Shown: positions 1 through 47,014 of the stretch, piece after piece
Position numbering within the stretch: position 1 is the first letter of the stretch
Layout: every line of letters starts with the position of its first letter
Assembly: GCF_002479495.1 (NCBI RefSeq)
Contig: NZ_DLNQ01000005.1
Span: forward strand, 1-47,014
Direction: 5' to 3'
Source of the DNA: Brevundimonas sp. UBA7506
Lineage (GTDB): Bacteria > Pseudomonadota > Alphaproteobacteria > Caulobacterales > Caulobacteraceae
Length of the DNA stretch: 47,014 nt
Notes under the pieces: model-generated
Database searches by the model: none
What the model saw: only the letters and a program-made list of their open reading frames with translations
What the model was told of the DNA's origin: nothing
Program-made: the position numbers and the translations under genes

Positions 1-117
1 CAGCAGCCGCACCGCATTGGCGCGCAGGCGCTCGTCTGGCGGTCTTTGACGATGAAGGGTCAGGCGGCGGCGCCTGGCGAGGTCCCAGGGCGAGGGGCTT
101 TGAGCGAGGCCGTTCGT
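1..117 (-). other. Left edge: possible start of a further minus-strand gene
   Basis: This stretch lies downstream of the SDR stop codon. On the minus strand one frame stays open to the window edge and reads (…)TLHRQRPPDERLRANAVRLL, which looks protein-like, but no convincing start codon with a ribosome binding site is visible. It may be the N-terminus of another gene of the same operon or plain spacer. No terminator hairpin is evident, so the operon may continue to the left. Confidence 0.25.
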
Positions 118-897
118 CTAGACGAGGCCGGCGTAGGCCCCGCCGTCGAGCTGAAGGTTCTGGCCGGTGATGTAGCCGGCCCGGGACGAACAGAGGAAGG
201 CGCAGGCGTCTCCGACTTCTTCAGGCCGGCCGAAACGTCCCGCCGGGAGCGAGCGCGCCATTTCCGCGCGGGCCGCGCTCTCGTCGACGCCTTTCAGGCG
301 GGCCAGGGACCGCGTCATCCGCTCAAGGCGATCCGTGTCGATCTTCTCCGGGAGAAGGCAGTTCACCGTGACGCCGTCGCCGGCGACCTCCCGGGCCAGG
401 GCCTTGCAGAAGGCGGTCAGACCGGCGCGCGGACCCGCCGACAGGGCCATGGGCAGCTGCGGTGACTTCACCATGGCGGAGGTGATGACGACGATCCGGC
501 CTGATCTCCGGGCGCGCATGCCGCCGATCAGGCTCTGGATCAGCAGGATGGGGGAGACCATCTTGGCAGACACGGCCTCGGTCCAGGCGGCTTCATCCCA
601 CTGGTCCATATGGCCAGGCTTGGGCCCCCCGCTGTTGCAGACCAGGATGTCCGGGGCGGGGCAGGCCGAAAGCGCCGCAGCGCGGCCTTCGGCGGCGTCG
701 ATGTCACCGACCACCGTATGCGGGCGGCGACCGACGGCGTTCTGGATTTCATCCGCCGCGCGGGCCAGCCGCTCTTCATCGCGTCCGTTGAGCCAGACCT
801 CGGCGCCCTCGCGCGCCAGAGACAGGGCGCAGGCCTTGCCCAGGCCGGCGGAGGAGGCGCTGACGAAGGCGCGTTTGCCCTGGAGGCCAAGGTCCAT
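118..897 (-). CDS. SDR-family protein lacking the catalytic Tyr/Lys
   Basis: A 259-residue Rossmann-fold protein of the classical short-chain dehydrogenase/reductase size. The nucleotide-binding loop reads SASSAGLG (residues 13-20), and CNSGGPKPG (about 87-95) stands where NNAG is usual. The C-terminal GxxLQLDGG motif is intact. Ser140 of the active site is present (VVITSAM), but the YxxxK pair is replaced: aligned on the following AGL, the positions are Ser153 and Arg157 (LSAGPRAGL). SDRs of this divergent type occur in many proteobacteria, and their reaction is not established. It is the last visible gene of the 5027-118 operon, 22 bp behind the ACAD, with GGAGC before its ATG. It may act on a 3-hydroxyacyl-CoA, or may not be a classical dehydrogenase at all. 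Confidence 0.85.
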   Translation of the reverse strand: MDLGLQGKRAFVSASSAGLGKACALSLAREGAEVWLNGRDEERLARAADEIQNAVGRRPHTVVGDIDAAEGRAAALSACPAPDILVCNSGGPKPGHMDQWDEAAWTEAVSAKMVSPILLIQSLIGGMRARRSGRIVVITSAMVKSPQLPMALSAGPRAGLTAFCKALAREVAGDGVTVNCLLPEKIDTDRLERMTRSLARLKGVDESAARAEMARSLPAGRFGRPEEVGDACAFLCSSRAGYITGQNLQLDGGAYAGLV

Positions 898-919
898 GAT
901 TCTGCTCCGACGACCGCCC

Positions 920-2050
920 TCAAAGGGTGCGGGCGATGATTTCCTTCATGATCTCGGATGTGCCGGCGTAGATGCGCGCGACCCGGGCGTCGACCCAGGC
1001 GCGGCCGACGTCGTATTCGCTCATGTAGCCGTAACCGCCGTGCAGCTGCAGCAGTTCGTCCAGCAGCTGGCCATGAAGTTCCGCGCCGGTAAGCTTGGCC
1101 ATGGCGGCGGTCTCGGGGGTCAGCTCTCCGTCCAGGAGCTTCTGCAGGCAGTCGTCGACGAAGACCCGCAGCATGGTGGTGCGCGCCTTAACATCGGCCA
1201 GCTTGAAGCGGGTGTTCTGGAACTCCAGCAGGGGCTTGCCGAACACGATGCGCTCGCGGGTATAGGCGATCGTCTTGTCCAGCATGGCCTCCAGCGAGGC
1301 GGCGGCCCGGATGGCGATGACCAGACGTTCCTTCGCCAGCTCCGTCATCAGACATGCGAAGCCTTGGCCCTCCTCGCCGAGGCGGTTCTCCACGGGCACC
1401 CGCACGTCGGAGAAGAAGAGTTCCGAAGTGTCCTGGCCGCGCAGGCCGATCTTCTCGAACTTGGCGCCCTTGGTGAAACCCGGCGTTCCCTCCTCGACGC
1501 AGAAGAGGGTGATGTCCTTGGGATTGGCCTGCCCCTCCACCTTGGCGGCGACAATGGCGAGCCCGCTGTTGACGCCGTTGGTGATGAAGGTCTTCTGGCC
1601 GGACAGGATGTAGTGGTCGCCCTCGCGGCGCGCCTTGGTCCGCATGCCGCGCAGATCGCTGCCGATCTGGGGTTCAGACATGGCGATGACGGCTATGAGC
1701 TCGCCGCTGATCAGCCTCGGCAGCCAGCGCGCCTTCTGGTCCTCGGAGCCGTAGTTCACAAGATAGGGCACGGCGATGTCGGAATGGGTCGTGAAGCCCA
1801 CAGCGGTCGCATTGACCCGCGCCAGTTCCTCGATCAGCACGGCGCTGTGGCCGAAGTCGCCGCCGGCGCCGCCAAAGGCTTCCGGCGCTGTCACGCAGAG
1901 CAGGCCTTCTTCTCCGGCCCGGAGCCAGAGGGATTTGGGCACGATCCCGTCCCGTTCCCATTGGGCGTGATGCGGCGCGATCTCGGTCTCGACGAAGCGT
2001 CGGACCTGATCGCGGAACATCTCGTGGTCCTCGCGGAAGACCTTGCGCAT
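920..2050 (-). CDS. Acyl-CoA dehydrogenase, LCAD/IVD-type active site
   Basis: A 376-residue full-length acyl-CoA dehydrogenase that would introduce an alpha,beta double bond into an acyl-CoA and pass electrons to ETF. It has the N-terminal helical domain (1-115), the FAD/substrate beta-domain with MSEPQIGSD (124-132) and TFITNG (154-159), and the C-terminal helical domain with RIVFGKPL, LHGGYGYM and IYAGTSEIMK. The last motif has Ala where MCAD/SCAD carry the catalytic Glu (YEGTS). The base is instead probably Glu241 in AKERLVIA, the position used in long-chain and isovaleryl-CoA dehydrogenases. The start has a GGAGC ribosome site and lies 12 bp after the ECH stop. Substrate unknown; an LCAD-like or branched acyl-CoA is plausible. 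Confidence 0.93.
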   Translation of the reverse strand: MRKVFREDHEMFRDQVRRFVETEIAPHHAQWERDGIVPKSLWLRAGEEGLLCVTAPEAFGGAGGDFGHSAVLIEELARVNATAVGFTTHSDIAVPYLVNYGSEDQKARWLPRLISGELIAVIAMSEPQIGSDLRGMRTKARREGDHYILSGQKTFITNGVNSGLAIVAAKVEGQANPKDITLFCVEEGTPGFTKGAKFEKIGLRGQDTSELFFSDVRVPVENRLGEEGQGFACLMTELAKERLVIAIRAAASLEAMLDKTIAYTRERIVFGKPLLEFQNTRFKLADVKARTTMLRVFVDDCLQKLLDGELTPETAAMAKLTGAELHGQLLDELLQLHGGYGYMSEYDVGRAWVDARVARIYAGTSEIMKEIIARTL

Positions 2051-2062
2051 TTTGAGCTCCGT

Positions 2063-2863
2063 CTAGCTGTCAGTGAAGCGCGCGGGACGCTTTTCAAGCA
2101 TGGCCGCCACGGCTTCTGCATGATCGGAGGTATGGTGCGCCAGCGCCTGGTAGGCGGCGGACAATTCCAGCAGGGCGCCGAGCCGCATGTGTTGCCCCTC
2201 GTGAAGCAGCCGCTTGGTGAGGCGCAGGGCATGGCCGGGATTGCCGGCGATACGGTGCGCCAGGGCCATGGCGGTCTCCATCAGCGCATCCGGCGCCGTC
2301 AGCTGGGTGACCAGGGTCCAGTCCAGCGCAGTCTTGGCGTCCAGGGCGTCGCCCGTCAGGGCCATGTGGCTGGCGCGCGGCATGCCGACGATGCGCGGAA
2401 GCAGCCAGGCGCCGCCATCGCCCGGGACGATGCCGAGCTTGACGAAGCTTTCCGCAAACGTGGCCTTCTCCGAAGCGATCCGGATGTCGCACATGCAGGC
2501 CAGGTCCAGGCCCGCGCCGATCGCCGGCCCGTTGACGGCGGCGACGATCGGCGTCTCCAGCTCATAGAGGGCCGTGGGAATCCGCTGGATGCCGTCGCGA
2601 TAGCGATTGCGCAGCTGGTAGGGCGAGCCTTCGAAAAGACCGGTGCGGTCGCGCATGGCCTTGACGTCGCCGCCCGCGCAGAAGGCAGAGCCTGCTCCGG
2701 TCAGGACCACGACGCGGATGGAGGGATCGGCGCGGACCTCCTCGCAGGCGTCCTCGAAGGCGTACATGTCCTCGGGGCGGCTGAAGGCGTTGCGCTGTTC
2801 CGGTCGGTTCAGGGTCCAGACGGTCACGGGGCCGTCGCGAGACTTCAGAAGAAAGTCGCTCAT
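2063..2863 (-). CDS. Enoyl-CoA hydratase/isomerase family (crotonase fold)
   Basis: A 266-residue crotonase-fold protein. The oxyanion-hole segments are clear: AFCAGGDVKAM (about 61-71) and NGPAIGAGLDLACMCD (about 110-125), followed by GIVPGDGGAWLLP. Compared with rat enoyl-CoA hydratase, the first catalytic Glu is replaced by Asp (GLDLA) and the second falls on a non-acidic residue (AESFVKLG). An Asp remains in PGDGG, so it may be an isomerase or a hydratase with altered chemistry. Its ATG overlaps the TGA of the upstream ACAD (ATGA, 2860-2863), indicating translational coupling. In the operon it would act on the enoyl-CoA made by the neighbouring dehydrogenases. Confidence 0.9.
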   Translation of the reverse strand: MSDFLLKSRDGPVTVWTLNRPEQRNAFSRPEDMYAFEDACEEVRADPSIRVVVLTGAGSAFCAGGDVKAMRDRTGLFEGSPYQLRNRYRDGIQRIPTALYELETPIVAAVNGPAIGAGLDLACMCDIRIASEKATFAESFVKLGIVPGDGGAWLLPRIVGMPRASHMALTGDALDAKTALDWTLVTQLTAPDALMETAMALAHRIAGNPGHALRLTKRLLHEGQHMRLGALLELSAAYQALAHHTSDHAEAVAAMLEKRPARFTDS

Positions 2864-3876
2864 GGCTGAGGGCGCTCCTTGAGGGTTTCAGTGATGAAGG
2901 GCCACAGGCCGTCCTCGCCAGCGTCGGCGATGAGGCGACCGAGCCGTTCGGACCATCGCGCGTCGGATCCGTACTCCGTCCGCCAGGCCCAGAGGCGTCG
3001 TGTCAGGAAGTGCAGGCTGTGTTCGTGGGTGAAGCCCAGGGCGCCGTGAACGGCATGGGCGATGGCCGCGCCCCGGCCCGCGGCTTCGCCGGCCACGGCC
3101 TTGGCCGAGGCCGTGGTCGCGAAATGCGGCGTCCGCCGGGCCTGCATGAAGGCGGCTTCCGCGACGGCGCCGGCCGCGGCCGCCTGGGTCGCTAGCAGGG
3201 CGAGCTGCTGCTGGACCGCCTGGAACTTGCCGATCGGGCGGCCGAACTGGACACGTTCGTTGGCGTACTGGGCGCTCATCTCGGTCAGCCGTCCGAGTGC
3301 GCCGGCTATCTGGCCCGAGCGGATCAGGGCGCCGCTCAGGCGCACCGTGTCGGGCGGGCCGTCGAAGGCCGCGTCCGAGACCAGGGAGCCGGACGCGAGG
3401 ACGACGGTGTCGCGCGGCTCGCCGGCGACGTTCACGTCGTGCTCCACGGCGGCGCCCGTCATGTCGTGCAGGCCCAGGCGTCCGCGCGTCGTGTCATGCA
3501 GGACCAGCCAGCGCGCCTGACGGCCCCAGGGCAGGTCGGGCAGGACCGAGAAGGCGTCGCCCGCCGCGAAGACAGTCACGCCGCTCTCCGGCGGGGCGAT
3601 GCCGCAGGCGGACAGAAGGGCGTTGGCGACGAGGGTTTCCGGCAGGGGGGCAGGGACGGCGCTGGCGCCGCAGGCCCGGATGACGGGAAAGAGGTCGGTC
3701 CAGCTTGCGCCGATTCCTCCCAGGTCCTCGGAAACGGCGGCCAGGGGCAGGCCGAGCGCCTCCATCTGAGCCCACAGGCTGTCGGACCAGGCGCCGGTCT
3801 CGGCGAGGCGCAGCGTCTCGGCGTCGACCGCGTCCGCAAACAGGCGCTCGACGCTCTCCTGGAACATGGCGCGCAT
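2860..3876 (-). CDS. Acyl-CoA dehydrogenase, degenerate (beta) subunit
   Basis: A 338-residue, short and divergent ACAD. The C-terminal half is recognisable by ERVQFGRPIGKFQAVQ (about 210-225, the dimer-partner FAD contact) and by a C-terminal HAVHGALGFTHEHSLH segment. The central beta-domain has lost the SEP-GSD and WITN/WTTN motifs, and no Glu is found at the usual base positions. This is the pattern of the accessory subunit in alpha2beta2 ACADs such as mycobacterial ChsE1-ChsE2. The full partner is immediately upstream; its TGA shares a base with this ATG (TGATG at 3874-3878). A second Met at residue 4 is an alternative start. It probably forms a heteromer with the 3876-5027 product. Confidence 0.88.
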   Translation of the reverse strand: MRAMFQESVERLFADAVDAETLRLAETGAWSDSLWAQMEALGLPLAAVSEDLGGIGASWTDLFPVIRACGASAVPAPLPETLVANALLSACGIAPPESGVTVFAAGDAFSVLPDLPWGRQARWLVLHDTTRGRLGLHDMTGAAVEHDVNVAGEPRDTVVLASGSLVSDAAFDGPPDTVRLSGALIRSGQIAGALGRLTEMSAQYANERVQFGRPIGKFQAVQQQLALLATQAAAAGAVAEAAFMQARRTPHFATTASAKAVAGEAAGRGAAIAHAVHGALGFTHEHSLHFLTRRLWAWRTEYGSDARWSERLGRLIADAGEDGLWPFITETLKERPQP

Positions 3877-5027
3877 CAGCGGACTCCCAGACCGCGCGCA
3901 AGAATGCCGCGCAGGATTTCGCGGGTGCCGCCCCGCAAAGAAAACGAGGGCGCCATGCCCTGGGTGACGGCCAGGACCCGACGCGTGGTTCGCGCCTGAT
4001 CGGCCTCGGGCAGAGAATCAATCAGGCGGATTGCTGTCTCGACGGTGTCCTGCTCGTATCCTGTGCCCAGGTCCTTGACGCAGGACGCCGCCCAGACCGG
4101 GTCCTGTCCGCCGGCCAATTGTCCGGTGACGGAGATGGACATGGCGCGCAAGGCGACCAGCCAGGCCCCCAGGCGGCCGATCTCCACCGCCTGGCGGGCG
4201 TCGGGGGAGACCCCGACCGCCTCCGTCAGGCATCGGAACAGCGTCAGGGCGCTCAGGAACCGTTCGGGGCCGCTGCGTTCGAAGGCCAGCTCCGAGGTCG
4301 CCTGCGCCCAGCCTTCGCCTGCGGTTCCCACCAGGGCGTCAGCCTCCAGGATCACGTCGTCAAAGGTGACTTCGTTGAAATGTTCATGGCCGGAAATGTC
4401 GCGGATGGGGCGGATGGTCACGCCGGGCAGGTCGAGGTCGACGATCACCTGGGACAGGCCTGCGTGTCGTTCGCTGGCCGGATCCGTGCGAACCAGGGCG
4501 ATCATGGCGTGGCACCGGTCGGCGTTGGTGGTCCAGACCTTGCGGCCGTTCAGCCGCCAGCGGCCGTCCGACTGACGGTCGGCGCGGGTCCGGACGGAGG
4601 CGAGGTCGGAACCGGAATCGGGTTCGCTCATACCGATGCAGAAGTACATCTCCCCGGCGGCGATGGCCGGAAGATAGCGCTGCTTCTGGCTCTCGGCGCC
4701 ATGACGCAGGATCAGGGGCGCGCTTTGTCGATCCGCGATCCAGTGCGCCGAGACCGGCGCTCCGGCGGCAAGCAGCTCCTCGCTGACGATAAATCGCTCG
4801 AACGACGTCGCGTCGTGTCCGCCGTATTGTTTGGGCAGGGTGAGGCCGACCCAGCCCTGCCTGGCCAGGGCCCGGCTGAATTCGGGGTCGAAGCCCATCC
4901 AGGAGAGGGCGCGTTCTTGAGCAGGATAGTCGGCCAGCCGCTGCGCCAGGAAGGCGCGGACCTGGTCTCTCAGTGGCTCAAGGCCGGGGGGGAGCGCTGG
5001 CGCGCCGAACTGATCGAGGAGATTCAC
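3876..5027 (-). CDS. Acyl-CoA dehydrogenase, catalytic (alpha) subunit
   Basis: A 383-residue ACAD with intact FAD and substrate motifs: CIGMSEPDSGSDLASV (130-145), VWTTNA (164-169) and HFNEVTFDDV (216-225). The likely base is Glu250 in LAFERSGPER, the LCAD-like position. The C-terminal SLRGGTREILRGILAR replaces the YEGTS motif. It is first in its operon and precedes the degenerate beta subunit, so the two probably make an alpha2beta2 enzyme. It is a clear paralogue of the protein at 33843-34997: same length, and the Glu at the same residue number. The start is GTG at 5025-5027 with only a weak ribosome site (GGA about nine bases upstream); no better in-frame start is visible. Confidence 0.92.
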   Translation of the reverse strand: MNLLDQFGAPALPPGLEPLRDQVRAFLAQRLADYPAQERALSWMGFDPEFSRALARQGWVGLTLPKQYGGHDATSFERFIVSEELLAAGAPVSAHWIADRQSAPLILRHGAESQKQRYLPAIAAGEMYFCIGMSEPDSGSDLASVRTRADRQSDGRWRLNGRKVWTTNADRCHAMIALVRTDPASERHAGLSQVIVDLDLPGVTIRPIRDISGHEHFNEVTFDDVILEADALVGTAGEGWAQATSELAFERSGPERFLSALTLFRCLTEAVGVSPDARQAVEIGRLGAWLVALRAMSISVTGQLAGGQDPVWAASCVKDLGTGYEQDTVETAIRLIDSLPEADQARTTRRVLAVTQGMAPSFSLRGGTREILRGILARGLGVR

Positions 5028-5448
5028 TGGTGATTCCGGGATGTTGGCCCGCTTCCCTGGGAAGCCCCAAATCCATACATCCGAGAATATGGTTCTGACC
5101 AGAGAATTTTGGGCGACACGCGAACCGTCTCGACCCCGCCCGGCCTCAAGGTGGCCGGAGAGGGGCGGCGCCCCGATGCACTCCGGACCCGGGGCGACGC
5201 CGTCGAGGGCGGCGCGCCAGGGCTTTTGGCGTCGGTTCCGGTCCGGCGGCGTCGAGCGCCTCAGAATCGACCTTCAGGGGATGGACTAGATTCAGAATGA
5301 AATTTTAGTGTGAGAAAATTTGTTGACTCGGTGAAGTCCATATCCGAGTGGGAGACGACAAGCGGCCGTGTCGGCGGGGCGACCTCGCGGCAAAGGTCGC
5401 GGGCATGGCGGGTCTCCCCCGTCGCGCCGGACATTAGGGAGAGTGTCG
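5028..5448. promoter_or_regulatory. Divergent intergenic region with two dyads and an AT-rich patch
   Basis: A 421-bp gap between the minus-strand ACAD operon and TonB receptor 1. It holds no convincing gene. A tight palindrome GCTTCCCTGGGAAGC lies at 5051-5065, and a looser dyad CCATA-N10-TATGG at 5073-5092. On the minus strand TGGTCA and TATGGA lie 18 bp apart across that dyad and could be a promoter for the operon. For the receptor, 5290-5325 is AT-rich and ends in TTGACT (5323-5328), but no good -10 hexamer follows at normal spacing. The words CATATCCGAG (5340-5349) and TACATCCGAG (5077-5086) resemble each other and may be halves of a shared site. Confidence 0.35.
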
Positions 5449-7728
5449 TTGACCGCTGTTCATTGGAAAGCCCTGCTTTGCGCTAGCGCATCCGTGCTGG
5501 TTCTGCCCTCCGCCGCCCTGGCCCAGACGACGGGCGCGTCGCCCGAGCCTGAGGCGCCTGCGAGCGGACCGACGGGTCTTGAGGATGTGATCGTGACCGC
5601 CCAACGGCGCGAGCAGCGTCTGCAGGACGTGCCGGTCGCCGTGACCGCCTTCGGGGTCAAGGAGCTGGAACGCCGCCAGATCACCGACGTGCGGGCCCTG
5701 ACCGAGAATGCGCCGTCCATCACCTTCACGGCCACCCCCTACGGCAACAATGACCTGATCCTGGCGATCCGCGGCGTCGCGCCGGGGGGCGTGCTTCCCA
5801 ACGTCGACCAGGCGGTCGGCACCTATGTCGACGGTCTGTATTACGCCCGTCCTGAAGGCAGTAATTTCGCTCTGGTGGACGTCGCCTCGGCCGAGGTCCT
5901 GCGCGGTCCCCAGGGGACCCTGTTCGGACGCAATACGATCGGCGGCGCGCTGAACATCACCACGAACAAGCCGAACTATGAGTTCGGAGGCTCGCTGAAG
6001 GTCGGCTACGGCAACTACGACGCCCTGAGCGCCACGGCCATCGTCAACCTGCCGCTCGTCGAAGACAAGCTGGCGGCGCGCCTGGTCTACGGCCATGTCG
6101 AGCATTCGGGCTACGGCCGCAATCCGACGCTGGGCAGCGACGTCGCCGACCAGAACGACGACTTTGTTCGCGCCTCGGTTCGGGCCGACATCGCCCCCGA
6201 GCTGCGGGTGGATCTGAGCTTCGACCACTACTGGGGCTCGAACCACCAGCCTCTGTGGGTGCTGAACACCTATCAGGCCGGTTTGAGCCCGGCCATGTAC
6301 GCCCCCTATGTGGCCGAGCCCGGGTCACGGATCAGCCAGGCCGGCATCAATCCGGTCAACGACTCCAGGGTCTATGACTTCAACGGGACCATCACGGCGG
6401 AACTGCCGTTCGGCGTGCTGAAGTCGATTTCCGCCTATCGCAACGTCTATTTCGAAGGCGCGTCCGACCTGGACGGCACGCCCCTGCCGACGGCGGATGT
6501 CCGCGAGTTCGTCCTCGACGGCGAACAGGTCTCCCAGGAGTTGCAGCTCTCGGGCGCGAGCCTTTCCGATCGTCTGAACTGGACGGTGGGCGCCTACTAT
6601 TTCCACGAACAGGTGCGCAATACGCCCCTGACGCGTATCCCCGCCGCCATCCAGGACAATACGATCCGGCCTGACAACAAATCAGTCAGCGTTTTCGCCC
6701 AGGCAAGCTACGAGATCCTCCCGAGCCTGCGGTTCACGGCCGGCGTCCGCGCCGTCAAGGACACCCGCGGCATGACCTATACGCCGGCGCGCTATGTCGT
6801 GACGGGCAATCCAACCAATGCCGAACCGCCGGCTTCGGCGATCACGCCGGGGCCCTGTCCCTTCACGGCCATGGGTCTGAATGAAGCGCCGGGGAGTTGC
6901 CTCTACACGCCGGACGACATCAGCTTCGAGACCGTGCCCTTTACCGTCGGCCTGGACTACAGGCTTCCCGGCGACGGTCTGCTGTACGCCAAATACTCCA
7001 AGGGCTTCCGCACCGGCGGCTTCCAGCAGGCCAGCGGCACGACGGCGGCCTTCTTCACGCCCTTCAACGAGGAAAGCGTCGGCAGCTACGAGATCGGCGC
7101 GAAGCTGGCCCTGTTCGAGAACCGGCTGCGGTTTTCCGCCAGCAGCTTCTTCTCCACCTTCGACGACATCCAGCAAAATGCTGTCCTGCAGACGTCGCCG
7201 GTCGTCATCGCCGTGCTCAACTCGGGCACTGCTGAAATCTACGGCGCGGAGTTTGAAGCCACGGCCTTGCTCGGCGACCTGCGCCTGCACGGGTCGCTCG
7301 GCCTGATCGAGCCCAAGTTCACCGACGGCCCCTACAAGGGCAGCGAGGTGCCGACGGTGGCCAAGACGACCTGGTCGGTCAGCGCCGACTATCCCGTCCA
7401 GTTCAACGCCGGACGTCTTGACCTGCATCTCGACTACAACTGGCGCTCGGACGTCTACTTCCTGAACACGGTGACGATCACCGGGGCGGGGCCGGTGGAC
7501 CTGACGGAGTTCCAGCGGAAGTCTATCCGCCAGGACGCCTATGGGCTGCTCAACGCCCAGGTGTCGTGGACCTTCGACGCCCGGCCGATCACAGTGGCCC
7601 TCTACGGCAAGAACCTGACGGACGAGTATTTCGCCGCAAGGTCGGGCTCGTTCGCGGGGGCGAACTTCAACAGCATCGTGGTCGGCAGCCCACGCACCTA
7701 CGGAATGTCGGTGTCCTACGCCTTCTGA
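5449..7728 (+). CDS. TonB-dependent outer-membrane receptor 1
   Basis: About 759 residues. The chosen start is TTG at 5449, six bases behind the strong ribosome site AGGGAGA (5436-5442). It gives a short signal peptide ending PSAALA|Q; upstream in-frame codons lack a ribosome site and add an implausible Arg/Gly-rich leader. The plug domain starts at GLEDVIVTAQRREQRLQDV and has RGPQGTLFGRNTIGG. The rest is a beta-barrel with NLTDEYFAARSG near the end and a terminal Phe (SYAF), as expected for BAM-inserted proteins. Receptors of this family import substrates using TonB energy. The setting suggests a hydrophobic carbon source, not necessarily a siderophore. A strong terminator follows at 7767. 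Confidence 0.93.
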   Translation: MTAVHWKALLCASASVLVLPSAALAQTTGASPEPEAPASGPTGLEDVIVTAQRREQRLQDVPVAVTAFGVKELERRQITDVRALTENAPSITFTATPYGNNDLILAIRGVAPGGVLPNVDQAVGTYVDGLYYARPEGSNFALVDVASAEVLRGPQGTLFGRNTIGGALNITTNKPNYEFGGSLKVGYGNYDALSATAIVNLPLVEDKLAARLVYGHVEHSGYGRNPTLGSDVADQNDDFVRASVRADIAPELRVDLSFDHYWGSNHQPLWVLNTYQAGLSPAMYAPYVAEPGSRISQAGINPVNDSRVYDFNGTITAELPFGVLKSISAYRNVYFEGASDLDGTPLPTADVREFVLDGEQVSQELQLSGASLSDRLNWTVGAYYFHEQVRNTPLTRIPAAIQDNTIRPDNKSVSVFAQASYEILPSLRFTAGVRAVKDTRGMTYTPARYVVTGNPTNAEPPASAITPGPCPFTAMGLNEAPGSCLYTPDDISFETVPFTVGLDYRLPGDGLLYAKYSKGFRTGGFQQASGTTAAFFTPFNEESVGSYEIGAKLALFENRLRFSASSFFSTFDDIQQNAVLQTSPVVIAVLNSGTAEIYGAEFEATALLGDLRLHGSLGLIEPKFTDGPYKGSEVPTVAKTTWSVSADYPVQFNAGRLDLHLDYNWRSDVYFLNTVTITGAGPVDLTEFQRKSIRQDAYGLLNAQVSWTFDARPITVALYGKNLTDEYFAARSGSFAGANFNSIVVGSPRTYGMSVSYAF

Positions 7729-7766
7729 GGCGCGTGTAAGTCTGGGGGTTCCAGCCCTCTATCCTC

Positions 7767-7800
7767 GGGGCGCGGTTCAGTGCGACCGCGCCCCGCCTTT
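7767..7800 (+). terminator. Rho-independent terminator after TonB receptor 1
   Basis: A perfect 10-bp stem GGGGCGCGGT / ACCGCGCCCC (7767-7776 and 7785-7794) with an 8-nt loop is followed by GCCTTTTTGC. The GC-rich stem with a T-run lies 38 bp after the receptor stop codon and separates it from the SDR-MFS genes. Confidence 0.85.
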
Positions 7801-7850
7801 TTGCTTCGGTCGACCCTTTCCCAGGGTCGGTCTTGCCGGGGAGCATGGCC

Positions 7851-8615
7851 ATGTCGGCATCGCTGGACGGGCGCCGCATCATCATCACCGGCGGCTCCAG
7901 CGGCATGGGAGCCGCCATGGTTCGCGCCTTTCCCGCCATGGGCGCGCGAGTGGCGTCGCTGGACCTCCAGTCGGTTGACGGCGCGCGGATCGTCGATGAA
8001 GCCGGGGCCGTGGCCTTCTTTCAGGTCGACGTGGCCTCGGAAGCCTCAGTGATCGCGGCCGTGGAGGCCGCCGTCGGGGCTCTGGGCGGGCTGGACGTTC
8101 TGATCCATGCCGCCGGCGTCGCGCCCTTCGCCGCCGCCGCCGAGACCACGCTGGATCTCTGGAACCATGTCATGGCGGTCAATGCGACCGGCGCCTTCCT
8201 GACCAATCGCGCCGCCTACCCGCATCTGAGAGCGCAAGGCGGGACGATCCTCAACTTTGCGTCCGCCGCCGGCGTGAAGGGGCATCCCGGCAAGGCGGCC
8301 TATGCGGCGGCCAAGGGCGCCGTCCTGGCGTGGACGCGAACCATCGCCGTCGAGTGGGGGCGGGAGGGCGTCAGCGCCAACGCCGTGGCGCCGGCCATCT
8401 GGACCCCGATGTACGACCAGACCCGCGCCGCGATGGACGAGGACCAGCTGGCGGCTCACGACGCCGTCAAGGCGCAGACCATCCCGCTCGGAGGGCGGCT
8501 GGGCGACGTCGAGCGCGACTTCGTGCCCGTGCTCGCCTTCCTGGCCTCAGACGGCGCCCGCTTCATCAACGGCCAGGTGATCGCCATCGACGGCGGCATG
8601 CTCATGGTCCGCTAG
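7851..8615 (+). CDS. SDR-family NAD(P)-dependent oxidoreductase
   Basis: A 254-residue classical SDR. It has the glycine motif TGGSSGMG (13-20), HAAG in place of NNAG (86-89), the catalytic triad Ser138, Tyr151 and Lys155 (AAYAAAKGA), and the C-terminal FINGQVIAIDGG. An acidic residue after the second strand (SLDLQ) suggests NAD preference. I chose ATG 7851, which sits seven bases behind GGGGAG; ATG 7845 is also in frame but too close to that site. It would oxidise a secondary alcohol, possibly a 3-hydroxyacyl-CoA or a ring alcohol. It lies between a terminator and an intergenic promoter, so it may be expressed separately from its neighbours. Confidence 0.92.
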   Translation: MSASLDGRRIIITGGSSGMGAAMVRAFPAMGARVASLDLQSVDGARIVDEAGAVAFFQVDVASEASVIAAVEAAVGALGGLDVLIHAAGVAPFAAAAETTLDLWNHVMAVNATGAFLTNRAAYPHLRAQGGTILNFASAAGVKGHPGKAAYAAAKGAVLAWTRTIAVEWGREGVSANAVAPAIWTPMYDQTRAAMDEDQLAAHDAVKAQTIPLGGRLGDVERDFVPVLAFLASDGARFINGQVIAIDGGMLMVR

Positions 8616-8849
8616 GGATCAGGGCCGTCAGCGGTTCCGGGACGGACGCACCGCGCATGGCTGCGTCGAAAATATTCTATTATGTGAATGCTATTTCGAT
8701 ATCAAAACAATTCTTGACAGCCCCTGTGACGACGCAGGTATTCTGTCCGCTGCTGTGCCCGCTTGCGGCCAGGACAAGAAAGCGCCGCCGGTTTCAGGCG
8801 AAGGCGCCATCGGCCGGGATCGACCGGACAAGAGACGAGGGAGAGATTG
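8616..8849 (+). promoter_or_regulatory. Promoter region of MFS transporter 1
   Basis: A 234-bp non-coding gap with an unusually AT-rich block (8660-8715). TTGACA at 8714-8719 is a perfect -35 hexamer, and TATTCT at 8739-8744 follows after a rather long 19-bp spacer. Just upstream is ATTC-N8-GAAT (within 8667-8684), a short dyad that could be an operator. The ribosome site GAGGGAGAG precedes ATG 8850. Confidence 0.5.
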
Positions 8850-10205
8850 ATGGTCGGGACCACACACAAGCCAGGCGAGAGGTCCGGCGTCGAGCCGCCG
8901 TATCCGCCGCTCAAATATGCCTGGTATGTGATTGGCGTCCTGTTCGTCGCCACCCTGCTGTCGCAGCTGGACCGGCAACTGCCTGCGCTCCTGGTCAAGC
9001 CTATTCGCGCCGAGTTCGGCATCTCCGACACCCAGTTCAGCTTCCTCCAGGGCTATGCCTTCGCCCTCTTCTATACCGTCGCGGGCCTTCCGTTCGGATG
9101 GCTGATCGACCGGACCGTGCGGCGCAACCTGATCATCGTCGGCATGGTCGTCTGGAGCGTCATGACGGTCCTCTCGGGCTTTGCGCAGAACTATAACCAC
9201 CTGGTCCTGGCCCGCATGGGCGTCGGCATCGGCGAAGCCGTGCTGGCCCCCGCCGCCTATTCCATCATCGCCGACTATGTCGCGCCCCATCGGCGGGGCC
9301 GCGCCTTCAGCGTCTACTATCTCGCCCTGGCCATCGGCTCGGGCGCGTCCCTGATCCTCGGCGCCCTGATCGCCCATCTGGTGCCCGAAGCCGGGCTGGC
9401 CCTGCCCTTCGTGGGGCAGATGGAGCAATGGCGGATGACCTTCCTCATCGCCGGCGCGCCAGGGGTGATCCTGGCCTTGATCGTCCTGACCATCCGCGAA
9501 CCAATCCGACGCGACCAGGCGTCTGGCAAGAGCAGGGCCGAAGGCACCTGGATGGAGTTCCTTCGTCATCTGGGGCGTTTCAAGTCCACCTACAGCCGCG
9601 TGCTGACCTATCCGGGAGTTGTCGCCATCATCGGTTACGGCAACCTGGCCTGGGCCCCGACCTTCTTCGATCGACGCTTCGATATCCCGACCAAGACCTC
9701 GGGTCTGATTATCGGCGTCCTGGTGGCTGTCGGCGGGCTCGCCGGCACCCTGGCGAGCGGCTACATCAGCGACCGATGGGCGACGAAGGGCGTGCCGGCG
9801 GCCCGCCTGCGGGTCGCCATGCTGGCCTGGCTGCTGGTGCTGCCGACGGTCTGCGCCTGGTCCCTTGTGGGAACGCCCTGGCTGAGCTTCCTCTTGCTGA
9901 CGCTGGTCGTCACCGGCTTCGGCATGGCTCAGGCGGCGGCGCCGACGGCGGTTCAGGAAATCACGCCCAATCGCATGCGCGGCAAGGCCGTGGCGCTCTA
10001 TCTCCTGTTCGGCGGTCTGGTGGGCATCGGCTTTGGCCCGATGTCCATCGCCCTGGTCACCGACCATGTGTTCAAGAGCGACGCCGCCTTGCCCTATGCG
10101 CTGGCCCTGGTCGGGGCGCCGGTTTCCCTGCTCGGCCTGTGGATTACCTGGTCGGGGCTCAAGCCCTATGAGCGTACGGCCCGGGCCTTGCGCGCGGAGG
10201 ACTAG
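8850..10205 (+). CDS. MFS transporter 1 (spinster-like)
   Basis: A 451-residue inner-membrane carrier of the major facilitator superfamily with about 12 hydrophobic segments. The first (YVIGVLFVATLLSQLDRQ) is followed by IRAEFGISDTQFSFLQG and WLIDRTVRR, the loop 2-3 signature. LVLARMGVGIGEA marks helix 4. The start ATG at 8850 has a GAGGGAGAG ribosome site; an upstream in-frame start would add an Arg-rich soluble leader without one. The SDTQ motif and general layout match the transporters at 21601 and 42974, so the three look paralogous. Likely role: uptake of the organic acid brought in by the TonB receptor, or its efflux. Substrate unknown. Confidence 0.92.
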   Translation: MVGTTHKPGERSGVEPPYPPLKYAWYVIGVLFVATLLSQLDRQLPALLVKPIRAEFGISDTQFSFLQGYAFALFYTVAGLPFGWLIDRTVRRNLIIVGMVVWSVMTVLSGFAQNYNHLVLARMGVGIGEAVLAPAAYSIIADYVAPHRRGRAFSVYYLALAIGSGASLILGALIAHLVPEAGLALPFVGQMEQWRMTFLIAGAPGVILALIVLTIREPIRRDQASGKSRAEGTWMEFLRHLGRFKSTYSRVLTYPGVVAIIGYGNLAWAPTFFDRRFDIPTKTSGLIIGVLVAVGGLAGTLASGYISDRWATKGVPAARLRVAMLAWLLVLPTVCAWSLVGTPWLSFLLLTLVVTGFGMAQAAAPTAVQEITPNRMRGKAVALYLLFGGLVGIGFGPMSIALVTDHVFKSDAALPYALALVGAPVSLLGLWITWSGLKPYERTARALRAED

Positions 10206-10242
10206 GGATGACGGCTCTGCGCGGCGGCCTACGAGGCCCGGG

Positions 10243-11028
10243 ATGAAGGTCGGCTGGATCGGGCTCGGGCAGATCGGGGTCCCGATGGCGCTGCGAATTC
10301 TACAGTCCGGCCATGACCTGAAGGCCTTTGTTCGAAAGCCGGCGGAGGGCGAAGACGTTCGAGCCGCAGGGGCAATCGCGTGCGGGTCCGGGGCGGAGGC
10401 GGCTATCGATGTCGATATCCTCGGCGTCTGTCTGTTCGACGATCATCAGATCCATCAGGCCTTGATCCTTGATGGCGCGCTGGCGGCGATGCGGGCGGAC
10501 AGCGTGGTCATGGTCCACACGACCGGAGATCCTGAACTCTTTGGGCGGCTGTCCGCCCATGCACCCGCCGGCGTGAGCCTGCTGGACGTCGCTTTCAGCG
10601 GCGATAGGGACGCCGTCCTGGCCGGTCGTATCGCTGTCATGGCTGGCGGGGAGGCTCAGGCCCTCGCGGCGGCGAGACCTGTTCTCGAGTCCTATGCCTC
10701 GCGCATCCTTCACGTGGGGGCTCTGGGCGACGGGCGTCGGGCGAAGCTTCTGAACAATCTCCTGTTCGCCGCGCAGATGTCGTTGGCGGCTGAGGTCCGG
10801 ATCCAGGCCGATCATTGGGGTCTGGATCCGGACCTGACGGTTCAGGCCGTCATGACCTCCAGCGGCGCCAGCTACGCCATGTCCCGGTTTCAGGGCGGCG
10901 CCACGGCGCCCGACCTCCTCGAGCGGATTAAGCCCTATCTCGACAAGGACGTCGCAATGGCCTGCGCCGCCCTCGGAGACGATCACAGGCTTCCGCTCAC
11001 GATCGCGGCGGCAGGAGCCTGGAGTTAG
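10243..11028 (+). CDS. NAD(P)-dependent 6PGDH/HIBADH-family dehydrogenase
   Basis: A 261-residue beta-hydroxyacid dehydrogenase-type protein. The N-terminal Rossmann motif is GWIGLGQIGVPMA (4-16). Then comes the substrate-binding DVAFSGDRDAVLAGRIAVMAGG (115-136), and the catalytic Lys168 lies in GRRAKLLNN. Family members (3-hydroxyisobutyrate, tartronate semialdehyde, 6-phosphogluconate dehydrogenases) are usually near 290 residues, so this one is slightly short at the C-terminus. ATG 10243 starts exactly at the Rossmann strand; the frame is open further upstream inside the MFS gene, which I treat as chance. It follows MFS 1 by 37 bp and is probably co-transcribed. It could oxidise a branched 3-hydroxy acid. 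Confidence 0.85.
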   Translation: MKVGWIGLGQIGVPMALRILQSGHDLKAFVRKPAEGEDVRAAGAIACGSGAEAAIDVDILGVCLFDDHQIHQALILDGALAAMRADSVVMVHTTGDPELFGRLSAHAPAGVSLLDVAFSGDRDAVLAGRIAVMAGGEAQALAAARPVLESYASRILHVGALGDGRRAKLLNNLLFAAQMSLAAEVRIQADHWGLDPDLTVQAVMTSSGASYAMSRFQGGATAPDLLERIKPYLDKDVAMACAALGDDHRLPLTIAAAGAWS

Positions 11029-11141
11029 GCTGCAAACCCCGGCCTCACCGTCGGCGTCGCTCCGCGGCGGGCGATGGGAGGGCTGGTGAATTTCAATCCG
11101 TCCGCGCCGCAAGCCGGCCGGTCTTGCATCAGGACGATTTC

Positions 11142-11576
11142 ATGGCCGGGACGCGCCGCCCCTCGCGCAGGCGAGACCTTCAAGGACTTACGATCACGGA
11201 GCTTGCGAGACTCGCCGGAACGACGGCGCGCGCCTTGAGGTATTATGAGGAGTTCGACCTCCTGACGCCGCATCGCGGGGGGCGCCAGGAGCGCTTCTAT
11301 TCGCCTGCTTCGGTGGGCAGGGCTCTGCAGGTGGTGAGGATGCGACGCCTCGGCGTCCCTCTGGCGGATATCGCCAGGATCCTTAAGGACGGCGACACGG
11401 GCGGACTCAGGCGGATCATCGAGGAGAGGCTGGCCGACGTGGAGAGCCAGCGCGAACAGCTTTCGGCCCTTCTGGACCGGCTCAAGTCCGACGAATCGGC
11501 GGGATGGATGCGGGAGGCCGCCCCTCGAGGCGTCGATCTTGCGCTTCGAGAGGCGTCGGACGTCGCCCTGGGTTGA
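11142..11576 (+). CDS. MerR-family transcriptional regulator
   Basis: A 144-residue regulator. The winged helix-turn-helix is LTITELARLAGTTARALRYYEEFDLL followed by the second-helix LGVPLADIARIL segment. A coiled-coil dimerisation helix (EERLADVESQREQLSALLDRL) follows, with a short tail. No cysteine cluster typical of metal sensors is present, so an organic effector or a dimer-only role is more likely. The start is ATG 11142, eight bases after AGGA; a TTG at 11124 in the same frame lacks a ribosome site. It lies 113 bp after the dehydrogenase gene and converges with the CoA-transferase. Related MerR proteins (for example LiuR) control branched-chain acyl-CoA catabolism, but a direct match cannot be shown here. 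Confidence 0.88.
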   Translation: MAGTRRPSRRRDLQGLTITELARLAGTTARALRYYEEFDLLTPHRGGRQERFYSPASVGRALQVVRMRRLGVPLADIARILKDGDTGGLRRIIEERLADVESQREQLSALLDRLKSDESAGWMREAAPRGVDLALREASDVALG

Positions 11577-11657
11577 CGCCTCGTCACACCAGTCCTGGCG
11601 CAGGTACCAACGAGAGGAAGGGCGCGGGCCGGAGTGTGAGGGCCGGCGACGCCGCCT

Positions 11658-13988
11658 TCAGGCCCGACCCGGCCCTGTCGAAGTTCGAAAGCCGCCCGCA
11701 GCCTCGTGCTCGCCCAGCATCGGCGGGCGCTGGAGCGGCGGTCTCCCGTCGCCTAGCCTTATCGGTGAAGCGAGAATCCTGACGGACCCCCCCGCGGTCG
11801 CCGGATGGGGGAGGCTTTGAACCAGATTTCGGGCGCAGACCTGAGGATCAGCCATGACCTCTTCGTAGCTGTTCACGGCGGCGCTGGGCACGCCAAGGGC
11901 CACCAGGCGTTCGAGCAGGCGTGCCCGGGGCAGACGCCGGAACCCGTGTCGCAGGGCGGTTTCCAGAGGCGATGCGCCGGGGTGGTCGTCGGACGCGGGA
12001 TGTTCGCCCGCGAGCTCTTCGCCCAGAATTGTCAGGGCGTCGAGGTGGCGGGGGCGGCTCGCGGACAGGAAGATGGGTCCGTCCAGGCACTGGTAGAGAT
12101 CCGTTGGCGATGGACCGACCCGATTGCCGCGTCTCGGCGGCTGGACCCCGGTCTCGAGATAGGCCTGAAGACTGCCGGCCTGCATGGCGACCGCCACGTC
12201 GAGCAGGGCGACGTCCACATGCTGCCCGGGGGCGGCGTCTGCGAAGCGTTGATGGAGGGCGGCGACCGCCGCCAGGGCGGCGAACTGACCGGTAGAAACG
12301 TCCATCAGGCTGGGACCCGTCTTCAAAGGGCCGCCCCCCGGCTCGCCGTCGGGACGCCCCGTCATGGCCATCAGGCCGCCCTGCGCCTGGAACACAGCGT
12401 CGTAGCCGGGTCTGCCGGCATAGGGACCGAACTGGCCATAGCCGGTGAGAGAGACATAGATCAGCCGGGGATTGAGCGTCGTCAGGCTGGCCGCGTCGAG
12501 ATCAAAGCGCGCCAGGTTGCCGGCGATGAAGTTTTCGATCAGCACGTCGGCTTCAGCCGCCAGCGAGCGAACGCGCGCCTGTCCCTCGGCGGAGGCGAGG
12601 TCCACGAGGATGGAGCGCTTGTTGCGGTTGGCGCAGAGATGGAAGGCGGATTCCAGGGTGCGGGCTCCGGTCGCATCCGTCAGGGCGTCAGGGCCGTAAA
12701 GGCGCGCGTCGTCCCCGCGACCGGGCCGTTCCACCTTCAGGACGTCCGCGCCAAGGTCGCCGAGCACCTGCGACGCCCAGGGCGCGGCCAACACCCGACC
12801 GAGATCCAGGACCTTGATCCCCTCAAGCGGCTGGGCTGGACGGACGCTGGGGGCGGGCCGGGGCGGGAGGCGACGCGGTCGGAGCCAGGAGTGATCCTGA
12901 CCGTCGGCTCCGCCGGGCTGTGGCGGCGCGGGATAGGTCAGGGGCGAGCGCGGCAGACGGAGCGGGCTGGCGACGCAGGGGAGCTCGTTTTCGTCCTGGT
13001 TGACGAGGGCGCGGGCCCTGACCTGGGGGTCGGTCGCCAGATCGGCGTAGGTGTTGATGACGGAGCAGGGTACGCCCGCCTTCACCAGAAGATCCATCAG
13101 GGCCTTGCGCGCAAAGGTCCTCAGGATCGGACCGAGAACGGCGTCGATTTCGGCGCGGTTTCGATCCCGGGCGAGGACATTGGCGAAACGCGCGTCGTGG
13201 ATCATCTCCGGGCGGCCGAGCGCCTCGCACAGTTTGGCGTAGTGCTGATCCGTCCCCGCAGAAATATAGATCACGCCGTCCGCGCAGTCGAAGGTCTGGG
13301 CGGGGTGGCCGCCGTTGCCGGCGTTGCCGCGGCGTTGCGGCTGGCGGCCGGCGACGAGGTAGTTCTGGACGACGTGCGACTGCATGGCGACGGCGACGTC
13401 GAACATGGCGACGTCCACGAAGGCGGGACCCGCATGACCGCGGAGGCGGCCGATCAGAAGCGCGATCACGCCGGTGGCGGCGTTGATCGCAGACAGGCCG
13501 GTGACAAGCGGGACGCCGATCTGCATGGGGCCGCCGCCCTCGGCGCGGTCGTCATGGCCGGTGATCGCCATCAGCCCCGCCTGCGCCTGCAGCACGCCTT
13601 CATCGGCGTCCTCGTCCCGTCGGGGGCCGGACAGCCCGTAGGGGGTAACGGAACAGACGATCAGATCGGGGTTGCAGGCCGGCGGCTGGGTCGGGTCCAG
13701 GCCGGCGAAGGCGAGGGCGCCGTCGTCCACCACGACATCCGCGTCGCCAAGCCAGGCCTCCAGGGCAGGGCGGTCGTCCGGTTCGAAGGTGATCCGCATC
13801 GAACGCTTGTGGCGGTTCAGGGCACGCCGCTCCGCCGTGTCCGCCTCGTCATGGCGCACGAGGCGCACGACGTCGGCGCCCAGTTCGGCGAGCAACTGGG
13901 CTGTGCGGACGGCCGCCGGTCCCTGTCCGAGATCAATGACCCGCAGGGCGGAGAGCGCCCGGCCGTTCGTCGAGTTGGTGGTGGTCAC
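11658..13988 (-). CDS. Tandem-fused CaiB/BaiF (class III) CoA-transferase
   Basis: A 776-residue protein built of two complete class III CoA-transferase units (about 10-365 and 385-770), joined by a Pro/Arg-rich linker (PRRLPPRPAP). Such enzymes normally have about 400 residues per chain and move CoA between carboxylic acids through an aspartyl-CoA intermediate. Aligned to formyl-CoA transferase, where Asp169 is catalytic, the second unit keeps Asp563 (PSLMDVSTG). The first unit has Thr163 (VPLVTGLSA), so it is probably not catalytic by itself. GTG 13988 is preferred because AGGGAG lies nine bases before it; ATG 13997 touches that site directly. Divergent from the IclR gene, with a palindromic operator between them. 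Confidence 0.88.
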   Translation of the reverse strand: MTTTNSTNGRALSALRVIDLGQGPAAVRTAQLLAELGADVVRLVRHDEADTAERRALNRHKRSMRITFEPDDRPALEAWLGDADVVVDDGALAFAGLDPTQPPACNPDLIVCSVTPYGLSGPRRDEDADEGVLQAQAGLMAITGHDDRAEGGGPMQIGVPLVTGLSAINAATGVIALLIGRLRGHAGPAFVDVAMFDVAVAMQSHVVQNYLVAGRQPQRRGNAGNGGHPAQTFDCADGVIYISAGTDQHYAKLCEALGRPEMIHDARFANVLARDRNRAEIDAVLGPILRTFARKALMDLLVKAGVPCSVINTYADLATDPQVRARALVNQDENELPCVASPLRLPRSPLTYPAPPQPGGADGQDHSWLRPRRLPPRPAPSVRPAQPLEGIKVLDLGRVLAAPWASQVLGDLGADVLKVERPGRGDDARLYGPDALTDATGARTLESAFHLCANRNKRSILVDLASAEGQARVRSLAAEADVLIENFIAGNLARFDLDAASLTTLNPRLIYVSLTGYGQFGPYAGRPGYDAVFQAQGGLMAMTGRPDGEPGGGPLKTGPSLMDVSTGQFAALAAVAALHQRFADAAPGQHVDVALLDVAVAMQAGSLQAYLETGVQPPRRGNRVGPSPTDLYQCLDGPIFLSASRPRHLDALTILGEELAGEHPASDDHPGASPLETALRHGFRRLPRARLLERLVALGVPSAAVNSYEEVMADPQVCARNLVQSLPHPATAGGSVRILASPIRLGDGRPPLQRPPMLGEHEAAGGFRTSTGPGRA

Positions 13989-14102
13989 GCGCCGCATCTC
14001 CCTGACTGCGAACGAGGGTGTCGGAACGGCGAGGGGGCGGCAATCCATCCTCGGGAAGCACCGCATATGCGTTGCGCCGGCCCGCCTTCGTCCCCGAAAT
14101 CG

Positions 14103-14138
14103 TTGACAATCGCTTTCTACCTAACGGATGGTAGTTAG
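14103..14138. promoter_or_regulatory. Overlapping palindromic operators between CoA-transferase and IclR genes
   Basis: TTGACA at 14103-14108 could be the -35 of the IclR gene, though a matching -10 is not clear. Immediately downstream lie two interleaved 18-bp dyads: CTACCTAACGGATGGTAG (14117-14134, perfect 5-bp arms around an 8-bp centre with CG in the middle) and CTAACGGATGGTAGTTAG (14121-14138, perfect arms). The first matches the operator pattern seen at 26158, 27024, 38531 and 40504, suggesting control by the TetR protein encoded at 39786-40433 or by the IclR regulator itself. Confidence 0.55.
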
Positions 14139-14172
14139 AAACCCTCAAAGAAGGGATGCAGGGAGTGAAGCT

Positions 14173-15096
14173 ATGGATGCTTGTGCCTATCCCGCGGCGC
14201 CGACACGCGCGCCTCGTCGATCTTCGACCGCCAGCCGGGCTTCCACGCTCCTGGCCTCAGACGCCAAACGCATCAAGTCGGCCGAACGGGTCCTTCAGGT
14301 GCTCGAGTATTTCGCGACCCGACAACAGCCGGAAGCCACCGTCATGGACATCGCCAAGGCGCATGGCCTGCCGCAGTCCTCGACGTCGGAACTGCTCAAA
14401 TGTCTTACCGCCCTGGGCTATCTCGCTCATGATCCCTTCCGGCGCACCTATGTGCCGACCGCCCGCGTGGCCTTGCTGGGGGCGGGGGTTTCGCCCCTGC
14501 TGCTGCGCGGCGGGCCGCTGATGGACATGCTGACCGATCTGAACGAGCAGACCGGGGAGTTCGTGGTTCTGGGCATGCCCGTCGGCCTGGTCGTCCGGTA
14601 CGTCCATGTTCTGCCCTCGACCCGCCTGGTCACGACGATTGTCCCCGACTGCAGCGCCTTCCCGCTGCACACGGCCATGGGGCGGGCGCTCCTGTCGGCT
14701 TTGCCCGACGACGCCGTTCGCAAATTCGTCCACCGTCTGAACGCACAGGTTTCCGAGAAATGGCGCGTGGCGCCCTCGGCGGTCCTCGCCGAAGCGGTCG
14801 AGATCCGGCGGCTGGGCTATGCGGTGACCTCCAACTCCGTTTGGCGCGGCGGCGGCATGGTCTGCGCGCCCTTACCCGATTGCGGCGACGGACAGTTGCT
14901 GGGCGTCGGCATCGGCAGCGACGCGCAAACCACGCTCGAGCGCGCCGCGGACTTCGCCGAACGGATCCGGGCCGCGACGGCCCGACACCTGTCGGGCCGC
15001 GCGACGGAAACGCGGTTCAGGCGAAGTGCAGGCGTCGATACCGGCCGCGGAAATAGAGGAGCGGATCCCGTCTCGGTTCGAAACGCGCCCGTATGA
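14173..15096 (+). CDS. IclR-family transcriptional regulator
   Basis: A 307-residue regulator. The N-terminal winged helix (about 36-95) includes SAERVLQVLEYFA, VMDIAKAHGLPQSSTSELLK and LGYLAHDPFRRTYVPT. The effector domain (about 105-270) shows TGEFVVLGMPVGLVVRYVHV and the conserved LHTAMGRALLSALP. IclR proteins bind small aromatic or acyl ligands and often control adjacent catabolic genes. ATG 14173 has GGGAG about eight bases before it. The last 40 or so residues, rich in Arg and Gly, go beyond the family's usual end. They are encoded by the antisense of the convergent hydrolase gene, an 80-bp overlap, so this tail is probably not conserved. Confidence 0.9.
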   Translation: MDACAYPAAPTRAPRRSSTASRASTLLASDAKRIKSAERVLQVLEYFATRQQPEATVMDIAKAHGLPQSSTSELLKCLTALGYLAHDPFRRTYVPTARVALLGAGVSPLLLRGGPLMDMLTDLNEQTGEFVVLGMPVGLVVRYVHVLPSTRLVTTIVPDCSAFPLHTAMGRALLSALPDDAVRKFVHRLNAQVSEKWRVAPSAVLAEAVEIRRLGYAVTSNSVWRGGGMVCAPLPDCGDGQLLGVGIGSDAQTTLERAADFAERIRAATARHLSGRATETRFRRSAGVDTGRGNRGADPVSVRNAPV

Positions 15097-16222
15097 CCTC
15101 GCCGACGAAGATCCGATGGTCGCCGCCGTCGTGAACGGCGTGCTTGCGACAGAGGAAGACGGCGAGCGATCCTACGAGCGCAGGTACGCCGTCATGCCAG
15201 GGTTCGAACGCGGTCTCGGCGAAACGGTCTTCGCCGGGGCGTGCGAACCGGTCGGACGTCGGCTGCTGGCCGATGTGCAGGACATTGACGGCGAAGGTCG
15301 ACGACGTCTCGAAGGCCGCCAGGGAACCGGCGCTCCGCGCCAGGCAGAAGAGCAGGAGCGGGGGGGCCAGCGACACCGAGGTGAAGGAGTTTGCGGTCAG
15401 GCCCACCGGGGTCCCGTTCCCGTCCGTCGTGGTGACGACGGTGACGCCGGTGCCGAAGCAGCCCAGGGCGTCGCGCAGGGTCCGCACATCCGAGCCCGAT
15501 TGATAGGCCATGGGGTCGCGCGGGGCCTCGGTCTCGAGGAACTCCAGAAGGAGGGCCTGGAACCGCTCGGGTTGATCGGCCGCGACATCATGAGACGCGC
15601 CCTCAATCTCCACATGGCGGGCGTTCGGGGCCCGGCGCGCCATGGACTCACGCGCCTCCAGGCTGACCAGCCGGTTGTCGGCGCCGTGAAGGATCAGGAG
15701 CGGCAGCCGGACCTGGCCCAGCACCGACTCCAGCGTCTGTTGCAGGGTCGCCATGTCCAGGCCTGTGGTCCAGCGCGGGTCGGCGCCCTCGTCCGGCCGC
15801 GGGTCCCGCGCGAGGCGGCGGACCGCCTCGGGATCAAGGTCTGGCGCCACGCCCGCCGTGACGACGCCCGCCGCCAGGTGGGCGCCGTCGTCCGCGATCG
15901 CTGCAAGGGCGATCGCGGCGCCCAGGGCGACCCCGACGATCACGGGGCGCGTGGGCAGGGCGCGCAGGAGGGCGCGAAGGTCCTCGGCGTAGGCGTCCAG
16001 GTCGTAGCGGCCGTCCGCGGGGCGTGCGCTCCGGCCGTGGCCCCGCAGGTCCGGGCAGAGAACATGCCGGCCGGCGGCCACCAGCGCTTCGGCCGTCTGC
16101 CGCCAGGCGACGGCGCTCTGGCCTCCCGTATGGACCAGAACCACGCCGGGGTCCTCGGGAGAGCCGTGGCGCTCGACCGACAAGACGACGCCGCCAAAGC
16201 CGCGAAAGGTCTCGGTTTTCAT
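15017..16222 (-). CDS. Alpha/beta-hydrolase-flavin reductase fusion
   Basis: A 401-residue two-domain protein. Residues 1-235 form an alpha/beta-hydrolase: HTGGQSAVAW oxyanion region (31-40), CPDLRGHGRS (56-65), acid Asp182 (HGADNRLV) and His211 (GASHD). The nucleophile elbow reads GVALGA, with Ala99 where the catalytic Ser (GxSxG) should be. Residues 238-401 form an HpaC-like flavin reductase: LRDALGCFGTGVTVVTT, GLTANSFTSVSLAPPLLLFC, FAVNVLHIGQQ. Met238 would be a normal start for a free flavin reductase, which supports a gene fusion. Such reductases supply reduced FMN/FAD to two-component monooxygenases, but none is seen in this window. Ring-cleavage C-C hydrolases use the same hydrolase fold; the missing Ser speaks against ordinary esterase activity. 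Confidence 0.85.
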   Translation of the reverse strand: MKTETFRGFGGVVLSVERHGSPEDPGVVLVHTGGQSAVAWRQTAEALVAAGRHVLCPDLRGHGRSARPADGRYDLDAYAEDLRALLRALPTRPVIVGVALGAAIALAAIADDGAHLAAGVVTAGVAPDLDPEAVRRLARDPRPDEGADPRWTTGLDMATLQQTLESVLGQVRLPLLILHGADNRLVSLEARESMARRAPNARHVEIEGASHDVAADQPERFQALLLEFLETEAPRDPMAYQSGSDVRTLRDALGCFGTGVTVVTTTDGNGTPVGLTANSFTSVSLAPPLLLFCLARSAGSLAAFETSSTFAVNVLHIGQQPTSDRFARPGEDRFAETAFEPWHDGVPALVGSLAVFLCRKHAVHDGGDHRIFVGEVIRARFEPRRDPLLYFRGRYRRLHFA

Positions 16223-16308
16223 CTTGGATTCTCCCTGCGCACCGGCGTCGGTCCGCAGGCCAGGCTAGAGGGCCCGGCCGCGGATCGCGCGGGGGCGAAG
16301 CAAACATC

Positions 16309-16363
16309 GCATCCCCGATGCTCCAGCCGGGACCGGGGATGCTATCGGTCTGTCAACGACAGA
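16309..16363. promoter_or_regulatory. Inverted repeats in the divergent hydrolase/ECH promoter region
   Basis: In the 152-bp gap, GCATCCCC (16309-16316) and GGGGATGC (16335-16342) form perfect 8-bp arms 18 bp apart, with a third GATGC at 16317-16321. Directly before the ECH ribosome site lies TCTGTC-AAC-GACAGA (16349-16363), perfect 6-bp arms. These could be operators for a local regulator such as IclR. The words differ from the CTAAC palindromes elsewhere. Confidence 0.4.
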
Positions 16364-16374
16364 GGAGCGAGATG

Positions 16375-17286
16375 ATGGGCAAGTGGCTGGATGCGCCGGA
16401 GACCCTGCTGTTCGAGGTGCGCGGCAAGGTGGCCTACATCACCTTCAATCGCCCCGAAAAGCGCAATGCTCAAAGCGCGCGTTGTTTGAGAGAACTCAAC
16501 GACGCGCTGCGGGAGGCGGATGATTTGCAGGCCGTTCATTGCGTGGTGCTTCAGGGGGCGGGCAAGGACTTCTGCTCGGGCGCTGACATCTCCGAGGGCA
16601 TTGAACCCGGCGCCGACGGTCGCCGTCCCTATGATCCTGCAGACTATCGCGGACGGACCGCCTTCGAGGATGATGTCTGGCACACCCGCTACGGGTCCAA
16701 CCTTCGCCTCGACATCTTCCGCATGCACAAGCCGGTGATCGCCAAGATCCAGGGCAATTGCCTGGCGGTCGGCACGGACATCGCGCTGAACTGCGACATG
16801 GTCGTCGCCGCCGACGACGCCCGCATCGGTTTTCCCGCGGCCCGATCCCTGGGGTCGCCCGCCAACCATATGTGGCTCTATCTGCTGGGACCCCAGTGGG
16901 CCAAGCGCATGCTGCTGACGGGCGACGTGCTGCGGGGACGGGACGCCGCGGTCCTGGGTCTGGTCATGGAGTCGCATCCGGCCGCTCACCTGGACGACGC
17001 CGTCGCCGCACTGGCGGACCGCATCGCCCTGGGCGATCCCGCCTTGCTGGCGGCCCACAAGCGCGTGGTCAACATGGGCCTGGAGTTGATGGGCTGGGAG
17101 ACGCTTCAGCGCTTCGCCGCCGAGAACGACGCCCGGGCCCATCTGGCGGAGGCTCCGCGGGCCTTCTTCGACCTCGTCAAGGCAGAGGGCGTCAAGACCG
17201 CGCTCCATCGCCGCGACGCGCCCTATGGCGACGACGAGATCCGCCTTCGCGCGGCGCGTGACAACCTGGAGATTTCCCATGACTGA
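16375..17286 (+). CDS. Enoyl-CoA hydratase/isomerase family, C-terminally extended
   Basis: A 303-residue crotonase-fold protein, longer than the usual 260. It has ITFNRPEKRNAQ (about 22-33), the oxyanion segment DFCSGADISEG (about 65-75) and GNCLAVGTDIALNCDMV. Where catalytic Glu residues sit in hydratases, this protein has Thr-Asp and Ala-Arg (PAARSLGSPANHMW), so it is not a standard enoyl-CoA hydratase. The extra C-terminal 40 residues (FFDLVKAEGVKTALHRRD) resemble an extension seen in some actinobacterial and proteobacterial paralogues of unknown reaction. ATG 16375 is seven bases behind AGGAG; an ATG three bases earlier is equally in frame. Its stop overlaps the next ECH by eight bases. 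Confidence 0.88.
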   Translation: MGKWLDAPETLLFEVRGKVAYITFNRPEKRNAQSARCLRELNDALREADDLQAVHCVVLQGAGKDFCSGADISEGIEPGADGRRPYDPADYRGRTAFEDDVWHTRYGSNLRLDIFRMHKPVIAKIQGNCLAVGTDIALNCDMVVAADDARIGFPAARSLGSPANHMWLYLLGPQWAKRMLLTGDVLRGRDAAVLGLVMESHPAAHLDDAVAALADRIALGDPALLAAHKRVVNMGLELMGWETLQRFAAENDARAHLAEAPRAFFDLVKAEGVKTALHRRDAPYGDDEIRLRAARDNLEISHD

Positions 17287-18067
17287 AGTCATCGACGGAC
17301 TGGTCGTGCAGCGCCGCGGATCGGCGCTAGTCCTGACCATGACCAACCCTGGACGGCGCAACGCCTTCTATCCCGAGATGCGCGGCCGGATCGCCGAAGC
17401 GATCGCGGCCGCGGCGAGCGACCCCGCCGTCCGGGCGATCATTCTCACCGGAGCTGAGGGTCATTTCTGCTCCGGCGCCGACCTGCGCCGCGTCAGCGAC
17501 GCTGACAACGGACCGCTCGCCGTGCGCGAACGCCTCAAGAGCGTCCATCGACTGCTCGAGCTGATTATCGGCGGCGCCAAGCCGACGATCGCGGCGGTGG
17601 AGGGGGACGCCTTCGGCGCTGGCATGTCTATGGCCGCCGCCGCTGACGTCGTCGTCGTCGCCCGCGGCGCGCGCTTCGGCGCCTCCTTCGCCAAGATCGG
17701 CCTGCTGCCTGACATGGGGCTCTTGTACACCCTTCCGCTCCGCGTCGGTCTGGCCAGGGCGCGGCGGTTGATGATGACGGCGCGGACGATTGACGCGGAA
17801 GAGGCCGTGGCCATAGGGCTGGGGGACGAGCTGACGGCCGAGGGCGCAGCCCTCGACCGGGCGTTGGAGGTTGCGGCCGAGTTTGAAGCCTCCGCGCCCC
17901 TGTCCCTGGCGGCGATCAAGGCCGCGATGGCCCAGGGGCTGACCGGTCTCGACGACGTGACCCGCTTCGAGCTCAACACCGTTCCAGGCCTGGCCAATAC
18001 CGAGGATCATCTGGCGGCGCGCAAGGCCTTCCTGGCGAAGGAACCGGTGGTTTTCGTGGGGAGATAG
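17279..18067 (+). CDS. Enoyl-CoA hydratase/isomerase (PaaG-like Asp)
   Basis: A 262-residue crotonase-fold protein. It shows LTMTNPGRRNAF (about 20-31), the oxyanion motif HFCSGADLRRV (about 62-72) and EGDAFGAGMSMAAAADV. The segment AKIGLLPDMGLLYTLP places an Asp where PaaG-type isomerases and dienoyl-CoA isomerases have their acidic residue, while the first hydratase Glu is absent (GMSMA). An isomerase that shifts a double bond is therefore more likely than a hydratase. Its ATG lies inside the end of the preceding ECH (ATGACTGA), with GGAG upstream, so the two are translationally coupled and may form a mixed complex or sequential steps. Confidence 0.88.
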   Translation: MTEVIDGLVVQRRGSALVLTMTNPGRRNAFYPEMRGRIAEAIAAAASDPAVRAIILTGAEGHFCSGADLRRVSDADNGPLAVRERLKSVHRLLELIIGGAKPTIAAVEGDAFGAGMSMAAAADVVVVARGARFGASFAKIGLLPDMGLLYTLPLRVGLARARRLMMTARTIDAEEAVAIGLGDELTAEGAALDRALEVAAEFEASAPLSLAAIKAAMAQGLTGLDDVTRFELNTVPGLANTEDHLAARKAFLAKEPVVFVGR

Positions 18068-18190
18068 GCTGGCTTGCTTCGGTCTTTCATCGCATCTGCG
18101 GTGTTGAGAGGCGTCGTATTGAGTTCGCATTAGATATGCCGAAGTCTAACCCCAATGCTCGTCAAACAAGAGCAATCAAGGGGAGAAGAC

Positions 18191-20350
18191 ATGAAGTATC
18201 TGCTACTTGGAGCTGTCAGTGGTGTTTGCGTTCTGTCTGCCGGAAACGTCCTGGCGCAGGATATTGTTTCGACGTCGCAACCGGCGCCGTCGGACGGGCC
18301 GTCCACCCTGGACGACATCGTCGTGACGGCGCAGCGCCGGTCGGAGCGCCTGCAGGACGTGCCTATTTCGGTGACGGCTCTCTCCAGCGAGCGCCTTGAA
18401 GACGCCGGGATCGTTTCGACAGAGGACCTGACGACGGTCACTCCGGGACTGGTCTTTGCGCGCTCCAACCAGTTCGCCCAGCCGACCATCCGCGGCGTCG
18501 GTTCGCGCAACGGCAGCCAGGGCGACGAATCCAGCGTCGCCATCTATATCGATGGCGTCTATCGGCCCGAGCAGTTCAGCAATCTGTTCGAACTGGAGGG
18601 GGTCGAGCAGATCGAGGTCCTGAAGGGACCGCAGGGCACCCTGTTCGGCCGCAATGCGGCGGGGGGCGCCATCAATATCACCACGCGGATGCCGGACGCG
18701 GATCCCGACCTGACCATCGCCCTGTCCGCCGGGGATTTCGGCTACTGGAAGGCCGCGGGCTATGTTTCCGGGCCGCTGACCGAGCGTCTGAGCGCCAATC
18801 TGGCGGTCACGGCGCTGCAGGACGACGGCTTCGTCCGCAACATCTTCCTGAACAAGGACAGCGGCAGCCGCGAGCTCCTCGCCGCCCGGACGAAGCTGGT
18901 GTTCGACATCGACGACGCCAGCCGCCTGTGGCTGGGGCTCAGCTATCAGGATGGACGCGACAACACCAACCAGTCCGGACAACCCCTGGCCGGGAACAGC
19001 CGGGGACGCCGGGTTCCCGGGTCGGTGACGCCGAGCGAGCCCTGGACGACGGCGACCCAGTTCATCCCGATCTCCAAGGGCGAATCCTTCGCCGCCGATC
19101 TCCACTACAGCCGGGAATTCGCGGGCTTCGACCTGCGCGCCGTCCTCGCCTACAGCGAGGCCAGCCAGTATAATCTCACGGATTCCGACAACACCTCCGC
19201 GGCCGTCTCCGGCAACGACACGACCTTCAAGGCGTCGACCTACAGCTTCGAGGCGGTGCTGGCCTCGAGCGGGGGAGGGCGCTGGAACTGGACGCTCGGC
19301 GGCAATCTCTTCTCGAACGAATCCGTGCTGGATCCCTTCATCTCGGGGGCGACCAATTTTGCGGGTCGGCAAAAGGCCCAGGCCGCTTCGGTCTTCGGCG
19401 AACTGGTCTTCGAACCGGTGACCGGCCTCTTCCTGACCGGGGGCCTGCGCGCCTCCTATGAGGAACGAAGCGCCCGCTTCAACCAGAGGACGCCGACGGT
19501 GGTCGCCGCGGAAGGCGAGGACCAGTGGTCGGATATCTCGCCCCGGCTGGTCGCGCGCTACCAGTTCGCCAGGAACGCTAACGTCTATGCCTCCTATACG
19601 CGGGGCTTCAAGAGCGGGACGTTCAACTCGACCTCGGCGGTCGGAGCGTCCGTGCCTGCGGATCCGGAATATGTCGACGCCTTTGAAATCGGGCTCAAGA
19701 CGGATCTGGCGCAGCGGACGCGGCTCAGCCTTGCGGCCTATCACTATGACTATCAGGACCTGCAGGTGACCGTCCCCCTGTTCATCAACGGCGCGACCAC
19801 CTTCGCCCTGTCCAATGCGGCCCAGTCGACCATTCAGGGACTGGAGGCCAATATCGAGGCGTCGCTGACGGATCGGTTGAATCTGAGGTTCGGCGGGTCC
19901 CTGCTTGACGCCCGGTATGACGAATTCCCCGATGCGGTGGTGCTCGAGCCGGATCCGGCCCTCTTCTTCAACGGCGCGCCGGCCGGCAACCGGCAGGTGG
20001 TGCGCGACGTGAGCGGCAATCGCCTCTCGCGGTCGCCGGAATGGACCTGGAGCCTGGGGCTTGACTACACCCTGCCGCTCTACGGCGGCGACCTGCGCCT
20101 TGGCGCCGACGCCTATGGCAGTGCCCGGTGGTACTCGGACCCGCTCAACCGTATCGTTCAGCCCGACTACGCCCTGGTCAACGCCTCGGCGCGCTGGACC
20201 TCGCCGAGCGGGCGGTGGTCTGCGCTGGTCTCCGCCGAAAACCTCACGGACGAGGCGGTCTATTCCAACATGTTCACGTCGGCCCTGGGTGATTTTGTCG
20301 CCTACCAGCGGCCGCGCTTCGTCTCCTTCACCCTCAAATTTGATCTCTAG
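18191..20350 (+). CDS. TonB-dependent outer-membrane receptor 2
   Basis: A 719-residue receptor. The signal peptide runs MKYLLLGAVSGVCVLSAGNVLA|QD. The plug begins at TLDDIVVTAQRRSERLQDV and carries KGPQGTLFGRNAAGG. A beta-barrel of usual size follows, with NLTDEAVYSNM near the end. It ends in FTLKFDL, so the final residue is Leu and not the usual Phe, though the penultimate pattern is kept. ATG 18191 follows a strong GGGGAGA ribosome site; an in-frame ATG 36 bases upstream would spoil the signal peptide. The 123-bp leader contains GCAT-N5-ATGC (within 18130-18142) but no clear promoter. Translation proceeds into an amidohydrolase gene after 14 bp, so the two are one unit. Confidence 0.93.
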   Translation: MKYLLLGAVSGVCVLSAGNVLAQDIVSTSQPAPSDGPSTLDDIVVTAQRRSERLQDVPISVTALSSERLEDAGIVSTEDLTTVTPGLVFARSNQFAQPTIRGVGSRNGSQGDESSVAIYIDGVYRPEQFSNLFELEGVEQIEVLKGPQGTLFGRNAAGGAINITTRMPDADPDLTIALSAGDFGYWKAAGYVSGPLTERLSANLAVTALQDDGFVRNIFLNKDSGSRELLAARTKLVFDIDDASRLWLGLSYQDGRDNTNQSGQPLAGNSRGRRVPGSVTPSEPWTTATQFIPISKGESFAADLHYSREFAGFDLRAVLAYSEASQYNLTDSDNTSAAVSGNDTTFKASTYSFEAVLASSGGGRWNWTLGGNLFSNESVLDPFISGATNFAGRQKAQAASVFGELVFEPVTGLFLTGGLRASYEERSARFNQRTPTVVAAEGEDQWSDISPRLVARYQFARNANVYASYTRGFKSGTFNSTSAVGASVPADPEYVDAFEIGLKTDLAQRTRLSLAAYHYDYQDLQVTVPLFINGATTFALSNAAQSTIQGLEANIEASLTDRLNLRFGGSLLDARYDEFPDAVVLEPDPALFFNGAPAGNRQVVRDVSGNRLSRSPEWTWSLGLDYTLPLYGGDLRLGADAYGSARWYSDPLNRIVQPDYALVNASARWTSPSGRWSALVSAENLTDEAVYSNMFTSALGDFVAYQRPRFVSFTLKFDL

Positions 20351-20364
20351 GAAGGACGTTCCGA

Positions 20365-21534
20365 ATGAGCGTTTCCGAAATTCTCACGCCGCCCAAGGAC
20401 CCTTTCTTCGGCGAGCGCCTGGACGCGGACGGCCACGTCTATCCTGAGCCCGACCTCATGCGCGAAATCCTTGGAGACCTGGGGCGCGATCCCATCTCCG
20501 ACTATATCGCCGCCTATTTCGGCTCGGAGGAAGACAGGGCCAGCCGGGCGCAGAATCGCGAGGATATCTGGTCGATCAAGGGCATCAGCGCCCTGGGCGC
20601 CTCCTTCTCACGCGCCGAAGAACGGGTGGAAGCGCTCGAGATGATGGGCCTGCGGTCGCAGCTGGTCTTCCAGAACACCTTCGGCAAGGAGCTTCGGGTG
20701 GATTCGCCCTCGGCCCGCGCGGCCTGTCGCCGCTACAACGACGTGGCCCTGGCCTGGGGCGCGCAGACCGGAGGTCGCGCCCGGGTCGCCTGCATGATCA
20801 ACATGGGCGACATCGCCTGGGCGCTCGAGGAGGTCGACCGCGTGATCCGCGGCGGAGCGAAACTCGTCACCTTGCCCTGCGCTGCGCCGCCCGCCGGCCT
20901 TTCCCCCGCCCATTCGGCCTGGGATCCCTTCTGGCGGCGCCTCGAGGAGGCCGATGTCGCGGTGACCCTGCATCTGGGCGGCGGCGGCATGCTGAGCGGC
21001 GAGGCGGCCGATCCGATCCTGCCGGGACGGGAATGGGGCCAGGCGGAGACTCTCAAGGGAACCCCGGCCTCGCGCCCTGGCGGCGAGGAGGCGATCAGCC
21101 CCTACTTCATGCTCGTGGCTCACATGCCCGCCGAGCTCTATTTGCAGATCCTCGTCATGGGGGGGGTCTTCGAGCGCTTCCCCCGCCTGCGTTTAGGCAT
21201 CATCGAATATGGTTCGGGGTGGGTGGGCCCGTGCGTGGAGCGCATGGACCTCTGGACGGGATTCCTGGCCAAGGTCGGCCGCTCCTATCCGATGAAGCCC
21301 AGCGAATACGTGCGCCGCAACGTGCGCGTGGCGCCCTTCTATCACGAGAACCTGCCCCTGATGATCGACCGCTACGGCATGGAGGAAATCTATGTCTTCA
21401 GCACCGACTATCCCCATCTCGAGGGAAGCCGGGATCCGGTCGGCAAGTTTCAGAAGTGGCTGGATCGCCTCGATCCAACCTACGCCAGGAAGTTCTTCGT
21501 CGAGAACGGCGCCCTTCTGTTCCCCGGCCTCTAG
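20365..21534 (+). CDS. Amidohydrolase-family (ACMSD-like) metal-dependent hydrolase or decarboxylase
   Basis: A 389-residue amidohydrolase 2 (PF04909-type) TIM barrel. Likely metal or active-site residues are His24 in LDADGHVYPE, the His of VTLHLGGGG (about 200), and the Asp of FSTDYPHLEGSRDP near the end; LGIIEYGSGWVGPCVERMD is the conserved strand-7/8 region. Family members hydrolyse C-N or C-C bonds or decarboxylate aromatic and unsaturated acids (ACMSD, gamma-resorcylate decarboxylase). Many uncharacterised relatives sit in hydrophobic-acid catabolic clusters. It begins 14 bp after TonB receptor 2, with AAGGA before the ATG. Predicted cytoplasmic, with no signal peptide. The exact reaction cannot be assigned. 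Confidence 0.85.
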   Translation: MSVSEILTPPKDPFFGERLDADGHVYPEPDLMREILGDLGRDPISDYIAAYFGSEEDRASRAQNREDIWSIKGISALGASFSRAEERVEALEMMGLRSQLVFQNTFGKELRVDSPSARAACRRYNDVALAWGAQTGGRARVACMINMGDIAWALEEVDRVIRGGAKLVTLPCAAPPAGLSPAHSAWDPFWRRLEEADVAVTLHLGGGGMLSGEAADPILPGREWGQAETLKGTPASRPGGEEAISPYFMLVAHMPAELYLQILVMGGVFERFPRLRLGIIEYGSGWVGPCVERMDLWTGFLAKVGRSYPMKPSEYVRRNVRVAPFYHENLPLMIDRYGMEEIYVFSTDYPHLEGSRDPVGKFQKWLDRLDPTYARKFFVENGALLFPGL

Positions 21535-21548
21535 CCGCCTCCCGACTG

Positions 21549-21580
21549 CCGGGTCGGGCCGCGCCCGACCCGGACATTTT
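21549..21580 (+). terminator. Strong hairpin between amidohydrolase and MFS transporter 2
   Basis: A perfect 11-bp stem CCGGGTCGGGC / GCCCGACCCGG (21549-21559 and 21563-21573) with a 3-nt loop is followed by ACATTTTC. The T-tract is short, so it may be a partial terminator or an RNA-stabilising structure that lowers expression of the transporter relative to the receptor. It lies entirely in the 66-bp intergenic gap. Confidence 0.65.
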
Positions 21581-21600
21581 CACGCCAACCGAGAGGTCCG

Positions 21601-22896
21601 ATGACTGCGAGCAATCCCGCCAGCGCCGTACTGACGCGGACGACGAGCGCCGCCTGGCTCGCCCTCCTGCTGTTGACCCTCGTCAACGCCTTCAGCCTGA
21701 TCGACCGCAAGCTGCCCTTCATCATGCTGGAGAGCATTCGTGCGGAGTTCGCTCTGTCCGACACCCAGGTGGGGCTCCTGGGCGGGGTGATGTTCACGGT
21801 CATCTATTCGCTGCTCGGCCTGCCGCTGGCGCGACTGGCGGATCGGACGTCGCGCAAGCTGGTCGTGTCGGGCGCCCTGGCCTTCTGGAGCCTGATGACC
21901 GCTGCCGGCGCTCTGGGCCAGAGCTTCGCCCATCTGGCCCTGGCCCGCATCGGCCTGGCCGTCGGCGAGGCGGGGGCGGTGCCTCCCAGCCAGGCGATCC
22001 TGGCGGATTATTTCCCGCTACGCCGCCGCGGCGTCGCCATGGCGGTCTTCCAGGCGGGCGGCGCGCTCGGCGTCATGGGCGGCCTCGCCCTTGGCGGGCG
22101 CCTGGTCGAAGCCATGGGGTGGCGCCAGACCCTGGTGCTCGCGGGGATGGCGGGCCTCGCCCTCACGGCGGCGATGCTGATCGGTCTTAAGGAACCGAGG
22201 CGCGGGCAAAGCGACGAAGTGCGCCGGGTCGAGGTCAAGGCCACGCTCGGCGAGGCCCTGGTCGCGCTCTGGCGTATGAGATCGTTCAAATGGCTGGCGC
22301 TGGGCGGCGCCCTGTTCACGCTCGGGACATCCGCGATCATCACCTTCGGCCCAAGCTACCTGGTCCGCGTTCGTGGCTTTTCCATCGCCGACGCCGGCGC
22401 CTATATCGGCGTCGTCACAGGCCTGGCCGCCGGCGCCGGCGTCCTCGTGGGCGGGTGGGTGTCGAGCTGGAACAGCCCGCGTCGCACCCTGATCCTGGCC
22501 GGGCTGGGCCTGGCGGTCAGCGCGCCCTGTCTCTACTTCGCCCTGAACACGGACAGCCGCCTGGGCCTGCTGGTCCTGCTGGCGGCGCCGCTCTTCCTGG
22601 GATCGCTCTACATGGGGCCGAGCTACGCCTTCGCCCAGACCATGGCGCCGGTGCAGATGCGCGCCCTGACCGCCTCGGTGATGGTCTTCATCATTCACGG
22701 CCTCGGCACCTCACTCGGCCCGCTGATCGTCGGCGCCGTCAGCGACGGCCTTGCGCCCAGCCGCGGCGTGGACGGTCTTCGACTGGCGTTGATGATTGCG
22801 CCGATCGCCTATGTCGCGGCCGCTGCGGCGATCGCCGCCGCAGCCAGCCGCATTGAAGGCGACCTTCCGGCAAGCCGTGTCAGAGCCGCTCGATGA
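21601..22896 (+). CDS. MFS transporter 2 (spinster-like)
   Basis: A 431-residue inner-membrane carrier with about 12 predicted helices. The first helix and loop are ALLLLTLVNAFSLIDRK and SIRAEFALSDTQVGLLGG, followed by RLADRTSRK (loop 2-3) and LALARIGLAVGEAG (helix 4). The last helix is Ala-rich (AYVAAAAAIAAAASR). The ATG follows a GAGAGG ribosome site. It is in the same direction as TonB receptor 2 and the amidohydrolase but behind a strong hairpin. Its SDTQ loop matches MFS 1 and MFS 3. Its 3' end overlaps the convergent thiolase gene by 17 bp. Likely carrier for an organic acid or an intermediate. Confidence 0.92.
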   Translation: MTASNPASAVLTRTTSAAWLALLLLTLVNAFSLIDRKLPFIMLESIRAEFALSDTQVGLLGGVMFTVIYSLLGLPLARLADRTSRKLVVSGALAFWSLMTAAGALGQSFAHLALARIGLAVGEAGAVPPSQAILADYFPLRRRGVAMAVFQAGGALGVMGGLALGGRLVEAMGWRQTLVLAGMAGLALTAAMLIGLKEPRRGQSDEVRRVEVKATLGEALVALWRMRSFKWLALGGALFTLGTSAIITFGPSYLVRVRGFSIADAGAYIGVVTGLAAGAGVLVGGWVSSWNSPRRTLILAGLGLAVSAPCLYFALNTDSRLGLLVLLAAPLFLGSLYMGPSYAFAQTMAPVQMRALTASVMVFIIHGLGTSLGPLIVGAVSDGLAPSRGVDGLRLALMIAPIAYVAAAAAIAAAASRIEGDLPASRVRAAR

Positions 22897-24049
22897 TCGT
22901 GACGTTCGCCATGCCGCCGCCCTCGCACATGGTCTGCAGGCCGTAGCGGCCGCCGCGTCGGCCGAGCTCATGGATCATCGTCGCCATGAGCTTGGCGCCA
23001 GACGCGCCCAGCGGATGACCCAGCGCGATGGCGCCGCCGTTGACGTTGAGCTTGTCGGGATCGGCGGCGAGGGCCTTGCGCCAGGCCAGAGGAATGGAGG
23101 CGAAGGCTTCGTTGACCTCGTAAAGGTCGATGTCGTCCAGACGCAGTCCCGCCCGTGAAAGGGCGCGTCGCGTGGCTTCGATCGGCGCCTCAAGCATGAT
23201 GACCGGATCGCCGCCGAAGGCCGACATGTGGTGGATACGGGCCAGGGGCGGGCGGCCCAGGGCCTTCAGGCCCGCCTCGCTGACGACGAGCAGGGCCGAG
23301 GCGCCGTCGCAGACCTGGCTCGACGTCGCGGCCGTGAGGCGCCCGCCGTCCTTGAGAAGCTTGACCTGGGCCATGGCCTCAAGGCTGGCGTCGTAACGGA
23401 TCCCTTCGTCCGTCTCATGGATCTCGAGGCCGTCGACGCCTTCGATGTCGAGCGGCAGGATTTCTTCGCGGAACCGGCCCGCCCCGGCGGCCGCGGCGGC
23501 GCGCCGGTGGCTCTCAAGGCCGAAGGCGTCGAGCGCCTCTCTGGTCAATCCGTGTTTGGCGGCGATCATTTCCGCGCCGTCGAACTGGCTGAACTTCACG
23601 CCGGGATAGCGGGCGGCCATGCGCATGCCGCGGGACACGCCGAACCCGTGTTCCGCCGGAAGGGCCGAAGGCAGGCCCATGGGCACCCGTGACATGCTCT
23701 CGACGCCGCCGGCGATGACGGCGTCGGCGTTGCCGGACAGGATGGCCTGGGCCGCGAAGTGCAGGGCCTGCTGGGACGAACCGCATTGACGGTCGACGGA
23801 GACGCCGGGAACCGTGTCCGGGAGATTCGACGAGAGCACCACATTGCGGGCGACGTTCTGGGACTGCTCGCCGACCTGTCCGACGCAGCCGAAGATCAGG
23901 TCATCGACAAGGGCCGGATCGGCGCCGACGCGGTCCAGGACGGCGTCGACGACAGCGCCGCCCAGGTCCGCCGGATGCCAGGCCTTCAGCCTTCCGTTGC
24001 GGCGGCCTCCGGCGGTGCGGACGGCGGATACGATATAGGCCTCGGCCAT
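22880..24049 (-). CDS. Thiolase (acetyl-CoA C-acyltransferase type)
   Basis: A 389-residue complete thiolase, expected to cleave a 3-ketoacyl-CoA with CoA in the last step of beta-oxidation. The nucleophile Cys89 lies in VSVDRQCGSSQQ, the NEAFAS motif is present, the catalytic His345 lies in ALGHPLGASG, and the second Cys375 in MCEGGGMAN. It ends an operon read from 26092 (ACAD, thioesterase, thiolase), 16 bp after the thioesterase gene. Its start carries a GGAG ribosome site. All catalytic residues are intact, in contrast with the thiolase-like protein at 27101, so this is probably the real cleaving thiolase of the island. Confidence 0.95.
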   Translation of the reverse strand: MAEAYIVSAVRTAGGRRNGRLKAWHPADLGGAVVDAVLDRVGADPALVDDLIFGCVGQVGEQSQNVARNVVLSSNLPDTVPGVSVDRQCGSSQQALHFAAQAILSGNADAVIAGGVESMSRVPMGLPSALPAEHGFGVSRGMRMAARYPGVKFSQFDGAEMIAAKHGLTREALDAFGLESHRRAAAAAGAGRFREEILPLDIEGVDGLEIHETDEGIRYDASLEAMAQVKLLKDGGRLTAATSSQVCDGASALLVVSEAGLKALGRPPLARIHHMSAFGGDPVIMLEAPIEATRRALSRAGLRLDDIDLYEVNEAFASIPLAWRKALAADPDKLNVNGGAIALGHPLGASGAKLMATMIHELGRRGGRYGLQTMCEGGGMANVTIIERL

Positions 24050-24065
24050 GGGGGCTCCTTTGGCG

Positions 24066-24929
24066 CTAGCGGCGCCGGATCAACAGTTCTTGGGAGGTGG
24101 AAGCGGCGAGGCCGCCGTCGCTGGCGTACAGGCGGCCGAAGCTCAATCCCCGGGCCTGACCCGCCCAGGGACTTTCGGATTCATGGAGAAACCAGTCGTC
24201 GGCCCGCACAGGGGCGTGGAACCAGATCGCGTGGTTCAGGCTCACGCTGGTGAAGCCGCCGTCGAAGGCCGAACGGGTATGAGGCAGCATCGCCGCTACA
24301 GGCAACATGAAGTCCGAGAGGAAGGCGACGGCGGCGTAGCCGCAGGTGTCGGGGGCGACGCCGACGCCGCGAAGCCAGAAACGTCCGTGCGGTTCCGCGG
24401 GGTGGGTGAAATAGTCATGCGGCTGCAACAGCCGCGCATCGATGGCCCTGAGGCCGCCGACCCCTTCGGCGTCCGCCGATGCGATCTCGTCCGGATAGAG
24501 GCGGCCGAGGTCTGCCAGACGGGGCAGGTCCTGGGGCGTGTCCGCGACCGACGATCGCGGGCGAGCGTGCGAGACGCCGTCCTCAGGCGCGTGAAAGCTG
24601 ATCATGGCCTCGAAGGCCAGGGGCCCGTCGCCCTGACGGGCGGTGACGCGTCGTTCCGAGAATGAGCGTCCGTCCCGAACGGTCTCGACCTCGTAGTCCA
24701 CGGGCTGGTCAGGGTCGCCGCCCGCCAGGAAGCGGGCGAACATCACGCTAGGCGGTCGATCCGGCGTCGTGGCCCGGGCGGCGATGATCGCCTGCCCGAG
24801 GAAACAGCCGCCGAATATGGCCTGGCTGTGATTGCGCTGGAAGTCAGACGCGCGGAACCGGGTCTCGTCGAGGCGGGACAGGCGCAATATGTCGCCTGCC
24901 GGGACGACCGGTCGATCGGCGGCCTTCAT
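24066..24929 (-). CDS. tesB: Acyl-CoA thioesterase II (TesB family)
   Basis: A 287-residue double-hotdog thioesterase that would hydrolyse acyl-CoA to free acid and CoA. The N-terminal half has HSQAIFGGCFLGQA and RSFSERRVTARQ. The catalytic Asp206 lies in AFLSDFML, followed by VSLNHAIWFHAP and a C-terminal LASTSQELLI-like end (AASTSQELLIRR). In E. coli TesB, an Asp with a Gln and a Thr/Ser form the active site; all seem present. It overlaps the upstream ACAD by ATGA (24926-24929). In a degradation operon it may release CoA from dead-end thioesters and so prevent CoA trapping. Confidence 0.93.
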   Translation of the reverse strand: MKAADRPVVPAGDILRLSRLDETRFRASDFQRNHSQAIFGGCFLGQAIIAARATTPDRPPSVMFARFLAGGDPDQPVDYEVETVRDGRSFSERRVTARQGDGPLAFEAMISFHAPEDGVSHARPRSSVADTPQDLPRLADLGRLYPDEIASADAEGVGGLRAIDARLLQPHDYFTHPAEPHGRFWLRGVGVAPDTCGYAAVAFLSDFMLPVAAMLPHTRSAFDGGFTSVSLNHAIWFHAPVRADDWFLHESESPWAGQARGLSFGRLYASDGGLAASTSQELLIRRR

Positions 24930-26092
24930 TCCCGCGGCAGCCGCATCAGGTTGGCGATGTTGGACCGCTGGATGGCCGAGGATCCGCCGAAAATCGGCAG
25001 GACCAGGGCGTCGCGGACGTACCGCTCCATGGCGAAGCCCTGGGCGTAGCCGTAGGCGCCCATCACCGTCTGGCAGTCGAGAGCCACGCCGCGAATGGTT
25101 TCTGCAATGAAGAGCTTGGTCATGGAGGTCTGTACGGCGCTCGGCTCGCCGCGCTTCACCAGGCCGGCGGCGTGGTCGAGCATCAGGCGGCAGGCTCTCA
25201 GACGGGTCTGAACGTCGGCGAGCGTGTGGCGCACCGCCTGGTGGCCGCAGATGCGCTTGCCGAACTGGGAACGTTCCTGGCTGTAGAGCCAGGCTTCCTC
25301 GACCATGGCCTCGCCAAGGCCCATGGCCATGGCCGAGGGCTGCAGCTTCTCCACCTCAAGCGTCGGGCCGGCGAGCTGGCTCCACCCCTGGTTCCAGCCA
25401 GCCTCCTCGCCCATGACGTCGCGCACCGAGACCTCGACGTTCTCGAAGACGACGTCGTTGGTCGGCACGCCGCGCACGCCCATGGTTTCCGTCGTGGTCA
25501 TGCTGACGCCCGGCGCATCCCGGGGGATGATCAGGAAAGAGAGGTTGCGATGCCGCTCCTCGGGCGGGCCGCTGCGCACCAGGGTGTAGATGTAGTCGGC
25601 GAATTCCGCGCCGGAGCACCAGCGCTTCACGCCGTTGACGATGATCTTGTCGCCAGAGCGCTCGGCGCGCGTGGCCACCGCGGCGAGGTCGGCGCCGACG
25701 TCCGGTTCGGACAGGCCGAGAGCGAAGAGGAGGCGGCCCTCGGCCACGCGGGGCAGGAGGCGGGCCTTCTGGTCGGGGCTGCCGAGTTCGCCCAGGTTGA
25801 GGCCGGCGTAGCTGACGCACATGACATAGAGGCCGGCCAGAGCCATGCTGCGGCGGGCCAACTCCTCGACCACCATGAGCAGGGCGGGCACGTCCACACC
25901 CAGTCCGCCATGCTCTTCCGGGACCGCCAGGCCGCAGACGCCCAATTCGGCGAGGCCGTGAATGAGCTCGGGAGGCAGGCGGTCTTCGCGGTCCCACCGG
26001 GCGATGGTTTCGGGCGGTGCGATGTCGTCGAGAAGCCGCCGTAGGCTGTCCCGCAGCATGAGAACCTCTTCCGACAACAGTTCGGACGCCAT
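24926..26092 (-). CDS. Acyl-CoA dehydrogenase (LCAD-like base)
   Basis: A 388-residue ACAD, first gene of the operon continuing with tesB and the thiolase. Motifs: LGLSEPDVGADLAAV (125-139), RWCSGAEFADYIYT (157-170), and RSQFGKRICGHQAV and MGAYGYAQGF in the C-terminal domain. The end reads FGGSSAIQRSNIA, so the MCAD-type Glu is Gly; the base is probably Glu248 in LEVEKLQP. ATG 26092 has GGGGAGAG six bases upstream, and a 30-residue upstream extension in frame is not credible. The region CSGAEF in place of WITN is divergent and may reflect a bulky substrate. Divergent from the ECH operon across the palindromic operator at 26158. Confidence 0.92.
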   Translation of the reverse strand: MASELLSEEVLMLRDSLRRLLDDIAPPETIARWDREDRLPPELIHGLAELGVCGLAVPEEHGGLGVDVPALLMVVEELARRSMALAGLYVMCVSYAGLNLGELGSPDQKARLLPRVAEGRLLFALGLSEPDVGADLAAVATRAERSGDKIIVNGVKRWCSGAEFADYIYTLVRSGPPEERHRNLSFLIIPRDAPGVSMTTTETMGVRGVPTNDVVFENVEVSVRDVMGEEAGWNQGWSQLAGPTLEVEKLQPSAMAMGLGEAMVEEAWLYSQERSQFGKRICGHQAVRHTLADVQTRLRACRLMLDHAAGLVKRGEPSAVQTSMTKLFIAETIRGVALDCQTVMGAYGYAQGFAMERYVRDALVLPIFGGSSAIQRSNIANLMRLPRE

Positions 26093-26154
26093 GGACACTC
26101 TCCCCGATGAATCTCGTCGACGATCGACTTGCAACCGTCGTCGTATGCGCGTTA

Positions 26155-26197
26155 AATCTAACGAACGTTCGACAGGTGTCAAACGTCTTTGAATGTA
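26155..26197. promoter_or_regulatory. Divergent promoters around an 18-bp palindromic operator
   Basis: The operator CTAACGAACGTTCGACAG (26158-26175) has the fully symmetric core CGAACGTTCG. On the minus strand TTGACA (26177-26182) and TAGATT (26155-26160), 16 bp apart, enclose it and make a good promoter for the ACAD operon. On the plus strand TCGACA (26169-26174) and AATGTA (26192-26197), 17 bp apart, could serve the ECH-thiolase operon. A repressor bound here would block both. The same motif occurs at 27024, 38531, 40480/40504 and 14117. Confidence 0.6.
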
Positions 26198-26241
26198 ATT
26201 GGAAGGCGCGGACGACTTGTCGGCGCTGGTTGGAGGCGACG

Positions 26242-27021
26242 ATGAGCGATCCTGTCCTTTACCGCCAGAACGGCGGCGTGGTTTCGATCATCCTCAACCG
26301 TCCGGACCGTCTCAACGCCATTGATCCCGCGCTCGCCGAGGCCTTTCTCGCTGCGGCCGAACGGGCGGCCGCTGACGATTCTGTCAGGGTGGTGATCGTC
26401 CGCGGCGAGGGCCGCGCCTTCATGGCGGGCGGCGATCTGGCCTATTTCAGGGAGGCGGGGGCGGAGGCGCCCTCGGCCGCCCTGCGGCTCATCCACCCGC
26501 TTCATCGCGCCATCGCCCTGCTAGCGGACAGCCGTCTCGTTACGCTTGCCGTGCTTCACGGCGCCGTGGCGGGCGGGGGCATGAGTCTGGCGATGTCCAC
26601 CGATCTGGCCGTCTGCGCCGACACGACACGTTTCGACATGGCCTATCTCAAGGTCGCGGCCAGTCCGGACTGCTCGGGCTCCTGGAGCCTGGTGCGCCAC
26701 CTCGGCCTGCGGCGCGCCATGGGCGTGGCCTTGCTGGGGCAGACCTTGTCCGCCTCCGAGGCCCTGGGGCTCGGCCTGGTCAACGCCGTCTTCCCGGCCG
26801 ACCAACTGGAGGCCGAGGCCCGGGCGATCGCAGATCGTCTTTGCGACGGACCGCGTGAGGCGATCGTCTCGACCAAACGCCTGCTGCGGACGGCGGGGGA
26901 CAAGCCGCTCGTCGCGCAGATGGAGGACGAGGCGGCGGGTTTCGTCTCGGCGGCGGGGTCGGAGGATTTCCACGAGGCGATCGGCGCCTTCTTTGAGCGG
27001 CGACTGCCTCTTTTCAAATAA
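26242..27021 (+). CDS. Enoyl-CoA hydratase/isomerase (PaaG-like Asp)
   Basis: A 259-residue crotonase-fold protein. It has IILNRPDRLNAID (about 14-26), the oxyanion segment AFMAGGDLAYF (about 60-70) and GAVAGGGMSLAMSTDLAV. KVAASPDCSGSWSLVRHLG places an acidic Asp as in PaaG-type isomerases, while the first hydratase Glu is replaced by Met. It is therefore more likely a double-bond isomerase or a hydratase with altered mechanism. ATG 26242 has TTGGAGG upstream; the 45-residue in-frame extension upstream crosses the operator and promoter and is rejected. First gene of a six-gene plus-strand operon; another operator follows three bases after its stop codon. Confidence 0.9.
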   Translation: MSDPVLYRQNGGVVSIILNRPDRLNAIDPALAEAFLAAAERAAADDSVRVVIVRGEGRAFMAGGDLAYFREAGAEAPSAALRLIHPLHRAIALLADSRLVTLAVLHGAVAGGGMSLAMSTDLAVCADTTRFDMAYLKVAASPDCSGSWSLVRHLGLRRAMGVALLGQTLSASEALGLGLVNAVFPADQLEAEARAIADRLCDGPREAIVSTKRLLRTAGDKPLVAQMEDEAAGFVSAAGSEDFHEAIGAFFERRLPLFK

Positions 27022-27023
27022 AT

Positions 27024-27063
27024 CTAACAAACGATAGACAGAAACCGTGGCGCTGGTTAGCGT
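27024..27063 (+). promoter_or_regulatory. 18-bp operator and possible promoter before the SCP2-type thiolase
   Basis: CTAACAAACGATAGACAG (27024-27041) begins two bases after the ECH stop codon and matches the 26158 site in 14 of 18 positions, including the end GACAG. TAGACA (27035-27040) with TAGCGT (27058-27063) at 17 bp is a weak promoter candidate. It suggests an internal, separately controlled transcript for the thiolase-like gene and those after it. Confidence 0.5.
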
Positions 27064-27100
27064 CAACGACGAGGCTGCGAAGACAGCCGGGGAGGCGTCA

Positions 27101-28252
27101 ATGGATCAGTTTCCGCGTGGAGCGGCCGCAATCGTCGGCGCAGCCACCTTCGGCGTCGGGGAGGCTCCCGGCTATACGCCGAACGACATGGCGGCCCTGG
27201 CCGGCCTGGCGGCGCTCAAACAGGCGAACATAGGGCTCGGCGAGGTCGACGGCCTCTTCGTCTGCACCTCGAACGACGCGCTCTCCGGTCTCGGCGTGGC
27301 CGAGTATCTCGGAATTCGTCCGGCCTTCACGGACAACAACCGGACCGGCGGGTCCGCCTTCATGAGCCATGTGGTCATGGCGGCCCTGGCTCTGGACGCC
27401 GGCTATTGCGACGTTGCGCTCGTCGTTCACGGCAGCAACCAGCGTACGGGCGCCGGCGGCCTGGTGTCGATGCGGCAGGCGTCGCCTTACGAGACCCCCT
27501 ATCGCCCCCTGAATCCGCTTTCGTCCTACGCCCTGGCGGCTTCGCGTCACATGCATGAGTTCGGCACCACGCGGGAGCACCTGGCCGCAGTGGCGGTGTC
27601 GGCCCGGGCCTGGGCCAATCTCAACCCGGAAGCCTTCGCCCGGGGGCCGTTGACGATCGACGACGTGCTCGCCGCACGCATGGTCTCCACGCCGCTGACG
27701 GTTCGCGACTGCTGTCTCATCACCGACGGGGCGGCGGCCGTCGTTCTCGTCCGGGCGGACCGTGCGAAGGACCATGCGGCACGCCCGGTCTATGTCCTCG
27801 GCGGGGCGGCCGAAACCTGGCATTCCGACATCGCCTCCATGCCCGACCTGACGGCGACGGCGGCCTCGGCCTCGGGGCGACGCGCCTACGCCATGGCCGG
27901 GCTTGGACCGGCTGACATCGATGTGGTGCAGCTCTACGACGCCTTCAGCATCAACACCCTTCTGTTCCTGGAAGACCTGGGGTTCTGCAAGAAGGGGGAG
28001 GGCGGCCCCTTCGTGGCGAGCGGCGCGATCGCGCCGGGAGGCGTGTTGCCCGTCAACACCAACGGCGGCGGCCTGTCCTACGCCCACCCCGGCATGTACG
28101 GCCTGCTCGCCATCGTCGAGGCCGTGCGCCAGCTCAGGGGCGAGGCGGGCGACCGCCAGATCGCCGACGCTGAAATCGCGCTCGCCCACGGCAACGGGGG
28201 CACCCTGTCCAGCCAAGCTACTCTGATCCTGGGCGGCGCAGCCGCCCTCTGA
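27101..28252 (+). CDS. SCP2/Ltp-type thiolase-like protein without nucleophile Cys
   Basis: A 383-residue thiolase-fold protein of the lipid-transfer (SCP-x/Ltp) group. The nucleophile position reads NNRTGGSAFMSHV, with Ser/Ala in place of Cys. The late motifs are DAFSINTLLFLEDLGFC, LPVNTNGGGLSYAHPGMYG and ALAHGNGGTLSSQ, where His replaces the second Cys. In mycobacterial Ltp2 such a protein pairs with a DUF35 protein and acts as a retro-aldolase on a beta-hydroxyacyl-CoA of a steroid side chain. An OB-fold DUF35 protein is encoded at 38577-38942. ATG 27101 follows GGGGAGG; a longer in-frame start at 27047 lacks a ribosome site. Likely a C-C cleaving aldolase subunit rather than a CoA-dependent thiolase. 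Confidence 0.88.
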   Translation: MDQFPRGAAAIVGAATFGVGEAPGYTPNDMAALAGLAALKQANIGLGEVDGLFVCTSNDALSGLGVAEYLGIRPAFTDNNRTGGSAFMSHVVMAALALDAGYCDVALVVHGSNQRTGAGGLVSMRQASPYETPYRPLNPLSSYALAASRHMHEFGTTREHLAAVAVSARAWANLNPEAFARGPLTIDDVLAARMVSTPLTVRDCCLITDGAAAVVLVRADRAKDHAARPVYVLGGAAETWHSDIASMPDLTATAASASGRRAYAMAGLGPADIDVVQLYDAFSINTLLFLEDLGFCKKGEGGPFVASGAIAPGGVLPVNTNGGGLSYAHPGMYGLLAIVEAVRQLRGEAGDRQIADAEIALAHGNGGTLSSQATLILGGAAAL

Positions 28253-28268
28253 CTTCAAGGAGACCATC

Positions 28269-29063
28269 GTGCGCTTCGAAGACTATAAATCCATCAGCTT
28301 TTCGCGTCGGGGCAAGGTCCTCACCGCGACCCTCAACGTCCCCGATCAGCTCAATGCGATCGCCGGCGCCCTGCATACGGAACTGGCGCATCTCTTTCCG
28401 GATGTGGCCGCCGATCCCGACACCGACGTCCTGATCCTGACCGGCGCCGGACGCGCCTTCAGCGCGGGCGGCGACCTGTCGCACATAGAGGCGATGAGGA
28501 ACGATCCGCACGGCTTCTCCGAAGCCGTGCGGGAGGCGAAACGCATCGTCTTCGGAGCGATCGACTGCGACAAGCCGGTGATCGCCAAGGTGAACGGCGA
28601 CGCCATCGGCCTCGGCGCCACCGTGGCCCTCTTCTGCGACATCATCTTTGCGGCCGACACCGCTCGCCTGGGCGATCCCCACGTCAAGATCGGCCTGGTC
28701 GCCGGCGACGGCGGCGCGATCATCTGGCCGCAGATGATCGGTTACGCTCGCGCCAAACACTATCTGCTCACGGGCGACCTGGTGCCCGCGCCCGAGGCCG
28801 CCGCCATGGGGCTGATCAACTTCTCCCTGCCGGCCGAAGAACTCGACGCCGCTGTGGACGCCTACGCCGACCGTCTGGCGGCCGGCGCGACCAAGGCGAT
28901 CCGCTGGTCCAAGGTGACCATGAACATCGGCCTCAAACAGCTGGCGCACCAGATGATGGACGTCGGCATGGCCTATGAGGCCATGGCCAGCATCACCGCC
29001 GACCATGGCGAGGCGATCGCCGCCATGCGCGAACGTCGCAAGCCCGACTACACGGGGCGCTGA
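28269..29063 (+). CDS. Enoyl-CoA hydratase/isomerase family (GDGG type)
   Basis: A 264-residue crotonase-fold protein. The start is GTG 28269 after AAGGAG. Motifs: AFSAGGDLSHIEA (about 62-74), VNGDAIGLGATVALFCDI and KIGLVAGDGGAIIWPQMIG. Both hydratase Glu positions are non-acidic (GATVA, PHVKIG), and the only nearby acid is the Asp of AGDGG, as in the ECH at 2063-2863. The C-terminal segment (NIGLKQLAHQMMDVGMAYEAM) is typical of a subgroup found in steroid and terpenoid degradation clusters. Cytoplasmic, 16 bp after the thiolase-like gene and one base before the SDR gene, so firmly within the operon. The reaction could be hydration or isomerisation of a branched or alicyclic enoyl-CoA. Confidence 0.9.
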   Translation: MRFEDYKSISFSRRGKVLTATLNVPDQLNAIAGALHTELAHLFPDVAADPDTDVLILTGAGRAFSAGGDLSHIEAMRNDPHGFSEAVREAKRIVFGAIDCDKPVIAKVNGDAIGLGATVALFCDIIFAADTARLGDPHVKIGLVAGDGGAIIWPQMIGYARAKHYLLTGDLVPAPEAAAMGLINFSLPAEELDAAVDAYADRLAAGATKAIRWSKVTMNIGLKQLAHQMMDVGMAYEAMASITADHGEAIAAMRERRKPDYTGR

Positions 29064-29064
29064 G

Positions 29065-29877
29065 ATGGCCGCTGTTCCCACGCCTTCGGCCTCGCCTGCA
29101 GGCCTGCCCGCAAATCCCATGTCTCTTGAAGGCCGGACCATCGTCGTGACCGGCGCCGCCCAGGGCATCGGCCGGGCGATCGCTGAACGCGCGGTGAGCC
29201 TTGGCGCCAGGGTGGCGCTCGTTGATCTGCAGGACGAGGCCCTGAAAGCCGTCGAGGCGGCGCTGGGCGACCGCGCCAAGGCCTATGTCGGCAGCGTGGC
29301 CGATCCCGAATTCGTGGCGGCGGCGGTCGCCGACGCCGACGCGCATTTCGGCGGGCTTCACGGTCTGGTCAATAATGCGGGGATCACGCGCACCGCCCTG
29401 ATCGAGAAGATGACCCTCGACGAGTGGAACGCCGTCGTCAGCGTTCACCTTACCGGCGCCTTCCTCTTCACCCAGGCCGTCGGACGCACCATGATCGCGC
29501 GGGTCAAGGCGGGCGATCCCGTGGCCGGGGCGATCGTCAATATTTCGTCGGACGCAGGCGTCCAGGGCACCTTCGGCCAGATCAACTACGGCGCGGCCAA
29601 GGCCGGCATGCTGGGCGCGACGATGAGCGCGGCGCGAGAATGGGCGCGGTTCGGCATTCGCGCCAATTCGGTGGCCTTCGGAGTGGTCGAGACGCCGATG
29701 ACGGAGACGGTGCGCGGCGAGAAATTCCGCGACGCCTATCTGGCCAAGATCCCGCTGGGACGCTTCACTCTCCCGGACGAGGCCGCGACCCCGGTCTGCT
29801 TCCTCCTGTCTGACGGCGCCTCCTACATCACCGGCCAGAGGCTGTCGGTGAACGGCGGCTTCCACATGGGGGCCTGA
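29065..29877 (+). CDS. SDR-family oxidoreductase (3-hydroxyacyl-CoA dehydrogenase-like)
   Basis: A 270-residue classical SDR with all key residues: TGAAQGIG (29-36), Asp54 after strand two (VDLQ, suggesting NAD), NNAG (103-106), and Ser161, Tyr175 and Lys179 (INYGAAKAG). The C-terminal part is YITGQRLSVNGG. It would oxidise a 3-hydroxyacyl-CoA or a ring hydroxyl to the ketone. ATG 29065 lies one base after the ECH stop. The first 18 residues (Ala/Pro-rich) precede the Rossmann strand, and ATG 29119 (MSLEGRTIVVTG) is a realistic alternative start. Followed after five bases by the CoA ligase. Confidence 0.92.
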   Translation: MAAVPTPSASPAGLPANPMSLEGRTIVVTGAAQGIGRAIAERAVSLGARVALVDLQDEALKAVEAALGDRAKAYVGSVADPEFVAAAVADADAHFGGLHGLVNNAGITRTALIEKMTLDEWNAVVSVHLTGAFLFTQAVGRTMIARVKAGDPVAGAIVNISSDAGVQGTFGQINYGAAKAGMLGATMSAAREWARFGIRANSVAFGVVETPMTETVRGEKFRDAYLAKIPLGRFTLPDEAATPVCFLLSDGASYITGQRLSVNGGFHMGA

Positions 29878-29882
29878 ACCCG

Positions 29883-31445
29883 TTGCAAACGCCGGACACC
29901 ACCCTTCGGGACATGCTGTTGCGCAACGCGCTGCGCTACGCTGACGAACCCGCCTTCGTATGCGGGGGGCGAAGCCTGAGCCATGGGGAGTTCCTGGCGT
30001 CGGCCCAGCGACTGGCGTCAGCGCTACATCAGGCTGGCATGGAGCGACAGGATCGCGTTGCGGTCCTGTCGATGAACTCCCTGGAGCTGGCGACGGTCTA
30101 CGGCGCTTGCGAGCTCCACGGCTTTGTCGCGGCGACGGTCAACTTCCGGCTGGCGCCAATGGAGATGCGCCACATCATCGAGGACAGCGGCGCCAGGATC
30201 CTGATCTTTGAAAGCGTCTTCGCCGATCAGGTCGCGGCCATCCGCGCGGCTCTGGAAGGGGTTGAACGCTTCGTCGTCGTCGGCGAAGCCCTCGACTGGG
30301 CGGAATCCTGGGACGCCTTTCTCGAAGGCGGGGCGGCGAGCGGTCCTGACCTTCCGCCGCCTGGTCCGGACGACCTCTGCTATCTGATCTACACCAGCGG
30401 CACCACCGGTCGTCCCAAGGGGTGCATGCTGGAGCACAAGGCCGAAGTGGCCACCGCCTCCATCATCGCCGCAGCCATGCAGCTGGGGGGGCAGGATCGC
30501 ACGTTGCTGATGATGCCCCTGTTCCATATCGGCGCGAAGGCGATCGCCCTGGCTCAGCAATGGGTGGGCGGCGTGGTCTATCTGCACAGGACCTATGATC
30601 CCGCAGCTATTTTGGCGGACATCGAGACGCACCGCATCACCGCCACGCATATGGCGCCGACCCTCGTCCAGGGGCTGCTCGACTGTCCCGATATCGAAAC
30701 GCGGGACATCTCGAGTCTGCGAACCCTGCTCTATTCGGCCGCCCCCATGCCGCCCGTGCTTCTGGATCGGGCCCTGAGCGTCTTTGGACCTATTTTCCAG
30801 CAGATGTACGGACAGACCGAGGGGATCGGAACGCTTCTGCCGGTGTCGGCCCATTCGCTGTCCGAAGACGCCACGGCGCGTCGGCGCCTCTATTCGATCG
30901 GTCACGCCTTCATCGGTTGCGAAATCGCCATTCTGGACGAGGCCGACCACAGTCTGGCGGCCGGGGAGATCGGCGAAATCTGCATCAGGAGCCCGGTCGT
31001 GATGCGCGGCTACTGGAACAACAGCGCCGCCTCGCTGGCCACCCTGCGCGACGGCTGGCTGCATACCGGCGACGTCGGCCACATGGACGCTGCGGGCTAC
31101 GCCTACCTGGTCGACCGCAAGAAGGATGTCATCATCTCTGGGGGCGAGAACATCTATTCCCGCGAGGTGGAGGACGCCATCCTCGCCCACCCCGACGTCC
31201 TTGGGGCGGCGGTGGTCGGCGTCCCTGACGCCAAATGGGGCGAGGCGGTGCTTTCGGCGGTGGTGACACGACCCGGCAGCACGCTGACCGAGGCCGATGT
31301 CGTCGACCACTGCCGCACGCTTATCGCCGGATACAAGCGGCCGCGCCGCGTCGTCTTCGTCGATAGCCTGCCCATCCTGCCCAGCGGAAAGATCAACAAG
31401 CCGGCGCTGCGGGATTCGCTGCGTCAGGGGGAGACCGAAACATGA
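29883..31445 (+). CDS. AMP-dependent acyl-CoA ligase
   Basis: A 520-residue ANL-superfamily ligase that would activate a carboxylic acid to its CoA thioester through an acyl-adenylate. The P-loop-like A3 motif IYTSGTTGRPKG lies at 169-180. Later motifs are QMYGQTEG, GYWNNSAASLATLRDGWLHTGD (A7), YLVDRKKDVIISGGENIY (A8) and LPSGKINKP with Lys503 (A10). The start is TTG 29883, five bases after the SDR stop, with a weak ribosome site; ATG 29913 is an alternative but cuts into the TLRDMLLRNA segment that normally begins such ligases. It is the only CoA ligase in the window, so it is the best candidate for entry of the free acid into the pathway. Confidence 0.93.
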   Translation: MQTPDTTLRDMLLRNALRYADEPAFVCGGRSLSHGEFLASAQRLASALHQAGMERQDRVAVLSMNSLELATVYGACELHGFVAATVNFRLAPMEMRHIIEDSGARILIFESVFADQVAAIRAALEGVERFVVVGEALDWAESWDAFLEGGAASGPDLPPPGPDDLCYLIYTSGTTGRPKGCMLEHKAEVATASIIAAAMQLGGQDRTLLMMPLFHIGAKAIALAQQWVGGVVYLHRTYDPAAILADIETHRITATHMAPTLVQGLLDCPDIETRDISSLRTLLYSAAPMPPVLLDRALSVFGPIFQQMYGQTEGIGTLLPVSAHSLSEDATARRRLYSIGHAFIGCEIAILDEADHSLAAGEIGEICIRSPVVMRGYWNNSAASLATLRDGWLHTGDVGHMDAAGYAYLVDRKKDVIISGGENIYSREVEDAILAHPDVLGAAVVGVPDAKWGEAVLSAVVTRPGSTLTEADVVDHCRTLIAGYKRPRRVVFVDSLPILPSGKINKPALRDSLRQGETET

Positions 31446-32215
31446 CGCGCAACAAGGCCTTCGAGACCGGAGTCGCTCTCGTGATCGGCGGGGGAGGCGG
31501 GGTCGGCGGCGCGGTCGCCCGCGCCCTGGCGGCGGACGGGGCCGATGTGGTCCTGACCTATCGATCGAGCCATGCGGCCGCCGAAGCGACGGCCGAGGCT
31601 GTTCGCGCGCTAGGGCGGAGCGCCCGCTGTCTCGCGCTTGATCTCACCGACCACGCGGCTGTCGCGGATCTGGTCGCCGAGGTTGAGGGGACGGCCGGCG
31701 CCATCCATACGGTCATCTATGCAGCCGGGCCCATGCTGCCCTTCAAATTCCTGTCCTCGGTCACGCCCGAGGAGTTCGCCGGCTTTCTCACGGGCGACAC
31801 CCTGGCCTTCTTCGCCCTGATGCATGCGGCGATTCCGGCCTTGAGGCGCTCGCGGGGATCCGCCGTGGCCATCCACACCACCGGACTCTACCGCTGGCCG
31901 ATCAAGGACGGACTCTCGGTCGTGCCCAAGGCCGGCGTGGAGTCCATGGTGAAGGGGTTCGCGCGCGAGGAGGGCCGCTTCGGCGTGCGGGTGAACGGCG
32001 TGGCGCTGGGCGTCCTGGACGGCGGTCTGTTCGACAAGATGATGACGGCGGGTCAGATCAACGACAAGTTCGTCGATGCGACGATTGCGGCCGTTCCGCT
32101 CGGCCGGCTCGGCCGGCTTGAGGAGATCGGCGACGCGGCGGTCTTCCTGGCCTCGTCCCGGGCGGCTTATGTCACGGGGCACAGCCTCGTCGTGGACGGC
32201 GGCTTCCACCTCTGA
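31442..32215 (+). CDS. SDR-family protein with Ser in place of catalytic Tyr
   Basis: A 257-residue Rossmann protein with IGGGGGVGGAVA (15-26), YAAG in place of NNAG (93-96) and a C-terminal YVTGHSLVVDGG. The active-site Ser is Thr146 (AIHTTGLY), and the YxxxK motif reads SVVPK (159-163), so Lys163 is kept but Tyr is replaced by Ser. FabI-type reductases keep a differently spaced Tyr, which is not obvious here. It may be an unusual reductase, an enoyl reductase-like enzyme or a non-catalytic binder. ATGA overlap with the ligase (31442-31445). Last gene of the plus-strand operon; its TGA directly abuts the stop codon of the convergent SDR. Confidence 0.87.
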   Translation: MTRNKAFETGVALVIGGGGGVGGAVARALAADGADVVLTYRSSHAAAEATAEAVRALGRSARCLALDLTDHAAVADLVAEVEGTAGAIHTVIYAAGPMLPFKFLSSVTPEEFAGFLTGDTLAFFALMHAAIPALRRSRGSAVAIHTTGLYRWPIKDGLSVVPKAGVESMVKGFAREEGRFGVRVNGVALGVLDGGLFDKMMTAGQINDKFVDATIAAVPLGRLGRLEEIGDAAVFLASSRAAYVTGHSLVVDGGFHL

Positions 32216-32226
32216 TCAGTGGAAGC
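32202..32226. terminator. Perfect stem-loop at the convergent SDR stop codons
   Basis: GCTTCCAC (32202-32209) and GTGGAAGC (32219-32226) form a perfect 8-bp stem around a 9-nt loop that contains both stop codons, back to back as TGATCA. No T-run follows on either side, so intrinsic termination is weak; it may block read-through of convergent transcripts by structure or collision. There is no intergenic space at all here. Confidence 0.4.
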
Positions 32227-32950
32227 TGCGCCCGCCGTCGACGGCCAGAGCCACGCCGGTGATGAAGGCGCTGTCGTCTCCGATCAGAAAGCGGATCGCC
32301 GTTCCGATCTCCTCGGGGCTGGCGATCCGACCCAGGGCGTAGCCCGCCCCTACCGCCGTTTCGGCCTCGATCGCTTCGCCGGTCATCTGCGAGAACATCG
32401 GGGTGCGAACGGCCCCGGGGCAGACGGCGTTGACGCGGATTGTCGGGGCCAGCTCCCGGGACAGGGCCTTGCTCAGCATCACCACGCCCGCCTTACTCGC
32501 GCTGTAGGCCGCCCCCGCGAAGGAGGGGGTCAGGCCGCTGGCCGAGGCGAGATTGACGATCGCTCCCTTTCCGCAAGCCCGTAGCGCAGGGATGGCGGCG
32601 CGACAGGTGAGGAAGACCCCTGTCATGTTCGTGTCGACCAGGCGTCGCCAGTCCGTCAGGGAGGTGTTCTCGAGCGTCTGGACAGTCGCTGTTCCGGCGC
32701 AGTTCACCAGGCCGTCCAGGCCGCCTAGCGCGCGGACGGCGGCGTTGACCGCCGTCTCCACCGCGGTTTCGTCCCTTACGTCGGCCTGAAACGCATGTGC
32801 ATTGAGTACGCGTCCCAGGGCGCGGGTCTCGGCCTCGACAAGATCGACCAGCCCGAGTTCGGCGCCGGCCTCGGCGAGCATTCGGGCGGCGGCGGCGCCA
32901 ATCCCTGAACCGGCGCCGGTGATGATGATCCGCTTTCCCCTGACGCTCAT
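32216..32950 (-). CDS. SDR-family NAD-dependent oxidoreductase
   Basis: A 244-residue classical SDR with TGAGSGIG (11-18), Asp36 after strand two (LVDLV, NAD preference), NCAG (83-86), and the complete triad Ser136, Tyr149 and Lys153 (AYSASKAG). The C-terminal ITGVALAVDGG is normal. It probably oxidises a hydroxyacyl-CoA formed after the ACAD and hydratase steps. ATG 32950 overlaps the upstream ACAD beta-subunit stop (ATGA); a 66-residue upstream extension in frame is rejected because it lies within that gene. It is the last gene of the six-gene minus-strand operon that starts at 38476. Confidence 0.93.
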   Translation of the reverse strand: MSVRGKRIIITGAGSGIGAAAARMLAEAGAELGLVDLVEAETRALGRVLNAHAFQADVRDETAVETAVNAAVRALGGLDGLVNCAGTATVQTLENTSLTDWRRLVDTNMTGVFLTCRAAIPALRACGKGAIVNLASASGLTPSFAGAAYSASKAGVVMLSKALSRELAPTIRVNAVCPGAVRTPMFSQMTGEAIEAETAVGAGYALGRIASPEEIGTAIRFLIGDDSAFITGVALAVDGGRSFH

Positions 32951-33846
32951 GTCTTGGCCTCTTGATCCCAGTCGGCGACCAGACTCGGCCAGAGCCGATC
33001 CGTGGTCGGCAGGTAGCGCCGCGCCAGGGCGTCGCCCCAGGCGACCTCGCCGCCGGCGACGTCCCGCCATCGCCACATGGCCATCGTCAGGCGATGCAGG
33101 GGATATTCCTCGGTCACGCCGATGGCTCCGTGGATCTGGTGTGCGCACGCTGCGCCGATCCTGACGGCGCGCGACGCACGGCTCTTGGCGACGCCGGCGG
33201 CCAAGATGGGATCGCGCGGCAGCAGACGAAAGCCGAAATCGGCGGCGGCGCGGGCGGCCGCCGCTTCAAGACCCAGATCCGCAGCGAGCCGCTGAACCGC
33301 CTGGAACTTGCCGATCGGTCGGCCAAACTGCGCGCGCGAGGCGGCGTGGTCGATGCTCAGCTCCAGCGCGCGCTGGAGGGCGCCGGCGATCTGTGCGGCT
33401 GTCGCTACCGCGAGGGCCGCCCGCGCCAGGCCGACGGCGACAGGACGCGTCTGCGTGAACCCTTCAGGCGAGATCAGAGACAGCATATCCCTGCCATCGC
33501 CGCTATGGGATGTCAGGGTCCAGGCGCCGGGCGGGACGGGGACGCCGCCGCCCAGAACCACGGGCGCTTCAGGGGCGGGGAGACCGGCCTGACCCAGAAG
33601 CCATCCGCCGATCAGCACTTCGGCGAGCGGGGCGGGCGCCGCATAGCCGCCCCAGGCGACCAGGGGGGCGGCGACATCTGTCCATGCCAGGCCCTGTCCG
33701 CCCGCCTCTTCGCCGATCATGGCGCGGTCGAGGCCGAGATCCAGAAGGCTTGACCAGAGGCCGGCTCCGTCCGGCGCCGGGCCCGCTTCGTCCATGAGCC
33801 GTCGGATCTGATCCGAAAGCAGTTCGCCGATGTCCAATTCGCTCAT
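32947..33846 (-). CDS. Acyl-CoA dehydrogenase, degenerate (beta) subunit
   Basis: A 299-residue, strongly shortened ACAD. The C-terminal half is conserved: ASRAQFGRPIGKFQAVQ (about 178-194) and HQIHGAIGVTEEYPLHRLT (about 246-264). The central beta-domain is largely eroded, with no SEP-GSD or WTTN motif and no Glu base. It matches the role of the accessory chain in alpha2beta2 ACADs. It is co-translated with the alpha gene upstream (ATGA, 33843-33846), and is a shorter paralogue of the 2860-3876 product. Low sequence constraint in the middle may make it look like a pseudogene, but the frame is intact and its position next to an alpha gene is conserved across three loci in the window. Confidence 0.88.
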   Translation of the reverse strand: MSELDIGELLSDQIRRLMDEAGPAPDGAGLWSSLLDLGLDRAMIGEEAGGQGLAWTDVAAPLVAWGGYAAPAPLAEVLIGGWLLGQAGLPAPEAPVVLGGGVPVPPGAWTLTSHSGDGRDMLSLISPEGFTQTRPVAVGLARAALAVATAAQIAGALQRALELSIDHAASRAQFGRPIGKFQAVQRLAADLGLEAAAARAAADFGFRLLPRDPILAAGVAKSRASRAVRIGAACAHQIHGAIGVTEEYPLHRLTMAMWRWRDVAGGEVAWGDALARRYLPTTDRLWPSLVADWDQEAKT

Positions 33847-34997
33847 CTCAGACCCAATCCTCGCGCCACGATGCCTTGCATGATTTCCCGCGTGCCGCCG
33901 CGAAGGGAGTAGGTGGGGGCGATCTCCAGCGTGGCCTGAAGCAGCGCCACCAGGTCCGCCGGCGCAGGGGCGTCCTCAGGAAGGGCGGCGAGAAGGGTTC
34001 GCGCCAATTCGGGCACGGACTGCTCGAATGAGACGCCCAATTCCTTCACAACCGCAGCCTCGAGGTTGGGCGTTTCTCCGCGAGACAGCCGCTCGGCCAG
34101 GGACAGAGACATGGAGCGAAGCACAGCCACGTCGCCCAGCGCCTGACCGATCTGGCTTCTCACGCCCCGGTCGGCGGCGCAGGCCGGGTGCCGGGCCAAG
34201 CGGTCCAGCAGGGGAAAGGCGCTCATGAACCGGTCTGGCCCGCTGCGTTCGAAGGCCAGTTCGGCGGTGACCTGGGCCCAGCCGTCGCCAGCCTCGCCGA
34301 TCAATCCCGCGTCCGGAACGAAGACGTCGTCGAACGTCACCTCGTTGAAATGGGCTTGCCCCGACAGGTCCCGAATGCCCCGGATCTCGATCCCGGGCGA
34401 CGAGAGGTCGACCAGCAGTTGCGACAGGCCTTTCTGGCGATCGCTCGCGGTCCCTTCCGTGCGGAAAAGACCGAGCATATAGGCCGACTGATGGGCGTTT
34501 GTGGTCCAGATCTTGCGCCCGTTGAGGCGCCATCCGCCCGGAGCGGGCTCGGCGCGCGACCGGATGGCGGCGAGGTCGGATCCTGCGTCCGGTTCGCTGA
34601 GGCCGACGCAGATCGAGATCTCGCCCCTGGCCAGGCGAGGCAGGACCGCCCGCTTCTGGTCCTCTGTGCCCAGCCGCAGCAGGAGCGGACCGGTTTGACG
34701 ATCGCCCGTCGAATGGGCTCCGATGGGGGCGCCGACGGCCATCATCTCCTCGAGAACGACATAGCGTTCGAGCATGGATCGGTCCTGGCCGCCGTAGGCC
34801 GTGGGCCAGGTCATGCCGATCCAGCCGCGGGCGCCGACCGCGCGGGTGAAGTCCCGGTCGAAACCGACCCAGGACTGGGCGACCGATCGGGCGCTCCAGC
34901 TGGCCTGATGATCCGCCAGAAAGGCGCGAACCTCCAGGCGGAGCGCTTCCGTCTCCGGCGGCAGGGGGGCGTGGGGGAAGTGCAGCGCCGCAGGCAT
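33843..34997 (-). CDS. Acyl-CoA dehydrogenase, catalytic (alpha) subunit
   Basis: A 384-residue ACAD with ICVGLSEPDAGSDLAAI (129-145), IWTTNA (163-168), HFNEVTFDDV (216-225), and the probable base Glu250 in LAFERSGPDRF. The C-terminal SLRGGTREIMQGIVARGLG is FAD-binding. It is strikingly similar in length, motif positions and end to the alpha subunit at 3876-5027, so the two alpha/beta pairs are duplicates that diverged for different substrates or steps. Its ATG shares a base with the CoA-transferase stop upstream (TGATG), and its own stop overlaps the beta gene. Expected to feed electrons to ETF. Confidence 0.93.
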   Translation of the reverse strand: MPAALHFPHAPLPPETEALRLEVRAFLADHQASWSARSVAQSWVGFDRDFTRAVGARGWIGMTWPTAYGGQDRSMLERYVVLEEMMAVGAPIGAHSTGDRQTGPLLLRLGTEDQKRAVLPRLARGEISICVGLSEPDAGSDLAAIRSRAEPAPGGWRLNGRKIWTTNAHQSAYMLGLFRTEGTASDRQKGLSQLLVDLSSPGIEIRGIRDLSGQAHFNEVTFDDVFVPDAGLIGEAGDGWAQVTAELAFERSGPDRFMSAFPLLDRLARHPACAADRGVRSQIGQALGDVAVLRSMSLSLAERLSRGETPNLEAAVVKELGVSFEQSVPELARTLLAALPEDAPAPADLVALLQATLEIAPTYSLRGGTREIMQGIVARGLGLR

Positions 34998-36238
34998 CAG
35001 ATCGCTCCCTTGTCGCGCAGCGTCGCCAGGGCCATCGGATCGAGGCCGAGCAGGCTGGAGAGGACCTCCTGCGTGTGCTCCCCCATCAGGGGCGGCGCCC
35101 GTCGATAGGCGACGGGAGAGCGCGACAGCCGTAGCGGACTGGCGATGGTCCTCACGGGGCCCAGCTGGGGGTGATCGAGAGCGATGATCGTGTCGCGGGC
35201 CTGGACATGAGGATCATGCTCCAGGTCGGACATGGCGTTGATCGGGCCGCAGGAGACCTTGGCGGCGTTGAGGGTTTCGACCCACCAGGCGCGCGGTCGC
35301 GTGCGAATGATGTCGCCGACCGCGGCCTTGATGGCGGCGCGATGGCGCACGCGTGCGCCGTTGGCGGCGAACCGGGGATCGGTCTTCCACTCCGGTTGAC
35401 CCAGGACGTCGGCCAGCCGATTGAATTCCCGATCATTGAAGGTGGCGATGATCACGTGACCGTCCGCGGCCTCATAGACGCCGTAGGGCGCGGCGCTCGG
35501 ATGGTCGTTGCCCGTTCTGCCGAGTTCCGCTCCGGCGTTCAGCCAGGCCGAGGCCGTGTTCAGCAGGGACGAAACCTGGGAATCGAAAAGGGAGATATCG
35601 ACCAACTGGCCCTCGCCGGTGCGGTGGCGATGCTGCAGGGCGGCCAGGACGCCGATGGTCGCGTTCATGCCAGCGAAGATGTCGACGAGCGGGATGCCCA
35701 CACGGACCGGTCCGGCCCCGTCCTCTCCATCGCGCGGTCCGGTCACGCTCATGACGCCGCCCATGCCCTGGATGAGGTAGTCGTAGCCGGAACGATCCGC
35801 ATAGGGGCCCTCCTGCCCGAAGCCGGAGATGGCGCAATAGATCAGGCGAGGGTTTACGGCGCGAAGGTCCTCATAGCCGAGGCCGTAGCGGGCGAGGGTG
35901 CCCGGACGATAGTTCTCGATCAGGATGTCGCTGATCGCGGCCAGCCGACGCAGGGCTTCGGCGCCTTCGGGGACGGCGAAATCCAGGGCGATGGAGCGCT
36001 TGTTGCGGTTCACGCTCTGGAAGTAGGTGGATTCCTCGAGGTCCTCTCCATCGCCGTCTTTCATCCATGGCGGGCCGACGCGGCGCACGTCGTCGCCTTC
36101 GCCCTTCCGTTCGACCTTGATGACGTCGGCGCCCAGGTCGCCGAAGGTCTGGGCCGCGAACGGACCGGCGACCACCCGGGTGAGGTCGAGCACTCTCAGG
36201 CCGCTCAGCGGCGGGGGGACGATTTCAGAGGAGGTCAT
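34997..36238 (-). CDS. CaiB/BaiF (class III) CoA-transferase
   Basis: A 413-residue single-unit CoA-transferase of normal length. LDLTRVVAGPFAAQ (18-31) begins the CoA-binding domain, followed by GADVIKVER (36-44), NRNKRSIALD (77-86) and IENYRPGTL (107-115). The catalytic Asp186 lies in GIPLVDIFAG. It would activate a free acid by moving CoA from a donor thioester, or convert one CoA ester into another. It sits between two ACAD pairs with overlaps on both sides, so it belongs to the same pathway module. A stereoisomer-specific racemase (AMACR, same superfamily) is an alternative: racemisation of 2-methylacyl-CoA is common in branched side-chain degradation, although AMACR-type residues cannot be confirmed here. 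Confidence 0.9.
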   Translation of the reverse strand: MTSSEIVPPPLSGLRVLDLTRVVAGPFAAQTFGDLGADVIKVERKGEGDDVRRVGPPWMKDGDGEDLEESTYFQSVNRNKRSIALDFAVPEGAEALRRLAAISDILIENYRPGTLARYGLGYEDLRAVNPRLIYCAISGFGQEGPYADRSGYDYLIQGMGGVMSVTGPRDGEDGAGPVRVGIPLVDIFAGMNATIGVLAALQHRHRTGEGQLVDISLFDSQVSSLLNTASAWLNAGAELGRTGNDHPSAAPYGVYEAADGHVIIATFNDREFNRLADVLGQPEWKTDPRFAANGARVRHRAAIKAAVGDIIRTRPRAWWVETLNAAKVSCGPINAMSDLEHDPHVQARDTIIALDHPQLGPVRTIASPLRLSRSPVAYRRAPPLMGEHTQEVLSSLLGLDPMALATLRDKGAI

Positions 36239-37392
36239 GACGGCATTCCCAGCACCGCTCTGGCGAGCAGGTTGCGTTGGATTTCATTGGTCCCGGCGAA
36301 GATGGCCTGCGGACGCGACATGTAATATTGCCAGGCCAGGTCGACCGGCACGCCGCCGACCTCGCAGGCGCCTTCGACGGCGACCCGGCCCTGGCCCAGG
36401 TCCAGGTTCAGTTCGCTGGCGCGCTGCTGCAGCTCGGACGACAGGATTTTCAACATGGAGACTTCGGCGCCGGGTTCGTGTCCCTCGCCGATCGCCCTGC
36501 ATATCCGGCTGTAGAGGGCGCGTATGTCATGCAGGTCGACGGCGCAGCGCGCATAGCGATCGCGGAGTTCGCCCTCGGCGTCGCCCGCCTCCAGCAGGGC
36601 GCGGCTCAGCGTCAGCGCCCGGGCCGCGAGGGCCGGGCTTCCGATCCAGACTCGTTCGTAGCCGAGCAGGGATTTCGACACCGACCATCCCTGGTCGATC
36701 TCACCGACGATCTGGGAAAGAGGGACCCGCGCTGCGTCAAAGAACACCTCGCAGAACTCATCCTCTCCGGCGAGGTTGTTGATGGGCCGCACGGTCACGC
36801 CTGGCGTGTCGATCGGGATCAGCAGGAAGGTGATGCCGTCCTGACGGCGCTCCTTCCGAGCGGTTCGGACAAGGGCGAAGACATGGGTGGATTCATTGGC
36901 GTGGGTCGTCCAGATTTTCTGGCCTGTGACGAGGATGTCGTCGCCGTCGATCACGCCCGTCGTCGAGAGGGAGGCGAGATCGGAGCCCGCCCCTGGTTCG
37001 GAATAGCCCTGGCACCAGAGGTGCTCGCCCGAGAGAATCTTCGGGAGGTAGAATTTCTTCTGCGCCTCGGACCCATGGAGCATGAGGGTCGGACCCAGCT
37101 GAACTTCGCCGAGGTCGATGACCCGCGCGGCGCCGATGCGCTCGAGCTCTTCGGCGTAGATCACCTGCTGGGCGAAGGTCAGGCCCAGGCCGCCGTAGGC
37201 CTGGGGCCATGACGGCGCGCGCCAGCCGCCCGCATTGAGCATGTCGATCCATGCCCGCACCTGGTCGCCCCGAAGGCGTCGGAAAGGCCGAAGGCTGTCC
37301 TGTCGCCAGGCCGAGGGATAATGGGCTTCCAGCCAGTGGCGGAAGCGCAGGCGGAAGGCCTCGTCGGAGGTCGTCGGCAAAGCGTCAGGCAT
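36235..37392 (-). CDS. Acyl-CoA dehydrogenase, catalytic (alpha) subunit, FadE/Scd4-like
   Basis: A 385-residue ACAD with WCQGYSEPGAGSDLASL (126-142), KIWTTHANEST (159-169), FCEVFFDAARVP (213-224), and the probable base Glu246 in LLGYERVWIG. The C-terminal FAGTNEIQRNLLARAVLG is typical. It resembles the larger subunit of bile-acid and steroid side-chain ACADs (Scd4A/ChsE type) more than do the alpha subunits at 3876 and 33843. ATG 37392 has GGGAGG eight bases upstream; the long in-frame extension into the beta gene is rejected. It overlaps the beta gene by 8 bp and the CoA-transferase by 4 bp. Confidence 0.93.
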   Translation of the reverse strand: MPDALPTTSDEAFRLRFRHWLEAHYPSAWRQDSLRPFRRLRGDQVRAWIDMLNAGGWRAPSWPQAYGGLGLTFAQQVIYAEELERIGAARVIDLGEVQLGPTLMLHGSEAQKKFYLPKILSGEHLWCQGYSEPGAGSDLASLSTTGVIDGDDILVTGQKIWTTHANESTHVFALVRTARKERRQDGITFLLIPIDTPGVTVRPINNLAGEDEFCEVFFDAARVPLSQIVGEIDQGWSVSKSLLGYERVWIGSPALAARALTLSRALLEAGDAEGELRDRYARCAVDLHDIRALYSRICRAIGEGHEPGAEVSMLKILSSELQQRASELNLDLGQGRVAVEGACEVGGVPVDLAWQYYMSRPQAIFAGTNEIQRNLLARAVLGMPS

Positions 37393-38476
37393 CAATGTCG
37401 CCTCCCAGCATGAGGAATCTTCGGCGGTGCGCCAGGGCGCCGCCGAAGCGAGGCGTGAGGCCCAGAACAGCCCGGACGAAAAGGCTGACGTCTGATTCTT
37501 CGGTGAAGCCGATCGCCCCATGCATCTGGATCGCCTCACGGCTCGCCAGAGCGGCCGTCTCGCAGGCCCGCGCCTTGGCGGCGCTGACCGCCGCCAAGGC
37601 GGCGGCGCCGTCCGGATCGGCGTCATAGAGGGCGGCGGCGTGTTCCACCGACGCCTCGCCCAGGGCGGTCGCCATGTGAAGGTCCACGGCGCGATGTTGC
37701 AGGGCCTGGAAGCCGCCCAGGGGGCGGCCGAACTGTCGCCTCACGCCGAGATGGTCCAGCGTCAGGGCGTTCAGACCCTCCGCGACCCCCAGGAGTTGAG
37801 CAGCCGTCGCCAGCGCCCCCATGGCGAGGGCGCGCTGCACCGCCTGACGCGCAGCCGGACCCTTCAGGACGATTTCCGACGTCGGGGCGTCGCGGAAGAG
37901 GATGTCGGCGATCGCGCCGCCGGCCAGATCGCGACGCGTCTTCACGCTGATGCCTTCGTCGCCGCAATGAATAGCGGTCAGGACAGGGTCTCCGTCGGCT
38001 TCGGCGACGACGAAGAGGCGGTCGGCGAGGGGGGAGAGCTGCTTTTCTCCCGCAAGACGCCCCGCCGTCAGCCGGGTGCGGCTCGGCCAGGCGTCGATTG
38101 CGTCGCCTGCTTCCTGCCAGCACAGGGCCGAGGCGTCGCCCCTTGCCGTCAAACCGTCCACCGCGCCCTGGCGATGGCTCCCCGCCGGCATGGCGGCGAC
38201 GAGAACGGATGGAACCAGGGCCAACTGGACGAAGGGCTCCGGGAGCAGGGTCCGGCCGAACAGGCGAGCTAGCTGGACGGCGCCGGCCGCGCCAATATCC
38301 GCCCCGCCGTCGTCTTCGGGCAGGAGGGCCGCAGTCAGCCCCATGTCGACCAGTCCGGTCCACAGGGACGGGGAGGGGTTCTTCAGACGATCACGCCGGT
38401 GGTGATCATCGACGAACGCCTGGGCCGAATCCTGCACCATCGACAGGAACTCGCCCTTGCGGGTGTCCTGGTTCAC
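37385..38476 (-). CDS. Acyl-CoA dehydrogenase, degenerate (beta) subunit
   Basis: A 363-residue ACAD-like protein, first gene of the six-gene minus operon. The N-terminal helical domain and the C-terminal RRQFGRPLGGFQALQH (about 246-261) and MHGAIGFTEESDVSLF segments are clear. The beta-domain lacks the SEP-GSD and WTTN motifs, and no Glu base is found, as in accessory subunits of alpha2beta2 ACADs. The start is GTG 38476 with AGGAGG eight bases before it; an ATG further upstream runs into a stop. Its stop overlaps the alpha gene's start, so both chains should be made in equal amounts. Its promoter carries the palindromic operator at 38531. Confidence 0.9.
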   Translation of the reverse strand: MNQDTRKGEFLSMVQDSAQAFVDDHHRRDRLKNPSPSLWTGLVDMGLTAALLPEDDGGADIGAAGAVQLARLFGRTLLPEPFVQLALVPSVLVAAMPAGSHRQGAVDGLTARGDASALCWQEAGDAIDAWPSRTRLTAGRLAGEKQLSPLADRLFVVAEADGDPVLTAIHCGDEGISVKTRRDLAGGAIADILFRDAPTSEIVLKGPAARQAVQRALAMGALATAAQLLGVAEGLNALTLDHLGVRRQFGRPLGGFQALQHRAVDLHMATALGEASVEHAAALYDADPDGAAALAAVSAAKARACETAALASREAIQMHGAIGFTEESDVSLFVRAVLGLTPRFGGALAHRRRFLMLGGDIDA

Positions 38477-38530
38477 GTCTGCATCCTCCTGCCGTCGGCA
38501 TAGGGCCGCGCGGCGCGCTTGCGCTAGAAA

Positions 38531-38548
38531 CTAACAAACGTTTGGTAG
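38531..38548. promoter_or_regulatory. 18-bp palindromic operator before the ACAD operon
   Basis: CTAACAAACGTTTGGTAG is the most symmetric member of the family: the core CAAACGTTTG is perfect and the arms differ in one position. It lies 55 bp upstream of the GTG start of the minus-strand operon, in the 100-bp gap after the DUF35-type gene. On the minus strand TTGCCA (38565-38570) with TACCAA 17 bp on is a weak promoter candidate whose -10 lies in the operator. Confidence 0.6.
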
Positions 38549-38576
38549 TGCGCGCGTGGAGGGATGGCAAGAGGCC

Positions 38577-38942
38577 TCAGGCCAGATCGAACACCACATT
38601 GGGGGCGCCGTGCAGGTCGGCGATCCGGCTGATGACGCGTTGACCGATCTTCAGCGCGTCGGGCGCGACGTCTTCGATCCGGCTCATGAGGCGAGGGCCT
38701 TCGTCCAGAGCGATGATGGCGACGTTGTAGGGGGCTTCCGGCGGGCGTGGATGCACGATGGTCAGGGCGTAGATCTCCCCGCCGCCGCTCGCCTCGACCC
38801 ATTCCAGATCCTGCCGGCCCGTGCCGGGTTCAGCCACTCTCGGATAGAAGACATGGGCGCCGCTGGAGGCGCTGCGCTGGATCATGAAGCGGCCGGCCGC
38901 AAGGTGCGCCCGGAACTCCTGGTCAGGCTTGGTGTGGGTCAT
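38577..38942 (-). CDS. OB-fold (DUF35-type) protein without zinc-ribbon cysteines
   Basis: A 121-residue OB-fold protein. The core is FYPRVAEPGTGRQDLEWVE (32-50), ASGGGEIYALTIVH (51-64) and VAPDALKIGQRV. In DUF35 proteins the N-terminal zinc ribbon normally holds two CxxC pairs; here the first is Ser24 and Ser27 (RSASSG) and the second (AEPGTG) also has none, so no zinc site remains. In Ltp2-ChsH2 and similar pairs the DUF35 chain completes the aldolase or binds acyl-CoA. The thiolase-like partner is probably the 27101-28252 product. ATG 38942 with GGAG seven bases upstream overlaps the MaoC gene by 20 bp. Confidence 0.85.
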   Translation of the reverse strand: MTHTKPDQEFRAHLAAGRFMIQRSASSGAHVFYPRVAEPGTGRQDLEWVEASGGGEIYALTIVHPRPPEAPYNVAIIALDEGPRLMSRIEDVAPDALKIGQRVISRIADLHGAPNVVFDLA

Positions 38943-39789
38943 GAATGAACTCCGCCAGGCCGTGCGAAAGAACGACAAGGTCCCTGTCGACGGCGCGTAC
39001 TTGGAAATGGACGCGATCCTGTTCGCGCCAGAGGTCGGTTGCGAGCCGTTCGCCGGGAAAAACGGGGGCTTTGAAACGGCAGTCGAGCCGGCCCAGGGTT
39101 TCCGGCGGAAGGTCCAGCTCGGTCAGAAGACTGAAGGCGGCGACGCCATAGGTCGCCAGACCGTGCAGGATCGGCTTGGGGAAGCCGATGGAGAGGGCCA
39201 CCTTCGGGTCGGCGTGAAGAGGGTTGAGGTCGCCGCTCAGGCGATAGATCAGGGCGGTCTGGGGCAGGGTCTGCAGTTCGAAGCTGTGTTCCGGCGGCCG
39301 GTCAGGCGTCGACGTCATGGCCGACGCCTCCTCGCCCACAGAGCCGATCCCGCCGTCGCCCCGGCAAAAGAGAGTCTGGCCGACGGTGGCGGCGAGCCGG
39401 CCGTCGATGGTCAGGGTGCGCTCATAGGCGACGATTGCGCCCTTGCCCTCGCCCTTGTCCCGGACGCCCTTGATGCGGGATTGCGACCTGACGACGCCAC
39501 GCGCGGGAAGGGGGCGGTGAATCTGCAAGGTCTGCTCGCCATGGACGATGCGCGCCCAGTCCAGGCCCGTGTCGAGATCGCGCGGCCAGAAACCCGGGTG
39601 GCCGAGGACCGCAGCCATCGACGGCAGGGGCTTCAGGCCGTCTTCATAGGTGTAGGCGAGGTGCGCCGGGGATGTCGGGTCGCCGCCGACGCCTACCCCG
39701 AGCGCATAGAGGATCGCGTCGCGTTCGGCGTAGGCCTGTTCGACATCCGGAATGGACAGATTGATCAGGGCCTGAGCCGACGCCCTCAT
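38923..39789 (-). CDS. MaoC-family (hydratase 2) enoyl-CoA hydratase
   Basis: A 288-residue double-hotdog protein like the hydratase 2 domain of peroxisomal MFE-2. The C-terminal hotdog carries the hydratase 2 motif YRLSGDLNPLHADPKVA, with Asp187, Asn189 and His192, followed by FPKPILHGLATYG. The N-terminal hotdog binds the acyl chain (YEDGLKPLPSMAAVLGHPG). It gives (R)-3-hydroxyacyl-CoA and takes bulky or branched substrates; the steroid-degradation hydratase ChsH1-ChsH2 and the fungal MFE use the same fold. ATG 39789 overlaps the TetR gene (ATGA), so regulator and hydratase are made together. A longer in-frame start inside the TetR gene is rejected. Confidence 0.93.
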   Translation of the reverse strand: MRASAQALINLSIPDVEQAYAERDAILYALGVGVGGDPTSPAHLAYTYEDGLKPLPSMAAVLGHPGFWPRDLDTGLDWARIVHGEQTLQIHRPLPARGVVRSQSRIKGVRDKGEGKGAIVAYERTLTIDGRLAATVGQTLFCRGDGGIGSVGEEASAMTSTPDRPPEHSFELQTLPQTALIYRLSGDLNPLHADPKVALSIGFPKPILHGLATYGVAAFSLLTELDLPPETLGRLDCRFKAPVFPGERLATDLWREQDRVHFQVRAVDRDLVVLSHGLAEFIHDPHQA

Positions 39790-40433
39790 TTGCGCGGCGC
39801 CGCGCGCATGCCGTTCAGGAAGAGCTCGGCCGCCATGGCGCCGAGATCCTCGAAGGACTTCTTCTCGGGGTCCAGCCATTCGCTGGTCCAGTTCAGCGAC
39901 CCCAGGAGGAACAGGCGCGTCAGGCCGAGGTCGGCGTCGCCTGCCAGGATGCCGGCTTCCACACCGTCGTGAAGCAGGTTTCGCCAGAGATCGTCGTAGC
40001 GGCGCCGCATGCCGATATGCTTGTCGTGCAGGGATTCCGGGATGTGCTTGAGCAATTGCCGGCTCGCCACCGTATAGGTTCCGTATTCCCACACGGTCTT
40101 CAGATGCGCGGTCGTCGCCGCCTGGATCCGGGCGTCGAACGTGGCGTCGGCGGGGAGGGCGGCCATCGCCTCTTCAAAGCCCTTGATGGCTTCGCCGATG
40201 CCGCGCTCCAGGACGCCGTCGAGAATCTCGTCTTTCGAACTGAAGTGATAATAGAGGCTTCCCGCCTTCATTCCTCCGGCGTCGGCGATGTCCCGCATGG
40301 TCGTGGCGGCGTAGCCATGCTCGCGGAAAAGGTCAGCCGCGAGCTCGAGAAGCCGGCTGCTCGACAATTCGCCTTTCCGCGGTGTGGTGCCTGCCGTGGA
40401 AGCCATTCGTTCGTCCTTGCCTGATGCGGCCAT
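39786..40433 (-). CDS. TetR-family transcriptional regulator (KstR2-like)
   Basis: A 215-residue TetR regulator, the only TetR protein in the window. The HTH lies about residues 44-68: TTMRDIADAGGMKAGSLYYHFSSKDEIL. The C-terminal ligand-binding part (about 80-205) has YTVASRQLLKHIPESLHDKH and RRRYDDLWRNLLHDGVEAG, similar to KstR2-type regulators of steroid catabolism, which respond to acyl-CoA intermediates. ATG 40433 has GGAGGGG eight bases upstream. It heads the TetR-MaoC-OB-fold operon and diverges from TonB receptor 3, with two palindromic operators in between, so autoregulation is likely. It is the best candidate for the protein that binds the CTAAC palindromes. Confidence 0.93.
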   Translation of the reverse strand: MAASGKDERMASTAGTTPRKGELSSSRLLELAADLFREHGYAATTMRDIADAGGMKAGSLYYHFSSKDEILDGVLERGIGEAIKGFEEAMAALPADATFDARIQAATTAHLKTVWEYGTYTVASRQLLKHIPESLHDKHIGMRRRYDDLWRNLLHDGVEAGILAGDADLGLTRLFLLGSLNWTSEWLDPEKKSFEDLGAMAAELFLNGMRAAPRK

Positions 40434-40479
40434 TCAATCCGCCCCTCCATCATGGCGGACCTGTCGGTCCGGCACAAGA

Positions 40480-40521
40480 AAATCGAACGCTTGACAGGTG
40501 AAAAAACCTACCGAATGTTAG
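40480..40521. promoter_or_regulatory. Operator pair and promoter between TetR and TonB receptor 3 genes
   Basis: Two related sites lie side by side: AAATCGAACGCTTGACAG (40480-40497) and AAACCTACCGAATGTTAG (40504-40521). Both have the central CG and one good arm. TTGACA (40491-40496) and AATGTT (40514-40519), exactly 17 bp apart, form a promoter for the receptor gene. The first site overlaps its -35 and the second its -10, an ideal position for repression. Confidence 0.6.
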
Positions 40522-40589
40522 GCCGGTTATGACGCGCGGGCTCGGAAACCCGAAGACCCTCAATCGGCGCGCATCGGGAGGCTAAGGGT

Positions 40590-42905
40590 ATGAGGAAGTT
40601 GAAGGGGGTCCTGTATCTCGCGACGGTCGCGCCATGCGCCTTGTTCGCATCGGGCGTGCTGGCGCAGTCGGCGGGGGCGCCGGCGTCGCAGGCGGCCACG
40701 ACCATTGAGGACATCGTCGTGACGGCGCAAAAGCGCGAGCAGGCGGTCAACACCATCCCGCTGGCGATCACCGCGGTGTCGTCGCAGCAACTCGAAAACC
40801 GCGGGATTGAAACCGTCGCCGACCTCCAGAAGGTCGCGCCCGGCTTCAGCTTCGCCGACACGGGCGTCAATGCGCCGGTCTATTCGCTGCGTGGGGTGGG
40901 CTATTTCGACTACAGCCTGGCGGCGGCCCCGGCGGTCAGCGTCTATCTGGATGAGGTGGCCCTACCTTACCCCGCCATGACCCAGGGCGCGATGATTGAT
41001 CTGCAACGCGTCGAGGTTCTGCGCGGCCCTCAGGGCACGCTTTTCGGCCAGAACGCGACCGGCGGCCTGGTCAATTATATTCCAGCTTCGCCGACCGCCG
41101 ATCCCTCCGCGGGCTTCAAGGTCAGCTATGGACGGTTCAATCGCACGGAACTGGAGGGCTATGTCAGCGGCCCGCTCACCGACACCCTTCGCGGACGCCT
41201 GGCGGTCCAAAGCCTCCAGAGCGACGACTGGCAGTACAGCTACACCCGCGACGATTCGACGGGCGCGGCCAACCGGACCAGCGCCCGGGCTTTGCTGGAC
41301 TGGGATCCGACATCCAATCTCTCGGTGACCTTCAACCTGAACGGCTATGTCGACCGCTCGGAGCCGCAGGCGACCCAACTCATCGCCATCACGCCGCTGA
41401 CGCCGGCCCGTGTCCGGCCCGAAGTGGCCAACTATCCGCTGGCCCCGCATGACGCCCGCGCCGCGGACTGGAGCGACCAGCGCGATCCCTTCCGCGACGA
41501 CCGGTTCTGGCAGGCGTCCGCCAAGGCGGTCTGGGACATCAACGACGCTCTGACCCTGACCTCGATCACGGCCTATTCCTCGCTCGACACCAACGACTAC
41601 ATCGACCGTGACGGGATGAGCAACGACAACAGCCAGTATGGACTCGACGGCAGCATCGAGGCCTTTTCGCAAGAGTTGCGGCTGTCTGGCGACACTGATC
41701 GACTGAACTGGGTTCTCGGCGCTTCCTACTCCAGCGCGGACACCGAGGAAAATTCGACGGTCAACATCGAGAGCTCCTCCAACGTCCAGAACAGTTTCGG
41801 GGTGAAGTTCAGCGACGCCTCCAGTCGCGTGAACAATGAGATCAAATCCTCGGCGATCTTCGCTTCCGGAGACTGGAAGCTCACGGATTCCCTCACTCTG
41901 ACCACGGGTCTGCGCTACACCAAGGCCGAACTGGACTTTGTCGGCTGCACCAATGTGACGGAACCGGCTGCGATCCAGGCCTTCTCCAACATCAGCGCCT
42001 TCTTCCGCAACGCCAACGGCCTGCCGCCCGCTCCCTTCATTCCGGTCAACGGCTGCGTGGTTCTGGGGCGGGATTTCCTGGCCACCGAACCGCACAAGAT
42101 CCTGGACGAGGACAATGTGTCGTGGCGCGTCGCCCTCAACTGGGAGGTGGCCGACGACATCAGGTTGTTCGCCTCGACGAGCCGCGGCTACAAGGCCGGC
42201 AATTCCATCACCGTCGCCGGGTCGTTCGACACCCAGTATAATCCGGTCCGCCAGGAAGAGCTGACGGCCTACGAGACCGGAGTCAAAGCCACCCTGTTCG
42301 ATCGAACCATGCAACTGAATGCATCGATCTTCTACTATGACTACATCGACAAGCAGGCGCGGTCCAAGATCGTGGATCCCGTCTTCGGGCCGCTTCAGGC
42401 GCTGGTGAATATCCCGAGCGCCAACGCCAAGGGCGGCGAGATCGAGCTTCAATGGCTGCCCATGACGGGTCTGACAGTCAATGGAGGGCTGGCCTATCTC
42501 GACACCGAGATCGAGGAGTTCATCGGGTTCGATGCGCTTGGCGTACAGAGGGACTTCGCAGGCAAGCCCTTCAGCTTCGCCCCTGAGCTGCAGACCAATC
42601 TTGACCTCGACTATGTCTGGCCGCTTTCCAATGGTCTCGAAGCCTTCGTGGGCGGCAGCGTCGCCTATCGCAGCGACGCGAGCGCCGACTTCGACAGCAA
42701 TCCCCTGTTCGACATCGACGCCTACACCCTGGTGGACGCCCGTCTCGGCGTGACGTCAGCCGACGGCCGCTGGCGGTTTTCGGTCTGGGGCCGCAACCTC
42801 ACGGACGAATACTATTGGCATAGCGTGATCCGCGTCCAAGACTCGGTGGTGCGGGTTGCCGGCCAGCCCCGGACCTATGGGGTTTCCTTGGGCGTCGAGT
42901 TCTAG
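40590..42905 (+). CDS. TonB-dependent outer-membrane receptor 3
   Basis: A 771-residue receptor. Signal peptide: MRKLKGVLYLATVAPCALFA-SGVLA|QS. The plug starts at TIEDIVVTAQKREQAVNTI and contains RGPQGTLFGQNATGG. Then comes a long barrel with NLTDEYYWHSVI, ending YGVSLGVEF with the terminal Phe. ATG 40590 follows a GGGAGG site, with a second purine-rich AAGGG nearby. It is the first gene of the plus-strand unit receptor-MFS-ACAD, opposite the TetR operon. TonB receptors of this kind in alphaproteobacteria often import plant or animal terpenoids and steroids, but the actual ligand cannot be read here. TonB and ExbBD are not in the window. Confidence 0.94.
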   Translation: MRKLKGVLYLATVAPCALFASGVLAQSAGAPASQAATTIEDIVVTAQKREQAVNTIPLAITAVSSQQLENRGIETVADLQKVAPGFSFADTGVNAPVYSLRGVGYFDYSLAAAPAVSVYLDEVALPYPAMTQGAMIDLQRVEVLRGPQGTLFGQNATGGLVNYIPASPTADPSAGFKVSYGRFNRTELEGYVSGPLTDTLRGRLAVQSLQSDDWQYSYTRDDSTGAANRTSARALLDWDPTSNLSVTFNLNGYVDRSEPQATQLIAITPLTPARVRPEVANYPLAPHDARAADWSDQRDPFRDDRFWQASAKAVWDINDALTLTSITAYSSLDTNDYIDRDGMSNDNSQYGLDGSIEAFSQELRLSGDTDRLNWVLGASYSSADTEENSTVNIESSSNVQNSFGVKFSDASSRVNNEIKSSAIFASGDWKLTDSLTLTTGLRYTKAELDFVGCTNVTEPAAIQAFSNISAFFRNANGLPPAPFIPVNGCVVLGRDFLATEPHKILDEDNVSWRVALNWEVADDIRLFASTSRGYKAGNSITVAGSFDTQYNPVRQEELTAYETGVKATLFDRTMQLNASIFYYDYIDKQARSKIVDPVFGPLQALVNIPSANAKGGEIELQWLPMTGLTVNGGLAYLDTEIEEFIGFDALGVQRDFAGKPFSFAPELQTNLDLDYVWPLSNGLEAFVGGSVAYRSDASADFDSNPLFDIDAYTLVDARLGVTSADGRWRFSVWGRNLTDEYYWHSVIRVQDSVVRVAGQPRTYGVSLGVEF

Positions 42906-42927
42906 GTCGGACCTCCTGTTCGCGACC

Positions 42928-42960
42928 ACGGCCCGTGCGCAAGCCGGGCCGTCCTTTCTT
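42928..42960 (+). terminator. Terminator-like hairpin between TonB receptor 3 and MFS transporter 3
   Basis: ACGGCCCG (42928-42935) and CGGGCCGT (42945-42952) make a perfect 8-bp stem with a 9-nt loop, followed by CCTTTCTT. It lies in the 68-bp gap, 13 bases before the MFS start. It probably reduces, but may not abolish, transcription into the transporter and ACAD genes, since no separate promoter fits in the gap. Confidence 0.65.
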
Positions 42961-42973
42961 CTGAGGACAGTCC

Positions 42974-44281
42974 ATGCACGCCCCTGTTCACCCAGCCGCG
43001 CCGCGCGGTCTGACCGGTCTGACCCAGCGGCCCAATTTCGTTCTGGGCCTGCTGATCCTGATCTACACCTTCAATGTTCTGGACCGGCAGATCGTCTCCA
43101 TCCTCGCCCAACCGATCAAGGCCGAGATGGGCCTGTCTGACACCCAGCTTGGCTTGCTTACCGGGCTGGCGTTCGCTCTGTTCTATTCGGTCTTCGGCAT
43201 TCCCGTCGGCTGGATCGCCGATCGTTTCGGGCGCGTACGAACGATGGCCGCCTCCTGCGTCGTGTGGAGCGTCTGCTCCATCGCCTGCGGCTTTTCGCAG
43301 AACTTCGGGCAGATGGCCGCTGCGCGGATGGGCGTCGGGATCGGCGAAGCCGGGGGCGCGCCGCCCTCCTATTCTCTCATATCGGACTATTTCCCGCCCG
43401 AGGCTCGCGCCCAGGCCCTGGGGCTCTTTTCTCTGGGCGCGCCCCTGGGCATCCTGCTGGGAATGACGCTGGGCGGCTGGGCGGCGGTCGAGTTCGGCTG
43501 GCGATCGGCCTTCTATGTGGTCAGTCTTCCCGGCGTCTTTTTCGCCCTTCTGCTCTGGCTTCTCGTCAAGGAACCCCGGACCGGCCGCCTTGACGTTGCG
43601 GCCGCGACAATCGAACCCCAGGCGCCTCTGGGCGTCGCGGTGCGGGAATTCTTCGCGACGCCGTCGCTCTGGCGCGTGGCTGTGGCGGGCGGCTTGTCGG
43701 CCTTTGTGACCTACGGCCTGCTGAACTGGCTACCGTCCTTCCTCATGCGCTCGAAGGGCATGGCCCTGGGCGAGGTCGCCCAGTATCTGGGCTTCGTCAA
43801 TGCAGGGGCCATGGCGCTAGGTCTCTGGTTCGGCGGCCGACTGGCTGATCGCCTTGGACGCCGCAATCCCGCCGCCTACGGCCTCGTGCCTGCGACCAGT
43901 CTGGTCCTGGCTGCCCCGGCCTTTGTGGCGGCGATCATCGCCCCGGGCTGGGCGGCGTCGCTCCTGCTGTTCGCCATCCCGATCGCTCTCAATATCGTCT
44001 TCATGGGGCCGGCTCTCGCCGTGGTCCAGAACGGCGCGAAGCCCGCCAATCGCACGGTGGCCTCGGCCCTGTTTCTATTGATCAATAATCTCGTTGGTCT
44101 GGGCGGCGGGCCGCTGTTCGTCGGCTTCATCAGCGATCTCGCGGCGCCGAGATATGGAGATGGCGCCCTCACGGTCGCCATGCTGTGCTTGACGCCCTTC
44201 TTCCTGCTGGCCGCCACGGCGCACTACATGGTCGCGCGCGCCTTGCGCAAGGAAGCGGCGATCCGAGCGGCGGCTGCATGA
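42974..44281 (+). CDS. MFS transporter 3 (spinster-like)
   Basis: A 435-residue inner-membrane carrier with about 12 helices. FVLGLLILIYTFNVLDRQIV is helix 1, IKAEMGLSDTQLGLLTG follows, WIADRFGRVR is the loop 2-3 signature, and AARMGVGIGEAGGAPPSY is helix 4. ATG 42974 has GAGGAC about six bases upstream. The SDTQ-L motif and charged DRQ in helix 1 are shared with MFS 1 and MFS 2, suggesting paralogues that arose by duplication. Its stop overlaps the ACAD start (ATGA, 44278-44281), which ties import to the first oxidation step. Substrate unknown. Confidence 0.93.
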   Translation: MHAPVHPAAPRGLTGLTQRPNFVLGLLILIYTFNVLDRQIVSILAQPIKAEMGLSDTQLGLLTGLAFALFYSVFGIPVGWIADRFGRVRTMAASCVVWSVCSIACGFSQNFGQMAAARMGVGIGEAGGAPPSYSLISDYFPPEARAQALGLFSLGAPLGILLGMTLGGWAAVEFGWRSAFYVVSLPGVFFALLLWLLVKEPRTGRLDVAAATIEPQAPLGVAVREFFATPSLWRVAVAGGLSAFVTYGLLNWLPSFLMRSKGMALGEVAQYLGFVNAGAMALGLWFGGRLADRLGRRNPAAYGLVPATSLVLAAPAFVAAIIAPGWAASLLLFAIPIALNIVFMGPALAVVQNGAKPANRTVASALFLLINNLVGLGGGPLFVGFISDLAAPRYGDGALTVAMLCLTPFFLLAATAHYMVARALRKEAAIRAAAA

Positions 44282-45405
44282 TTCTCACCGAAACCCAGAC
44301 GATGATCCGCGATGCGGTGAAGACCTTTGTTCGAGACCGTGTGACCCCGTACGCCAGGAAATGGGAGGCCGAGGGCCGATATCCCGAGCCGCTGTTTTCC
44401 GAACTGGCGGCGCTGGGGCTGATGGGCATGACCGCGCCGGGCGTCTATGGCGGCGGGGAGGCGGACTATGTCTCCTATGCGCTCGCCCTGATGGAGCTGG
44501 CGGCGGGCGACGGGGGGCTTTCGACCGTGGTTTCCGTCCACAACGCGCCCGTGGTCGCGGCCCTCCTGAGTGAAGGGTCGGACGACCAGAAGGCCGCCTA
44601 CATGGCCAGGCTGTGCAGCGGCGAGATGATCGGGGCCTTCGCCCTGACGGAATCCGGCGCCGGTTCGGACGCGGCGGCCCTGAGCACGCTGGCCGTCAGG
44701 GAGGCCTCGGCCTGGCGCATTAACGGGTCGAAGCAGTTCATCACCTCCGGTCGGATCGCGGGTCTGACGATCGTCTTCGCCGTGACGAATCCCGCGCGCG
44801 GCAAGAAGGGACTCTCGGCCTTTCTGGTTCCGGCAGGAACGCCGGGTCTTGTGGTCGACAAGGTCGAGCACAAGATGGGGCAATGCGCCTCCGACACCTG
44901 CGCCCTGAAGTTTGATGACATGCTTCTGGACGACGGGCTCCTGCTGGGCGGGGAAGGGGAGGGCTATCGTATCGCGCTCGCCAACCTCGAGACGGGACGG
45001 ATCGGGATCGCCGCCCAGAGTGTCGGCATGGCCCAGGCCGCGCTGGATGCAGCGGTCGTCTACGCCCGTGAGCGGAACACCTTCGGCAAGGCGATCATGG
45101 AGCATCAGGCCGTCGGCTTCCGACTGGCTGACCTGGCCGCTCGGCTCGAGGCGGCCCGCCAGCTCGTCCTTCATGCTGCGGCGACCAAAGACGCGGGCAA
45201 GCCCTGTTTAAAGGAGGCGTCCATGGCCAAGCTGGTGGCGTCGGAAACGGCGGAGGCCGTCTGTTCCGGGGCGATCCAGACACTCGGCGGCTACGGCTAC
45301 CTGGAGGAGTATGGTCTGGCAAAGATCTATCGCGACGTCCGCGTCTGCCAGATCTACGAGGGCACCTCCGATATCCAGCGGATGGTGATCGCCCGCGCTC
45401 TCTGA
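44278..45405 (+). CDS. Acyl-CoA dehydrogenase, canonical SCAD/MCAD type
   Basis: A 375-residue fully canonical ACAD, the only one in the window with the classical active site. It has [15 protein letters not shown] (121-135), [13 protein letters not shown] (152-164), [16 protein letters not shown] (264-279), [19 protein letters not shown] (335-353), and the catalytic Glu361 in [15 protein letters not shown]. Typical for short-chain or 2-methyl branched acyl-CoA. It would pass electrons to the ETF encoded just beyond. ATG 44278 lies within the MFS stop overlap; longer in-frame starts lie within the transporter gene and are rejected. Two hairpins follow at 45406 and 45463. Confidence 0.95.
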
Positions 45406-45500
45406 GGGGCCAAGGGACTTCTTGGCCCCCACTGGCCCGCCGCACGACGTCGGAACTGAGAACGCGCCGGACGGTCTCCCGTCCGGCGCGCTTCATATTC
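45406..45500. terminator. Tandem terminator hairpins between ACAD and ETF genes
   Basis: Directly after the ACAD stop GGGGCCAAG / CTTGGCCCC (45406-45414 and 45421-45429) forms a perfect 9-bp stem with a 6-nt loop. A second, stronger stem of 12 bp (45463-45474 and 45479-45490, centre CGGTCTCCCG) has a 4-nt loop and is followed by CTTCATATT. The convergent genes ACAD and etfA share this block, and the second hairpin may work in both directions. It marks the likely right border of the catabolic island. Confidence 0.8.
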
Positions 45501-45516
45501 AGCGTAGAGGCAGCCC

Positions 45517-46446
45517 TTAACCGAGGGCGGCCATCAGTTCCGGCACGGCGGTCTTGTAGTCGGCGACCAGGCCGTAGTCGGCGACCTGGAAGATCGGGGC
45601 GTCGGCATCCTTGTTGATGGCGACGATGACCTTGGAGTCCTTCATGCCGGCCAGGTGCTGGATGGCGCCCGAGATGCCGATGGCGATGTAGAGGGCCGGG
45701 GCCACGACCTTGCCGGTCTGGCCGACCTGATAGTCGTTGGGGGCGTAGCCTGCGTCGACGGCAGCGCGGCTGGCGCCGATGGCGGCGCCCAGCTTGTCGG
45801 CCAGGGGCTCCATGACGGCGTGGAACTCGTCAGCCGAGCCCAGGGCGCGGCCGCCCGAGACGATGATCTTGGCGGCGCCCAGTTCGGGGCGGTCCGACTT
45901 GACCATTTCCTCAGAGACGAAGGCGGTCTTGGGCGCTTCACCAGCGGCGACGCTCTCGACCGAGGCCGAGCCGCCTTCAGCGGCGGCGGCGAAGGCCGTC
46001 GGGCGCACGGTGATGACCTTCTTGGCGTCGGCGGACTGCACCGTTTCCAGGGCGTTGCCGGCGTAGATCGGACGCACGAAGGTATCAGCCGAGACGACCT
46101 CGACAATGTCCGAGATCGGGGCGACGTCCAGCTTGGCGGCCAGGCGCGGGGCGAAGTTCTTGCCGTCCGTGGTGGCGGGCGACAGGACGGCGTCGTAGCC
46201 AGCGGCCAGCGGCAGGACGGTGGCCTCGACGGCCTCGGCCAGGCCGTGAGCGACGGCGTCGCCCTCGGCCAGCAGGACCTTGCGCACGCCCGTGATCTTG
46301 GCGGCGGCGTCGGCCACGGCTTGAGCGCCTTGGCCCAGGACCAGAACGTCCACGTCCGACGACAGGGCCAGGGCCGCCGTCACGGTCTTGTGGGTGGTGT
46401 CGCGAACGGCCGAGCCGTCATGGTCGGCGATGACGAGAACGGCCAT
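45517..46446 (-). CDS. etfA: Electron-transfer flavoprotein subunit alpha
   Basis: A 309-residue ETF alpha chain. The N-terminal adenine-nucleotide-like domain ([11 protein letters not shown]) is followed by the FAD domain with VSGGRALGS (about 195-203), [20 protein letters not shown] (about 233-252), [10 protein letters not shown] (253-262) and [17 protein letters not shown] (268-284), all FAD contacts in human ETF. With the beta subunit it accepts electrons from ACADs and gives them to ETF-ubiquinone oxidoreductase in the membrane. The beta gene precedes it; TAA and ATG share one base (46446). This is a housekeeping pair, though its place next to nine ACAD genes is fitting. Confidence 0.96.
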
Positions 46447-47014
46447 TACAGAACCCCTGCGTCTTTGAGCTTGGAAACCAGTTCGGCCGCGTCGGCGACC
46501 TTGACGCCCGCCGAACGCTTCGGCGGCTCCGTCACCTTCAGAACCTTGAGGCGATCCGCGACATCGACGCCGTAGTCGGCAACCGCCTTGACCGCGATCT
46601 CCTTCTTCTTGGCCTTCATGATGTTGGGCAGGCTGGCGTAGCGGGGGGTGTTCAGGCGCAGGTCCACGGTGACCACGGCCGGCAGGGTCGCCGCCACGGT
46701 CTGCAGACCGCCGTCGACTTCACGCGTCACGGTCGCCTTGCCGCCGTCAATGACCAGCTTGCCGGCGAAGGTGGCTTGCGGCCAGTCCAGCAGGGCGGCC
46801 AGCATCTGACCCACGGCGTTGTTGTCGCCGTCGATGGACTGCTTGCCCATCAGGACCAGGTCCGGCTTCTCCTCGTCCACGACCGCCTTCAGCAGCTTGG
46901 CGACGGCCAGCGGCTCCAGGTCGGCGTCCGACTGGATCAGGACGCCGCGGTCGGCGCCCATGGCGAGGGCCGTGCGGATGGTTTCCTGGGCTTGGGTCAC
47001 GCCGATGGAGACGA
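46446..47014 (-). CDS. etfB: Electron-transfer flavoprotein subunit beta (5' partial)
   Basis: The C-terminal three quarters of the ETF beta chain (189 codons inside the window; the family has about 250, so the N-terminal 60 or so lie beyond the right edge). Motifs: the open frame enters as [11 protein letters not shown], then [33 protein letters not shown], and the beta signature [18 protein letters not shown]. The frame has no ATG near the edge and continues through it; the GTG at 46998-47000 is internal and not a start. It binds AMP and contacts the ACAD partner through its recognition loop. Co-transcribed with etfA. Confidence 0.95.

Follow-up and report, generated by a model that had tools for sequence, protein, structure and literature searches.

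TetR-family dimers bind palindromes of the kind described here and block promoters. In mycobacteria KstR2, a TetR regulator of steroid-ring catabolism, has its own operator and a CoA-thioester ligand. Circuits of this kind are well known, and the dispersal of their operators over several promoters is familiar. FadP, a TetR-family protein of Burkholderiales, is described as a repressor in fatty-acid degradation with operators at many β-oxidation operons (PMC5343134, PMC12543098). BkaR, a mycobacterial TetR repressor acting on branched-chain keto-acid genes, is described as autoregulated; a palindrome with the core GTTA(N)T(N4)A(N)TAAC marks both the promoter of its gene and those of the targets (PMC3920632). 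EdcR, a TetR repressor, acts on the oestradiol genes of Caenibius tardaugens and is reported to have operators at several promoters of their catabolic cluster (PMC8700777).

We analysed a stretch of 47,014 nt from Brevundimonas sp. UBA7506 (contig NZ_DLNQ01000005.1; the whole stretch is referred to as the window), in which the same palindrome lies at the promoter of a TetR-type gene and at distant operons, with six sites in five gaps. The encoded protein belongs to the TetR family (TetR_N, 63.3 bits, cut-off 24; TetR_C_24, 64.7 bits, cut-off 26.4). It scores far below the cut-offs of the NCBIfam equivalogs for KstR (18.8 versus 280 bits), PsrA (37.5 versus 300) and FadR (46.8 versus 200). Its nearest solved relatives by sequence are headed by the uncharacterised regulators 3dcf and 4mxm and include KstR2 and FadR entries, which we take to be acyl-CoA sensors. 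The locus resembles the KstR2 system in the proposed TetR control of CoA-dependent catabolism and in KstR2 being among these relatives, although KstR2 comes from another phylum and is distant in sequence. Compared by description only, FadP is the closest described parallel, as a TetR repressor with operators at many β-oxidation operons, whereas the 12 operons reported to be under its control are spread over the R. solanacearum genome (PMC5343134, PMC12543098). With BkaR the window shares a palindrome at the regulator's own and the targets' promoters, but the half-sites of CTAACN4GTTAG stand in the opposite order. EdcR is likewise an alphaproteobacterial repressor of several promoters of a catabolic cluster; it has, however, a TetR_C_11 domain and the operator TnnCnnTACnAnTnGTAnnGnnA, in contrast to TetR_C_24 and a different operator in the window (PMC8700777). 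PA3973 of Pseudomonas was dropped as a parallel, its motif being unrelated (PMC9736018). At the level of titles and abstracts we found no description of this operator with a proteobacterial TetR protein; we do not claim that it is unpublished.

Six palindromic sites in five intergenic gaps

A sequence-only reading of the window had proposed a family of 18-bp palindromes, all intergenic, as one TetR regulon. All six 18-mers occur exactly as claimed, at 14117, 26158, 27024, 38531, 40480 and 40504. With gene starts chosen on the basis of ribosome-binding sites and of where the domains begin (IclR ATG 14173, ACAD about 26092, ECH 26242 and SCP2-thiolase 27101), six out of six lie in gaps, which make up 4.5% of the window in our own gene list. 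This count depends on the choice of starts, since the IclR, ACAD and ECH ORFs, if drawn mechanically at their greatest length, would extend over two of the sites. The sites, in a 20-bp frame, are listed below with their score by a motif derived from relatives of the TetR protein (next section) and the number of matching consensus positions.

14118..14137, operator 1, gap between CoA-transferase (-) and IclR (+); 19.3 bits, 13/14
26155..26174, operator 2, gap between the ACAD-tesB-thiolase operon (-) and ECH (+); 22.4 bits, 11/14
27021..27040, operator 3, upstream of the SCP2-thiolase operon; 22.6 bits, 11/14
38528..38547, operator 4, upstream of the ACAD-pair/CoA-transferase operon; 25.6 bits (the window's best), 12/14
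40481..40500, operator 5, tetR/TonB gap, the weakest copy; 13.8 bits, 9/14
40505..40524, operator 6, tetR/TonB gap; 17.0 bits, 10/14

The gene identities given in that reading (CoA-transferase III, IclR, ACAD/TesB/thiolase, ECH, SCP2-type thiolase, ACAD pairs, TetR and TonB receptor) were borne out, and the genes around the sites, assigned by Pfam, are as follows.

11658..14066, - strand, CoA-transferase III (two matched stretches), upstream end at operator 1
14173..15096, + strand, IclR-family regulator behind operator 1, start placed by eye
22880..26092, - strand, ACAD, TesB-like thioesterase and thiolase, operon behind operator 2
26242..27021, + strand, enoyl-CoA hydratase/isomerase, divergent from ACAD across operator 2
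27101..32215, + strand, SCP2-type thiolase (also by PDB matches), ECH, SDR, AMP-dependent ligase and SDR, operon behind operator 3
32216..38476, - strand, ACAD pair, CoA-transferase III, second ACAD pair and SDR, operon behind operator 4
38577..39800, - strand, MaoC/MFE-2 hydratase and OB-fold (ChsH2_C) genes, downstream of tetR
39786..40433, - strand, TetR-family repressor (TetR_N + TetR_C_24), also by the motif in its relatives' upstream regions
40590..45405, + strand, TonB receptor, MFS transporter and ACAD, divergent from tetR

The genes behind the sites serve import and CoA chemistry, and include two regulators. The window ORFs scanned showed no further TetR-type gene, in agreement with the claim that this one is the only TetR gene. 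Its description as flanked by two copies was loose: a pair of copies shares the tetR/TonB gap, and the site at 38531 is ~1.2 kb past the end of tetR. Operators 5 and 6 have centres 24 bp apart and are the two weakest of the six; it is possible that such a weak pair might suit partial autoregulation. Operator 3 and the ECH stop codon share one base, the operator's first and the codon's last.

The palindrome family stood up to this analysis; the 5-8-5 layout ascribed to it did not, the arrangement being 5-4-5 within a conserved operator of ~20 bp, TAnCTAACnnnnGTTAGnTA. In the original 18-bp frame the true centre is 2 bp off, to the left in three sites and to the right in three, the outer arms are partly the flanking TA of the operator, and the pairing is uneven (6, 7, 5, 8, 4 and 3 of 9 pairs). 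The right end GACAG, present in three sites, had been read as part of a TTGACA-like -35 element; this is exact at 40480, whereas 26158 has TCGACA and 27024 has TAGACA. Secondary registers had pointed to a pair of overlapping dimer sites offset by 4 bp; this reading was dropped, as the aligned relatives form one 20-bp palindrome with outer TA flanks.

A motif learned from relatives of the TetR protein

We collected loci of TetR relatives (the best 80 of 589 confirmed; best identity 49%), whose 80 tetR upstream regions gave 62 non-redundant ones. Seeds for a palindromic motif search came solely from these 62 regions, and the window was never used in motif learning. The motif obtained has the core CTAAC-N4-GTTAG, and the eight best runs printed by the search all gave AnCTAACnnnnGTTAGnT. 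The fitted share of regions with a site was 71%, with a log-likelihood of 314.8 over the 62 regions, versus 25.8-31.0 in five letter-shuffled controls run with fewer seeds. The 45 distinct aligned sites of the relatives read TAnCTAAC(A/G)nn(T/C)GTTAGnTA.

Applied to the window, this motif picked out 38529, 27022, 26156, 14119, 40506 and 40482, in descending order of the scores listed above. All other places above 8.1 bits were shifted registers of the same six sites, and the next unrelated place was 9666, at 8.1 bits. In the converse direction, a matrix built from the window sites in the original frame reached at least 10 bits in 37/62 of the relatives' tetR upstream regions versus 166/7706 control stretches, and in a 14-bp frame in 37/62 versus 203/7709. 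The contrast is conservative, because the controls were taken from the same relatives' loci and include further true sites. In a leave-one-out matrix the six sites ranked 1, 3, 4, 5, 6 and 7. Plain palindrome counts in the relatives' upstream regions were uninformative, as palindromes with 5-9 of 9 positions paired turn up in every region.

A site of at least 15 bits lies no more than 300 bp upstream of the TetR match in 50/80 relatives, a count that is not independent, as the motif was derived from those very regions; in the other 30/80 there is no site of this strength within that distance. At least five loci (L015, L016, L023, L050 and L064) have a site upstream of a neighbouring SDR or ACAD gene and none at the own promoter, which would fit a tetR gene placed inside an operon. 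In these sequence comparisons, the link between the TetR subfamily and the motif is conserved.

Ownership of the sites

The six sites are very probably operators of the window's TetR protein, which would repress the promoters that they overlap and be released by a CoA thioester. We consider this ownership so probable because the repressor's relatives carry the same sequence before their own genes. The sequence-only reading had assigned the sites to this protein, and the two out-of-sample tests described above agree with it, as do a syntenic locus and an unlinked TonB-receptor orthologue in another genome.

The syntenic locus (L001) lies in a Sphingomonadales genome bin of 3.1 Mb (G001). Identities to the window are 49% for TetR, 58% for the OB-fold protein, 41% and 60% for the ACAD pair, 69% for the CoA-transferase, 57% for the AMP ligase, 75% for the SCP2-thiolase, 69% for ACAD and 42% for IclR. 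The exact core CTAACN4GTTAG occurs at two places in all of G001, namely upstream of tetR and between SCP2-thiolase and ACAD. Of five more sites with one mismatch, one is just upstream (~35 bp, by eye, from the likely start) of a TonB-receptor orthologue on another contig, with 64-66% identity to the window's receptor. The targets are thus common to a second order. The equivalent of the window's ACAD-pair operon has no site of its own among the G001 sites listed.

The motif does match by chance in whole genomes: over the stretches examined, the four other one-mismatch sites of G001 lack neighbours like those in the window, and L123 has a 20-bit match inside a coding ORF; this match (L123:15871), near a kshA-like gene of G001, was dropped as a site. 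In 12 further genomes of relatives the exact core occurs 0-7 times each, at 29 places in 10/12 genomes, and by our count from the tables 20/29 of these share a contig (up to 752 kb) with a TetR homologue. A reversed-pattern control was commoner than the motif in 7/12 of these genomes and in G001 (there, with one mismatch allowed, 116 versus 7). Overall frequency or rarity is therefore no evidence; position is.

Could the six sites be chance similarities picked by eye? In favour of this, two of them have just 3-4 of 9 pairs in the original frame. A motif from other genomes nevertheless finds 6 clusters at 13 bits or more in the window, versus on average 0.21 (at most 2) in 200 Markov sequences and 0.37 (at most 3) with 300 column-permuted palindromic matrices. 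On these controls we reject chance, to which we give next to no weight. Alternatively, the owner of the palindromes might be the IclR-family regulator (14173-15096), whose own promoter is marked by a copy (operator 1 is 36-55 bp upstream of the IclR start) and which has a homologue in the syntenic locus. However, a BLAST match to the window's IclR was found in 2/80 of the TetR-relative loci, as against the motif upstream of the TetR gene in 50/80; IclR is thus rejected as the owner of the motif, and we regard this reading as very improbable.

A somewhat less remote, though still unlikely, reading is that the sites are real operators of another TetR-type protein encoded elsewhere in the host, the local one controlling its own gap only. 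Indeed, the copies beside tetR are the weakest, and at least two such TetR homologues are present in 9/14 of the relatives' genomes searched. Yet it is the distant window sites that score highest with a motif taken from the tetR gaps of the relatives themselves, and in the syntenic locus the motif marks both the tetR gap and the one between SCP2-thiolase and ACAD. Both observations favour the local TetR protein.

The proposed circuit and its substrate

The proposal that one TetR circuit joins gene groups 26 kb apart is well supported by sequence evidence alone; the circuit would cover the tetR, TonB import, thiolase, ACAD and CoA-transferase/IclR operons. We infer binding, repression, stoichiometry and the acyl-CoA ligand in the following scheme. 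A dimer of the TetR protein would sit on each ~20-bp palindrome and repress the promoter overlapped by it. This would silence tetR together with the hydratase/OB-fold genes that follow it, the TonB receptor diverging from it, the operons of the ACAD pair, of the SCP2-thiolase and of ACAD-tesB-thiolase (the last along with the ECH gene that diverges from it), and the CoA-transferase/IclR pair. The CoA thioester of the imported substrate would then bind the TetR_C_24 domain and release the repressor, so that import and CoA-dependent degradation are turned on together. An acyl-CoA inducer is our best guess, because the genes behind the sites serve import and CoA chemistry; the KstR2 and FadR entries among the sequence relatives point the same way. 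A promoter-like match lies on the - strand at 26182..26155, with operator 2 covering its spacer and -10; strict sigma-70-like matches were absent from four of the five gaps.

What began as a repeat spotted by eye thereby becomes a testable regulon, consisting of one repressor with a defined operator and five gaps as its targets, the targets being common to a bacterium of another order, an unlinked transporter gene included. The regulon offers a handle on the substrate of the cluster and a candidate biosensor part.

There is a hint that this substrate is steroid-like. The best solved matches of the ACAD pair are the two-gene dehydrogenases Tcur3481/Tcur3483 (6wy8/6wy9) and, for the large subunit, also 4x28, all of which presumably have a steroid role. 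In G001 two KshA_C-type genes exceed the family cut-off, and beside one of them is a 3-ketosteroid-delta-1-dehydrogenase-like gene (752.9 against a cut-off of 789). In Comamonas, a set of enzymes that takes the propionyl residue off cholate's side chain has been described, and the window's set resembles it: each combines a hot-dog hydratase and an SCP2-like thiolase with an ACAD pair and a DUF35/OB protein (PMC12502768). A steroid substrate stays a hint, because no KshA-, KstD- or ring-cleaving-type families were seen among the window ORFs scanned.

More tentatively, and as something less likely than not, we suggest that the TetR subfamily and its 20-bp CTAACN4GTTAG operator could be a widespread, mobile control module of Proteobacteria for breaking down bulky alicyclic acids, perhaps steroid side chains, by CoA-dependent steps. 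Such a module would be the proteobacterial equivalent of mycobacterial KstR/KstR2, with a single CoA thioester governing TonB import, activation, heteromeric ACADs and an aldolase-type thiolase. Relatives of the TetR protein at 54-92% identity are present in the protein database. At E≤1e-45 the protein was found in 5/385 genomes of G001's class, G001 among them, in 1/396 genomes of its order (G001 itself), and in 0/398 genomes of the order of G077 in a search run without an internal positive control. The ETF-alpha of G077 is 84% identical to that of the window.

Distribution of TetR relatives

The TetR-family protein of the window (39786-40433, minus strand) has protein-database relatives at 54-92% identity. 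Despite these, matches at E<=1e-45 were rare in the sampled genomes: 5 of 385 in the class of G001, a Sphingomonadales bin with a syntenic cluster that is itself one of the five, and 1 of 396 (again G001) in its order. None was found among 398 genomes from the order of a further genome, G077, in a search run without an internal positive control. Because of this rarity, the gene cluster around tetR appears as if it were an accessory island.

On another stretch (L123), G001 carries a second cluster with a KshA_C gene, a KstD-like gene and SCP2-thiolase/OB homologues, which also has another, distinct TetR-type ORF.

Predicted operators in Rhodobacteraceae and in the window

In three Rhodobacteraceae loci encoding relatives of the window TetR, an SCP2-thiolase-like gene is preceded by a pair of the predicted TetR operators, spaced by 82 bp, and a third operator lies ahead of tetR.

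Predicted operator pairs before the SCP2-thiolase-like gene
L035: 7563 and 7645
L036: 7565 and 7647
L037: 7567 and 7649

A terminator-like inverted repeat in the window (26164-26187, minus strand) overlaps operator 2 and is probably a by-product of the operator palindrome.

Other ORFs of the window

By operator 1, an 802-aa ORF (11658-14066) has its CoA-transferase family III match in two stretches, which suggests that the enzyme has been duplicated in tandem or fused. The ORF at 15017-16222 contains both an alpha/beta-hydrolase and a flavin-reductase domain.
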